64,000 nt of DNA from Adineta ricciae. Its lineage: Eukaryota; Rotifera; Eurotatoria; Adinetida; Adinetidae. The position numbers and the translations under genes were made by a program. The notes beneath the pieces are model-generated. The model did not search any database. It was given only the letters and a program-made list of their open reading frames with translations, and was not told where the DNA came from. Of this stretch, positions 1 through 64,000 are shown piece by piece (position 1 is the first letter of the stretch; each line of letters opens with the position of its first letter). The stretch spans positions 60,910 through 124,909 of the forward strand of contig CAJNOJ010000275.1 of the NCBI GenBank assembly GCA_905250025.1, read 5' to 3'.

Positions 1-1030
1 CATCACCTTCAATCAGACGTAAGATCATCCGAACATCTCCCTATGTGCAAAACTCACCATCGAAAAGAGAACGTAAAAATGGCAAACGAAATTGAATTAA
101 TATTGAATGAACTCATTAATAACGGGAAGCAAAACTCGAAATACAGTCAAACGGAATCTGAATTGATATTTTCTTGCGCCTTTTATCCGAAGTGATAACA
201 AATGGGAGAAGGAATGAATACTCATTTGGATATAATTATTGAGAAAGTGCGCTGATTCGAAGGAAACTTTATATCTTTTTTAAAATTATTGATGGGAATA
301 GTAAAGTCAAGTCGGACGAAAAAATCAACAAAAGAGATAGATAATATGAGATTTGCTGGTGAAGAATTATTATTTGATGGTCGACTGATTCCTGTTATAG
401 ATAATTCGAAAGGACACACGTTTAAGATATGTATCGCTGAAGACAAAGAGACAATATAGTAAAATTTTCTTTGAAGATTATTGATTTACGCATCGATATA
501 CACAAACTAGCATCGACTCTCACGAAAACAAGCAACACTTTATATGAATTTTATCAAACTTTTCGTCGATCTTAATCAATTGAAAAGTAGGAGTATTTAT
601 GGCAATCATTCTGATCTTCTAATCTATTTAGATATCGAGAATTTCAATCAATTCAAAGTTCCATCCGATCAATTATTTGATATTAATGAAGCAACTGGAG
701 GTGCACCGTTTCGTGTCGCTCTAAGTCGTGTAAAACGACAAAAGCTCAAACGTACCGATTCTAAATTTTCTCCATGTGAGTATTAAAAACAAATGAATCA
801 TTCCATTGAACTTTTCGATTATCTTTTGTGACTTCATCAAGTTCTATCAATGAAAACTTCATTGGTATAAATAACTTATGCAATGTGGATTCAAATGATC
901 CAGATATATAGTATTCACCATTCTATGTTCTACCTCCAGGATTTGTTCCACGTTCACCGCATTCGTCAGAAGATGAAGTTGATGATCATGAATATTATCG
1001 TGTTAATGGAATGCCACCAAATTTCCGAGG
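1..1030 (+). pseudogene. unclassified coding remnants at the left edge
   Basis: Three separate open stretches lie on the plus strand: 1-195 (open from the window edge to a TGA), 292-459 and 544-775. The last ends at a plausible splice donor (CCAT|GTGAGT). A further exon-like stretch at about 870-1030 has acidic, proline-rich coding potential. They use different frames and no single splice pattern joins them all, so I read this as the 3' part of a decayed or multi-exon gene entering from the left. The family is not recognised. Codon use resembles that of the real genes here, which is the main reason to list it. Confidence 0.3.
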
Positions 1031-1810
1031 TCATTTTTTATTAATTCGTACTTTCATTAATGATTTATCTGATTGTTATAGAATAAGATAACAAGAATCG
1101 ACGTTAAAAAAATTCTATTTATTGATATTATTCGAAAGGTTCAAGCATATACTGTTTATGCAGGAGATGCTAATATTCAAATAATTAAATTTTGCTCAAC
1201 ATTTCTTTTTATGATATGAACATAGTACTTATTTTCAATATCTCTATGTTCTTATTCTTTTAACTGAGTGCTTGGATCTTTTCCTCTTAGAACATTTGTT
1301 TCTTTCGTTTTTTCGATTCTTCATGATCTATGTTGTGAAAATGCAGGCCATGTTTTTTTTATTTGTGACAATCTGTAAATTTTTTTGAAAACATTATAAA
1401 AATTGATGAAATAAAATTGTTTAATCTCTTGTTCATGATTAATTAGAAAGAATCTTCAATAAGAGCAACATCGACGTATTTTATTTTATTGATGAATAAT
1501 AAAACTAGTCTAAATCATCTTATTTAGAGACAGAATTTCTTTTTATGTAGATTGTTGTCCTTTTTGCTAGTAAAGAAAAAGCGAAAATTGTGAATTCATC
1601 CTAAACTTATGTCACTTCATATCGATTGAACGAATAGCTTGTTTATTTCAATAACGGATTCGGTGCACATATATTAATCGTATTCTATCGTTCAAATAAT
1701 GTCTTCATATCGAATAGGCGAAGAACTGTTCTATTTCGATGAAACAATTTCATAACTATGGCGTAATTCTGAATAATAACTTAAACTAGCAATTATTCCA
1801 TACAATTGTA

Positions 1811-2002
1811 CCCAGGTCGAACAATCCCGTACTCGGATCCCACGTCGGATCCGAAACATGGATTTCCTGGATTTTCTAAGGGTCATCATAGAATATAGCT
1901 AGAAAGATCGATCATAAAATTTGCAACAACCGACGGGAATTTTCTAGTCGGATTCCAATGCAATTCCGTTTCCAGGAATCCGATCGGATTTGTTGACCTG
2001 GG
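1811..2002. mobile_element. short TIR element, CCCAGGTC family, TA-flanked
   Basis: The left end CCCAGGTCGAACAAT and the inverted right end (reverse complement CCCAGGTCAACAAAT) bound a 192-bp non-coding segment flanked by TA on both sides (1809-1810 and 2003-2004). Size, inverted ends and TA flanks fit a Tc1/mariner-type MITE. The same CCCAGGTC end recurs at 54475 and 57894 in longer GC-rich elements. Confidence 0.5.
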
Positions 2003-2004
2003 TA

Positions 2005-3135
2005 TATCACAGTTATTATATTGTAAAAAACTAATCGGAAGTTAGCTGATAGCAGGACTATGGATGTTTTAAAGTAAGATACTACAGCGTTCTTGTAGAT
2101 TTCATAATTATCGTTAAAACCACCTGTTTAGGGATATTGAAAAGCGGTTTAACTTTTCCAATAAGCTAAACGTCTTGTTTTCTAAGAGAATCGATAAAAT
2201 TTGGTGTTTCGAAGCTTTTCCACGTTTTCTTATTTATTAAAATACCATAGGGTAATTAATTCATCAAAATGAATTGACAGCAAATTGTTAGAGCACCTCG
2301 ATGAGGGAGCTGTCATTCTATTTATATGAAAGATAATGAATGTTCTAACTCACCCTTCAACACAAAAACCAGATACCCAGCTTAGGGATAGCAATTTAAC
2401 TTAACTTTAAATGTTCTAGTTAACGTCACCTCTGCGGTAAACCGTAGCTCAATTTTATAGTTGTTGGCTTTAAAAAGAAATAAAAGATCATGTGACTGTT
2501 TTTTTCAGGTTGAGAAACAATCATTTTTTGTTTTTGTTTTATTTATCATCGAATAAGATTTGAAAAAATGAAATTAACACACTGAGGGATGCTGCATGAA
2601 GCTCTATCAGCAAACTATATCGTCGAACTTATTACAATCATCTGTTTTCTTTAACTAAAAAAACGTCAAATGTTGCAAAACAATCAGTGAAAACTGACTG
2701 GGTAACATTTAGTGTTCTCGAAGGCAAAACATACATATACATAATTAAAATGGATCTCTAATCTAACCTGTAGAGTTTTCATATTCCATCACAGTTTTTA
2801 GTTAAAAAAACTAATTCAGAGATGTTAATTCCTTTTGATGAAAATAGAATCGGTTTCCAAAGGAGCCAAAATCATAAAAGATGTCCTTGTTTTCAATTTT
2901 TTAATTTACCACTATCTGTGAAAACAGAATCCACTGCGCATACGTATTCTAACGCCACCTTTCTGCGCACGCCAACAATTCGTAACTGTTGAAATGGTTA
3001 CACGTCGTTTGTTTTCGTCAAAAACATATATAAATACATCACCACCATGAGTTACTACTCATAACGAACAAAACTAAATATTTTTCATCGCTTCCAGCCT
3101 CTACGGTACAGTCTGCTGCACGATTGAAATACAAC
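2005..3135. other. intergenic, nothing recognised
   Basis: AT-rich sequence with no sustained open frame on either strand. The part just before 3136 probably holds the promoter of the F-box fragment, but I see no diagnostic motif. Confidence 0.5.
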
Positions 3136-3285
3136 ATGCACACATTTTCAACATTACCCGTCGAACTAGTCTATCGAATTATGGATAATCAAAATGAGCA
3201 GACGCTATTTTGTTCAATGCAAAATATTTGTCGACGGCTCAATCAGATCCTGAGTACTTACCAGCGATATCAAGTAAGTTTACTT
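3136..3285 (+). pseudogene. F-box protein, truncated first exon
   Basis: The ATG at 3136 opens a reading frame with an N-terminal F-box (LPVELVYRIMDN, then a NICRRLNQIL-like second helix), the same layout as the intact F-box genes at 31-32 kb and 42-43 kb. F-box domains bind Skp1 and recruit substrates to SCF ubiquitin ligases. The exon runs to about 3272 and ends in a donor-like AAGTAAGT. At 3287 the sequence switches abruptly into a dispersed repeat, and no leucine-rich-repeat exon follows. The gene is therefore cut by repeat insertion or rearrangement. The family call is firm; its inactivity is inferred. Confidence 0.7.
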
Positions 3286-3286
3286 G

Positions 3287-3598
3287 AGTAGCTGCCTAAT
3301 TCGACTTATAATATAAGTGACCAATTCCTACCACCCTTAGGAATAGAAATAGATTTAGTTTTACTTATACATATATGCACCCATACCCCTGTGAGTATAG
3401 GAATAGAAATAGATTTAGTTTTACTTATACATATATACCCTCACACCCCTGTGAGTTTAGGAATAGAAATAGATTTAGTTTTACTTATACATATATGCAC
3501 CCATACCCCTGTGAGTATAGGAATAGAAATAGATTTAGTTTTACTTATACATATATGCACCCATACCCCTGTGAGTATAGGAATAGAAATAGATTTAG
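3287..3598 (+). repeat. dispersed repeat M1 with 60-bp tandem array
   Basis: 3287-3376 is one copy of a ~90-bp dispersed repeat (begins AGTAGCTGCCTAATTCGACT), also present at 18015 and 46977. From about 3340 its second half plus a CACCC-rich linker is repeated about 4.3 times with an exact 60-bp period. Units differ at only a few positions. A single N at 3599 ends the array. The array is translatable in two frames, giving repetitive peptides, which I regard as fortuitous. Confidence 0.85.
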
Positions 3599-3599
3599 N

Positions 3600-4629
3600 G
3601 TCTGATTATTATTCTATTGAAAATTTAAACAATACAATTATTTATATTTATAAATATATTGTTCCAATATCATATGTATTAAGTAATCTTGGAAATCTGT
3701 TAAGTGCTTTAGTATTTTCTAAAAAGTCATGGAAAAAAAATGTTTGCGTATTCTATTTTAATATATGTCTTCTTATAAATTTATGTTTTACTAATTCGAC
3801 CATGCTCGCAACTATGATTACTATCGGTTTTGACATTAATCTTCAAAATTCAAATATTATTTTATGTAAATTATATCTTTATTTCTCATTTGTTTTTGCT
3901 ACACTTTCTCCAACTATTCTTATTCTTGCTTGCGTTGATCGTTTATTAATATCTTCCCAAAATGTTGATACTCGTCTATATAGTTCAAAACGTTTAGCTT
4001 ATTTTTCTATAAGTATAAGTACATTTTTTTGGACTGTATTTAATTTTCATATACTCGTTAAAGTTGGTCGTCAAGAAATTTATCCATCATATTTTATTTG
4101 TTATTATGATCTTTCAAAATTTTATCTTAATTTTATTTCTTATTCCTTAGCAAGTATTAATATTATTTTTTGTTTAATTATGGTTATTCTTTTGATATTT
4201 GCTTTTCAAAATGTTCGCCATATTCGAACTATCCCACGAGAAAAACGAAATCAAATTCGATCAATGACAAAAAAAGATTTTCAATTGCTTCGTTGTTTAT
4301 TTGCTCAAGGTACTGTATTTATTTTTTGTGGTACAATAATAACTATGTATTATGTTTACGATGCAATAACAAAAGATCAGTCAAAAACATCATTACATCG
4401 CACAATTGATAGTTTTTTAAATCGTTTCTTTACTTTTATTTATCAGCTTTCATACTATAGCAATTTTTTCATATTTCTAATGATTTCAAGAGCTTTTCGA
4501 TATGAATTGAAACGAATTATTTACAACTTATTTGGTCATGCTGTAGTTCCACTACGTGATGAAGGAAATAGGCAAGATAATATAGAAATAAATGTTGTTA
4601 ATGTCAGTACTATTGAATTACCGCGTTAG
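3600..4629 (+). pseudogene. rhodopsin-like 7TM receptor, 5' end missing
   Basis: This is a 343-codon open frame with at least six hydrophobic helices. A TM1 signature (NLGNLLSALVFS, the GN motif), a TM3 end CVDRLLISS in place of DRY, and a basic cytoplasmic stretch before TM6 place it with class A receptors of the FMRFamide/peptide type abundant in bdelloids. The C-terminal tail begins after SRAFRYELKR. The true start is lost at the N at 3599; upstream there is only tandem repeat, so the ATG-containing N-terminus is missing or misassembled. The ligand is unknown. It could be intact in the genome if the N marks an assembly error. Confidence 0.75.
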
Positions 4630-5671
4630 CTATTTAATAAAATTGTTTGAAGAAAAAGTTATATTTTAAAATATATTGGAGATCTTTTTAGCATTTGTGA
4701 TAGACAGGAAAAATAATCTTGATAGTTTATATATTAATAATGTTTTTGCAAGAAAAATAAATCGTTTTAAATTGATATGTGCACGACGAAATAACCACAG
4801 CAGAGCGAATAGGAAATGCGAACTTATCATTCGTTGTTTCTTTACTTATTACATCTATTTTTCATCTAACAAATATGGTGTTTTACTCAGTAATTATTGA
4901 AATTATTATTTAATTCAGCATCGGATATTTACTTATTGAACATTCAATTTATTTACTAAGTACATACAAATTTTACTTGGTGCTTTAACAGGTGTCATTT
5001 GTAATTGAAGATTCAAGTTGAATATGTGTGATTGATGCCGAATACGAATACTAATACACTGTGTTTCGATCTTTTGTGAGATCATTCACAAGTCTTTTTT
5101 GTTTTTGAATCTAATAGTACATTTTAAGAACGAAGCTGCGGATGAAAACAGAATGTTTGTAGATTAAACTCACCCTCAAAGTCTAAATTCGTCACTGTAT
5201 AGGATAAAAAGTAAAACTGAAGACAATCGTATACTTTTTATTGTTTCTTAAAATCTTGGGGTGAGCGTTATAGAAAAGCCACAAGCTATATATCTCACAC
5301 TGATATGTTCATAGAGACTATACAATGAAAGAAGATTTAACTATATCCATACTATATAAGGACTATCAATTTGTCTATTCAGTATTCATTTTTACGTATC
5401 ATATGTAGAAAAGGAAATCGATAGTCAATAAGGATAAACGCGCAGCATAGAAATGAAAAGAAAGCATTCAAGATCAGTTGTATACAGTACTACAGTATAT
5501 CATGAATCTGTTACAGAAAGTCGCACATGCATGTTTTTTCTCTTCCTTTTGATTTATTTTCACAATATTTTATGCTTCATCTTTGCCTCGAACATCCGAG
5601 AAGGTTCTAGAAGTTTTCATATTAAGAGTATATAAAGGGAGAACAAATGTATTTCGAAAAAAGACAAAATT
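4630..5671. other. intergenic, nothing recognised
   Basis: AT-rich, with only short open frames and no domain-like sequence. Polyadenylation-like AATAAA motifs follow the receptor at about 4635. Confidence 0.45.
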
Positions 5672-6456
5672 ATGGATATGGGTGTTGATTTCGAATTAGA
5701 AATGAAGATATCACGTAGGGAGCTCCGAGCACTTTTGCTTCATGAATTCAGTTTGGATTGCAAAGCAACGGAGGCAACATATGTAGCACGATGGACAAGA
5801 ATGTAATCTCTATTCGCACAGCGCAACATTAGTTCCGTTGATTCAAGAATGGCAACTTGGAACTCGACAATTTGTCTCATCCCAGAAGACCATCAGAGGT
5901 GAATATGGACCATTTAAAGCGGCTTATCGAAGAAGATTTTAAGTTAACTTCACGGTGTTTAGCAGAACAGCTTGGGTGCTCCCATACTACAGTGGAAATA
6001 CATCTGCACGAATTGGGCAAAACGTGGAAATATGGAGTTTGGATACCACATGATCTGTCACCACATCAGCTCCTATACAGAGTCGATGCTTATATGGAAT
6101 TAATGACGTCTCACCGCAACTACCAATGGCTCGGCAATCTTATTATTGGCGATGAGAAGTGGGTGTTATATATTAACTGCACACGCAAGCGACAGTGGCT
6201 AGGAGCTAGACAAACAGTTGCAGCAAAACTTCATGGAAAGCAGGACAGAATTAATTTTTTGCATGACAACGCCAGACCTCACATTGCAAAGTCGACTCGT
6301 GAAAAACTATTGTAGCTCGAATGGATTACACTTCCACATCCACCATACTCTCCTGACTTGGCTCCAACAAATTACCATTTGTTTCGTTCTCTTTCTCTGC
6401 CAGAGCGTTGGCAACAAGTCATAGATAGTAATGGAGCATACATTGTTGAAAATTAG
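5672..6456 (+). mobile_element. mariner transposase, inactive
   Basis: The reading frame starts MDMGVDFELE and includes the mariner N-terminal helix-turn-helix (RELRALLLHEF, KATEAT) and the linker region (RRPSEV, HTTVEIHLHELG). The catalytic landmarks GDEKW, HDNARPH and YSPDLAP are all present. Damage: the frame shifts between about 5804 and 5857, roughly 60 residues between the first two catalytic Asp blocks are deleted, TAG interrupts the frame at 6313, and the third Asp of DD34D is replaced by Asn (TNYH where the family has SDYH). No clear terminal inverted repeats are visible. A fossil mariner next to the acyltransferase gene. Confidence 0.9.
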
Positions 6457-6571
6457 TTGTATTTTTTGGAAAAAAGCGCAAAAAATTTCTTGCCAGTCCA
6501 ATAAAAAAAAATCTCTGTTAGATACTTTAACAGAAACCAATGCCACATAGGAATTTATGAGCTTTGAAACA

Positions 6572-7939
6572 TCAAGAACTACCATGGTGTCTTCGGAAAC
6601 CAGTCGTTTCCAAAGGAGTAACAGTAGCAAAATTCTCTTGAATATCTTTTGTCCATGCTTCTAAAAATTTATCTTTTCGTTCTCCTTTTGGAATTCTAAC
6701 AGCTACTTGTGCACCTCCATTATCTTTTGTCCAACGTCCATCTTTTCCCTTAATAGGATTCAATTGAAATATTCGAAAATAAAATTTAAATGATACTGCT
6801 GTATGGAATCGACATTGATTGATCATACCCAAATTAACTTCATTTGCCCAATCATATTTAAAATTTGAATTAAAAATAACTTCATTCTGATCTAATATAT
6901 AATTGACACGACCATCTTTGATAAGTTGTCTTGTTAACACATCAGCTGAAACAAGCCATTTTTCGAGAAAATCCTCATTACGAATCGTTTTAATTGCTTG
7001 TCGAATTATTTTCGCAGTAGAAGGTAAAGAAAGTGAATCTGTAAACTGAGAAGATGGTATTGAAATAATGTAATTTCCGACATGTTCCTGTGTCACTAAT
7101 GAATCACAAATACCACGATAATTAATAATCATACGAGCACGTTGGATATGTTCATCCGTCGTAAGAAAAAAATATTTATTTAAAGTAATAATAATATAAG
7201 CACATAGTGTATCATGAATCGTCACTTCTTCATCATCACATTTACCAATACTCTGTAATCTAATAAGTTGTTCAGAAGAAAAAGATAGATTGATTTGTTC
7301 AGTTTCGGATTTTCCTTTGATAAAACGCCCAAAAAATGATTCAATCTTTTCAGCTTTTTCTGATATTTCCTTAATAAGCGGAAAAGAAAGGTCCAATTTT
7401 TCTTTGTTGAGTAAACACCGTTGAAAAATAGGACGAGGTGGTAAAGGTTCAAGATGTTGATAAATTTGAGAAAGATCATTTAGAAAACGGATATTTGAAT
7501 AGGCGTCACCAACTAAGTGTGAAGTACTTGTACCAACAATATATTCCTTACTACGAAGTAAATAAGTAACCTTAAATCGAAGAAGTGGTTCAACTTCAAT
7601 TTTATATTGAACGGAATCAATAAATGGTTCAAGTATTGTTTTATCATCAACAACAACAGGTAAATCTGGCCAACATTCTAGTTCATTATTTTCGGTGTAA
7701 TTAAATGGAATAGAATTATCAGAACATTCAATCATGTATTCGTCACAATTAACAATAATACGACCAGTTAGAATCGGCCATATAGAAAGCGTTTCGCTAA
7801 GAGCATTTCGTAATCGATCGACATTAAGAGTTGGATAAACAAAAACATTATCAATGCTCGCAAAGATCAAATCCGTACCAAGTAGTGTAATTCGACGACC
7901 ATTTCCTGACGGAATGGATGCATCAATGTAACAAGTCAT
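6572..7939 (-). CDS. BAHD-type acyltransferase (transferase family, HXXXD)
   Basis: This intact 455-residue frame has the length of the plant and fungal BAHD family, which moves acyl groups from acyl-CoA to alcohols or amines in the cytosol. The catalytic HXXXD is visible as TSHLVGDAYS near residue 145, and the C-terminal structural block that is DFGWG in plants appears as YDWANEVNLG near residue 380. The N-terminus (FVYPTLNVDRLRNALSETL) matches the family's first helix. No intron is needed. The 3' end lies about 115 bp from the dead mariner. BAHD enzymes are unusual in animals, and bdelloids are known for acquiring plant and fungal genes, so horizontal origin is likely. Substrate cannot be told. 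Confidence 0.85.
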   Translation of the reverse strand: MTCYIDASIPSGNGRRITLLGTDLIFASIDNVFVYPTLNVDRLRNALSETLSIWPILTGRIIVNCDEYMIECSDNSIPFNYTENNELECWPDLPVVVDDKTILEPFIDSVQYKIEVEPLLRFKVTYLLRSKEYIVGTSTSHLVGDAYSNIRFLNDLSQIYQHLEPLPPRPIFQRCLLNKEKLDLSFPLIKEISEKAEKIESFFGRFIKGKSETEQINLSFSSEQLIRLQSIGKCDDEEVTIHDTLCAYIIITLNKYFFLTTDEHIQRARMIINYRGICDSLVTQEHVGNYIISIPSSQFTDSLSLPSTAKIIRQAIKTIRNEDFLEKWLVSADVLTRQLIKDGRVNYILDQNEVIFNSNFKYDWANEVNLGMINQCRFHTAVSFKFYFRIFQLNPIKGKDGRWTKDNGGAQVAVRIPKGERKDKFLEAWTKDIQENFATVTPLETTGFRRHHGSS

Positions 7940-8105
7940 TTTAAATCTGATTTTTTTAAAATCTGTATTTTTGTTGTCGTATATATGTAAAAACTATAAA
8001 GTAACCATTAAAGTCCTACAAATGACTTGTTTTTCTCTTTATTGATAAAAAAATGTAGGTCAGAGATACAAAAGAACCGGAAATTTTTTGATTGGCCCTT
8101 TTCTT

Positions 8106-8450
8106 CTAGCTAAAAATAATCGCAGATGGCGCAAAATACTTCTCTGACATAATTGACAATTGAAAGAAGAATTTCATCGTTTGATAAACTTCGATATCAA
8201 AGTTAGGGGTGCAACAACGAAAAGTTTTAGATTTCGTAAGCAAGATGGGGTGGGTGTGGGTGTGGGTGAGGCTGAAGGTGTAAATATCTAGAATAATGAT
8301 GCGCAGACTCCCATCCTCACACACCCTGTTCGTAAAGCTGCCGATGTGCTCGGTTTCCTTTTTATTATTATCACTGGAAAAGTTAACACTTTCATTGACT
8401 GCACCATTTATACTGGCATTCTCTTCTTTGTTTGATTGATCACAAGCCAT
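8106..8450 (-). CDS. hypothetical protein, low support
   Basis: A 114-codon frame starts MACDQSNKEENASINGAV. The first ~50 residues are hydrophilic and look codable; the rest reads through a telomere-like tract (a Thr-His run) and becomes hydrophobic, which is atypical. It could be a first exon whose gene was broken by the tract, or chance. Confidence 0.2.
   Translation of the reverse strand: MACDQSNKEENASINGAVNESVNFSSDNNKKETEHIGSFTNRVCEDGSLRIIILDIYTFSLTHTHTHPILLTKSKTFRCCTPNFDIEVYQTMKFFFQLSIMSEKYFAPSAIIFS
8240..8272 (+). repeat. telomere-like tract (GGGTGTGGGTGAGG)
   Basis: This run of GGGTGTGGG/GGTGAGG units has no local tandem parent. An opposing CCTCACACACCC sits about 50 bp downstream (8311-8325). 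Adineta telomeres are reported as TGTGGG repeats, so it resembles internal telomeric sequence. Confidence 0.55.
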
Positions 8451-8624
8451 GTTTCTCGGCAGGATCGACTCACATTCATATACTTATATTTTTCAAAATT
8501 TTATTGTTTACTGAAAATGTTTTTTTTCGATGTTTGAATCTTATTGTATATGTATTCATGAACATATAATAAATATGAAACAGTAAATGAGGTTTTCTAT
8601 TGCAATTAAGCAGTTTCATCATCA

Positions 8625-9185
8625 ATTATCAACACCATGACGACTATGATGATGTTTAAATATGATTGCCAGATGATGTGATAATTTCGTCGCAACCGCG
8701 GCGCACTGTTATCGCAATTAAAAACATGGGCATTTTTCGTAAATTCAGATTGAAATTTAGTAGACCATGGTATGGATTCCGGTAACATCTGAATTTTTAT
8801 CCCACTTTCTAAAATCAACTGATTCATCTTGAACTTCCGACACATAATGGAATAAATACTCAACATCTGCAATGATCTTTGGATGATTAATTTGACCAAT
8901 ATAATTATAGAACAATCCTTTTTCTAATATACAATTTTCTTTTCTCCTCTTTCCTCTTGTTCATATCGTTTATTAATTAAGTTGTAGAGTTTGCGATAAT
9001 AAGTATTATATTTAGCCCTGTTTTCATCAGAGTGAGTGTTATCACAAACTGTAGAGAAGTGTTTCACATTATTTTCCTTTAATCGAATTTCTTCACTTAA
9101 GATAATGAACTGGTACTTCTTGTATGCTTTGCTATAAGATAATGCAGGATTTGCAATTTTAAATCTGAGAAATATGGGGATCAGA
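8625..9185 (-). pseudogene. unclassified coding remnant
   Basis: On the minus strand a protein-like frame runs from about 9185 to 8940 (a Lys/Glu/Tyr-rich helical stretch including KAYKKYQFIILSEEI). It continues after a frame change to about 8770 (YIGQINHPKIIADVEYLF, KWDKNSDVTG) and after another to about 8690 (FTKNAHVFNCDNSAPRLRR). Good codon use and continuity across frames indicate a decayed gene. I do not recognise the family. Confidence 0.3.
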
Positions 9186-10413
9186 TTATTCCACTTGTAC
9201 TCATAAAGGAAGCTTTAGTCATTAGAAATATGCACACATATTATTGCCACTTCTTCAAAATACCGATGTATTTTATAAGGTCCATTACTATACTTTCGTC
9301 TTAAGAAATGAAATCTTGTTTCATATAAAATCGCACCTATCTATTCAGTAACTGTGTTCAATTCAGAATTATTTTCTTCGTAAACCATAATTTGTACAGT
9401 GTAAAACGACGTTTATTCAGCTAAATAATATCAAATACAAGAAAATTTTCTTTAAATTGAAAAATAGGTAATCGAAATTGTTTTCACGTCCCTTATATGA
9501 TGATACAATACTAAAAACAGAAAGCAAATAGCGAACAATATTTAGTAATCAACTTACCTATATTTCACTATTTCTGTTCTAACACCAAAAAATGTACATT
9601 ACAGTTCCTATTCAATGAAATTGTAAATAAAAAGAAATAAACCGATGCGAACACAACAAAGCACAGAATTTTGCGATAATCTTATTATCGACAAACAATG
9701 TAATAAAGTCAACCTCGTCAATATAACCCTTAATAACATAAGATATAAACGGAAAAGAAAAAAGAATAATATCACAAAGAGAACAAACAAACTCACAGAT
9801 TGTACCGAACAAGCGCTGTAACCATCCATATACACAGATTGACTAATGATAGTAGGCTATAAGTGATAAATATAAAAAATTATTTCAGACCTTCAGTTTT
9901 TCGTCAATTTTATGATCTTCGAATTAGAAAAGTTAATGTTTTATTTTTTTCAATTTAAGAGATAAAGTACTGAGAAGCGATACTAATGCAACAACCAGAA
10001 TTATCTATAGCTATATGAAAAAAGTAATTAAATCTGGTACGATTTCGTCTCATAGCTGTTTCTACCGTTGTATTAAATTCTTTTTTTATATTGATTATGT
10101 AGACTTGAAACCACTTGCTGAGACTGTAAATCCGTCGAAATCGATAGTGGTATTCTATTCTTTTGTAAAATCGCAGTCCCCACCCGTTATCTCTTACTAA
10201 ATCGATTGTTCCAAAATTCATCACAGCAATCTTACACATCCAATTAGTGCCAGAGATCTCGATATTCGAATTTAGAGTGATTAACTGTTTATAGTGTACT
10301 ACGCTTCTATTTCCAAAAGAAATGAGAATATTTTATAATAGATATATTTATTTTGTAAAGACAAAGACGTACATTAATATTCGAACTTAGAAATCAGTCA
10401 TGGATAGATATAG
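9186..10413. other. intergenic, nothing recognised
   Basis: AT-rich. Open frames at 9608-9835 and 9955-10239 are short, hydrophobic or low in complexity and have no partner signals. Confidence 0.45.
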
Positions 10414-11370
10414 TTATGAATTCAATGGTGTTACTTGATTGGTCAGTATATTGATTTGACCATTACCACGTCGGCATGATATTTTGTGAAACAACCGAAT
10501 GAGTTCCTTCCTGTATATACTAGCCGAAACAATGTACATAATGAAGGGTGTAGTATACGATGCATAAAAAAGTAGCTGACAGAATACATACGCAATAAAA
10601 AACTCGACCGTAGTTGAAAGTGTATTTGCCATAATCGCTATTAAATTACCGGCGCCAGAGGGTGCTGCAAGCAAAATGGTAGCGATCACTTGAAGAATGA
10701 GCATACGAGCAAGTTGACTTTCAGTGCGACGATAGCGTGCACCTGCAGCAGGAGCAACATTCGTTTTTTTAATATTGTAGATGGTCAGAGTACCAAAGAC
10801 TGCCATGAGAACAGGCGCAATAATAGCATATGAAAGGCTTTGTATGATTGTATACACTTGTTTGTAGGTAGTATCACCACGAATACGGCATCCTAGCGTG
10901 TCGGTCGACCGTAGTTCAGTCATAATTAAAGTGTTGAGATGAAAGAGTGCAATCGAAATAAGGATAAATAGAATAACCCACCGGCTTACTTTGACATTGC
11001 TAAACGAACGTAAGCGAACATTACTGGAACTGGCACAGAATCGATCGATCGACGTAACTACAGTCAGGAACGATGAGGATATTGCAGATGTTTGAGAGAA
11101 AAATGAAACTGTTTTACATAAAATAATAGAAGTTCGGGTTACATCAAGTTGATATCCATCACTTAAGAGACGGAAAGTAAGAATCACACTTGCAGAGAAA
11201 AGGTTGGTGCAAGCAAGAGCCAGAAAATAACGAGAACAAGCATGATTATACAGAGCAGGCCTAGTCAGCACAACAATATTGAGTGAGTTTCCTAGCGTGC
11301 CAAAAAACATAATTATTGGTAGAATAATTCGTCTTGATTCAGTGCCAAGCTGTATTAATGAGGTAGCCAT
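10414..11370 (-). CDS. rhodopsin-like 7TM receptor
   Basis: This intact single-exon frame of 318 residues has seven hydrophobic helices. TM1 carries GTLGNSLNIVVL (GN motif). The cysteine at the top of TM3 (IILCKTVSFF) and one in the second extracellular loop (TLGCRI) can form the class A disulfide. TM3 ends in SIDRFCASS, a DRF variant of DRY. TM7 reads YTTPFIMYIV, lacking the exact NPxxY, and is followed by a basic helix-8 region. The short N-terminus lacks a signal peptide, as usual. This is the FMRFamide/peptide-receptor-like group expanded in bdelloids; the ligand is unknown. Confidence 0.85.
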   Translation of the reverse strand: MATSLIQLGTESRRIILPIIMFFGTLGNSLNIVVLTRPALYNHACSRYFLALACTNLFSASVILTFRLLSDGYQLDVTRTSIILCKTVSFFSQTSAISSSFLTVVTSIDRFCASSSNVRLRSFSNVKVSRWVILFILISIALFHLNTLIMTELRSTDTLGCRIRGDTTYKQVYTIIQSLSYAIIAPVLMAVFGTLTIYNIKKTNVAPAAGARYRRTESQLARMLILQVIATILLAAPSGAGNLIAIMANTLSTTVEFFIAYVFCQLLFYASYTTPFIMYIVSASIYRKELIRLFHKISCRRGNGQINILTNQVTPLNS

Positions 11371-12305
11371 TATCTCTCGTTCACTTTCTCGTTGTATAGT
11401 AGATGAAATGAAACTGCTTATTAGTTTATATGCGTCACATTTTTAATACTCTGTATATTCATTATCAGTTATTAAACCTGCAAGAAAAAAAAACATGTAA
11501 ATCTCATATGTCATGAATTACTGGAGAGTGAAGTGGTTGAGGGTGAGTTTGGCATTAATTTATATAAGAAAACTAGAGCAAATAATCGGATTTTAGTTCG
11601 AAAGAACCAATTAGAATCCATTAGATTCAGATTCGTTGATTATAATAAATAACACATTTGAAAAAAAAAATTCATATATTTTTAATATAGTACTGTTTTA
11701 ATCGATGATTACTAATTTCATCGTAGCTGACTCTGATTCGATTATTTCTACTGCTTCTTTCACTCTCAAGTGAAGAAAAAGATGTAAAATATTCATTGGC
11801 CGTAATAAAGCCTCAGGGAACATTTTCGAATAAGAAAGTTGTTAAATAAGTGATGTCTCTAGTGATGCACGACTTCAGTGCAAATACTGAAAAAATATCG
11901 TCGTCAACTCACACAATTTTGTGCTCAGGTACTGACTACACTGACACAGATTCCATCGATGCTCAGTGTTTGCATCCCTGAGACTTGACAGTGTTCGAGT
12001 TACTGAAACTGCAGTTTTGTCATGCTGTTCATTTTTCGCGAACAATTATCGTCCAATAGATGTATTTAATGACCTTCTAACCATATTTTATTGATTATTT
12101 GTTAGTCTCTTGCTTATAACACTACACACGGAGTCCTTTTTTTGCTGACCAAATCAACAGTCGCTCGATTCACTTTTTCGTTCTTTCGTATATTATATGA
12201 GTCGCGTCCGAGAAAAAGAAGGAAATTTCCAATAATTACTCTCTTATTTTATTCTTTGTACCGTTTTGCATATAAATACAACCGAATTTTTGGAGAATTG
12301 CTCAT

Positions 12306-12599
12306 TAGGGGTGTTCCTTTATCTTTACTTTATCTTTATTTTACAAAAAAAAACTTTATTTTTTTTATTTATAAAGTAAAGAAAAAAGAAACATATCTAA
12401 TTTTTCAGCCAAGTGTTAGATTGTATGTTAAGTCACAAAATGGACATAATCTTAGGTAAAGTATAACAGCCTGTGTCACGAAATAACTCCCTGTTAATTT
12501 AATTTGTGGATATCAAAGAATTTATTGTGTTTTATCATAAATCGTAAAAAATTCTTTATTCTTTATTTAAAGAAAACTAAAGATGAAGTTACACCCCTA
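12306..12599. mobile_element. hAT-like MITE with 8-bp target duplication
   Basis: The ends TAGGGGTGT...ACACCCCTA are inverted, with TTTATCTTTA-like sequence continuing the similarity inside. Directly outside lie TTGCTCAT (12298-12305) and TTGCACAT (12600-12607), an 8-bp duplication matching at 7 of 8 positions, as made by hAT transposases. The 294-bp interior is AT-rich and non-coding. Confidence 0.75.
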
Positions 12600-12607
12600 T
12601 TGCACAT

Positions 12608-13300
12608 GTCGCTTGAAGAAACTAGTACAAAAGATAGTACCAACTCACTCAGTGGATTGCGTTCGCTGAATGATAAGTAGGATAAATACAATGCATCGAG
12701 TTGTATGCATAACTGAATAAATGAATAACTCAAAAACTTCAATTGCGCAAGTGTGATAGTTCAATAGCTAAAGTAGTCAGGACGGCCAGATCAAAAAATT
12801 GAAAATCAGACAATTTCTTCTACAGATGAGAAACAAATGAGGAGATGTATTTTTGTTAATGCTATTATTCACTAACCCATAGACATAATTTTCATTCATT
12901 TATAACTCAGTTGTACAGTTTTGTAGCAGCAGAAAAAGTCATATGACTATCAACTTATGGTTTAGCTAGTATCGAATATGAAGAAAGAAGTCTGGAAGCT
13001 CAAAATTTCCACAGAACTGAAAATTCATTCACGAATACTTGGTAACCAGTGTTTTATCGAGGTTTTAGTTTCCGGGTGAGCAACCACCATGCCCGAGTGG
13101 GCAAGCAAAATTTCTGAAAAAATCTATTCTAGAAAATATTTTATGACATGGTGAAGAACAAACTTTTATTTATCTAATTTCATTATACAACTAAATCCGT
13201 CTCTTCGAGGAGGTGGAGAATCTCAAATTATTACCAGTTTTCGCGAACATCTCTTTGTTAATACTTCAGACTATGTTAGAACTCATTCTGCTAGTTTGGT
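12608..13300. other. intergenic, nothing recognised
   Basis: AT-rich, no sustained open frame, no clear repeat. Confidence 0.45.
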
Positions 13301-13321
13301 CTTAGTGGAAACTGTCGTCCC

Positions 13322-13920
13322 ATATCGTACTTCAGATATTTATTTCTCTATCAAAATTTCCAAATCTATTCTAATCCAAAGCATTCGACAGTACTTGTCT
13401 ATCTATATCTTCTAAATCATGCAGACATCCAGATATCAGACATTTACTTCTGTGTGAAAATTTCAAATTTTTATTATTCTGCAAGTGCTTCGACGGTAAT
13501 TGTCTATCTGTGTGCTTCTGAACTGTGCAGATATCCGGATATCAGATATTTACTTTTGTATGGAAATTTGAAATTTTTATTCTCATGTAAAGAGTTCGAT
13601 AGTAATTGTCTATGTAGATGTCTGAAAGCTGGGCAAATATAAGATATTGACTTTTCGCTGAATGTGCCTAAGCGAGAACGGCTGGTGAGGGATATCATAG
13701 GTAATGTCATACATTATATGGTGTATATTATCCATTGAAATGTGATTTGCAAACTCGTCACTTCAAAATTTTCAGAGAAAAGTAAATATCTCATATCTGC
13801 TGAGTTTCTACCTTTTTCTAGGCATGGATGACAGACTATCATTGATTTCTTCAGTATCAGTTGGAATTTGAAATTTTCGCACACAAGTAAATATCTGATA
13901 TCTGATACTTTGAATGAGTA
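13322..13920. repeat. degenerate ~105-bp repeats in direct and inverted copies
   Basis: Three to four diverged direct copies with period about 105 bp run from 13322 to about 13660 (core CAGATATCAGATATTTACTT then GAAATTTGAAATTTTTATT). Two inverted copies follow at about 13755-13825 and 13855-13915 (core AAGTAAATATCTGATATCTG). The whole could fold into a long imperfect hairpin. No coding sequence is present. Confidence 0.65.
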
Positions 13921-14018
13921 TAACTAAACCAGTTATAGTTTTCAAACAATATCAGAAATTTTAGAATATCTCACTTCAAATAAATAACCTCAGAGAATAT
14001 GAATTTTTAAAAATTTTC

Positions 14019-14887
14019 ATGACTCCTGAGTATGAAAATTTTAGAACGTTATTTTTGAAAACTGGTAATAATTTGAGATTTTCCACTCCATGTAATTTGA
14101 CTAATGATGAAACCATTTATTTGTGGTATCATCATAATGTTTCACTTGTTCAACCATCTGCACGGACAGTTGTCAAAGTACAAATGCGTAAAGCAAATAG
14201 TTTGCTCTTCTTTTTTGGTGGACAATTTTTGGGCGTATTTGACAACGCTGAACATGCTCAAAGCACTATTACACATGGCGTCACACTTGATCTTTCACAA
14301 TTTCTTCCTAATCAACAATATCTTTTCGAGATTCTCTCAGTTCCACTTGGAATTGACAATTTTAACATAGGGCCAGGCAGTTTCGGATACAAAGGTATTG
14401 TAGGGGATATCTTTCTAGATGAACAATCATTAAGCGGCAGAGTTTGGGAACATCAAAAGGGCTTAGTTGGTGAAACTCGCCAGATTTATACCGAACAAGG
14501 TTCCAAATCGGTCGAATGGAATTCTGGATGGACAATGGCTATTAATAAGTCGATCACCTGGTTTCAGACTCATTTCGATCTCGACCATCTGGCGCGAAAA
14601 GATCTCAATGCTAATCCAGTCTTACTCGATGCACTCGGCCTCAATCGTGGACATGCCTTTATCAACGGAAACGATATTGGCCCTTACTGGTTGATTCAAG
14701 GTAGGTGTTCTGATCTACCATGTTGCTATCTACAAGCTCAGGTCAATTGCTGCAACCAACGCCACGCTACTATCATATTCCATCCGATTGGTTGATTTCT
14801 GAAAACAATCTACTCACAGTTTTCGATGACATGGGTGTACCATCGCCTGGATCCGTCGGTCTAGTTCAACGCGTCATTATTTCTTAG
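14019..14887 (+). pseudogene. GH35 beta-galactosidase, C-terminal part only
   Basis: From about 14075 the frame matches the C-terminal galactose-binding jelly-roll domains of plant-type GH35 beta-galactosidases: TIYLWYHHNVSL, then GGQFLGVFDN, SITWFQTHFD, and the diagnostic GLNRGHAFINGNDIGPYWLI. The catalytic TIM barrel, normally several hundred residues upstream, is absent; upstream is repeat DNA. Near 14740 the frame must change to reach RYYHIPSDWL (homologous to RWYHVPRSWL in plants) and the stop at 14887. A short intron from 14701 (GTAGGT...CTCAG) or a one-base deletion would explain this. The plant-like architecture suggests horizontal origin, and loss of the catalytic domain makes it a fragment. 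Confidence 0.75.
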
Positions 14888-16050
14888 TCTATATCATTGC
14901 GTTTTATCCATCTGTTTTTACATGAATATGTAATAAATATGGAGAAAAGCCAGTATATTTCATGTTCTTTTTGAAAACTGGCTCGTATCGTTTGTGATAA
15001 GAAAAATTATGCGAGCGAAGTCATGTCTCTGTCAGAGTAAGTGCTGTAAATAGACATAACGATACCTTCTCCATATTCCTATGTGATAAATAACAATCAA
15101 ACATTGAATAGTTTTGATAGGAACATTGTATGAACACTTTGATGGTGATTTCGCCTACCGAAGAGCAACTCTCTAGTTTGACAAATAAGTGCATAGAAAA
15201 GCGTTTTACTGTACTTTTTTCATAGACCGTAAGTTAAACTTATATATATATATGACTTCGGTAAACGTCAAACTGTATGACAGAATTAGACAACTTCTGT
15301 TTCTTATGATTATCTGATATACAATGCGTATTCTATTAGATATTTTCAGTCATTTTGTTGTTGTTTTTCTTCATTATATATAAAACTTTGATTTACTTAG
15401 AAAATCGTTTACATATTACTCGTGCAGATTTTCTATCCTCTCTAAACATATCTTGCTATATATGTAAGAATGAGTATAAAAGGAACGTCACGGACAATTC
15501 AAAATTTCATTGTATACATTAGATTGTGCGCGAATGGAAAACAAAAGTATCGTGGAAGGAAAATAAGCATATTTTAATGAGTTTTTCTGATACTATTTGT
15601 CGGATTGTTAAAAGTACTCATTAAAAATGTTCTCAAACCAAGAGTTTTCAACGTATATTTTAAATGATACATCTTAATAAGTATAAAAATACCTTAATTC
15701 ATAAGCGGGTTTAATATCCAAATACTAATTATTCTTTTTTTTAATAGTACGTATAAATAGAGATGGGAATCACAGAGGAACAAAATTAACAATACAATAT
15801 TTCTAGATATTTTTATTTTCTTGTGCTCTAAGAAGACGTAATTAGTTTCTAAAACATTATTATAAAACGATGTGGTTGTGAATTATAGTTTAGACATATA
15901 ATATTCTTTCAAGGAATGATTAAATATTAAGAGAAAACGTACAATATCGCATAAATATATCGAACAAAAAAGCCAACAATAGATACACTGGATTACATAT
16001 TACAACATACAGAACTAAAAACTTTGTATTATTTCGACATGTAAGAATAA
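14888..16050. other. intergenic, nothing recognised
   Basis: Very AT-rich, with a short TA run near 15241 and no sustained coding frame. Confidence 0.45.
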
Positions 16051-17274
16051 TTATTTGCATAAAAAAATGTTCTTCACTTCTTTTCGAAATGTTTTTGATA
16101 CGATTAATTTACTATATAATCCAATACAATATGGTATATAACTAAAGAATACGCATATATATTGAATTGAAAACTTTGCTAGTATTTTATCATAAGTTTT
16201 CATATCATATTGAGTAATCTGTTGATATAATCTCGATGCTGTCAATGGATACGTACATAAAACATAAATTCCAATATCGATCAAAATAATACGAACTAAT
16301 TGACGATCTTTTGCATGAACTGCTTGTAAATTACGATGATTGACAAAGTTTATTCCAGATGATTGAGGAGCAATTCTTTTATAATTTAATTTTCGAACAT
16401 TTCTTATTGCTAAAATACCTAAACCTGTCATAATTGATGGAATAATGATACTTTTCACCAGCATATAATAATTTAAAACAGTAAGATATGTAAAAGATAA
16501 TGAAAAACAAAGTAAAAAATTGGTTCCAAATTTAACAACGTTCATTAACATTAATGTATGAATATGAAGTACAAAGCAGAATAATGTTACATATATAATA
16601 CTAATATAAGCAAGACGAGATGTACTTCGTTGTCTTGTTAATGTATTCTGTGATGTAATTAGAATCCGATCAATAGATGCCAGAATTAAACAACTAGGAT
16701 TCAGAACATCTAAAACGTATGTCATATACATAGAAAATCGACAGAGACCTAATGTATTTGTAATATATGATACGTTATAACCAAAAGATAACACCGATGG
16801 TAAGATAATTGTAATAATATATGTAATATTAAAAATTTGAAATGCTATCATATAGATTGAACATGGACTTTTACGAAGTGTTGCTTTGCTGAATACGAGC
16901 CAACATAATATACAACCGATAAGACCTAAAGTTATAATAATTGGTCCACCATATTGAAACAGATATNGACCTAATGTATTTGTAATATATGATACGTTAT
17001 AACCAAAAGATAACACCGATGGTAAGATAATTGTAATAATATATGTAATATTAAAAATTTGAAATGCTATCATATAGATTGAACATGGGCTTTTACGAAG
17101 TGTTGCTTTGCTGAATACGAGCCAACATAATATACAACCGATAAGACCTGAAGTTATAAGAATTGGTCCACCATATTGAAATAGATATCTTTGCGTTTGT
17201 AATAAAGCAATTGTGAATGAGCTCAGCGCAAACGATGAAGACATGACTATAAGATTAAAAAAATGAATAACCAA
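16051..17274 (-). CDS. rhodopsin-like 7TM receptor with duplicated N-terminal third
   Basis: The frame encodes a class A-like receptor: TM1 LIGCILCWLVFSKATLRKSP, TM3 end ASIDRILITSQN (DRI for DRY), a basic third intracellular loop (RNVRKLNYKRI) and a C-terminus KTFRKEVKNIF. A single N at 16967 separates two nearly identical copies of the first ~75 residues (about 221 bp restarted). A real protein would have one copy, about 320 residues, starting at or just after MSSSFALSS near 17243. The duplication is most likely an assembly join of two alleles, since they differ by a few substitutions. Downstream of the join the gene reads as intact. Confidence 0.8.
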   Translation of the reverse strand: MVIHFFNLIVMSSSFALSSFTIALLQTQRYLFQYGGPILITSGLIGCILCWLVFSKATLRKSPCSIYMIAFQIFNITYIITIILPSVLSFGYNVSYITNTLGXYLFQYGGPIIITLGLIGCILCWLVFSKATLRKSPCSIYMIAFQIFNITYIITIILPSVLSFGYNVSYITNTLGLCRFSMYMTYVLDVLNPSCLILASIDRILITSQNTLTRQRSTSRLAYISIIYVTLFCFVLHIHTLMLMNVVKFGTNFLLCFSLSFTYLTVLNYYMLVKSIIIPSIMTGLGILAIRNVRKLNYKRIAPQSSGINFVNHRNLQAVHAKDRQLVRIILIDIGIYVLCTYPLTASRLYQQITQYDMKTYDKILAKFSIQYICVFFSYIPYCIGLYSKLIVSKTFRKEVKNIFLCK

Positions 17275-17750
17275 CAGTTAATGAAAAATTTATTTATCTA
17301 TATTGCTTTCTGGAAAATAGAAAAAAATCTATGGGCTAGACTAAATATTTCATTATTAGGGTAATTAACTTTCGGTTCTATTTGCATCTCTAAAGCTATA
17401 TCTTATAATCTTGCTGTATTAATGGTGTTTATAGACTTTAATTAGCGAGGAGAGATTCTTTTGCACACGAAACAAATGATTGAATAGATATCAATAAAAA
17501 AACAGTCAACAAATTTCTATGATATAAAGATAATTCAATACTAAAAAGATGTAACACTGGTTTATATTTTATTCTAAATATTCTATACATCAAAAGAAAC
17601 AACAGCCAGGATCAAAGAAAAAAACATGTAAATATAAAATTTATTTGAAAACTAATAATTCTATCTATCATAAGACTCTGTAATACGTGACAAACAGAAT
17701 GTTCTTAAAATAATCTCATTTTTCTTAGATACATTAATTTAACAAATTAA

Positions 17751-17904
17751 CCCTTTGAGGCCGGAGTTTTTTTCTCTGTATTTCATCAAAAATCAATCAG
17801 CATTTCTATTTTCTAAAAAAAAACTTTGTGAAAATGTGTGTTCAGAGATTTTTAAAATATAATAATCACCATGGTCCCTTAATGGGCCAACCGTCCCCGA
17901 AGGG
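17751..17904. mobile_element. piggyBac-like MITE flanked by TTAA
   Basis: The 154-bp element begins CCCTTTGAGGCCGGAG and ends with the inverted counterpart (reverse complement CCCTTCGGGGACGG). TTAA lies on both sides (17747-17750 and 17905-17908). CCC...GGG ends in TTAA are the piggyBac signature. The interior is non-coding. Confidence 0.65.
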
Positions 17905-18014
17905 TTAAAGTGCATATCCACCAAAATTGACATCATTATTATATAGTATATATTTGTAGTTTTAATGACTGATTCTCTATATAAATCTCCTGTAATATAC
18001 TCAATATCACAGGG

Positions 18015-18105
18015 AGTAGCTGCCTAATTCGACTTATAATGTAAGTGACCAATTCCTAGCACACTTAGGAATAGAAATAGATTTAGTTTTACTTATACCT
18101 ACATG
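18015..18105 (+). repeat. dispersed repeat M1, second copy
   Basis: Nearly identical to 3287-3376 and 46977-47064. It is followed at once by the telomere-like tract CCCCCACCCTCACCC (18106-18120). Confidence 0.85.
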
Positions 18106-18120
18106 CCCCCACCCTCACCC

Positions 18121-18436
18121 AAATCAAAGCAGGACTCGAACCTACATCTTCCGATATCCGGTCGGCTATTTTACCAGTTATAGTATTTGATTTTCTCCTT
18201 TGCTAGTTAATAACAACATATCAAAATTAAGAATAGATTCAAGATCTAAAGTTCAGGACATAAACGATCAAATGATTACCTACGTTGTTACGACCTTGTT
18301 GCGAATACAGATCTTAGTTCTTTTGTGATGAAGAAATCGAAAATGTAGTAACTCTATTGTTCTGATGATTTTTATATCTTGTTTAGATATATTTCATTTA
18401 TCGTGGATTGAGAGTTCTGTTTTGCTGATCTTTTTG
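18121..18436 (-). repeat. dispersed repeat M2, inverted copy, with tRNA-like end
   Basis: Reverse complement of 46347-46661 with scattered substitutions. Its left end holds the tRNA-like sequence at 18122-18192. It lies between an M1-plus-tract unit and repeat M3. Confidence 0.85.
18122..18192 (-). ncRNA. tRNA-like sequence (SINE head or tRNA pseudogene)
   Basis: 71 nt. The seven-pair acceptor AATCAAA/TTTGATT, the T arm GTAGG-TTCGAGT-CCTGC with a perfect B box (GGTTCGAGTCC), and an A-box-like TACTATAACTGG are visible. The D stem has a mismatch, the anticodon stem pairs in four of five positions, and position 33 is C rather than T, so a working tRNA is unlikely. Confidence 0.6.
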
Positions 18437-18581
18437 GATAAGTTTTTCATATTTATCTAAGCATATTGCTGTGGATACTTTGAACATATTCGAATCTTCT
18501 GTCTTGTGGACAAAATGAAAAGATTTTCTAACTTCGTAATCCTTCTCATCCTAAGTTCAAACTCACCCTCACACACCCTCA
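18437..18581 (+). repeat. dispersed repeat M3 ending in telomere-like tract
   Basis: Matches 46662-46796 in direct orientation (TTTTGGATAA...GTTCAAACTC) and runs straight into ACCCTCACACACCCTCA (18561-18581). Confidence 0.85.
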
Positions 18582-18692
18582 AGATGCCCGAAGGAGAATA
18601 TGATTTTATTTATTAATGATCTTCTATCACTGTGTTTCTACTTGACAATTTGAATTTGAAATAAAACAAATGTTTTCTTTTACCAGCAGAAA

Positions 18693-19931
18693 TTAACAGT
18701 TCTTTCGAACTTTAGAACGTCCTTTCTTTCGATTTATATAAAGAGTAATAATCGCACCACTGATACCGCCTAAGCCAGCACCAGCAGCAGCACCAGCAGC
18801 GGCAGTAGCGATTGCACAAGGGCCTAGAACAACACCGACAGCGCCACCGAGAACAGCACCAGCTACACCCAGAGATGCTGCAGAAAGACCGCTACCAATA
18901 AGAACACTCAAGCCAGAATTATCACCACACGGTTTGCAAGGTATTGCACAATCTATTTCGTTATCATTTTTGCTACATTTGTATTTATCGCATAACTCGT
19001 GCTTGACAATTTTGTAGCCTTTTCCTACTTTCTTACAGATTCCTTTTTCATCTTCAAGTTTTTTCCAAAATTGCTGGCATTGTCCCTTTAGACCTGCTTT
19101 TTTCTCTTCTTCGGTTGCTACTTGCTCTTTTACCAATTCCAAATACACCATCATATCTTGATATCGTTTTTCTTGATTTTTTCTAAAGACTGCATATGCT
19201 TCTGTCATTAGCATTACTTGAAGTTCGAACGTTTGTTTATTATTTTCTATCTCCAAATATTGACGTCGTATCGCTTCTCTCAACAGGCAAAGTTCATTGG
19301 AGCGCACGATGAGTTCAACTTGTAGTTTTTGGCAACTTTCGCGATGCTCTGCGATAAAATAAAGCAATCGATTACGTGTTGCATCAAACGTGTCGTTATC
19401 TCCGGAATTGAATGCATCGAGGAAAATCATATTTTCCAATGAGATTGGCATCGGGTTCAACAACTTTGTAAGCAATGCCAAAAATCGCCCTTCGTACGTT
19501 GGTGATCGTTTGTTTGGTACATCGTTCAAGAGAAATATTAAAGATGTACACGGAAACTTGTAGGCTTCTTGAAGAGCTCTGAACATGATAATATCATCCG
19601 GTTGCGGTCTTCCATCCACTTGTGTCCATACAAACACAACAATCGACAGAGGATATTGTTCAAAGACTTTCATAATTTCGCGTTTGTTACGCTCGATTTG
19701 TTTTTGATTTGTTTCGATCAATCCTGGCATGTTGTATACAAGAAGATCACTCGATCCAGTATCGATTCGGTGGTAATCTACGCCAGATTTGATCCCTTCT
19801 CCTCGAGCACATGGTTTGAATATTTCATACCCAACTATCAGGTTGCCAATATAACTTTTATCGACTTCAGTATTACCCAGAATGATCAAGCCGTACTCTG
19901 GTTTTTTGTTTGGAACGCAACTTGATTCCAT
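18693..19931 (-). CDS. AIG1/GIMAP-like GTPase with degenerate P-loop
   Basis: An intact 412-residue frame. Residues 13-30 (YGLIILGNTEVDKSYIGN) align with the P-loop of AIG1/septin-type GTPases (consensus GxTGxGKS), but both internal glycines are replaced (E22, D24) while K25-S26 remain. The switch II motif reads NMPGL for DTPGL. The G domain (about 1-190) is followed by a long helical region with likely coiled coil (about 200-300) and a Cys-rich patch (CDKYKCSK, CAIPCKPCG). Residues 345-400 are a Gly/Ala-rich hydrophobic segment, then a basic tail. AIG1 proteins act at intracellular membranes, and the tail could insert there. Weak or absent GTP hydrolysis is inferred from the motif changes. 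Confidence 0.75.
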   Translation of the reverse strand: MESSCVPNKKPEYGLIILGNTEVDKSYIGNLIVGYEIFKPCARGEGIKSGVDYHRIDTGSSDLLVYNMPGLIETNQKQIERNKREIMKVFEQYPLSIVVFVWTQVDGRPQPDDIIMFRALQEAYKFPCTSLIFLLNDVPNKRSPTYEGRFLALLTKLLNPMPISLENMIFLDAFNSGDNDTFDATRNRLLYFIAEHRESCQKLQVELIVRSNELCLLREAIRRQYLEIENNKQTFELQVMLMTEAYAVFRKNQEKRYQDMMVYLELVKEQVATEEEKKAGLKGQCQQFWKKLEDEKGICKKVGKGYKIVKHELCDKYKCSKNDNEIDCAIPCKPCGDNSGLSVLIGSGLSAASLGVAGAVLGGAVGVVLGPCAIATAAAGAAAGAGLGGISGAIITLYINRKKGRSKVRKNC

Positions 19932-20584
19932 CGCTGCAACAACCGTTTTATCGAAAATTAAGATTAAATATTTTAGAAAGAATTGAAAGAAGCATCTAAT
20001 ATACGTACGTATATATGCGAGCGGGGAGATTATGTTTTATCAAGCACACAAAAAAAAACACTTTCTTTTACGACAACGGTTCGAGTTTCACTGTGAATTT
20101 CGACTTGAGAGAAAACAAAAGCTTCAACACGAGTTCTTTATGTCCACATATGAGAAGTAAAATTGACTAAGGTAAATATACTCGCGATGAAAAGAAAATG
20201 ATAAAGAGTTTTGATGAAATCAAATCTGTTTGAACAAGGCGAGTCATCGCCGAGATCAAATTTTCTCCCATCGGGTCCGGTGGGAATTTATCAGAAAGTA
20301 TTGAATTCATCACCTTCGGCGATGATACAATCTGCCAATCCGTTTCCAAAAGAAAACTTTCAAATAACTTTTATTTATGATGGAATTCATATAAGAACTT
20401 GGTAACGCTGGACTGTTAGGCGCAATATCTACGCCCCTGATGCGGGTCTGACACAATAATGATGTTCATTTTTTTCACTGGGTTCGCAAGAAAAAAACTA
20501 CTCTTTATATTTCCACTACACAATATCGCTGAACAGAAAATGTCAGCTTGTATTCAAACTTATCTTCGCTTTATTCATTGTTTT
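19932..20584. other. intergenic; one unclassified short frame
   Basis: Mostly non-coding. 20211-20405 (+) is a 64-codon frame with reasonable codon use (ends FQITFIYDGIHIRTW) that I cannot classify; the opposite strand is open too. Nothing else is seen. Confidence 0.3.
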
Positions 20585-23500
20585 TTCGAACATCTCTGAA
20601 AATATGTGAGCTAACCACAATAATAACAGTTTATATGTTAATGAAGGATACTGAAAGTTCAAATAATTCCTGAGCGTAATATATGACGAATCAAAATCAG
20701 CTGAAATCACCAAAAATCAAAAAAGAAATCAGTTTATTCTCCCCTTCGGGCGAAATCTCATCAACTTCATCTAGGTCTAGAATAATAATTTTCATTTTCA
20801 CGTTACATAAAATGTAAAAAAAAACAAGAAAAGCAAATCAATAATCTCCTTTGTAGATCTGATTCAATATACTTAATATTCTTTGGCATGTTTCCATCAT
20901 GCATTATAAGCAGGACGTGTCATGTTCATAAAACATTGTTGATATCTTAAAAATGTGTCTTGATCTTAGAGAGAATATAATCCTTATCATTACTTTGTAC
21001 ATGCTTTTGAAGAAATCTTAACGATTTTCTATGCTTTATCTATTAAAAATTAGTCTTAGAAAAGAAAAGCCACGATTATATAAGAATCTTCACACTTTTT
21101 TCTTCGTTTCTAAGGTTTTTCCAAATAAATAAGCAAATAGTTTCTAGAAAAATCTTTCAAATTGATTGATAATACTGTTTGCCAGAAGTATTTTTCTTAG
21201 AGTGGACATTTTCTCTTCCTTTTTATTATTTGAGCGAGTACAATTTTCTTGAAGACCAAAAAGTTCATTGTAAATCGAGAGACTGTAGAGAGTTCACCCC
21301 TTCTAGCCGAACTGTATAGATTGTTTTCAAAGATTTCACTCTCCTCTTTAAATACTTGCTGCACTTGCGATCGTTACTTTCAAAGTACAGAAAATAGACA
21401 CAGATCAAAACTATCTTTAAAGTTACTCTATCGTATATCTACAGACTTGTCTATTCGACTATAATAAGTATAATTAAAGGACATCATTCGTGATATTCAA
21501 AAGATTTCGTCAGTGAAATCTGAAGGCTAGTAATGAGGAAAATATGAGTCTATATGTATAACATTAATTATTAGAGGGGGACAGGATGAATTGTCCTTTT
21601 CAAATTACGGTTTCTTTTTCAGCTTTTTTAAATTTCACCACAACAGTAAGAACTTTAACTGAAGACTAACAATGCTAAATAACAAGATAGAAGTTCATCA
21701 TGTAACGTATCTACAATAAAGTAAAACAAAAAATAACCTTTATTTTACACTATTATTTCAGTCTTCATCAAATAATTCAAATTTAGTTCAAATCCCAGAT
21801 ACTCAATGAAGAACATCGTATGTATACGGCATTGTTGAATCTTGAGATCGCCCGAAATCACATTCATGTGAAGGGTGTCTTGAGAGTGGACTATGTTAGC
21901 AAGAATAAAGTTTGAATGAGAACTCGTTTAAGATCTTTATCGATAGAGTGACTTCTATAACTGCTGACGTAGCATGAAGTGAAATAAATTGTGTATATTG
22001 GGATGAGGGTTCTTCTACAGATGTCTACCGCGGGTGAACATTTGCCGTTGTCGCGCCACGATAGCTAGAAAAAAATGCTGATGTCTTGAACATTGCTGAT
22101 TTNNNNTTTCGAACATCTCTGAAAATATGTGAGCTAACCACAATAATAACAGTTTATATGTTAATGAAGGATACTGAAAGTTCAAATAATTCCTGAGCGT
22201 AATATATGACGAATCAAAATCAGCTGAAATCACCAAAAATCAAAAAAGAAATCAGTTTATTCTCCCCTTCGGGCGAAATCTCATCAACTTTGTCTAGGTC
22301 TAGGATAATAATTTTCATTTTCACGTTACATAAAATGTAAAAAACAAGAAAAGCAAATATGAAATATGTAGTATTGACGTTTGAACATATCACAGATTCT
22401 AGAAAGCAAATCAACAATCTCCTTTATAGATCTGATTCAATATACTTAATATTCTTTGACATGTTTCCGTCATGCATTATAAGCATGACGTGTCACGTTC
22501 ATAAAACATTGTTGATATCTTAAAAATGTGTCTCGATCTTAGAGAGAATATAATCCTTATCATTACTTTGTACATGCTTTTGAAGAAATCTTAACGACTT
22601 TTTATGCTTTATCTATTAAAAATTAGTCTTAGAAAAGAAAAGCCACGATTATATAAGAATCTTCACACTTTTTTCTTCGTTTCTAAGGTTTTTCCAAATA
22701 AATAAGCAAATAGTTTTTAGAAAAATCTTTCAAATTGATTGATGATATTATTTGCCAGAAATATTTTTCTTAGAGAGGACATTTTCTCTTCCTTTTTATT
22801 ATTTGAGCGAGTACAATTTTCTTGAAGACCAAAAAGTTCATTGTAAATCGACAGACTGTAGAGAGTTCACCCCTTCTAGCCGAACTGTATAGATTGTTTT
22901 CAAAGATTTCACTCACCTCTTTAAATACTTGCTGCACTTGTGATCGTTACTTTCAAAGTACAGAAAATAGACACAGATCAAAACTATCTTTAAAGTTACT
23001 CTATCGTATATCTACAGACTTGTCTATTCGACTAATAAGTATCATTAAAGGACATCATTCGTGATATTCAAAAGATTTCGTCACTGAAATCTGAAGGCTA
23101 GTAATGAGGAAAATATGAGCCTATATGTATAACATTAATTATTAGAGGGGGTCAGGATGAATTGTCCTTTTCAAATTACGCTTTCTTTTTCAACTTTTTT
23201 AAATTTCATCCACAACAGTAAGAACTTTAACCCGTCTACTACCAGCGTGGGTCATTTTTGTCCATTCTGTTGAGGGAGTATACAGGAATGAAAAAAGTAT
23301 GGTAGTAGACGGGTTAATTGAAGACCAACAATGCAAAATAACAAGATAGAATCCCAGATACTCAATTAAGAACATCGTATGTATACGGCATTGTTGAATC
23401 TTGAGATCACCCAAAATCACATTCATGTGAAGGGTGTCTTGAGGGTGGACTATGTTAGCAAGAATAAAGTTTGAATGAGAACTCGTTTAAGATCTTTATC

Positions 23501-23634
23501 GATAGACTGACTTCTATAACTGCTGACGTAGCATGAAGTGAAATAAATTGTGTATATTGGGATGAGGGTTCTTCTACAGATGTCTACCGCGGGTGAACAT
23601 TTGCCGTTGTCGCGCCACGATAGCTAGAAAAAAA
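20585..23634. repeat. ~1.5-kb non-coding block present twice around NNNN
   Basis: 20585-22102 restarts at 22107 and runs to 23634 with scattered substitutions and small indels; 22103-22106 is NNNN. A third partial restart follows the N at 23635 (to about 23880). The 71- and 80-codon frames at 21249 and 22822 are the same weak frame in both copies. Two alleles placed in tandem by the assembler would explain this. The second copy alone carries a MITE at 23231-23313. Confidence 0.8.
23231..23313. mobile_element. 83-bp piggyBac-like MITE in TTAA, empty site present
   Basis: Perfect 13-bp inverted ends CCCGTCTACTACC/GGTAGTAGACGGG, with TTAA on both sides (23227-23230, 23314-23317). The other copy of this block (near 21657) reads AACTTTAACTGAAG with a single TTAA, exactly the pre-insertion site. 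It is a clean insertion polymorphism between the two copies. Confidence 0.85.
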
Positions 23635-24184
23635 NAAATCACATTCATGTGAAGGGTGTCTTGAGAGTGGACTATGTTAGCAAGAATAAAGTTTGAATGA
23701 GAACTCGTTTAAGATCTTTATCGATAGAGTGACTTCTATAACTGCTGACGTAGCATGAAGTGAAATAAATTGTGTATATTGGGATGAGGGTTCTTCTACA
23801 GATGTCTACCGCGGGTGAACATTTGCCGTTGTCGCGCCACGATAGCTAGAAAAAAATGCTGATGTCTTGAACATTGCTGATTTCTCCATAAAAAAAAAGA
23901 TCCCAGGAATGAGGGATCTTAATCTCTCGATTATTCGGTGTCCCAACGGCAATACTATTTGAGGATAAACTGATGTTCTAAGACTTACCGATACAGTCTT
24001 TGTGTTACCTATTAGAAAATATTAACCCAAACAAGAGGTATTATCTGGGAAGGATTACTCGTAAATTTGACTCAACTAGATACGAATTCGTTTTGATAGA
24101 TATTACAAACCAACGTTGGTCTGAATCCTTAGATTAATTACTAAGAAAAACAAAAAGTTTTAGCAAACTTTTAGGTTCTTACAT

Positions 24185-24471
24185 CGTCACAAAAAATGAT
24201 CAATGTGTATTGTATTTTCCATTGTAATCCTGGTTTTTAACTATTCTGATCATACCGATTCCGACAGTTTTTCTCAAAAAGAAAACAAAAGATACGTCCA
24301 CAACAATACTGACAACTACAGCAACAACTGTGATGGTTTCAACAACAACTACAACGCAGACAGTACCTACGACAGAGATTGAAGCAACAACAATAACCAC
24401 CCAGCCAATAATGACGACAGAAATGGAAACATCCGCAACATGCATATCGAATATGAACGAGATTTTACAAA
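24185..24471 (+). CDS. NHL-repeat protein, N-terminal TM and Thr-rich exon
   Basis: The frame reads a hydrophobic segment (WFLTILIIPIPTVFLKKK), then a Thr-rich mucin-like stretch of about 50 residues, then CISNMNEILQ. This is the usual front part of bdelloid membrane-anchored NHL proteins. A candidate donor after 24471 joins in phase to the exon that starts after ACAAACAG (24724 or 24946), giving ...NEILQ-K-FNKWEQEAK. The true start is not certain: a TAA precedes the hydrophobic segment, so an upstream exon is likely. Stalk and anchor for an extracellular beta-propeller is the probable role. Confidence 0.5.
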
Positions 24472-24723
24472 GTTCCTTTTTATTTTGAATGAATTGAATG
24501 GGAGAAATTCTTCTTTTCAATCAAAAATTCTCTCTCTCTAACTGCAATGAAAATGGGATTGAAAAAACATCATAGAATTGAGAGAAGAAGATATCTGTTC
24601 TTTTTTTTTTGAGTTACAACGTTTTGAGATATAAATTCTCCTCAATTAAAGAGTTTTGCTTTATTTCTTATTTTCAAAGAAACCTATTAGCAAAAATAAT
24701 TTTCACTTTGTATTTACAAACAG

Positions 24724-25692
24724 AATTTAACAAATGGGAACAAGAGGCGAAGACCGTCGCGGCAGGAAATGAAAGGAGAGAAGAATTAAATCAACTCAAA
24801 TACCCTCACNCGATATCTGTTCTTTTTTTTTTGAGTTACAACGTTTTGAGATATAAATTCTCCTCAATTAAAGAGTTTTGCTTTATTTCTTATTTTCAAA
24901 GAAACCTATTAGCAAAAATAATTTTCACTTTGTATTTACAAACAGAATTTAACAAATGGGAACAAGAGGCGAAGACCGTCGCGGCAGGAAATGAAAGGGG
25001 CGAAGAATTAAATCAACTCAAATACCCTCACGGAATCTTCGTTGATAAAAACAAGAGCATTCACATGGCGGATGCCGGCAACAATCGAATTATAAAATGG
25101 AAATATAATGCGACAGAAGGAGAAATCATTGCTGGTGGGAATGGACAAGGAAATAGAACAAATCAGTTAAATTTTCCAACAAGTATGATTGTGGATTCAG
25201 AAAAGAATTCTCTGATCATTTTCAATATATCTAACGAGCGAGTGATTCAATGGCGGAATCAAAATGGACAAGAAATTCTCTTTGAAAACATTTGGTGCCA
25301 AGGTCTAGCGATGGATAAATACGAGTATATTTATGTTTCTAATTGTCGTAATAACGATGTCAGAAGATGGAAATTTGGAGAAAAAGGAGAAGGAACATTA
25401 ATCGCTGCGTGGAAATGGTAAAGGAAGTGGGTTTGATCAATTGGATGAACCTTACGGTTTGGTTGTCGATCATTGCGGTCAAATATGCGTGGCTGATTCG
25501 GAAAATGATCGAATAATGCGTTGGAGCAAAGGGACGAAACAAGGTGAAATTGTTGTTGGTGGAAATCACAGAGGAAAGGGGTGAAATCAATTCGATGATC
25601 CTCGTGGTTTATCATTTGATTTGGAAGGAAATCTTTATGTCGCTGATTGTGACAATAATCGAATTGAAGCATTTTCGTTAATATCTGATTAA
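24724..25692 (+). pseudogene. NHL-repeat protein, copy A (broken)
   Basis: NHL repeats form extracellular or scaffold beta-propellers. The first blade reads GIFVDKNKSIHMADAGNNRI, then several more units (GLAMDKYEYIYVSNCRNNDV, GLSFDLEGNLYVADCDNNRI). 24724-24809 is a partial first copy, cut by the N at 24810; 24946-25692 is the long one. Near 25410 a one-base deletion shifts the frame, and TGA (25582-25584) interrupts the last unit where copy B has TCA. If the N joins are assembly artefacts, this copy and copy B are alleles. Copy A keeps more repeats than B but is broken. Confidence 0.75.
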
Positions 25693-26444
25693 AAATCTCT
25701 TCCTTTTGCATTGAATATAAATAAATAATGCTCGTCGCTTGAGCCTCAAATGAATAGTTAACAGAAGACAATGCCTTAAGATGCTTTTTAGGAAATTCGT
25801 TTGGCAAGATAGTTTGAAGATACGTGAGATTATCACTAAACACAAGATAACTAGTCCGTACCCACCGTAACATTCACCTTTTGCTTTTATTAAGAAAAGT
25901 AAGAACGGGAAGATGTTGGTAAGAGCAGCTATAGTCGTAAGTGACTTCACATAGCATACTGTTAATGAAGTAGAAACCTAGGTCACATATTTATGTTGTG
26001 ATGAACACGTAATCATACCCTTAACACACATTCAACGTTGACCAATATAGAATGAAAAACCTTTTAACTTGTATAGATGTTTGAGATAACGTTTTGAAAA
26101 TATGTATTTCATTATTCCTTTTTTCAGTCGAGGATGAAAGCGAGTCAGAGAGTACGAGCGCTATTTTTCACATTATAAATGAACGCACAACGAACAAAGA
26201 AATAAATTTTTCTTTTGATATCGAGAGACAAGCAACATCATTTTATTGTAGAAAAGAAAACTTTTGCTGTTGTGTTTTTTTTCAAGAAGATATTGAAAGA
26301 GCTTCCATTATTTTAATTTATTCTTTTATATTTTCTGCTCTTCAAATATCAGAATATATTATTGAAAATGAAGAATACTTTTTTTTGCAAACTATCTATA
26401 TCAGAACTTTTTTCCTTTCAGTGTCTTATTCTATATCCGTTATT

Positions 26445-26667
26445 ATGACATCGAATTCCACTAGTAATTTAGATGAACATTTAAATCAAATTCTATTTTG
26501 GATTGGTCATTTTATTTTAATTATTCAAATGGTATTTGGAACATTCGGAAATCTACTTAATATTATTATATTTACTCGTCGTGCTTTACGTAACAATTCA
26601 TGTTCAATGTATTTTTTAATTGTTTCAATCAGCAATCTTTTAGAAATTTATATCGTTACACTTTTCA
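26445..26667 (+). pseudogene. 7TM receptor, first third only (copy A)
   Basis: Starts MTSNSTSNLDEHLNQILFW and is nearly identical to the first 74 residues of the receptor at 27998. It stops at the single N at 26668, where the sequence jumps back to a repeat of 24553 onward. Probably an allelic contig end, not a real truncation. Confidence 0.7.
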
Positions 26668-26836
26668 NGGATTGAAAAAACATCATAGAATTGAGAGAAG
26701 AAGATATCTGTTCTTTTTTTTTTGAGTTACAACGTTTTGAGATATAAATTCTCCTCAATTAAAGAGTTTTGCTTTATTTCTTATTTTCAAAGAAACCTAT
26801 TAGCAAAAATAATTTTCACTTTGTATTTACAAACAG

Positions 26837-27243
26837 AATTTAACAAATGGGAACAAGAGGCGAAGACCGTCGCGGCAGGAAATGAAAGGAGAGAAGAATT
26901 AAATCAACTCAAATACCCTCACGGAATCTTCGTTGATAAAAACAAGAGCATTTACATGGCGGATGCCGGCAACAATCGAATTATGAAATGGCGAAGAGGT
27001 GCGAAAAAAGGGAAAATTGTTGCTGGAGGAAATGGTAAAGGAAGTGGGCTTGATCAATTGGATGAACCTTACGGTTTGGTTGTCGATCATTGCGGTCAAA
27101 TTGTTCTTGGTGGAAATCACAGAGGAAAGGGGTCAAATCAATTCGATGATCCTCGTGGTTTATCATTTGATTTGGAAGGAAATCTTTATGTCGCTGATTG
27201 TGACAATAATCGAATTCAAGCATTTTCGTTAATATCTTATTAA
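26837..27243 (+). CDS. NHL-repeat protein exon, copy B (contracted)
   Basis: Same gene as copy A. The exon after ACAAACAG is fully open for 407 nt to TAA at 27241. It keeps the first unit (SIYMADAGNNRIMKWRRGAK), goes directly to GLDQLDEPYGLVVDHCGQI and then to VLGGNHRGKGSNQF. Relative to copy A it lacks two internal units and the second half of another, an in-frame repeat contraction. A propeller with so few blades would need the upstream exon and probably dimerisation to close, so function is uncertain. Confidence 0.7.
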
Positions 27244-27997
27244 AAATCTTTTCCTTTTGCATTGAATATAAATAAATAATGCTCGTCGCTTGATCCTCAA
27301 ATGAATAGTTAACAGAAGACAATGCCTTAAGATGCTTTTTAGGAAATTCGTTTGGCAAGATAGTTTGAAGGTACCTGAGATTATCACTAAACACAAGATA
27401 ACTAGTCCGTACCCACCGTAACATTCACCTTTTACTTTTATTAAGAAAAGTAAGAACGAGAAGATGTTGGTAAGTGCAGCTATATTCGTAAGTGACTTCA
27501 CACAGCATACTGTTAATGAAGTAGAAACCTACGTCACATATTTATGCTGCGATGAGCACGTAATCATACCCTAAACACACATTCAACATTGGCCAATATA
27601 GAATGAAAAAACTTTTAACTTGTATAGATGCTTGAGATAACGTTTTGAAAATATGTATTTCATTATTCCTTTTTTCAGTCGAGGATGAAAGCGAGTCAGA
27701 GACTACGAGAGCTATTTTTCACATTATAAATGAACGCACAACGAACAAAGAAATAAATTTTTCTTTTGATATCGAGAGACAAACAACATCATTTTATTGT
27801 AGAAAAGAAAACTTTTGCTGTTGTGTTTTTTCTCAAGAAGATATTGAAAGAGCTTCCATTATTTTAATTTATTCTTTTTTATATTTTCTGTTCTTTAAAT
27901 ATCAGAATATATTATTGAAAATGAAGAATACTTTTTTTTGCAAACTATCTATATCAGAACATTTTCCCTTTCAGTGTCTTATTCTATATCCGTTATT

Positions 27998-29089
27998 ATG
28001 ACATCGAATTCCGCTAGTAATTTAGACGAACATTTAAATCAAATTCTATTTTGGATTGGTCATTTTATTTTAATTATTCAAATGGTATTTGGAACATTTG
28101 GAAATCTACTTAATATTATTATATTTACTCGTCGTGCTTTACGTAACAATTCATGTTCAATGTATTTTTTAATTGTTTCAATCAGCAATCTTTTAGAAAT
28201 TTATATCGTTACACTTTTCAATCATATTTCAACTAGTTGGAATTGGATTCCTGCGAATACAAATATTGTTTGGTGTAAAATAAATGGATTTTTAACATAT
28301 CCTCTCATTGCTCTTGGTTTATGGTTTATTGTTCTGTGTAGTTTTGATCGATATCTTACAAGTTCACATAATGCAAATATCCGAAAAAAGAGTACTTTAT
28401 CATTAGCGAAAAAGATGACTTTCTCTACTATGTTATTCTTTTTTATAATATTTGGACATTTAGGAATTATTATTAGACCTTTCACAATTGATGATGAAAC
28501 TTATTGTACCGTTTTATCATCGACTTATATTATTTTTTACAATATATTATTTGTTATTGTTGGTAATGTTTTACCGATTATATTAATGGCTATTTTTGGT
28601 ATTTTAACAGTATTGAATATTCGTAAGATTCATATCAATGTTGTTCCATTACAAATCAACAACATAACAAGTAAACGAATACATTCGAAAGATCAACAAT
28701 TAATTCGAATGCTTTTATTTCAAGTATTAATTACTGTTCTCATATCGATTCCATATTGTTGTATTAATATGTATCAAACATTCGCTCAACTTTTACTTCG
28801 ACAACATTTTTCATCATCAGAATCAGCAATAATCTATTTCATCGATAATCTCTTAGCAATGATTCATTTAACTAATTCTGTTATAGGATTTTATATCTAT
28901 ACGCTAACCGGTCATAAATTTCGTGAAGAATTGAAACGTTGTTTTCAGTATGGACTAAAGATAATTTTCACCGCATGTTATTTACCCTTGAAAATTCAGC
29001 AAGCGCTATTTTCTAATAAACATCAAAGAAGGAATCATATCCATCCTATTGAACAACAACAACCCGTGGTCCTCACAACTGCTGTTTAG
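27998..29089 (+). CDS. rhodopsin-like 7TM receptor
   Basis: 363 residues from the ATG at 27998. That start is chosen because the longer frame to 27938 crosses a likely splice acceptor, TTTCAG at 27975. Seven hydrophobic helices: TM1 GTFGNLLNIIIF (GN motif), TM3 with Cys (IVWCKINGFL) ending in SFDRYL, a canonical DRY; extracellular loop Cys in DETYCTVL; TM6-flanking basic region HSKDQQLIRML; TM7 without exact NPxxY; helix 8 GHKFREELKRCF. A class A peptide-receptor-like protein of the bdelloid expansion. It lies about 750 bp downstream of the NHL gene on the same strand. Confidence 0.9.
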   Translation: MTSNSASNLDEHLNQILFWIGHFILIIQMVFGTFGNLLNIIIFTRRALRNNSCSMYFLIVSISNLLEIYIVTLFNHISTSWNWIPANTNIVWCKINGFLTYPLIALGLWFIVLCSFDRYLTSSHNANIRKKSTLSLAKKMTFSTMLFFFIIFGHLGIIIRPFTIDDETYCTVLSSTYIIFYNILFVIVGNVLPIILMAIFGILTVLNIRKIHINVVPLQINNITSKRIHSKDQQLIRMLLFQVLITVLISIPYCCINMYQTFAQLLLRQHFSSSESAIIYFIDNLLAMIHLTNSVIGFYIYTLTGHKFREELKRCFQYGLKIIFTACYLPLKIQQALFSNKHQRRNHIHPIEQQQPVVLTTAV

Positions 29090-30186
29090 ACAATCTTTTT
29101 TTCTGATGGATTCCTCGATATAGTTATTGTTATTCATAAATAGCGCTCGTTCCCTGTGACTCGCTTCACCCTCAAGATATAAATTATCTCACATAGTGAT
29201 GATGATGATGACTCTGCTAGTAGCGTCTGATGGTTACCATGGTTGTAATCATCAACAGCTTACAACAAGAACGACACGAATCGAAACATCATCTATGATC
29301 GATAGTTTTAAACAATTATATTTTTTGTTTCATTAATATAAATCATACGGGTTTCAGATCAATAAAAAGACTCACAATCAGTACACGAATGCTTGTAAAT
29401 AGTAATAACATATTAGCGGCAGAAAAACTGTTTTGATGATAAATACCAATGCAATTATACAAGACAAGACAAAGGAGAAAAACAGATAGAAATTGAATAT
29501 AAAGTAATTAGTACTATCATTGACTCTGAATGTCAAAGAATTCATCGAAAAATAACACAAGTTCTGACAGAAGACTTAGCTTCAATTGACACCAGCTTTA
29601 TCTTTATATTTGGGTATTCCAGCTGAGTAATCCACCATCAGAGAAAAGATGACTTTGAGAATTAATGAATCTTCCCAGCATATCATCAATGGTACCACTA
29701 CAAACGCAAAAACTCATTCCAGAAAACAACGCAAGTGACTAGTACATAGAAATATATGTCGCATACTTTATGCAAAACTTGATATATGAACCGGATCAAG
29801 TGGTGTAATGAAATCTGAAACAAAAGCAACGATTCACCAAACAATTTCAAAACTAATATGTGTATTATATAAAGTAAAAGTAATCACTAGTAGCAATATT
29901 GTAAGAAAAGATTCGTCTGATCTCTAATCGTCAAACACAAAATGTGCAACCCGATTCTGATTTATATACCCACACGCTTCCGTATAATTCTTATTTCATT
30001 TATTTTCTCAACTTTTTTCTTCTTTTATTATTTATTCTTGTGTGAATATTTTTAAGTGTTTATTGCTGAATTACAAAAAAACAATTTTCCTATAATTCAC
30101 GCCATGAAAAACTAACAAAGTAAGACATTTAAAAATCTTTGAAAAACTTTTGTTAGTTTTCCTTTTTTTCTCAGTTTCCCGTGGCT
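29090..30186. other. intergenic, nothing recognised
   Basis: AT-rich, with a CACCCTCA motif at 29169 and a short GATGAT run near 29200. No coding frame. Confidence 0.45.
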
Positions 30187-30496
30187 TTATTCTACCACAC
30201 CGGCTTCATCTTTTTTCTTTGCAATCTCTTTATCCAGGTCTTCAATATCACTTTCAATATTATCGGCAATTGTGTTTTGCTTGGCAGCATCCTCATTGTT
30301 CTCCGCGTTTTCACCTTTCTCCAGTGCCTTATCCAAATCTTCCTCCAAAGTGGCCTTTTCTTTCTCCAGCTCTTTGAGCTAAAAAACGCAATCATTTTAA
30401 TACTTTCGACATTCATGACAATCTAAAAATAATTCAAACTACCTCTTCTTTTGCTACTTCCTTTTCCTGGTGAGTAACTTGTGCTTGGCGAGACAT
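30187..30496 (-). CDS. small highly charged coiled-coil protein, two exons
   Basis: Exon 1 is 30496-30443 (MSRQAQVTHQEKEVAKEE). A 64-nt GT-AG intron (30442-30379) follows, then exon 2, 30378-30187, ending VVE-stop. The product is 81 residues, almost all charged or helical (LKELEKEKATLEEDLDKALE), with heptad-like spacing and no hydrophobic core, signal or TM. I do not recognise a family. The composition resembles hydrophilic, stress-type helical proteins, but no LEA motif is evident. Exon 1 and part of exon 2 are repeated after the N at 30554 (30555-30718), probably an assembly duplication. Confidence 0.65.
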
Positions 30497-30554
30497 TGAT
30501 TATCGCAGTACTGGTTTAATGCTTCTTTGTGAATGAATGAGAATAAAAAGTACN

Positions 30555-30718
30555 CCAAATCTTCCTCCAAAGTGGCCTTTTCTTTCTCCAGCTCTTTGAG
30601 CTAAAAAACGCAATCATTTTAATACTTTCGACATTCATGACAATCTAAAAATAATTCAAACTACCTCTTCTTTTGCTACTTCCTTTTCCTGGTGAGTAAC
30701 TTGTGCTTGGCGAGACAT
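30555..30718 (-). pseudogene. partial repeat of the coiled-coil gene after N
   Basis: Restarts sequence 30329 onward directly after the single N at 30554; identical over exon 1, the intron and the start of exon 2. Confidence 0.7.
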
Positions 30719-31168
30719 TGATTATCGCAGTACTGGTTTAATGCTTCTTTGTGAATGAATGAGAATAAAAAGTACCGAGATTAGGATATGGTTATATCTT
30801 ATCAAAAAACGAAATCCTTTTCCTCCTTCTCGTATAGCGCAAACAATACTCAAGCCACAGACATACTCTGCGTGTGAAGAATGAAACACAGAAATGTGAG
30901 ACTGATATTAAGATGGTTCCATACCATCATGTACATCAATCTACATTCTGTTTAATTTCTTCTCTATACGGATTTATCTATTCCCCTTTATCTATATGGT
31001 GTTTAATCAACAGATGGTGTTCATATAACTTTGAATGTATATTCATCCTTACATACATTTCGATCATCACACTATTTTTGCTTAATATTATACAACTACT
31101 ACAGAGACTTTATTAAAGGTTTCAGTTATGTTCAAGAATACAGTGCATGACATTCTAATAATGGAATT

Positions 31169-32863
31169 TTATTTACAGCAAGGAAAATACATATAAAAAT
31201 TTTCATAGTGTACCATTGGTTTATAAAGAATCAAACGTTGTATGTTACTACAGTTGAGACGTGTTGCATTACGACTAAATCTTTCCGTAACTATTTCTAA
31301 AGGTTCATAATCAATTCTCAACTCCATCAGACGTGGTAAACGTGTATTTGTGTCGACCAAGAATTGTTCAGCGTAATCAATAGATATGGTAGAAAACGTA
31401 AGATGAGTTAAATTAGGAAATTCGACAAAAGAGGAAGTTCTTTGTTTGTGCTTTTGTGGTATTCTGTTTAAAACAAATAGATATGTCAAAAATGGGAACG
31501 AACGAGCGATTTCGATGAAAAAATCATGTTCAAAAGCAGAATAAATTTCCATGAGTGATATATCCTGAACGTGAGTAAATAAACCTCCGGGAAAGTTGCT
31601 GCTTAAGTCGCGGAAATCGTTTAATGTATATGGAACAGAATAGATATGAGATCGAGCCTTACCGCGTCGATATTTGTCAATGTAACAAATGAGTTCATGA
31701 GATTTTCCATTATAAAACATATGTTGAATTTGATTAATCTTTTTCCAATATGATTCGCTTATGGCTGTCGTATAAGTCACGATATTAAACGTAAAGGTTT
31801 GAAGTTGTGGTAAATATGGAAGAATCTCATTGTTTAAATGAGTACTATCGATGATTGTTGATCGCTTGTCGACGGTTAGACGTAGCATTAACTCTTCAAG
31901 ATATATCATTCGGCGAAGAAGTGGTATAATTTGGCTCTCATAGTGATTTGTATCAATGATCTGATGTGAAGTAAGTGAGAAACTTTTCATAGTCGTCAGA
32001 ATCTTCAAGAAGTTGCTTTTTCGAAGAAAATTACTTCATTATTCATTACAAATAGTCTTACCGGATTGTCAGAAATCGGTTTACTGTTGAAAATATTAGA
32101 CGTTTGAACCACAAATCTGCGTAAACGAGCAAGACGACCATCAAGTAAACACAAACAATCATCAAATGTATCTACACTGATACGTAAAACAAGAATCGTT
32201 GATGGAAAATAAGTTGTTGAAGGTAAACCAGCGATGTTTAATCGTGCATGATATCGTCGAGTACCTGCTGAACCAAAATCCAATTCAGTTACGCTTGTAA
32301 ACATGGAAAATATACGGGCAAATACAGTTGTGCTTAGTTCAACCATTGATTGAGTTCTCTCAGGATCATTTATCGACAGTTTTAAGTGTGTGATCTGATG
32401 CTTGAAAATATGAGCAAAACGTGATTCATCTAAATGGATGTATAAAATCATCAAAGCGAATTACCACGTCAAATTTCATACCGATAAAGTATCGCATTAC
32501 AAATTCTGGCTCTATATTGATGATGATCAACTTTCGTAAATGAGGATAATGACCAACAGAGAGAATGCGTTCCATTGAAATTGATTCAAAAGTTAAACAT
32601 TCAACAAGATCATGTATATTGGGTAATATATGTGAACAGAACCGATCAAATATCGGGTAAATCAAGCAACTAGTCTTGTCATGATCGCTCGTCGGTTGTA
32701 TCAATTCAATAGACTGAGCATAACCCATATTACGAATCAATGTATCAAATCTCTGGTTAACCCCTAGAAATGAATACAGCATATCAATTCTATCGAGTTT
32801 GTTCCAAATATAGCAGATCAATTCATTTGGAAGGTTTGTCAAGCTAACATTTGTCTGTTTCAT
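31169..32863 (-). CDS. F-box/LRR-like protein, three exons
   Basis: Exons 32863-32482, 32429-32062 and 32002-31169 join in phase through introns of 52 and 59 nt (GTATGA...TTTAG, GTAAGA...TGAAG) to give 527 residues. The F-box sits at residues 8-50 (LTNLPNELICYIWNKLDRID). The rest is made of imperfect leucine-rich units (LVECLTFESI, LTHLTFSTISIDYAEQFL, LMELRIDYEPLEIV), typical of the very large bdelloid F-box family. It is a predicted SCF substrate receptor in cytosol or nucleus. No break is seen. The second acceptor is weak (TTCTTGAAG), which is the least certain point. Confidence 0.85.
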
Positions 32864-33090
32864 GGTCGATTCAAGAAAATAAGTGTCAATAAATCAGACG
32901 GTAGACTGTTTTCCTATAACAATAAAATAAAGGAAGGCCATATGTGCCAATCAGCTACAATTTTCGTTCGGCAAAGGAGACATCTAGCTCGTCTAGCATT
33001 GTTAGAAAATCATGCATTGTGTTAGTGAAAATTCCAATAGGATGACCTAGAATCTTCAACAAAGCTGTAATTCTGTAGATATAATATGTA

Positions 33091-34728
33091 TTAGAGAGGA
33101 TATTTGGATGAATTTTTTAAGAAAACGAAGAAAGTATATTCTCGAAGCGAGTATTGTATTCCCATCTGCTTGACCCAATTTTCTACTACGCCATAAATCC
33201 CACAAACTCGATAATCACCGTGATCAGGAATTGTTAGCTTATGTTCACTTCCACCAGCAATATCACCAAACCATTCACTACGTTTTTTATTGGTAACAAT
33301 CTGTACAGCATCGATCCACACACCACTTCGAACACCGAAACCTTGAATAAACTCGCCATTCTCCATAGGAAAGTCGTGTGACGATCCACCTCTCTTTCCA
33401 AAGAGAACTGAATGTTCTTTAGTGAAGAATTCTAAACCATCCAAAGCCAAACCCGAATGAAATACGACTTCGATCAAAGGACCAGTAGCGTGTGAGGGTG
33501 TGTTGATTTTACCTTCTCCGTTAACTCGACTTCGTAATTCTTCCTTCCATAAAATAACTTCGGCAGGTGGATTTTCAAGATAATCTATCCATGATTTTGC
33601 AACTTTATCGCGTTCAAGATAAAATTCAATAGCCAAAATGCCGTTCGTTGATTTCAGTAGAATACCTTCATCAACCGCAAAACATTGTATGTGACTTTCC
33701 GAGAACATCTCATCATCACACCGTTCTGTTCATATGGACAACCAAGTGCATGTCCTATTTCGTGCAGCATTGCTCCAAGACCAACATTACATGCAATCCA
33801 ATATTTATCACCTTCTGCATCAATACCAGTGTTTCGTGTCAACCAACATCCCTTTCATTCGTAAAACATGGAATGACATCTTCCAAAGTTGCTGGCCAGG
33901 AAAAAAGAATGTGAGAACCAAAGATTCCTACCGAATATTGTGCATCGATGCTCCCCGAACCTAGTGCTGCATGGTCTGTAATCAGATTATCTTCATAATG
34001 TGAGTTTAAGAGTAGAACTGCGACATAATTTCTTTCTTCCTGAAATTTAGACCGAATAGCTTCTAATGCAATATCGAATAGAATGTTCTTGTTTTTATCA
34101 TTCAAATTCTGTTGTGCCCGACTTGGATGTCGAATTTGAGCAGTTGTATATTTACTTTTTAGAACATGAATCATTACTGTCTCTCTTTGAGACTGATCTT
34201 CACCACTGAGTGTGTCACGTTGGTACGATTCATCAAGACGAAATGTTCGGTGACCAAATCCATTTGAAAACATTTGAGAAGCTGTGTACGTTTGCCATAA
34301 ATATCCTGCGAGACGTTATTTTTTGATAGCCGTATCTAAATTAGGTGGATATTGGCAGTTGGGAGTGTCGTCGAATGTCAGCGGTGAATCACAGCCAACG
34401 AGAATGCATAAATTCAGAGGAGGATTTTGTAAAAGTGGAACATAATTGACTATCCAAAACGATTCCTACGTCTATGCTGATCATCGCTGAAACTTAGTTG
34501 AATCCGATTTTCGCCAGATGATAAATGTATTAATATTTTGAAACGTCCATTTCTTACTGGAAACGTTTGTGTTGGAAAATTATTTCTATCAGCAATGATT
34601 TGAATGTCACCATTGGTAGTTATCGATGATGATCCGCATGTTCCTTCGACCAGACGTAAACGACAATGAACTTCACTATCCGGAGGATGAGAAGTGATGC
34701 ACGGCGTGAAATCGACAGCATTTGCCAT
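33091..34728 (-). pseudogene. metallopeptidase (PF12044-like) with C-terminal jacalin-like domain, broken
   Basis: The order of segments matches the fungal YIL108W-type family: an N-terminal region (MANAVDFTPCITSHP), INYVPLLQNPPL-like block, AGYLWQTYTASQM, then the zinc site HEIGHALGCPYEQNGVMM and a jacalin-like lectin domain (QGFGVRSGVWIDAVQIVTN, DYRVCGIYGVVENW). Breaks: a frame change near 34455, TAA at 34316-34318, and further frame changes near 33840 and 33700. The third zinc ligand expected in HEXXHXXGXXH is Tyr here. It either decayed recently or carries several base-call indels; the mutated ligand argues for decay. It would have been a peptidase bound to a glycan-recognition domain. 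Confidence 0.75.
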
Positions 34729-35076
34729 TGCAGAAGACTTTTTATGGAGGAGAAGGTAAAATAATCGTCCCAAACAAATTCAGATGTATGGAGAAAAAAA
34801 GATTGCTCTTATACAGATGAATGTTGTTTTTCTTTAATGAAGAATGAATAAGACACGAGTCATGACGTTTATCGCCGAATAACTCTGTTATTTTTGCTAT
34901 CTTATGCATGCATATTCATCGGGTAGGTACACAGTCGATTTCAAAATTTCAAAGAGAGCAGCATGACCGAGTTTATTCGACGAAAATTTCAAAAGCGATT
35001 TACAAAGATGACAAACAACACTTTTGAATTACAAGCACTTCTTTATTCATACTGCAACCGTAGTGATGGAAGAGTT

Positions 35077-35840
35077 TTATTCTGATCGAAGATAATTAGC
35101 AACAACTTCTCCAACTCGAGCATATCCTTTCTTATTTGCATGAACGGCATTTTTGGGATGAAAATAGTCATCAGCATAAGGATCAACTGAAAAGATTTCA
35201 TGGCCAGCAAATGCTGTTGTGACAGCTTCAATGAAACCGATGCCAGCTACAGTAGCTGCTTCTTTAACAGTTTCGGAAAGATGTTTGACTAATCGATGAG
35301 CATCAGCCTCGTTTGGAATCTTATTTCCAGTGCTAACAACATCGACGTATGGAATAGCATAGACTTTCGTTGTGGGTAAAACCGCTGCTTTAATTGATTT
35401 GTATGTCGAGATCCAGTTAGGTTTTAAACCAGTAACTTTAGCGGCAACTGCTGTATAATTATTTTTGGTGATGATTTGATTGAATGCCCCTACCAGACCC
35501 ATATCATTTCCACCAATAGTAACAACAACATGAGTCACGTTAGACAAGATAGGTTTGACACTGTTTAATTGGCCAGCAATGGCACTCATTTTTACACCAT
35601 CTCTAGCAACATTTCTCACGGACCATCCTAATAGATTAGCTGCAACAATTGGATACGAAACAGGATAACCGCCAGCAGTACCAGCTGCAGTAGCTGAATC
35701 GCCCAAACCAATCAGAAATTTTGCTTAAAAGGAAAGATTAATTGGTTGCGTGTTAATTATGATCTCGACAAACCTGTTTGTTGCTGATATGAACCAACAA
35801 TAAGTTGACAAAGGAGAAGAGCGAAGAAAGCGGCCAACAT
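35077..35840 (-). CDS. secreted SGNH/GDSL hydrolase, two exons
   Basis: Exon 1 (35840-35774) encodes a signal peptide (MLAAFFALLLCQLIVGSYQQ). A 50-nt intron follows, then exon 2 (35723-35077). Product 237 residues, the family's usual size. Catalytic blocks: GLGDSATAAG with Ser32 as nucleophile, Gly in VARDG (block II), GGND (Asn95), and DYFH with Asp208 and His211. It is a secreted lipase or esterase of the SGNH superfamily; the sequence style recalls bacterial or fungal enzymes. The substrate cannot be predicted. All exon boundaries are GT-AG and in phase. Confidence 0.88.
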
Positions 35841-36131
35841 ATTAATACGATCAGAACGATGGGAAATATGTATGGAGAATGAAATCTTGCTTCATCAGGG
35901 ACGTATTTATATGTGTATGTGAGCTTTGAGGTTTGGCTTGAGTGAGAAAATACGCACATGAAATAAATTGACATGAAACGCTGTTCTCGTTTATTAATAG
36001 CTATCATGGATAAGATGCGGGGGATGAAAAACACGATAGATAACATGCTGATATGTCATAGATAAATCTGAGAGTAAAGAAGTACTCAAAGGATTGACAA
36101 AACGCCGAGCGAGGAATGATTAAAATTAAAC

Positions 36132-37180
36132 ATGAGTAACACATCAAATGAGAATGAAACGGAACTATACACTGATGTGATATTTTCGTATCGATTTCGT
36201 TTCTGGCTTTTTGTTTTTTCGAATCTATTGTCTCTCGGTTGTTGTTTGTTCACTCTTTACCATTTCCTATTTGATCGAAATCTTCGTCAATCACTACACA
36301 ATCATTCGATTCTAATTCTCATATTGATATGTTTCATCTATGAACTAACGGATATTCCATTCATTCTAAATTATTATCTTTACGGACAAGACTGGCATGT
36401 ATCCCCAAGTTTCTCTTTAATTTGGTCATTTATTGATTATGCTCTATACGGAACGCAGTTTCTGATCTTTTCTTTCTCAACTATTGAAAAATACATTCTC
36501 ATCTTTCATGATCATTGGCTGGTGACCAGAACGCGATGCTTCTTGATTCATTATTTACCGTTAATTCTAATTCGTATGTATAGTCTGATCTATTATGTTG
36601 TCATTATATTCGTTCCATTTTGTCCACGGTTATTTTTTCAACTACCTATGCATGGTGTCTATTATCCAATAATAACTATATGGGAGTTGACTTTTCATCA
36701 GTTAGTTCCAATAATCATTATGATCATATTTAGTTTTACACTTTTCTTTCGAATTCTTTGTCAGAAATCTCGTCTAAATCGAACAATTCGATGGCGAGAA
36801 CAACGAAAAATGGCCATACAAATCTTAACAATATCGCTCGTGTTTCTTGTCATCAGTGCGCACCTGGCGTTTTTATAAATATATCGTACGAATTTGGTTT
36901 ACCAAGAAATATTGGAGCGGAATATATGATATATGCCTTATCGCAGTAGGTCTACGTTATAACACTACAATTAGTTTTACTTCGAACGGAATCAATTGGA
37001 GAGTTGGCTCGTGCTATTGGGACGTTCCCAGTGAGATAACTACAGTAGGAAGTATCTGTTCTAATTCTTACGGTTACACAATCAGACCGTGCGCTATTTA
37101 TTCGGGATATTGGGGTGGTATTCTGACACAGTCATGCTATGCGGTGCGAGCCAGATATTATCATTGCATATCGAATAAAC
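36132..37180 (+). pseudogene. 7TM receptor-like protein, frameshifted after TM6
   Basis: 36132-36878 is open for 248 residues with six hydrophobic segments, beginning MSNTSNENETELYTDV (glycosylation-type N-terminus) and with a basic stretch RLNRTIRWREQRKMAIQIL before TM6. It ends in a stop just after ISLVFLVISAHLAFL. Coding potential continues downstream in other frames (for example TNLVYQEILERNI and LVLLRTESIGELA) up to about 37180, with several stops. DRY and NPxxY are not evident. Related to the bdelloid receptor expansion but of a different subgroup from the four others here. Confidence 0.6.
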
Positions 37181-37419
37181 AATAATGAAATACTTTCTAG
37201 ACAAAGACTGTACCGTTTCTTGCTGTTTCAGACGAAGAAAAATAAATATGCTAAGATTTATTATTTGTCGATGTCGGGCGACATCTAAACGAAATGATTC
37301 GAATAAAATGCTACTTACCTTTCGTATAAGATTCTGATTGGCTATAGGTTTTTCCCCAGTCCTAATATATAGTCATTAGTGTGAAACTCCCAAAACCATT
37401 TCATTGAGTTACAACCAAC

Positions 37420-39147
37420 ATGTCAACAGCGATCGAAAGATTGCCGACTAAATTACTACATCAGATTTTTGATAATCTCGATGTTGAAACCATTGTCGTT
37501 TTGTTAAGACAAGTATGTCGAACGTTTCGTTCAGTTATGCGAAGTTATAATCGTTATGTGTTCGACTTTCGAGGGGCTTCGAATTTCGAAGTTCGAAATT
37601 AAATTTGAATCTTATTTATCGATTAGTTCGTCCTGAGAATGTCATTTCATTAGTTTTGAGCGACGATAGAACACCTGGTCAAGTCAGTTTCTTTTTCTCA
37701 TTGTGTCGCGAGTTCATGGATTTACTCGCCTTCGGTCGCTTGTTCTTCAAGATATTGATGAACCACGCGTGATTAGGATTTTAAGACGTGTAAAAATCGA
37801 CTAACTGAAATCAGTGGTGGTCAAAATAGAAAATTACGATCGTCGACGGAGAATGACAACCATTAAGTTTTTGAACTCACTCGTTTCCCAATCGAATCTT
37901 CGGAAACTTGACTTACAAATAGAGAATGAGAGATTTAATTTGATACAATGGTCACAAGAAAACACCTTTTATGAATTATCAATCGATGGAAATATGGCTG
38001 GAAATTATCTATGCACAATTCTGCAGTGTTCATCTCACTTAAGAACACTTACATTTCGGCGAATGTTACCATCTGTGAGTAATACGAACAAGTCCATATG
38101 TTTTCCACAATTGACTTCGCTGACGCTCAGTCAAGTGGATATTAACATCGATACACTTGAATCTTTTCTTTTGCTCACTCCATCACTTGCCCATCTGAAA
38201 ATGATTGGTAATATGAATAGTCTTGATGGAACACGATGGGAACAATTTATTCAAATACGTTTACCAAAGCTTAATCAGTTCCAAATCTTTCTACGAACGC
38301 GACAATTGTTGTTGAAATCTTCTCAAGGTGCCGAACGAATCATTAAACCATTTCGATCTCGATTTTGGATCGAACATAAACAATGGTTTTTCACCTTGGA
38401 ATGTGAATCGCAGTCTTCTAATACATATTTTTATTCTTTACCAATGTGTCACACAGGAATGAATTACATAACATCACCACGGAAAATATCACTCTCTACA
38501 TCGGCGTCGAATTCATCAACGATGTACAATGTGAAGAATCTAATGCTGACAATGATAGAAGATTTAGCCGATGAGTTGACAAAGAAGGTATGTGATACGA
38601 CACGTAGTTTAAGGAGAGAATAATGAGCATTATGAATGTTCTTAAAAGTCGCAGTCTGTGATTTTCAACACGGTCAAACTCTTGATGGATGTGATCGATG
38701 ATTTGCCATTTATTCCTATCGTTTCACTCGCATAGTTCTCGTCGATCTTTCACACCTTGTAGAAATTAAATTTGACAAATGCTTCCCTATCAGATCAGAT
38801 GCAAATACACTGTATGATATGATTACTTTACTTCAACAAGCGCCTAATCTTTCGTCTCTCTTGATCAACCAACATTTTGCTTACGGATTCGGACTGAGTA
38901 TGGAGGATATTTGTTGCCTTGTTTCGCGTCAGGTCAAACATTTACAACTACCTGTTAGTGATTTAAATGATGTCAAAGAAAATTTGGAACACAGATTGCT
39001 CAATGGATAGTCGAGAATACGACTGGTTCAACGTACCGAAAACATGCTGATTTTGTTCAAGTATGGCTTGGTAAGAATAAAATCGAGTCAAGTGAAGCCG
39101 ATGTCGCATGTAAACGACTAAAAATGAGTTGTGATGATATTTATTAA
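37420..39147 (+). pseudogene. F-box/LRR-like protein, broken
   Basis: Starts with an F-box (MSTAIERLPTKLLHQIFDNL), then loses frame at about 37600 and again between 37660 and 37814. A long intact stretch follows (37814-38623, LRR-like units such as LTSLTLSQVDINIDTLESFL and the RSRFWIEHKQWFF element shared with the gene at 42-43 kb). The last exon runs from about 38700 to the TAA at 39147, again with a frame change near 39008, and carries the family's typical end (ADFVQVWLGKNK). At least four lesions are present. Closest relative here: 41943-43670. Confidence 0.75.
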
Positions 39148-39204
39148 AATAAGCTCGAAATATGTATTTTATTTGCACTCTTAACTATGAAAATAAACAA
39201 GTTT

Positions 39205-39994
39205 TTAATCTGATTTTTGTAAACGTGCAAGTTCGTCTCGAATTGAGTCTTTCATTGTTGCAAGTGCTTGATGATCTCGCCACATATCTTCATTTATTTT
39301 GAATGTGTCGATTGAGTTTCTAGTGATCGTTGCAATTTCCGGTCCGGATGATTCATGCGTTGGATTTTCAAAGTAATTGGGAAAACATTTGGCCAGAGCC
39401 GAGCGACCATAATCAAAAAGTTTTCGATGAACCGTAAACACATTGGCTGATGTAATTTTTCGAATGAAACAGGCAGTAGCGAACACAACACCTAGCAGTG
39501 GAGCAAGAGAAACTGCTAAGGTGCTCTGAATACCCAGTTGTGGAAAAGAAGCTGGATGGCAATGAACGATGATCAATCCGATGGTAATGCCAACCAGAAG
39601 TGACGAAGCAACACTGCCGGTTATAATACAAGCATATTTTGCTTTCATTCTTTCATCACTCTGAGACAATACTCCGAGCATTTCAGTCAACGAACCAGCG
39701 ATAACTTTACATTGTCCTACTAGGTTTTCAAAGGCCAGTGACCATGCTTCACGAATTTGGACAATTTTTTTGTGGATCCGATGTTTGCAATGCCTCTTCG
39801 ATCAAAAACAGTGCTTTGTTGTAAAATTCGATTTTCAATCGTTTGTGCTCATTTTCGACTTGATAGAGAATCTTCAAACAATTCGTACGATCATCGTCAG
39901 TTAATGCTTTTGCCCTTTGAATATTTTCTCGAATTTCAGTTACTAAACCTGTAACTTGTATAGTGATAAAATCTTCAAGTTCTTCATTTGCCAT
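39205..39994 (-). pseudogene. two-TM helical protein, one-base frameshift
   Basis: MANEELEDFITIQVTGLV opens an amphipathic helical N-terminal part. After DPQK the frame needs a one-base shift at a run of seven A (39767-39773, minus-strand sense) to continue as IVQIREAWSLAFENL and on through two hydrophobic helices (SVASSLLVGITIGLIIVH and a second at STLAVSLAPLLGVVFATACF) to an acidic-basic tail. The paralogue at 40528 has six A at this point, so the extra A is the lesion or a base-call error. Corrected length would be about 260 residues. No known family; a membrane hairpin protein. It stands head-to-head with its paralogue, 533 bp apart. Confidence 0.6.
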
Positions 39995-40527
39995 GTTTTA
40001 ATCTACAACGGATTATTCTCTTTTATGTTGGGAAGTATCGCAAGACGGCTGATTATGTTGTTCGTATTTTTGAAAAAGAGCGATATAAGGTAAAGTGAGT
40101 CCTCAAATGCAAACGATATTGAAACGCTCACAGTTTATACTAATGTTCTTAAACAAAGAGTGAGAGTTAACTGTATTTTCTTACAGAAAGAAAATAGTAA
40201 GAACATTTCTTTATACAATAAAACGGTAAGATTAAATTGCCTTTTATGAGGAACTGAAAGACGAAAGAGGATGTCACCATACTAAGTATATATGCAAAGC
40301 AATCAATAAGAAGAAAAAATATTGACACAGACAACCTATTTCCAACACGAAAAAGGTAACCTCATGTATGTGCTTGCGAACCGATCGTCGCTGCATGTAA
40401 GATGATTTATTTTCATGTTGTTTTCTTGTGCAAAGTGTAATCCACAAATGCGTTTTGACAGCTTCTGCTAAGCTGTGTCAGATGACTATATGAACTATAT
40501 AGTGAGATTTCGTTTTTAGATTTCAAA

Positions 40528-41233
40528 ATGAACAAGGCAACTGAAGAACTTCTAGATATCGCCACAAAGGAGACCAAAAATCTACTGGCTGAAATTCAAT
40601 ATGACATCAAGGTGACAAAAGCAATGACTGACGATGATGATCGGTCAAGCATTGGAAACAACGGATCCACAAAAAATTGTCCAAATTCGCGAACCTTGGT
40701 CATTGGTGTTGGAAAATCTGGTACGTCAATGTAGAACGATTGCTTGTCCATTGTTAGAAATATTACGAGTCTTGTCTCGAAAAGACGCCAAACTTGGAAA
40801 AAAATATGCGAGATTTCTTACAGGTGCAGTCTTGAGTTCTTGTTTATGCGGTACGGTTATTGTAATGTTAATTGCTCACTGACATCCCATTTGTTGTGTC
40901 TAGCTAGCAGCCGAGGTTGTATTTGTAGTTGCTGGTGGAGCATTGTTAGCTATAGCAGTGGCTGTTGGTTGTATCACAGATGTGTGTCAGTGGCAACGTC
41001 TACGCACAGTTTATAGTCAATGTTCCGATTCCGTTCGCTTGATGTTGGTTAGTTGTTTTCCAAGCTGTTTTGATGGTGCAACTAAAGATCCAACTGAAGC
41101 AGAGCTGGCAAGTATCATCGAAAAGGCAGTTAACACCCTCAATATCAAGGAGGACACGTGGTTTAATCATCCAGCATTGCAAATGTTGAAAGGATCTGGC
41201 GAAGTCGAACGCGATCATTTGAAAAATTCGTGA
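40528..41233 (+). pseudogene. paralogue of the two-TM protein, decayed
   Basis: Same order as the minus-strand gene: helical start (MNKATEELLDIATKE), DPQKIVQIREPWSLVLENL, hydrophobic helix (VLSSCLCGTVIVMLIAH), second helix (VVFVVAGGALLAIAVAVG) and tail (INTLNIKEDTWF-like). About 28 residues after the TDDD stretch are deleted relative to its partner, and in-frame stops occur near 40734, 40880 and 40903. The 90-96-codon open pieces are segments of this one gene. Confidence 0.6.
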
Positions 41234-41942
41234 CTGACATATTTTTGTAGTGTACGTAGAATGTATATTCAATCCTGAAATAAAAATATAGCCAGTTAAT
41301 TAGGAATTTCCTAGACAGTGATAGAGTACATTCTCTTTCACGATGTTGAATACCAGACGAACGATAGTCGTGTTGTCGTGAAAGCAAAAGCGATGTCAAT
41401 ACTATCGAAGGCAGAATAGAAGGAACTGTTGGAGAAAAGAATTTGTAAAATTTTCCGAGACATTAACAAAAAGAATGAGAAAATAACATTTTGAGCGATT
41501 GTTGTCCTGTAGGATGGGTGAGGGTATGATTATACTGTGGAAAATGAGCATATTGATGCACATCTTAACGCTCAAGATAGAAGAAAAATCAGATTGGAGA
41601 ATAATTCGTCGTATACATCTTTTTGTACATGAGTCATGATTTATTACATATGGAAATATTCCTTTTCTTTTCTTCTTTCTTATAAAGGATGATATATGTT
41701 GTCGTCACGTGGAATGAGAGGAAGAAAACTGACGTTCTACATGGGTTTATTCCTAATTCTGGCCGGCTTATGTTATTACAGAGAGGAAAACAACAAACAG
41801 AATATCGCTGTATAAATAGTATGTGATTAGACGCTCTCATATTATTTACCCATCAGTTATCGATAGAAACATATCTCCACAACCATTGGATACGTTTCAT
41901 GTAAAAGTCTATTGCAAGTGTTCATTCTTCTCACAAAGATTT

Positions 41943-43670
41943 ATGTCTAATACAAACAAATCTTACCTTGATACATTACCCACGGAAATTCTTTATCGAA
42001 TTTGCGATGGACTTGATTCAGAGACAATTCTCTTTTCGTTTCGTCGCGTATGCAAACGATTTCATACAATCAGCAAAATTTACGATCGTTATCGCTTGGA
42101 TCTATGTTATTTTTCCATGTCTGATCTACGTCGGATGGAATATTTAATTGATCCGAAAAATGTAACTTCACTTACATTGGCAAACGAAGACAAATCAAGC
42201 GGTCTAATGGAATACTTCCTCGATCACTTTTCTCTTCGAACTTTTAGCCGATTAGATTCAATGACTTTCGCTTTGCATCACAAGATAGATTTCGATAGGT
42301 TTGCAAAGTTCATTGAGCAATCGTCTTTGACAACGCTCTCAATATGGCTTTGTAACTACTCGTTGACAAGTTTTCAAAACTTGATAGAAGCACTCAAATC
42401 ATGTCGATTAAAGAATCTGATCATCCTTGATAGAGTTGACTGGACAAGTCTTATGTTCATCGTCAATACGTTAACTGATTTACAGAAATTAGTTTTGAAA
42501 TCGTTTCACAAACAACCATACGATAATCTTGCTGAATCACAAGTCAACAGTGAAGAAGTCAGTAAATTAACTTCACTTTCACTAAACATGAAAGCTGAAG
42601 TCGAAATACAATACATCGAATCGATTCTGATGCGTTGTCCTCACTTACAATGCTTTCAATTGGACAGCTCAGGAAATAAAGCGGATAAATCGTTATTTGA
42701 CGGTCACAAATGGGAAAATTTGATTGAAACTAGATTACTTTTGTTGAAACAGTTCGAATTCCATTTTTCTTATCATCCACCGAGATTTGGAAACATTTTC
42801 GACGTTGACGCGTCGTTCGAGTCATTTCAAACACCATTTTGGCGTGATCGAAAACAATGGTTTGTTCGATGTGATTACGTGGCTAGTGAAGACAAGAAAT
42901 GGTACGATGTCTATACAGTACCAATGAACATTCGAGAAGAATTCGATCTTTCTTGCCATCGAATGACAATCTTAGATTCGATGTTGCCAACAATGGACGA
43001 AAGCAAAGCGAACGTCGTCCATGTACATCGATTAACTTTGAATTTGAACCAATTAATGATTGAAAATACTCAAACTAGGGTAATTAGCATTTGAAATTTC
43101 GAAAAAACATACAAATCTTTTTATTTCTAGACTAATTTACTAGCGAAATATCAATTCCGCAATGTGAAAGAGCTAGTTTTGATTATTGATCAAGAGTGGT
43201 CGAACGATGCCATCGAATGCCTCTCGACAATGATTGTCTTATCAAATCTCGAGAAAATACATTTGAAGATCGAAGATAAATGTAAATTCGTCAGGGATTT
43301 GTATACAAAATTGAAAGGTTTACTCAAACAAGCATGGGATCTTCGTTCGTTGAAAATAACTTCTACGAATCCTAGAACAAGAAAACAGATCATTCGGGAT
43401 AAAATCGCGTTGAAACTATCACGTTACACTGACGAACTTGATATTGAAGTCCAGGATTTGGATGATGCCAAAGCCATATTGCAAAACGAGAAATACTTAT
43501 CACATCTCACATTTCGGCCGATCCTGAATGACAATGTTAACTTAGTTCATGAGATCGAAGATTGGCTTCCACATACGAAAAGACACTATACAGTAGAATC
43601 GGCTGTTAACTGGTTATGTGATGGTGGATGTTGTACTTCAAGCAAAGGGGTGTATATATGGCTCGACTAA
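41943..43670 (+). CDS. F-box/LRR-like protein, two exons
   Basis: Exon 1 (41943-43079) starts MSNTNKSYLDTLPTEILY; this ATG is chosen because the F-box begins within 12 residues, as in its relatives. Intron 43080-43130 is 51 nt (GTAATT...TTCTAG), phase 0. Exon 2 ends at 43670. Product 558 residues: F-box at 9-50 (LPTEILYRICDGLDSETILF), then repeated leucine-rich units (LTTLSIWLCNYSLTSFQNLI, LQKLVLKSF, LTSLSLNMKAEVEIQYIESI) and a C-terminal helical segment. Predicted SCF adaptor. Intact in every exon, unlike its relative 3 kb upstream. Confidence 0.9.
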
Positions 43671-45352
43671 AGTATGCGTGCAAACGCTCGTTTTTATTCC
43701 CTCGACTGAAACGAGGGTCATATGAAAAAAAGTTTGTTTGTCTGTCCGTCTGCCTGTGTCAAAGTCAAAGGTCAAAAAAACATTTTTTGCGAAAACGTTC
43801 AAACTTCAATAAAGGATCGTTTGGGAGGAGTCTTGGGGCTGGATGTTGATGGTGGAGTAAAGGACGGGATGAGAAGAACTGTGCCGGCGACGTCAAAGGT
43901 AAAAATCACTACTCCTTGTCCGAAATGCTTTAATTTTTTTTAAAAATCGCTTGAAATGGGTTCAATCATTGACCGAACAACGCTTGTATATCCGAGAGAT
44001 ATGCCGTACTGCCGTAGCTCGAAATTTACTAAATCTCTAATTTGATTATATCAGTAGTGTATTGTGAAGTGGTACGAGGACTAATTAGATGTTCTTTCAA
44101 GCGAAGGGAGAATCGTATGAGAAAAGATCGTTTGAGTGGTGTGTGCTTGCATCATGATTCAAAACCAATATTAACAGAAACTTCACGAATAATGTAGGGA
44201 GATAGTTGAGACTGATCGGTAGCTATGGTAGATTACAAAACTGACCAATCAGGTATCACGCGATGTAAGGCTGAGAAATTAGGTATGTATCTAGGATGCA
44301 TGAATCAGGCATTGAATACCTTAGATGCTTTTGTCGTATGACCCTCTAGATGAGAATCAGGGTGGATTTCCCCTTATAACGTCTAGTAAACAAAAGACAA
44401 GCTCCAGCTGAAAGCTTTCTTGGTATAGATTTAGTTGAAGTAGTTAAATTGTGTGTGAAGTGTCGAAGAGGAAGGCGAGTGCCATCTGAGGACGTGTATA
44501 TACTATAAAAAATATCGAGCAGTCGGGAGTGGCGGACCGAAGGGACGCCGATGGCCGACTGAGAGATCAGTGTATTGATACATCTTTTGGAAGGGTCTTA
44601 TAACAAGAGTCGAATTAAAATTGAATAAGTCGAGGGCTTAGCGAGTCGGCCTCGGTGAGCGTTACTTGTTATAACCGACTGAGCGCTTTCTACTCTAGAA
44701 AGGTCAAAATTATCGTATTTGTCCAATTACTTTTCGAATTCGAAAAAGCGAACGTTCTAATCTAGTGCATCTTGTAGAGCATGAAATTCTGTACGAAATT
44801 CCTTATATGATAATCTCTGGGAATAAAATTTTTCCCTAATGTTTTTCATTACAAAGGTATACACTACAATATAGGTGGCGGAGTATAGTATTTGGGGGTG
44901 CTATATAAGGAAAATTTTTGAAAGACCTCTATAATTTTATACCAAAATGTAGCCTAACACTTGGGCTTTCGGAATATATAAGACTATTGGTACTTAACTC
45001 TGTTAGTGAAAAAGATTCTGAACAACAATGATTCCGAAAAAATTGCATTTTTAAGTATATCGGTAAAGATACGCATAAAAATGCTGATCGTAGTACACGA
45101 GAAGCTTAGTGAAATTTACCGAAATAACTTCACATATTTTCATACATATATATGGACTACAAACGCTGAAAGTTTCAGTCAATTTGGAGATACTTGTGTA
45201 TAGAGTGGTTGAGACCCCATGGAAATACGCGTTCGTCTTCATATACATCCGCAATGCAAGGTCATTTGGTTTGAAACACATCAACGTTGAGGTAGTTGTT
45301 AGGTTTGGTGAATATCTACTTCTTATCAATCGAGTTTTTTCTCCAACTTTTC
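43671..45352. other. non-coding; one inverted copy of the GC-rich repeat of 50 kb
   Basis: No convincing gene. A hairpin-like CCCTCGACTGAAACGAGGG occurs at 43699. 44510-44720, on the minus strand, resembles the repeat units at 50490-50690 (shared GGTCNGCCACTC and AACAAGTAACGC elements). Confidence 0.45.
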
Positions 45353-45955
45353 ATGTTTGAATAGAAATTATTCATAATTGGTTGTTTAGTGTATACCTAC
45401 TTCCTATCGACTCATTTAGTTTTCTCCAACTTTCCACGCTTGATTAAATGATAATTATAATCGGTAATGAGTAATGAAATATTAGTAATTATTAGTGATC
45501 ATAACCGTGTATCTTTTTGCTTACCTGTAGAGGGAAAAAATCCAGATAAAGTAACTCAAGCATACTATGAATCAGAAAAGATTCGTACTTAAACGGCCAG
45601 AAAACGGAAGAAAATATCAATTATGCACGCATCTCCCTGCGAAGTAAACATCGATACATTTTCTTTATTTCTGACTTTTCGAAATCTCGAGACGTGTTTG
45701 AAACCCTGAGGATAAGTGCCTAATTTTTCGTTCAGAGCGAGAAAAGCTTCACAATCCATCGTGAAAGTATGAGCGCGGTCGTACGTATTTACTACGTTCT
45801 GCACACACTCGAACATCATTTTATTCATCATTTATGCCATCAAAATCACTTACCACATTATAATTCGCGTATTTATCATTTGAGAAAACGATAGGAAACG
45901 AAATTAACACTTCCATTAGTAAATTTTGTATTTCCTAAAATACCATTGATTAGTA
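45353..45955. repeat. 603-bp segment, first copy
   Basis: Repeated at 47094-47696 with identical length (no indels) and scattered substitutions. Contains an 80-codon minus-strand frame (45589-45831) that stays open in both copies but changes at seven residues. Confidence 0.9.
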
Positions 45956-46248
45956 AGGTGCACGTAATGCAAAATTCGAGTAAATTTTTTTTTTAGTTTT
46001 ATTACACATATTCTGATCCGCCAGATTACGCTGATCATGAATATCACGTTTCCGACAAAAATAGATGCCTTTTTCGTGACGAAAAATCGGCTACACTGGA
46101 AAGGTCCGTAAATGCATATATTAGCGACCCCTACGGGACATTAGCATCTTCGACATAATGATACGCTCTCGAGACCTCCTATTATTTTCTTCTGATTCAG
46201 CATCGAAAACTGGTCCAGAGAATTGACTGTTCATTCCTTCACAACCGT

Positions 46249-46328
46249 NNNNNNNNNNNNNNNNNNNNNNNNNNNNNNNNNNNNNNNNNNNNNNNNNNNN
46301 NNNNNNNNNNNNNNNNNNNNNNNNNNNN
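46249..46328. other. 80-base assembly gap
   Basis: Run of 80 N. The only gap in the window longer than four bases; sequence on its right is repeat M2. Confidence 0.95.
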
Positions 46329-46346
46329 AATAATAAAAGAAATTTC

Positions 46347-46796
46347 CAATGCCGCAAAACAGAACTCTCAATCCACGATAAATGAAATATATCTAAACAA
46401 GATATACAAAATCATCAGAACAATAGAGTTACTACATTTTCGATTTCTTCATCACAAACGAACTAAGATCTGTATTCGCAACAAGGTCGTAACAATGTAG
46501 GTAATCATTTGATCGTTTACGTCCTGAACTTTAGATCTTGAATCTATTCTTAGTTTTGATATGTTGTTATTAACTAACAAAGGTGAAAATCAAATACTTT
46601 AACTGGTAAAATAGCCGACCGGATATCGGAAGATGTAGGTTCGAGTCCTGCTTTGATTTGATGATCCTTTTGGATAAATTTTTCGTATTTATCTAAGCAT
46701 ATCGCTGTGGGTACTTTGAACATATTCGAATCTTCTGTCTCGTAGACAAAATGAAAAGATTTTCTAACTTCGTAATCCTTCTCATCCTATGTTCAA
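46347..46796 (+). repeat. dispersed repeats M2 and M3, same orientation
   Basis: M2 (46347-46661, AACAGAACTC...CTTTGATTT) and M3 (46662-46796, GATCCTTTTGGATAAATT...CAAACTC). The same two modules occur at 18121-18560, where M2 is inverted and M3 is not. M3 runs directly into a telomere-like tract in both places. Confidence 0.85.
46588..46658 (+). ncRNA. tRNA-like sequence (SINE head or tRNA pseudogene)
   Basis: Same 71-nt fold as at 18122-18192: acceptor AATCAAA/TTTGATT, A box TACTTTAACTGG, B box GGTTCGAGTCC, T loop TTCGAGT. By position the anticodon would be GGA, but base 33 is C and the D stem has a C-T mismatch. Two copies sharing the same defects argue for a retroposed or repeat-borne tRNA relic. 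Confidence 0.6.
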
Positions 46797-46817
46797 ACTC
46801 ACCCACACCCTCACCCC
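46797..46817 (-). repeat. telomere-like tract
   Basis: ACTCACCCACACCCTCACCCC, that is GGGTGAGGGTGTGGGTGAG on the other strand. It separates M3 from an EGF-domain fragment. Confidence 0.7.
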
Positions 46818-46976
46818 TATTTGTCCGAAAGGGTTTAGTGGAGATCGATGTGAAATACTAGATATAAAAATTATTCTCTCATGGGAAAATGATCTTTTAT
46901 CACAATCAATTTTTGTTCCTTTTATTCAAGTGATTCAAAATAAAAAGTCTGTAAGAGTAACTACTCTTCAAAGGAT
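46818..46976 (+). pseudogene. EGF-domain protein fragment
   Basis: Directly after the tract the frame reads ICPKGFSGDRCEI, the second half of an EGF-like domain. A hydrophobic, Asn/Lys-mixed stretch (IFVPFIQVIQNKKS) follows, of the kind that follows EGF modules in large bdelloid surface proteins. Both ends are abrupt: a telomere-like tract on the left and repeat M1 on the right. Confidence 0.6.
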
Positions 46977-47093
46977 TAGCTGCCTAATTCGACTTATAAT
47001 ATAAGTGACCAATTCCTAGCACACTTAGGAATAGAAATAGATTTAGTTTTACTTATACATACATACCCTCACCCACACCCTCACCCTCACCCC
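46977..47093 (+). repeat. dispersed repeat M1, third copy, plus telomere-like tract
   Basis: 46977-47064 matches 18015-18105. The tract ACCCTCACCCACACCC... at 47065-47093 is the longest CACCC-type tract here (29 nt). Confidence 0.85.
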
Positions 47094-47696
47094 ATGTTTG
47101 AATAGAAATTATTCATAATTGGTAATTTAGTGTATACCTACTTCCTATCGACTCATTTAGTTTTCTCCAACTTTCCACGCTTAAATAAATGATAATTATA
47201 ATCGGTAATGAGTAATGAAATATTAGTAATTATTATTGATCATAATCGTGTATCTTTTTGCTTACCTGTAGAGGAAAAAAATTCAGATAAAGTAACTCAA
47301 GCATACTATGAATAAGAAAAGATTCTTATTTAAACGGCCAGAAAACGGAAGAAAATATCAATTGTGCGCGCATCTCCCTGCGAAGTAAACATCGATACAT
47401 TTTCTTTATTTCTGACTTTTCGAAATCTCGAGACCTGTTTGAAACCCTGAGAATAAGTGCCTAATTTTTCGTTCAGAACGAGAAAAGCTTCACAATCCAT
47501 CGTGAAAGTATGAGCGCGGTGGTACGTATTTACTACACTCTGCACACACTCGAACATCATTTTATTCATCATTTATGTCATCAAAATCACTTACTACATT
47601 ATAATTCGCGTATTTATCATTTGAGAAAACGATAGGAAACGAAATTAACACTTCCATTAGTAAATTTTGTATTTCCTAAAATACCATCGATTAGTA
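47094..47696. repeat. 603-bp segment, second copy
   Basis: Matches 45353-45955 base for base in length. Its left edge coincides exactly with the end of the telomere-like tract. Confidence 0.9.
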
Positions 47697-47907
47697 GTAC
47701 TTTGAGAAGGTATGTGACAACTCAAGCTCAGCAATTCATGAGAGCTGAATCGGTGAACTGATTATATAATTGTAATTCTATGAGCTGAGATGGGATTATC
47801 ATATCCATAGTATTGAGACACACAGATTGAAGTTCAGAGTTACAATGTCGAATAGCTAGGATTGTTAAGTTATAAGCGTCATCTTTCCAGATACTGAATT
47901 ACTTCAA

Positions 47908-50900
47908 ATGGCCTACTCTAGAATCGTATTGATTCTGTGCCTTGTCTACAGGTTCCTGACGACAAATGGAGTAAATGCGGCCCAAGAAAGTGTTGCAACA
48001 TGCAACAGCATAAACAACAATGTAGACTGTAAGTATTTCATCGAAAGATTAGCGCGCATCACTTAATCTTTTTTGGGCTGAATATTGGTAAATTGTCAAA
48101 GCTAAATTACGCAGTAGTGTCACATTCCTCTCAGAATACATTTTGCTATGTGGTTATTTTTATTTAGCTGACTGTCCGGGCTTCTTCAAGACTGAATATT
48201 GGTACTATTATGGTGAAGACATTAGTGGTTCATATCAGAATTCTTACGCTGACTGTTGTCGACAATGCACGCAGAATGACAAATGCAATGCTTTTAGTTG
48301 GAGTCGTCTAACGAAGGCTTGCTTTTTAAAGTCTGGTATTAATAGTGGTGGATATTCGAGTGAAGATAATGATTCTGGTCGTCGTCTGAATATAGGAACC
48401 AATACAAGTAAGCATGATCTTGAGGGTGAGAGTGAGAGATTATCGATAATGACAAAACTTCTCTAACAAAAGAATATGTGTCCATTTGGAAATTCTTCAT
48501 TATCTAGCATAATCACTGCGTAATAAATGTACAGGAATCGTGGAATTTCATATATATAATATGTGGTGGAATTTGTAAATTTGCATTTGTTCGACTTTAT
48601 TTAGCTGGTTGTTCGGGCTTTGTCAAGACGGAAAATTGGGTGTTATACTCAGAAGATATTGGTGCTACATATCAGAATTCTTATGCTGATTGTTGCCAGC
48701 AATGTTCGCTAAATAACAAATGCAATGCTTTTATTTGGGGTCGTCAATCAAAGGCTTGCTATTTGAAATCTAGTGTCGGTGATGGTGGAAGAGCAGGTGC
48801 CGATGTCGATACTGGCGTTCGTCTGACTACAGTGACCGAGACAAGTAAGTGTAGTCTTATTCAAAGATTCAACAAAAAGAAGACTCAGAAAAAAGGATAA
48901 CATTTTTTACATTTGAATATTTTCATTGGATGCAATAATATTTAAGAAATATGATAAGTTTTATAAACTCGAATCTTTTTTTATTTTATTTAGTTGATTT
49001 TTCGACATTTACCAAGACAGAAAATTGGGTGTTATATTCAGAGGATATTGGTGCTACGTATCAGAATTCTTATGCTAATTGTAACCAGCAATGTTCACTA
49101 AATAACAAATGTAATGCTTTTATTTGGGGTCGCGATTCGAAGGCTTGCTATTTGAAGTCCGGTGTTGGTGATGGCGGACGCGCTGGCGCTGGTGTCGATG
49201 CTGGCCGTCGTCTGGGTAAGTTTAAAGATATAGGCAATGATTCCTTGTTGAGACGAAAACAATCGTATGATAACTATTTTATTCCAAGGCAAAAAATATA
49301 AGAAGATAGTTATTTACAAAGTGGTTTTTTGATCGAAATTGCATAATTTTTATTTCAAAAAGATTTAATTACGACTTTATTTTGTATCTAGATATCGGCA
49401 AGTTGCCTGGTGTTTTTAATAAGCCGCCGCGTTTTGAAACAAACGTTATATATAGTGTTCAATCAAATATGAGTGACTGGTACTCAACAGGTGAGTTTTC
49501 ATGTATCTTTTTCTTCTTATCGATGATAAAATTAACATTCTCTTTTGTCCAACATATTGACTAAAGTTGTAGACAACATGAATAACACTTTTGTGTCAAA
49601 CACGATTGAGGGGTTTCGACCAATATAAGTGTCATGATTATTTTTAAAAGCAAAGATAGTTACAGTGGAGAGTAGAAAATTAATAGTCATTCACTTTGTT
49701 CTATTTCCCTCATAGAAACGAACAGTTTATATTCGAGTTATATTACAGGAATATCAAATCTAATCATTTGTACAAGGAATAAAAAATGATTTTCCAGATA
49801 GTAGTTCTATAGCTTCACAAGCATACATAATTAGACTTATCAAAATTTTTTAATCTATGATAGTTGTAGCTCAGTGAATTCTACAATACAAGATTATTGA
49901 GGAATCCTCAATAGGAAGTCTATTTTCGTACGGTAAAATTATTTATAACTAAATACAAGTAGCGGTCATCCTTTGGATTCGCTGACCCTTTTCTGAAAGA
50001 ATTGTCCCAGTGCTGACCACATTCAAACACTTTGAAAGACAACTTAGGCACTGTGACTGCTACTAGTCCTCACCCACCCTCATGCCACTATGTCACATAC
50101 TAGAGTGAATAGAAGACAGAGGTTGTTCTTTTTCAGGAACCGATCCGATTAGCCATTTGTCAGTGAGTAATTCTCGAGAACTAACTGTGTTGACTGAAAA
50201 CCCCATCCCTCAATGGCTAGTCGCTCGTCAACCTCCCTCCGGTCGGCCACTCACGACCAGACATTCACCTTTTCATTTAATGTTCTGCTTTCACATTACT
50301 CGCATGAAAATTTTACACATAGGCTGTCTCTTTTAGCAAAAAATTGACTCTTTTCTCTGCTTTCAACAAAATGATGCCTTCTCCAATATTTTCATTGAGG
50401 AATATACATTTGCTAAATCTTTTTCAAAAATGGTTGAAGCCTGATAAGGCTATTCCAAGTGTACACTTTAAAATTAATCTGGAATTTAAACGCCAAGTCG
50501 TTCGTCGGCCTCCCTCTGGTCGGCCACTCACGGCTAGCAGTTGGCACATATACGATTAGTTTTTCATTTTCACACCGAACAGTTGATCCGCTCATAACTG
50601 ATCGGTTTCTCATCCGAGATATTGAAACTTTACATAACAAGTAACGCGGCCTAGTAGCCGCTAAACCCTCTACTGAAAGGATAGTATTAGAGTGCTACTA
50701 TTCGTCCAACGAGAGAAAAAAGTTATTTCAGTTGAACGATCTGATCATTTGATAATTTCTCAGAATATTTTACCTAGACCAATTTCGCTTCCTGAAATCT
50801 TCTGAAATTATAACGCTTAGTCGTTTGTCGGCCACTCGCAGCCAGCCGTTACATGTACATTTTCACTCTTCCATTTAGTCTACAGCCACTTTTGAAACTA

Positions 50901-52804
50901 ATCCGTTCATTCTCTTCTATTCCCTCTTTAAAAGTCACCCTCTTTGTGCTACTGTGACTCTCGAAGACAATATCTGACAAGCGAAACATTATTTTGAATG
51001 ACTGGTATCAGATGATATTCGTATAGTATAGCTGTTTATAATAGTGTATGATCTCATTAATATGCTGATGACTATGGAGATCCAGCGATCGGACATCAGT
51101 CAGCTGTTATATTTTGTTCTACATATTGCCGCTGAAAACATTATCGTCTAAAAAATTGATCCTTTGTCGCAAAAAACGGGTCAGAAAGTGTTCATGAAAA
51201 ACCTAACCTCGGATTCGAGTTCCTCGACCCCGAAAACCTATCATCAATCATTTGCTAATCCCCATGGTTAAGTTTTCATTCATTTACTGAATGCCGCAAT
51301 CTGATTGTATTATGCAAACAAGAAAACTTTTTGCATTTCAACGGCCAGTTTTATGACACTATAACCCTTTCTTTCAGAAAAGATAATTATTATAGAGTTA
51401 TATTAACACGTATTCGTTAAAACTAAACAGAATTGCAATTATTTTCATACTGCACATTTCACAAAAGTATGTCTTCATTAGGATACTATGTTGCTGGTAA
51501 CAATTCCATCGAAATTGAAGTATTAAAACAAGAATGTGCTGAATGGTCTGTTCAAATTGGTTGTCATACCGATGTCCTATCAGTAAATATCCTGCTTGTT
51601 GATGGCGATCAAATCTGTTTTTTTCTAACAATTTTAGGATATTACTAATCGACAACGACCGGCAGTTATTTTTCTAAGAAGATCTTTACAACCAAAACGT
51701 CTTCAACTATGTTCATCCTATGGTGGACTTCTTTTTCTTCGAAGTCCTGACGCTTCTGGATGTTCTATTACTGTTTCTCTGAACAATGTTGTTCTCACAC
51801 CGACATATAATCTAGCTGATCCATATCGTGTTTGTGCTTGGGAACAAAAACGAAAAACTGCTGACGGTTTATGGGCAGATATTAATAGTTTATATATTGC
51901 ATTTAATATGCCCTCATCCAGTGTATTGAGTATGACAAATACGCAGTTAGACATTGTACTTAGTTTCTGGGATTCAGTCATATTAGCTAACCATGATCTT
52001 CGTGGAACAGTGCCAATTCGACGAGACCGAGTCGTTGCCGATATACAGCCTGTTGTTGGTGGCATGCGTAAGTACATTCACTTTTAGTCAATCACATTAT
52101 ACTTGATCTCTTGACGGTTTTTTTAGATGCTGGTTACCCAATAGTCACCATGATGGATGTGGTTAATCCGAGTAATAGAGCGTTCATGTTGAATATTGAT
52201 TATCTAAAGGACAAAACCATTGAACCGACTCCCGGTCTTAGATGGGCAATGTTTCATGAACTTGGTCATAACATGCAACGGGATTGGTGGAGTAAGTAAT
52301 TTGTTATCAATCTCGTATTTGTTTCTTTCAATGCTTTATTTTCTAGCATTTAATGGCACCCGCGAAGTGACCAACAATATCTTTGTCTTACACGCTTTAG
52401 AAACTATCTGTCAAGTTCGACCAGGATTTTATGCGTGGGCAGACCAACAAATGTCGAAAGCACGTGAATATATAAAAAATGGAGCAAATTTTGTTAAGTG
52501 GAGAGAGGATCCGCTGCTTGGCCTTCTTATCTACACTCAACTGGCACAACAATTTGGTTGGAGTAATTATAAAGCTGTTTTTCGCTACTATGAAAATAAT
52601 AAGCCTAATTTAACTAATGATCAGCAAAAGATTGACTATTGGATCGTAACATTTTCTCAACAAGTTAAAAAGAATCTTATACCACTGTTCAAATTTTGGG
52701 GTTTTCCAATTTCCGCATCAACTGTAAAAACGCTATCTACTCTTCCAACGGCTGTCATTTCCGATGAAATCATTCAAATCGATCCAAAACGATATACCTT
52801 ATAA
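47908..52804 (+). CDS. secreted PAN/Apple x3 - M60-like metallopeptidase, nine exons
   Basis: Exons: 47908-48028, 48168-48407, 48605-48844, 48994-49215, 49392-49490, 51482-51582, 51638-52067, 52127-52291, 52347-52804. All junctions are GT-AG and all phases agree, giving 691 residues. Residues 1-25 form a signal peptide (IVLILCLVYRFLTTNGVNA). Exons 2-4 each encode one PAN/Apple-type domain (CCRQCTQNDKCNAFSW, KACFLKS; CCQQCSLNNKCNAFIW), a fold that binds proteins or glycans. From about residue 275 the M60/TCAF/enhancin family begins (WYSTG joined to YYVAGNN), with HELGH at about 528-532 and the downstream Glu in GTREVTNN at about 546. M60 peptidases usually cut mucin-type glycoproteins. Intron 5 is 1991 nt and repeat-filled; the others are 55-197 nt. 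Confidence 0.85.
49960..50900 (+). repeat. diverged tandem GC-rich repeats inside intron 5
   Basis: Three units of about 280-320 bp, recognisable by GTCG-TCGTC...GGTCGGCCACTCACG at about 50217, 50497 and 50818 and by a following CATTTTCAC-type stretch. A related inverted copy is at 44510-44720. A telomere-like CCTCACCCACCCTCA lies at 50073-50087. Confidence 0.55.
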
Positions 52805-53918
52805 ATGACATCGATTTTGTTTTCAAAACTTCCTAATTAATAAACAAGAAAGCACTTTTATTTGAACTCACCAATAAGTAAAGATGAATTTCATCTATAT
52901 AATATCATCATTCTTCCTATCAAAGGTATAATGCTATTATTCTTGATTGTTGGTTTTCAAATTGAATCAATGAAAAGAAGAATAGTTTCCTAAGTAAAGA
53001 ACTAGATTTGTATCATTTGAATGAATTTCAATGAAACCAGACCACGCTGAATTTAATGAGAAAATATATAGAATATTAATAAAATAGAATCATCATCAAC
53101 TTACTGTTTTACGTGAAGAAGTAACTGTATCTCATTTAATAGCACATCCGATGAAAAATCAATCGATGGGTAACTTACGTGATCATTCTAAATTTTCTTT
53201 TATGCCTGATGATTCTTTAGTGAAAATCTAAATTTTATGTACTGGATTTTAAATACAATTAGTATAACACTAATCATATTATCATTTTTATTCATGTGCT
53301 AACATCGATACATTTTATTAGAATATAATCAAAAGATAAAATAAACATATTTGATTAGATTAACAGCAGCTTTGAATTTCATTTTCATTTCTTTCGAATA
53401 AGTTTATTTCAAATAGATAAATAAAAATTTATTTGATAAATAATTTCAATTTACAATAAATAATCAAATAAATATCAATATTTTGTCGACGTTTCGAAGG
53501 CTAATCCTTCATTATCAAGACCAGGTGTTAAATGATTCATGAACAAAGGAATCAGAGAGAACGAAAAGAAAATCAAACCATATGACCGGACATCCAATCA
53601 CAAACCGCATCAGTACCCTCCTCCTGGCTTTGTTCTCTTCTCAGTGGAACTTACCATCATTCCACTTGTCCTCAAAGTTCATCAAATAATTTTCATGAGA
53701 CACACAACAGAACATTTTATTTTATTTTCCTTCCGTTTTGCAACAAATTTTTCCTCAAGATTAACACTACAGCACATATTGCAAATGAGAGTAACAACAA
53801 TGAAACAACAGAGACTCTGAACTTGTCAATAAAAGCCCAATCTCATCCTTTTGAAAGTAAACCAACATATGTTTCGTAACACCATTCGTAAATCGAATAA
53901 TCGATCGATTTGTCAGTA
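52805..53918. other. intergenic; possible coding relics only
   Basis: 53100-53230 (+) reads like a short coding remnant (LREEVTVSHLIAHP) without context. 53539-53820 is an open frame without recognisable content. Confidence 0.35.
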
Positions 53919-53925
53919 AAATAGT

Positions 53926-54475
53926 TCGAACTTATCAATCAAAGATCGCCCCGATACATCAGTTAATAAATCAGTAGAGCAACAATTGTTTGCTAATTCC
54001 ATTGAGAATCTGAAGATTCGATTGACTCGTGAACACATTCAATCACTAACATTTCATTCGAATGTTTCAGTCGAAAATCACTTTGATACATCCGATAACA
54101 AATCAACCGAACGACAACCAACCGTTAAATTCGTCGGGAATTCGAATATCAGCTTGAATAACGAATCGACCGTAACACCAACAGATAACCATAACTCGCT
54201 AACCAATTTCCAATCCGACCATTCTTATAAGAAATCAATAAATCGACCGATCTACAAATCAAATCAACAATTGAATGAGAAATCGAACGATAACTTGAAT
54301 ACCGCGTATAATTGTGAATCGAATGAAACATCGAGGATGAGATCTATTAATGCACACACAATTAATTCTTCTAATCTTCATAATAGCTCATTTAACAATA
54401 TGACGTCGGGTTTGTTCAGTCGTAATCCAAAAATTGTCTCCTTCATCAATTCGTTGTTGAATTCGAAAAATAACC
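53926..54475 (+). pseudogene. Asn/Ser-rich protein fragment cut by a repeat
   Basis: An open frame of about 180 codons (IENLKIRLTREHIQSL, then Asn/Ser/Thr-rich low-complexity sequence, ending SFINSLLNSKNN). The left side looks like an exon start after AATAG. The frame runs straight into the CCCAGGTC element at 54475, where composition changes from AT-rich to GC-rich. The family is not recognised. Confidence 0.4.
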
Positions 54476-55260
54476 CAGGTCGAGCATTCCGACCGCCGGA
54501 ACCGAGACGGAAAACATCGGAAATCGATACAATTCTGCAGGTTCCGTCTCGGAAAACAGCTGGATAGCACCGGATATTCGCCGGTTCTTTGCCGCCGGAT
54601 TCCGGCCGGACTACACGAGGAAATTTCCTACGTGCTCCAGTCATTCCCTTGCACCGGAAACGCCATTGCTCTCCTCCATTCCTGTGAACGGATCCGAAGG
54701 GGAACACACATGAAACTTTCCAACGTATTCCACCTTTTTCCGCTCATCAAAAAAGGAAAAAACCTCCAGATATCCAGTGCACGGACCTGGACCGGATCAC
54801 ACACTGTACTTTCCGATCTAATCCTCCCAAACTCTTCACAAGGAACCATCAAACTTTCCTTCACTTCCGATCGATCAATATTGCAGGGTACTGCCTATAA
54901 AGTTTCCTACAAACACCGCCGACTTCCTCACACCGGAAGTTCACAAACCATGTTATTCTCGATAACCGGGCTCCTCCGAGAAAGCGTCGGCCGCCATTTC
55001 CGTAAAAATCCGCTATTTTTCAGCATCGACTCCGTCGGAAGCGTCGCGTTCCGACCGAACACGACGCCTGGGAACGTTGACGACCGGTTCCGTTCCGTTC
55101 ATCACAACTTCCGACGAAATCCGCAACAACAAACGCCGACTTCTGCTCCTAACCACACCGGAAAACAGACCATTCTATCGGACCCTACCATTCACTGTAA
55201 AAAAAATGAGTTTTACTAAACCACAAAAGGATCTTCCCTCCGATACATGGGACGATCCTG
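54475..55260. mobile_element. GC-rich CCCAGGTC-family element, left part
   Basis: Starts CCCAGGTCGAGCATTCCG and contains TTTGCCGCCGGATTCCGGCC, which reappears inverted near the right ends at 57190 and 57835. The GC content is far above the surroundings. A 195-codon frame crosses it (54632-55219), but composition and frame usage look non-coding. The right end of this copy is not identified. Confidence 0.45.
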
Positions 55261-55373
55261 TTTAGGCTGAGTAAAATGAAGGTTCCGAAGAGAGCCTTAC
55301 AGGAAAAATTGAGAACAAAGGTTCCGCAGCAAAGGCTTACTACGAAACTTTTTTCTTCAAAAGACAGAAAGTG

Positions 55374-55463
55374 TGGGTGAGGGTGCGGGTGTTCGGAATG
55401 AGTGGTACGAAACGTAGTTCACCCCTTTCGAACGTCCACACACCTTCACCCACCCTTTCATCG
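55374..55463. repeat. inverted pair of telomere-like tracts
   Basis: GTGTGGGTGAGGGTGCGGGT (55374 on) faces ACACCTTCACCCACCC (55440-55457) across about 45 bp, with CGAAC-type bases also mirrored, so a hairpin is possible. Confidence 0.55.
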
Positions 55464-57000
55464 TGACACGAACGTGAGAGTAGGTTCTAGCCAGTCCAGT
55501 AGATCCATTGCGATCAACTCTAAGCGAGAAAGACAATAGAATGTGGTTAATGAAATATTATCACCTACCTAGTTGCATGCCAGGCTATTGAGAATTTTCC
55601 GTCCATAGATTTGCGTCGATATAGTGACGATTAGTGAGAAAAACTAGAAATAAATAGAAAATGAAAATTGGATGGATATTTATAGGGTCTCATCGGACGG
55701 TCTATTGAAAAGTGGACGTCGGCTGGTGTAAAGGGCTATTTCTTTCAATCAGTCTTCTCATTTTCCTAACTCCACCAACGGCAGACATCAATGGTTTGGT
55801 AGGGGGTTCGCCGAACAGGAGCAATAATTATGAGATCATTCATTGTTTTGCGGAACTTATACGTAACTACTGGACAGTACAAAAATATGTTTCTATATAC
55901 GAGCAAATGATGGGAAACCTTGAGCTGCTATAGGAAAGTAGGGATAGTTTGGTACCGATACTGCCAAGCCTTCATTCATTCGACGGAATAGATAATGATT
56001 TTCCAAAGGTTATACTGAACTAATCAGAGGCATAGAGAACTCGTCATAGTTTAGTGTACATTCTTCAATCCTCTGACTAATATACAAAGCCAGCAATAGT
56101 TTGGCATATATTCTGCCGAATCTTACCCGAGAGTAATAAACCGATGTTAGTTTCGTCCAAATTTCATGATATCATGAATGAGTACACGGAATCGCCGATG
56201 ATTTCGAAGTACTTCCATCACTTTCTATATGTACAAGTCTTATTTAGCTGGGAAGTACTTTTTGATCAGACGAAATTGTGTAGTGTGTTATCGTGCTTCG
56301 ATTGGTATATGCACGTAAAGACATTACTGATGCATTTCGGACAAGATTCGCTTTGGGCGTGTTCTGGATCGAGTTCCTCTGCAGATACACAGCGAGCGCT
56401 CTTTTTTGAATCTACAGCTGAAGACAATCTACTGTCTAAGGTAGATATTATGCAAAGCAGAACGTGCTCTTGTGAGTGGTGTATCATAAAGAATTTTATA
56501 TGTGAAAACGAGTACGCAATAACTCATAAATAAGGGTTGGATAATAATTTGAAATGGATGAAAATGGCATATTCGAATGCAAAATTCAGTAGATATAGGT
56601 GCCACCGTTTTTTGTTCATGGAACTGTGCTGTCCGTTCGAAATGATAACAATACATTAGAAAGGAAAAAATAGAGCGATGTGAAGAAAAAAGTCAGTCAG
56701 ACGCGTCGCGCGTACAGATATTCATGGAGAAAGAAATAAAACCACATCATGTTTGCGGTTCACGTTATGCTTTGCAGGAAGTAATGGTACGTACAAAATT
56801 ACTTACGCTTTCACGTTTTCGGACGAAAATCCATTGTTACTGTGAATTTGATAGGTTGGTGAGTACGGTTGATTCGTTTGAGAGCGATTCTTGCAACGTC
56901 TAATAGATCTAGGCTGAAAACAAGCGAAAAGAGATGTTGAAGCTGTCGGACGAGCTAGATAGAATCCAAGTTATCGCAGAAATAAATGGTCGCAGTAGTG
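55464..57000. other. no recognised gene
   Basis: Contains open frames of 73 and 129 codons (55712 and 56144, +) with mixed composition and no domain-like motif. Could include exons of an unknown gene; I cannot support one. Confidence 0.35.
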
Positions 57001-57014
57001 TTTTCCCAACTGAA

Positions 57015-57234
57015 TCTAGGTAATTCCCGATTATCACCGGATTCAGCTGGTTTCCGATGGTCACCAGATTCAGCTGGTTCCTGATGGTGACCGGGTCCAG
57101 CTCGTTCTCAATTGTCGCCGTTTCTGTCTGGATCCAGTAGGAATTTGCCGGTAAAATCCTGTAGAAATCCGACCGGATTCCGGCGGCAAAGAAACATGAG
57201 GAACCGGCCGGTTCCGACCGAGCGGAAATGACAT
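57015..57234. mobile_element. CCCAGGTC-family MITE inside a Helitron
   Basis: Left end CTAGGTAATTCCCG and right end (reverse complement CCCATGTCATTTCCGC) are similar inverted ends around internal CACCGGATTCAGCTGG repeats and a GC-rich right half. Helitron coding sequence begins right after it. Confidence 0.5.
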
Positions 57235-57607
57235 GGGTATTAAATCATATCAAAACAATCGGTGGTCGCGTCATGGGCTCAGCACATTCACGTACAGCAT
57301 TACGCACACATATCCATGCATTAATTTTCAACCAAGGACTACCAAGTATTTTCTTAACTCTCAATCCGGCTGATATTCATAGTCCCGTCGCATTATATTT
57401 TGCCGGCGTCAAACTTGATCTAGACACTGTTCAAGCAGAACAACTTATGGATACATACAAACGTGCCGAAATCATAGCTTCTCATCCTGTTGCGACAGCT
57501 AAATTCTTTCATACGTTGATTTCCAATATCTTAGATACAATGATTATTGGCGGTGTACTCGGTCGTGTAAAAGCTTACTTTGGCACTGTTGAAAGTCAAG
57601 GTCGCGG
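57235..57607 (+). mobile_element. Helitron Rep/helicase, Helitron-like N domain fragment
   Basis: The frame matches the Helitron N-terminal domain: HIHALIFNQGLPSIFLTLNP, SPVALYFAG, then GRVKAYFGTVESQGRG, which in complete elements is followed by the HUH (HLHM-type) catalytic motif. Here the N at 57608 and a second TIR element cut it just before that motif. Confidence 0.85.
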
Positions 57608-57608
57608 N

Positions 57609-57894
57609 GGTCACCGGATCCAGCTGAGTGCCGATTATCGCCGGATTCAGCTGGTTTCCGATGGTCACCGGATCCAGCTGATTGTCGATTGTCACCGGAT
57701 TCAAGTGGTTTTTGACGGTCACCGGATTCAGCTGGTTCCTGATGGTGACCGGGTCCAGCTCGTTCTCAATTGTCGTCGTTTCTGTCTGGATCCAGTAGGA
57801 ATTCGCCGGTAAAAACCTGTAGAAAACCGGCCGGATTCCGGCGGCAAAGAAACATGAGGAACCGGCCGGTTCCGACCGAGTGGAAATGACCTGG
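57609..57894. mobile_element. CCCAGGTC-family element, right part
   Basis: After the N, repeats of CACCGGATYCAGCTG are followed by the GC-rich right end (GAAATGACCTGGGG). Matches 57040-57234 closely. The left end is lost at the N. Confidence 0.5.
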
Positions 57895-58242
57895 GGAGAA
57901 AAGGACTCCTCCTCAGAGGTGAAGAAAGATTTAAGAGATAAGGACGGGAAGAATGAACAGAGATAAAACTTAGTGCCACTGTACTCCTCCTACCATGAAC
58001 ATGTGAGAAATGATTGAGATTAGTGATTAATATACAAAAAAAAAGGAGGAACAGAAAGGGCAGGCAGAACAGAAGGGAGTGAGGCGGATAACGAAAAGAG
58101 TAAGAAGAAGGATTGCTAGAACGTTCCAGGGAAATCAACTAGTGTTGTAATATCCTCGATATCATAGTTTAGTAGCGAGCTATACATTGGTGTCTCGTGG
58201 CACCATCGCGCTACTTTTTCGATCACGGATGCATGTTACGCA

Positions 58243-59173
58243 AATGTTTTGGACATGAAGATTCGTGTTATTTTCATTTCTTTATTTCTCCACATTTCGC
58301 GAGATGTGTTGACGTTCGCTTGTTCGAGGAGTAAGCTCGCCATCTTTACTTTCAGAAAGAGCTATAAAATATTTCTCCCAATATTTTTTACATCTATCTA
58401 CAAGAGATATTTCGTTCGATATGTAGGCGAACATGTTATCATTCCATTGCATGGAGAACATTACTCTTTTTAAACAAGTAAAATAGAAGTGCGCAAGATC
58501 TTGTTGCTGTTTTTCTGTGAAAAGAGGAAGAACGAACGTGAGGAAAAGCGTTTTTCTAAATTGTAGCGATGTTGTATCGTCAATGCGGATTGCGTTTATC
58601 GCTCCTACTTTTTGCCTAATCTTAATCTTAGCATTCTCGATCATTGTTCCGAATCCTAACTTCGGAGTGATTCAGTGACCTAAGTACTTGAATTTCTTAC
58701 TTCATTGAACTGCTCCATTAGATGAAGATATTTCAAACTTAGGTTCCCCGACTGCTCTCGTTGACCATAAACCCTCCGTTTTTGCAAAATTAATTAGCTG
58801 TGACGTTAGAACACGATAATATTCAAGATTATCGAGGAACTTTTGGAGCTTTCTTTCGAGATCGATACATTGTTGCGCATATTTCATACCAATACTACCT
58901 GCTACAATTGCGGCTAGGTCATCTGCAAAGAAATGACTTAGACAGCCACCTAAGAAATCGCCCATATCAGCGTGATATGCAATAAATAGAGTCGGCGAGA
59001 AGATAGATCCTTGAGAACAACCTTTATAGATATTAAACCAGCGGGATCTAATGCCTTCGATCTAAATGCATGCTCTACGTTTTGTTAACCATGTGTATAT
59101 CCAAGATAAGTAATCTTTTGGAATATTCATTTTTCTTAATTTACCTATGCAGCCTTCAAACCAAAGTTGTTTT
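58243..59173 (-). mobile_element. non-LTR retrotransposon reverse transcriptase fragment
   Basis: On the minus strand the frame gives RT fingers/palm sequence: QLWFEGCIGKLRKMNIP, FNIYKGCSQGSIFSPTLF (the QGS block), then HFFADDLAAIV, an FADD version of the YxDD catalytic motif. A thumb-like KFKYLGH segment and ENAKIKIRQKVGAINAI follow. Three in-frame stops (TAG near 59045 and two TGA near 58680) show it is dead. Endonuclease and 3' end are not seen. It sits between Helitron pieces. Confidence 0.8.
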
Positions 59174-59202
59174 TTTTAATTATATTACCTCTCATTTACT
59201 GT

Positions 59203-59583
59203 TGCCACTTGGTAGAATTCGAACACATGGTTGTCTACGAATTCGTGTTTACAAATGGGCTTCAGAACGACGACAAAGCAAATGTTCTTGATGCGATGTT
59301 TTATTTGGCAAGCAAGTCAATTCTGGAACGCACCACTATTTTCTTTTCTTTTTTCCTAGATCTTTCACTAGCAGAGACGAGACAACCACTAGTAAATGTG
59401 GTCTATGATCGTTTGATCTCACGGCAAAAAGTATATCCTACCTTCAGGCTATTCAAGAAAGGTTTTCAAACATACAATGGACTGGCAGTTTTCCAAGCAT
59501 GGTTACAAGGAACGTATCGCGGACTAGGTCATGTAATGAGCATCACGTATCCAATGAACAATGCCAAGGCGATTTACGCATGA
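59203..59583 (+). CDS. unclassified fragment, possible exon(s)
   Basis: A 126-codon frame (LQNDDKANVLDAMFYLASKS; RQPLVNVVYDRLISRQKVYP; ending NNAKAIYA) with good codon use. An FFSFF stretch in the middle may be an intron ending in CTAG at about 59360. Not a Helitron or RT part that I know. Could be a gene remnant carried by a transposon. Confidence 0.35.
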   Translation, partial: CHLVEFEHMVVYEFVFTNGLQNDDKANVLDAMFYLASKSILERTTIFFSFFLDLSLAETRQPLVNVVYDRLISRQKVYPTFRLFKKGFQTYNGLAVFQAWLQGTYRGLGHVMSITYPMNNAKAIYA

Positions 59584-60094
59584 CTGTTTCTCTGTAGTCT
59601 TTCTGTTTGAAATCGTATGAAACTCATTATTTCAATAAAGTCTTAAAGCGATCTCTTCTTTGTTTCGTGAGCCTTTGCTACTGGTAGTTGAAGAAGAGAC
59701 AACGAACTGGAATCATTTTGGTCAAACCGAAAGACCTTCATGAGAACTTGTAGAAATGAATATGATGTGAATCAACTATTCAATTTTAAGAGGAGTTCCA
59801 AGTTCATTCTTGATCTTTAAATCCTAATGAACAAGAAGTACTTTCTTTTTGCTCGCTTCCCGATCACCATCAGTCGTCTACTGGCTCCCATTTTTTCACA
59901 ACATACCACCAAGATATCGTTTTTATCGACTGAGTCTCCAATTAATTGTATTTGACCGTAATCAGTTCAGAAAAGCTTTACCCTCACCAAAACCATCTAT
60001 AACGGAGACAAGCTATCGTAAAGCGATATTTGCACGACGTCATCCATTCCACCATTCTCGCCAAAAACTGGCCGGTTTATAATATTTCGTCGAT

Positions 60095-60174
60095 CATCCT
60101 GTTACGACAGCTAAGTTCTTTCATACGTTAATTTCCAATATCTTAGATACAATGATTATTGGCGGTGTACTCCA
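60095..60174 (+). mobile_element. Helitron fragment overlapping the 57.5-kb piece
   Basis: Repeats the sequence of 57481-57560 (HPVxTAKFFHTLISNILDTM, IIGGVL) with few changes, then stops at the next TIR element. It therefore belongs to a second Helitron copy or a local duplication. Confidence 0.8.
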
Positions 60175-60176
60175 TA

Positions 60177-60424
60177 GGTCCACGAAAAATTATTTTTATC
60201 CTGGTGTAACTTTATAGATAATTTATGAAGTTTTTTAGTTCTTTAGTCCCTTTAGTATTCTTAGAGTGTGAGAATGAGGCAGATGGCTAGTGTGGGTCTG
60301 AGTGAAAGGTGTAGATGAGGGTGAGGGTTCACTGGATTAAAGGGACTAAAAGGAGCAAAGGGCCTAAAGGATTTTATAGATTGAATATAAAATACACCGG
60401 GATAAAACTAATTTTTCGTGGACC
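60177..60424. mobile_element. TIR element GGTCCACG inserted in the Helitron
   Basis: Ends GGTCCACGAAAAATTA and its inverted match enclose 248 bp; the arms stay similar for about 80 bp. The loop holds a telomere-like tract (GATGAGGGTGAGGGTT at 60313-60328). It separates Helitron residues IIGGVL and LIWLDIN. Confidence 0.65.
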
Positions 60425-60427
60425 CCT

Positions 60428-61711
60428 CTCATCTGGCTTGATATCAACATCAAACCATCTGACATGCAGGAAAAAGTTCAAGACTCAAATTTTCATGAAA
60501 GACTCATAGCATACTTGGAAGATATAATCAAAGAAGACCTTGATAATTTCAAAGACATAGAGATTCAAGACGAATTCAGTGATAACACTTCATCCTTTCT
60601 TTTATTTTCAGAGTCGTTCTTCTTTGTTTTCTAGCTTCATCGTTATCGAGTCATTCACTACAACCAGCAACGGATAGTATTTATGCAGTTTTGCGCAATG
60701 TGGAGTTTATAAATTCTGAACGAAACGCAGATCATTCTAATCCTTCTACTGTTTGGTCAACGCCGGTGAAAGAAAAATCATCTCCATCAATTCCATATGC
60801 ATCACCAGTGATGTTCGGTGGATCTCCATCAACCTCGTACCGGTCGCTGTCGATACCGTATGCATCTCCTCTCTACCACGAACTATTACAAACGCCAACA
60901 TCGGATCGATCAATACTTGGTACGATTATTTAATCACTTTTTGATAAAAAAATAAATATGCATCATTATTCTAGGAATGAATGTTGAAGGTACTCAACCA
61001 ATAATATTTCCAGCCTGCTTACCTACTCCAAATCCATCGTCCTCTAATTTCAAATCGAGATTTCGTGCTGATGTAGTACTACTAGCTGAAGCACAGAACA
61101 CTCACATTCACACTAATACATGTTACAAATACAGTGATCTTATCTATAACGGCAAACGAGTTTGTCTAATGCGTTTGCCACGCAAATTAGTGCCAAAGTC
61201 GATAATCGATCCCGAGACTGGGGACATACGTATGTGACGATCGCATCCGATGATTAATAACTATAATGAATATATCATATCAACATGTCGTTTTAACATG
61301 GACATCAAGTTTATTTGGACAGGCAGCGATGCCAAAGCTCTTGTCTATTATATTACAGATTATGTGACAAAATCCAGTCTTTCTTTCCACGACACATTTT
61401 CTCTTATTCAAAAAAATGTTGCATCATTCGGAAACATATCAAATCAAGTGGATAATACAGACAATGCTATCAAAAGATCACGTAAATTCGTTTTACATTG
61501 CTATAATACACTTGCGTTTCAACAAGAGTTATCTGGAGCGCAAGTTGCTTCCTATCGAATGAATTGGGACGATCATTATACGACACACAGATTCCAAGGA
61601 CTTTATTTAATTCAAGTTGAGCGATACTTGCAGACAGAATTGAATGAATTACGCATCAACCGAAATCTAGAAACAAATTCACATGGTAGTATGATGATTT
61701 GTTGCAATTGA
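60428..61711 (+). mobile_element. Helitron Rep region, interrupted
   Basis: 60428-60590 encodes LIWLDINIKPSDMQEKVQ and RLIAYLEDIIKEDL of the Rep domain. 60635-60919 is a Ser/Pro-rich exon-like part. A 55-nt intron (GTACGA...TTCTAG, 60920-60974) leads to TNTCYKYSD, MRLPRKLVPKSIIDPETGDI and ALVYYITDYVTKSS, all standard Helitron Rep motifs. TGA at 61235 interrupts the frame. The HUH segment expected before LIWLD is missing. The frame ends at 61711, where other elements are inserted. Confidence 0.85.
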
Positions 61712-61968
61712 TCTCTCTTATAGTCACACTTTTTTTTCATATGAAAATTCTTCTATCTTCAAACGCGAAGAGAGAGATGGAGAAGAGAAAAAAAAGAATA
61801 ATCAATCAAGATATAATGCGCATGCTGTGATGAGCGGAAGAATGAAAGAAAGAGAAGAATCATTTGTTATAACATGCGATGCAAAAGTCTTTGCACAAAT
61901 GTTTGAGTGTATTAAATCACTTTGCGAACTTCTAAACTAGTTAAATGTTTTTTTGCTCGAAAGAGTAA

Positions 61969-62566
61969 AGTCTGAAGTTTAAGTTTTGTACAAAATATAT
62001 TTTTCGTGATCGAATCTTAGAGGTAGAAAAAGTCGAAAACAATACACCTCTAAAAAGGGTTTTGCAACATTTTTCGATCTTACAAGTTTTTATTTCTAAT
62101 TTGTTTTCCCCTATGTAGACCCAGTTTTCAGTAAAAAACTACACCATGTTATAGTGCATCAAAAGCTCTATCTACGTGACCCGTGGGGAAACCATTTACC
62201 GTAACTATTGACATTGCCATCAACACATTTTAGAAATTGAAGTTTTGCTAAAATACAGTTTTTTAGAAGATATAGCGATCTGAAAAAATATGCTTCAAAA
62301 ACCACTTCCAATCATACATGAACTGGATTTTTCGAACGTCATTTCCTTCAATGATGTCATCTCATAGAGACTTGGCAGAAAAAAACATTCAAAGTGCACT
62401 TTCATCGCTGGAAAAGGTAGAATGTCTTGACCGTGTAGTATCTCTCAATAAAAGTTATAAAGCGAAGTTGCAAGCACTTTTTTAGAGGTGTATTGTTTTC
62501 GACTTTTTCTACCTCTAAGATTCGATCACGAAAAATATATTTTGTACAAAACTTAAACTTCAGACT
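61969..62566. mobile_element. foldback element with ~90-bp inverted arms
   Basis: The left arm from 61969 (AGTCTGAAGTTTAAGTTTTG) and the right arm ending at 62566 are near-perfect reverse complements over about 90 bp. The interior, about 420 bp, is non-coding. Its right end abuts the next element with no spacer. Confidence 0.75.
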
Positions 62567-63225
62567 AGGGGCGGACCATTTCCGTTAATTTGAAATTAAC
62601 GTAAACAGTAACCCGTTAACCGTTAATATTAACGTTAACGGGTTATACTTAACCGTTAATTTCCACTCTATTAAGCGATTAACGTATAAGAAAGATCTTC
62701 TATTACTTCAGGGGCCATTGTAGATCCATCCTGACTCTGCAAATATAGATTCATAAACGAAAACTCAAAGGCCCATGGTTAATATCGCGTAGCCGGAGTA
62801 AAACGCTGCCGACCTGTAAGAAAATTAACAACCAATACCGATCTCTGGAGGCCAAATACAATCCGAGGTCAAAGAAACATCCTTACAAAAGGCCTCCGTA
62901 GTCGATTTCCAGCGAAAATAAGTTTTTGAAAAAAAATCGCGGTCATCGCTGATCGGCCGAAATCGACCAATCAGAATTCGCGGGAATGCATCTTGGAATA
63001 AAGGCTTGTTCCAAGACTGGTTCCCACGGTAGCATTAACCTGAGAGATGAGTATCTTACCAGAGTACATGTAATTATTGCTGGGTCGTATAGATAATTAG
63101 TTGTCAGAAAGGATCATACATTATGATTGTTTAGCCGTTTATCAGTTAATTAAGTGGAAATTAACGGTTAAGTGCAACCCGTTAACCGTTAATTAAGTAG
63201 AATTAAATTAAATGGTCCACCCCTA
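62566..63225. mobile_element. hAT-like TIR element (TAGGGGYGGACCATTT)
   Basis: Left end TAGGGGCGGACCATTT and right end AAATGGTCCACCCCTA. Subterminal GTTAACCGTTAA-type palindromes occur on both sides. Interior non-coding, about 660 bp. No 8-bp target duplication is visible because the left flank is the foldback element. Helitron helicase sequence resumes right after it. Confidence 0.65.
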
Positions 63226-63877
63226 CTTACCGGGTTTGTTACCGTTAGTTCCTGGAATGCTGGTTATTATTACACAAAATATTGCTATTGAACTCGGACT
63301 AATTAACGGCATGAATGGAATCTTTAGACAACTAGTCTATGATCTTGACTCAGTGTCAACAGATAGTCTGTCAAAAACGTTTCCAATGAACACTACATAT
63401 GTGCACAAGCCAATATAGGCATTGGTCGAAATAAGCGAATCCAAAATTGAGTACAATCTTGAAAAGCTGCAACCAAAACTCATTCCAATACCAATAATGG
63501 AACAAACCTTTCAGGTAGACATTTCGGATATTCTTCCGAAAGTCAACAACAAATCAAAAACGAACAGAAAGGCAATGCTATCGATTAAACGACGCGCGTT
63601 ACCTCTTGTACCCGCCTATTCTATCACAACTCACAAAAGTCAAGGACAAACTTTGAACAAAGTGGTAATTAATTTGAAGTTACCAAACGATACAGATGAC
63701 ATCGCTGCAGTCTATGTACCATTATCGAGAGTGAAGCGTTTGGACGATTTAATTATTTTACGACACTTTGATTACAAAGTCTTAGCGATCAAACGCAGCA
63801 AATCTCAAGTTATCGAAATGCAAAGACTGGACAAACTCTACATGGAAACACAAATGCGTTTTTCGGAATTGTTTTAA
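63226..63877 (+). mobile_element. Helitron Pif1-type helicase, C-terminal part
   Basis: LPLVPGMLVIITQNIAIELG, then YSITTHKSQGQTLNKVVINL (motif V region) and YVPLSRVKRLDDLIIL (motif VI), ending METQMRFSELF. TAG at 63417 interrupts the frame. The helicase N-terminal half (Walker A and B) is not in the window. The last ~120 bp before the window end may hold the Helitron 3' end, but I see no clear hairpin-CTRR. Confidence 0.88.
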
Positions 63878-64000
63878 CAAATTCGATAGAAAAGACAAAT
63901 CACTGTTGTAACGATAATGATATCGTTCATCTCTTTCTATTCTTTATTCTCTCACCTCTATATCATATTATCTCCGAGTCATATCTCTCTTTCCTCTTCT

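Follow-up and report, generated by a model that had tools for sequence, protein, structure and literature searches.

The window analysed here, a 64-kb stretch of Adineta ricciae DNA, contains short tracts built of TGTGGG and TGAGGG units, TGTGGG being the telomere repeat reported for A. vaga in an excerpt of PMC7943196; the type of repeat accords with a bdelloid. When runs matching TGWGGG were scored on both strands (+1 for a match, -3 for a mismatch), the whole window gave 18 runs with a score of at least 9 and 7 with a score of at least 12, whereas 20 dinucleotide shuffles averaged 1.7 runs at the lower threshold and never reached a score of 12. The tracts are thus real and more numerous than chance gives. 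An earlier note had placed four of them where unrelated sequences meet, and all four are present, C-rich on the plus strand and each at a module edge by self-comparison: 18110-18121 (score 12), 18562-18581 (two adjoining runs, 18562-18572 and 18572-18581, scores 11 and 10), 46798-46816 (score 19) and 47065-47092 (score 28). The five further tracts it listed also exist, at 8250-8281 (score 24), 55371-55392 (18), 60316-60328 (13), 41515-41525 (11) and 50068-50077 (10), but no module edge was recognised when their flanks were read. Since runs of 9 to 11 nt are also seen within open frames (at 33492 and 41133), the short tracts may be due to chance.

Repeats at the 18-kb and 46- to 47-kb joints

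Three modules, called M1, M2 and M3, surround the four tracts. M1 is a dispersed inverted-repeat element, and a half copy of it at 18013-18120 (plus strand), its left end, runs into the tract at the M1/M2 joint, 18110-18121. This half copy is 94% identical to a second one at 46973-47080 (plus strand), where the tract at 47065-47092 joins M1 to a 604-bp segment; neither half copy (loci L009 and L010, respectively) has a right end within 800 bp. A further left end of M1, at 3286-3598 (plus strand), contains the 60-bp unit in 4.3 copies and is cut short by one N at 3599. M2 occupies 18120-18425 on the minus strand, inverted with respect to its 97% identical copy at 46354-46660 (plus strand), the first part of which is itself inverted relative to another genomic locus (L064). 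Both copies include a tRNA-like part matching RF00005 (18121-18192, minus strand, 41.1 bits; 46588-46659, plus strand, 47.5 bits). M3, the 3' part of a tRNA-bearing repeat, lies at 18418-18581 (plus strand), where it ends in the tract 18562-18581, and at 46654-46817 (plus strand), with its own tract at 46798-46816; the first copy is 91% identical to 46654-46813.

The 604-bp segment is present twice on the plus strand (45352-45955 and 47093-47696, 96.4% identical), and its first copy is followed by a fragment (45954-46248, plus strand) that is 99% identical to a piece of another contig (C114:169652-169946). Between the second M3 tract and M1 lies a 155-bp piece (46818-46972, plus strand) with no other match among those listed (40 of 325 candidates scored). 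The label of EGF fragment that it had been given agrees with an EGF-like motif seen by eye, but its one 54-aa frame had no Pfam match at E<=0.001. Among the candidates scored, 40 of 325 for one window region and 40 of 248 for the other, no copy without the insert was found.

M1 and M3 in the genome

A genome search returned 36 matches to M3. The repeat to which M3 belongs is about 0.5 kb long; it contains a tRNA-like domain and a hairpin that covaries, and its C-rich end could pair with telomeric repeats by complementarity. Of 30 copies fetched, some of them near-duplicates at a single locus (C515, C708 and C954), 23 had the C-rich run at the end, compared with 0 of 30 on the opposite strand and 6 of 449 control windows; the other 7 copies had an end score below 9. 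Across 29 sequences, TTCAAAC-C-C was nearly invariant at the M3 end, and the tract past it varied from a few bases to more than 100. In the tRNA-like fold and hairpin, 28 alignment cells were changed on both sides, a number reached by none of 500 shuffles, and 92.5% of the cells were paired, versus 34 to 51% when the fold was slid. Two other measures of the same test were unremarkable: the number of pairs altered on either side alike was reached in 27 of 500 shuffles, and that of further pair types in 470 of 500. The Rfam match (RF00005) and the covariation together indicate that the tRNA-like fold of the M3 repeat has been kept by selection.

By eye rather than by HMM scan, no reverse transcriptase frame was recognised within 1.5 kb upstream of M3. 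RVT_1 matches numbered 150 genome-wide (all clades taken together), and some of them lay at most 10 kb from M3, on at least four contigs (C694, C363, C436 and C441). The end of M3 reads TTCAAACTCACCC, with no hammerhead directly before the tract. A hammerhead pattern matched 113 times in the genome, against 9 times when reversed, and both strict fits among the fetched loci were followed by a C-rich run. With Rfam hammerhead models, neither the window nor any of 18 loci gave a match at the cut-off, nor did any of 7 loci at E<=0.5. Some M3 relatives (L044, L047, L053 and L063) have a hammerhead-like stretch upstream, which by eye lacks a clear cleavage site.

M1 had 89 genomic matches, and the tract was carried by 25 of 30 fetched copies, compared with 3 of 362 controls and 3 of 30 on the opposite strand. 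The earlier claim that the tracts keep one strand sense relative to each dispersed repeat thus holds in the fetched copies of both M1 and M3. Since the right end of M1 comes after the tract in 11 of 30 copies, the tract is internal to M1 and, in such copies, needs no break; M1 is also often present as a left half that stops at the tract. A general rule that tracts lie in the middle of inverted repeats was rejected (1 of 28 tract loci, L001, versus 2 of 143 control positions).

Host-side starts of tracts across the genome

Telomeric-type repeats at internal sites gave 567 matches in the genome, versus 89 for the reversed pattern. We took the 100 places that come first in order of contig number (contigs C3 to C157); after removal of 4 duplicates, this left 96 distinct starts that are not a random draw. 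The first unit on the host side was TGAGGG in 88 of these and the second in 52 of 96, a comparison for which the Fisher test treats paired data as independent. Directly before the tract, ATCT was found in 14 of 96 starts, with 0.7 expected; this signature had been spotted post hoc in six loci (L006, L008, L029, L040, L042 and L045) before it was tested, and one of them (L006) is in the test list. The start ATCTTGAGGGTG, with two degenerate end letters, occurred 178 times, some of them coding, versus once for its reversed control, and the CATCT form 49 times versus none; here too, C was the preferred preceding letter (26 of 48). Only 20 of 98 single-start sites completed a second unit, and some single-unit sites look coding. 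Eight of the 13 ATCT sites that were read are bare tracts at which none of the collected repeats ends. We have not seen such a fixed host-side start described before; together with the variable tract length, it suggests that one RNA template may have been copied at broken ends.

In the window, ATCT directly precedes the TGAGGG tract of the first M3 (18582-18585, read on the minus strand), and this tract, 18562-18581, is the only one of the four with such a start, that of 18110-18121 not being ATCT. Among M3 copies, 5 of 32 have it. Two further window tracts do as well: a 9-nt tract at 29166-29178 (C275:90061-90090), which reads ATCTTGAGGGTGA on the minus strand, and one at 48417-48436 (plus strand, ATCTTGAGGGTGAGAGTGAG), identified by TGWGGG scoring and a check of the start.

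Other patterns were less useful. The count of TGTGGGTGTGGG alone (279 matches, 420 for the reversed control) says nothing because reversing the pattern yields this repeat again, in a shifted register, and GGGTGAGT plus flank (864 versus 607) was too loose for classifying distal neighbours. Three locus pairs with conserved flanks (L073 to L078) were considered as sources of a telomerase RNA, and no candidate was left: one pair was coding-like by eye, one was a decayed hammerhead end and one was plain non-coding.

Discussion

We consider it probable (about 0.6) that at each of the four tracts a DNA end has been joined to a mobile element with a telomere-complementary 3' end. Most of the fetched M3 and M1 copies include the tract, and on one strand, so that the edges are primarily those of elements and are accounted for mainly by their ends, not by free telomere healing alone. 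M3 RNA, ending in ...TTCAAACTCACCC, would pair with a G-rich 3' overhang, either of a chromosome end or of a broken end given a few TGAGGG/TGTGGG units; a reverse transcriptase acting in trans (Athena-type or telomerase) would copy it, and the product would become internal upon joining of the ends. The strict hammerhead fits that precede C-rich runs and the fixed host-side start also speak for this reading. Points against it are the lack of a hammerhead directly before the M3 tract, of a reverse transcriptase frame recognisable by eye within 1.5 kb upstream and of an empty site among the candidates scored, the low end scores of 7 of 30 M3 copies and the rarity of the ATCT start among M3 copies. 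The earlier interpretation is thus partly supported. Capture of telomere-associated retroelements finds good support at these edges, where Terminon 3' ends offer a parallel, while addition of telomeric repeats to broken ends draws indirect support from the genome-wide ATCT/TGAGGG start, which is seen in only one of the four tracts.

A possible but less probable reading is that the tracts are scars of RNA-templated repair, in which telomerase or some related enzyme reverse-transcribes its own RNA onto breaks, beginning at a preferred start beside the template (ATCT...), adds a few units and leaves the end to be rejoined, the elements being secondary users. The first-unit bias, the excess of ATCT, the near absence of ATCTTGAGGGTG and CATCT forms from the reversed controls and the bare tracts all point this way, and excerpts of PMC2246262 and PMC8537989 report a vertebrate precedent, telomerase RNA copied at break sites with fixed nucleotides beside the first unit. 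Against it, ATCT is absent from 82 of 96 starts and from three of the four tracts, few single-start sites reach a second unit, some are coding-like and no empty site was found among the candidates scored. It is unlikely, though less so than an artefact, that CATCTTGAGGGTG is a target favoured by elements, or a functional protein-binding motif, that predates the tract. Most ATCTTGAGGGTG sites do lack repeat continuation, and M3, half M1 and the decayed hammerhead end all adjoin CATCTTGAGGGTG, but target preference alone leaves unexplained both the bias of the first over the second unit and the variable-length tracts at bare sites. Chance low complexity or misassembly is very improbable: several direct duplications in the window flank a single N, and are probably assembly joins, and an 80-N gap lies within the 46-kb insert, but no N touches any of the four tracts, the runs exceed those of the shuffles, and M1 and M3 recur with tracts at dozens of loci.

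Returning to the tract starts, we tentatively propose that the genome keeps hundreds of small scars left by copying of a single RNA, probably that of telomerase, onto broken ends from a favoured starting point, that the scars spell the RNA beside the template (predicted ...CCCWCACCCUCAAGAUGG...), and that these ends are also exploited by short tRNA-bearing elements whose own 3' ends are complementary to telomeric repeats. If the start is a template signature, the sequence by itself would allow a count of sites healed by an RNA-copying enzyme, in a lineage believed to withstand extensive breakage, and the flank of the telomerase RNA would be predictable, with CCCUCAAGAU expected beside the template. 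Should it instead be a target preference, it would still tell how telomere-complementary elements land.

Several known systems resemble parts of this picture. tRNA-derived SINEs are short dispersed repeats that contain a tRNA-like domain and end in simple repeats of variable make-up. The M3 repeat shares these traits but has its tRNA-like part in mid-element and a tail complementary to telomeric repeats. Retrozymes are, like the M3 relatives, short non-autonomous repeats; some of the relatives share a hammerhead-like stretch upstream, but by eye theirs has no clear cleavage site. Terminons/Athena, the endonuclease-deficient Penelope-like elements of bdelloid rotifers, have C-rich sense-strand 3' ends in which (ACACCC)n or (TCACCC)n adjoins a hammerhead, with short telomeric stretches at joints and pieces of other sequence between units (excerpt of PMC6431247). 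M3 has such a C-rich end and the joints are alike, but M3 is about 0.5 kb long and has a tRNA-like domain, no hammerhead directly before the tract and, by eye, no adjoining RT frame, and M1 looks like an inverted-repeat DNA element. TERC-ITS, vertebrate interstitial telomeric sequences with telomerase-RNA pieces, differ in that many sites here are single-unit and that the candidates scored here included no empty locus; as excerpts of PMC2246262 and PMC8537989 describe for TERC-ITS, the sites here combine short internal telomeric repeats joined to other sequence with a small number of constant nucleotides next to the first unit.

Telomere-like tracts in the window

The window forms the final 64 kb of its contig (C275, 124,909 bp), in an assembly of 130 Mb and 1,033 contigs, and contained seven TGWGGG-type runs with a score of at least 12, versus none in 20 dinucleotide shuffles. 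The earlier note had placed such tracts exactly where unrelated sequences meet, and for the four that it named (18110-18121, 18562-18581, 46798-46816 and 47065-47092, all C-rich on the forward strand) the observation stands: all four are real and adjoin module ends drawn by self-comparison. The five others that it listed, near 8250, 41515, 50068, 55371 and 60316, also exist, with no module edge recognised on reading their flanks. The named edges chiefly represent mobile-element ends, in agreement with known bdelloid biology; short telomeric stretches are already described from bdelloid subtelomeres (PMC2861651).

Other features of the window include a reverse transcriptase fragment (RVT_1; 58702-59061, minus strand; E value = 1.7e-4, under the curated cut-off), separated by 1.3 kb from the 60316 tract, and a dispersed repeat of ~370 bp at 44300-44670 with many matches (72-97% identity). 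Direct duplications of ~222 bp (97-99%) flank single N's at 16746-17188, 23413-23856, 24590-25038 and 30333-30776, and are probably assembly joins rather than biology. Elsewhere, one of 28 tract loci (L001) has its tract at the centre of a 205-bp inverted repeat (98.5%).

Elements that carry the tracts

M3 (18418-18581 and 46654-46817) is the 3' part of a ~0.5-kb repeat with a tRNA-like domain. A search listed 36 matches (70-100% identity), and an alignment of 29 sequences showed a conserved end, TTCAAACTCACCC. Upstream, up to ~330 bp are common to several copies, including the tRNA-like domain, which Rfam matched in the window and in 9 of 18 loci searched (two of the nine overlap others) and which ARAGORN also called in the window. 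A head-to-tail M3 pair on contig C954 has starts 497 bp apart; inverted head-to-head pairs, in which the junction lies between the two tRNA-like parts, occur at C708:25051-25536 (L052/L057) and C515:45852-46526 (L050/L059/L060). Over 16 sequences the tRNA-like fold and the next hairpin showed 92.5% pairing, and both sides had changed in 28 cells (0/500 shuffles as high). Two other fold measures were unremarkable (27/500 and 470/500 shuffles as high), so that support comes from the paired cells, the both-side cells and the covariation score.

M1, a dispersed inverted-repeat element (18013-18120 and 46973-47080), had at least 89 genomic matches (40 of 178 candidates scored). Its right end, called at ≤6 edits within 800 bp, was present in 11 of 30 fetched copies, where the tract is internal to the element, and absent in 19, many of which go directly from the tract into other sequence. 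By eye, two copies with both ends (L014 and L016) have apparent 8- to 9-bp direct repeats at their flanks, and a third (L034) has none. The segment at 1843-1991 recurs, at 80-98% identity, close to the M1 copies of L013, L014, L016, L017 and L031.

A C-rich run (score ≥ 9) lay at the M3 3' end in 23/30 copies, versus 0/30 on the opposite strand and 6/449 control windows; the corresponding values for M1 were 25/30, 3/30 and 3/362, the fetched copies being partly non-independent (contigs C515, C708 and C954 each supply several). These counts indicate that the tract travels with the element. Its length past the conserved M3 end ranges from a few bases to >100. Two more repeat families end in C-rich tracts (L089, L093 and L106; L004 and L104).

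The joints at 46 and 18 kb are composite. The 46-kb insert is bounded by two copies of a 604-bp segment (96.4% identical) and comprises a fragment that is 99% identical to one place on contig C114, a gap of 80 N, M2-M3-tract, a piece of 155 bp for which no other match was listed (40 of 325 candidates scored) and M1-tract. M2 has opposite orientations in 18121-18581 and 46354-46817: inverted in the 18-kb copy, the block is 97% identical, a closer match than M3 beside it (91%), which suggests, from sequence comparison, that it may have moved separately from M3. Compared with locus L064, the 46-kb copy has the initial part of M2 in reverse orientation. Among the matches listed, there was no insert-free copy of either region.

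A genome-wide start signature

The part deserving follow-up is a start signature, ATCT directly before the first TGAGGG unit on the host side of the tract. Tract starts numbered 396 genome-wide versus 67 in a reversed control. Among 96 distinct starts (the first 100 places by contig number, C3-C157, less four duplicates), the first unit was TGAGGG in 88 and TGTGGG in 8, compared with 52 and 44 for the second unit (Fisher test treating paired units as independent, P value = 4e-9). ATCT preceded the first unit in 14 of these starts, versus 0.7 expected from base composition (binomial test, P value = 1.5e-14), and was absent in 82.

The pattern ATCTTGAGGGTG, with two degenerate end letters, occurred 178 times versus once in the reversed control, a count that includes noise since some single-unit sites look coding; at 98 distinct listed sites, the second unit was completed in 20 and the repeat broke off at once in 18. 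The CATCT form with W and G occurred 49 times versus 0 in the control, and a preceding C was again favoured (26/48). Two ATCTTGAGGGTG sites (L080, 192-219; L083, 190-219) have ~28 nt in common, the latter coding-like by eye and thus noise.

Thirteen ATCT sites were read: eight are bare short tracts, at which no repeat among the fetched loci ends, four lie in repeat families known from other loci and one is within a minisatellite. Seven other sites comprised two bare tracts, two repeat ends, one intronic-looking and two coding-looking sites (by eye). The signature adjoins M3 in 5/32 copies (control windows, 7/2,400), as well as a half M1 (L029) and a decayed hammerhead end (L075/L076); in the window it lies at 18581 (minus), 29174 (minus) and 48421 (plus).

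Preference for one start and one first unit, combined with variable length, is the pattern expected if one RNA were copied from a set position. Target preference could likewise give rise to ATCT, but would not by itself account for the first-unit bias. In repaired vertebrate breaks, telomeric repeats are reported to come with nucleotides adjoining the template of the telomerase RNA (PMC2246262, PMC8537989). No mention of such a signature for rotifers was found in titles and abstract openings, a partial coverage outside which the primary Athena and Terminon papers fall.

Comparison with Terminons

As reviewed in PMC6431247, Terminon 3' ends carry a hammerhead and, after it, (ACACCC)n or (TCACCC)n, able to pair with a G-rich overhang; telomeric stretches truncate copies, host genes are trapped between units, and the cargo includes GDSL enzymes. 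A GDSL-like lipase frame in the window (35077-35724, minus strand; PF13472, E value = 7.4e-15) is as likely to be of host origin as to be such cargo. Hammerhead-like patterns are frequent in the genome (113 versus 9 reversed), and both strict fits among the fetched loci then run into C-rich runs. The C-rich tracts of variable length at M3 and M1 resemble Terminon 3' ends, but the tract of M3 is not immediately preceded by a hammerhead. Because of this, and because no reverse transcriptase frame was recognised by eye within 1.5 kb upstream, we did not class M3 among the Terminons. At least four M3-bearing contigs have RVT_1 matches within 10 kb of the element, and M3 may be a non-autonomous partner.
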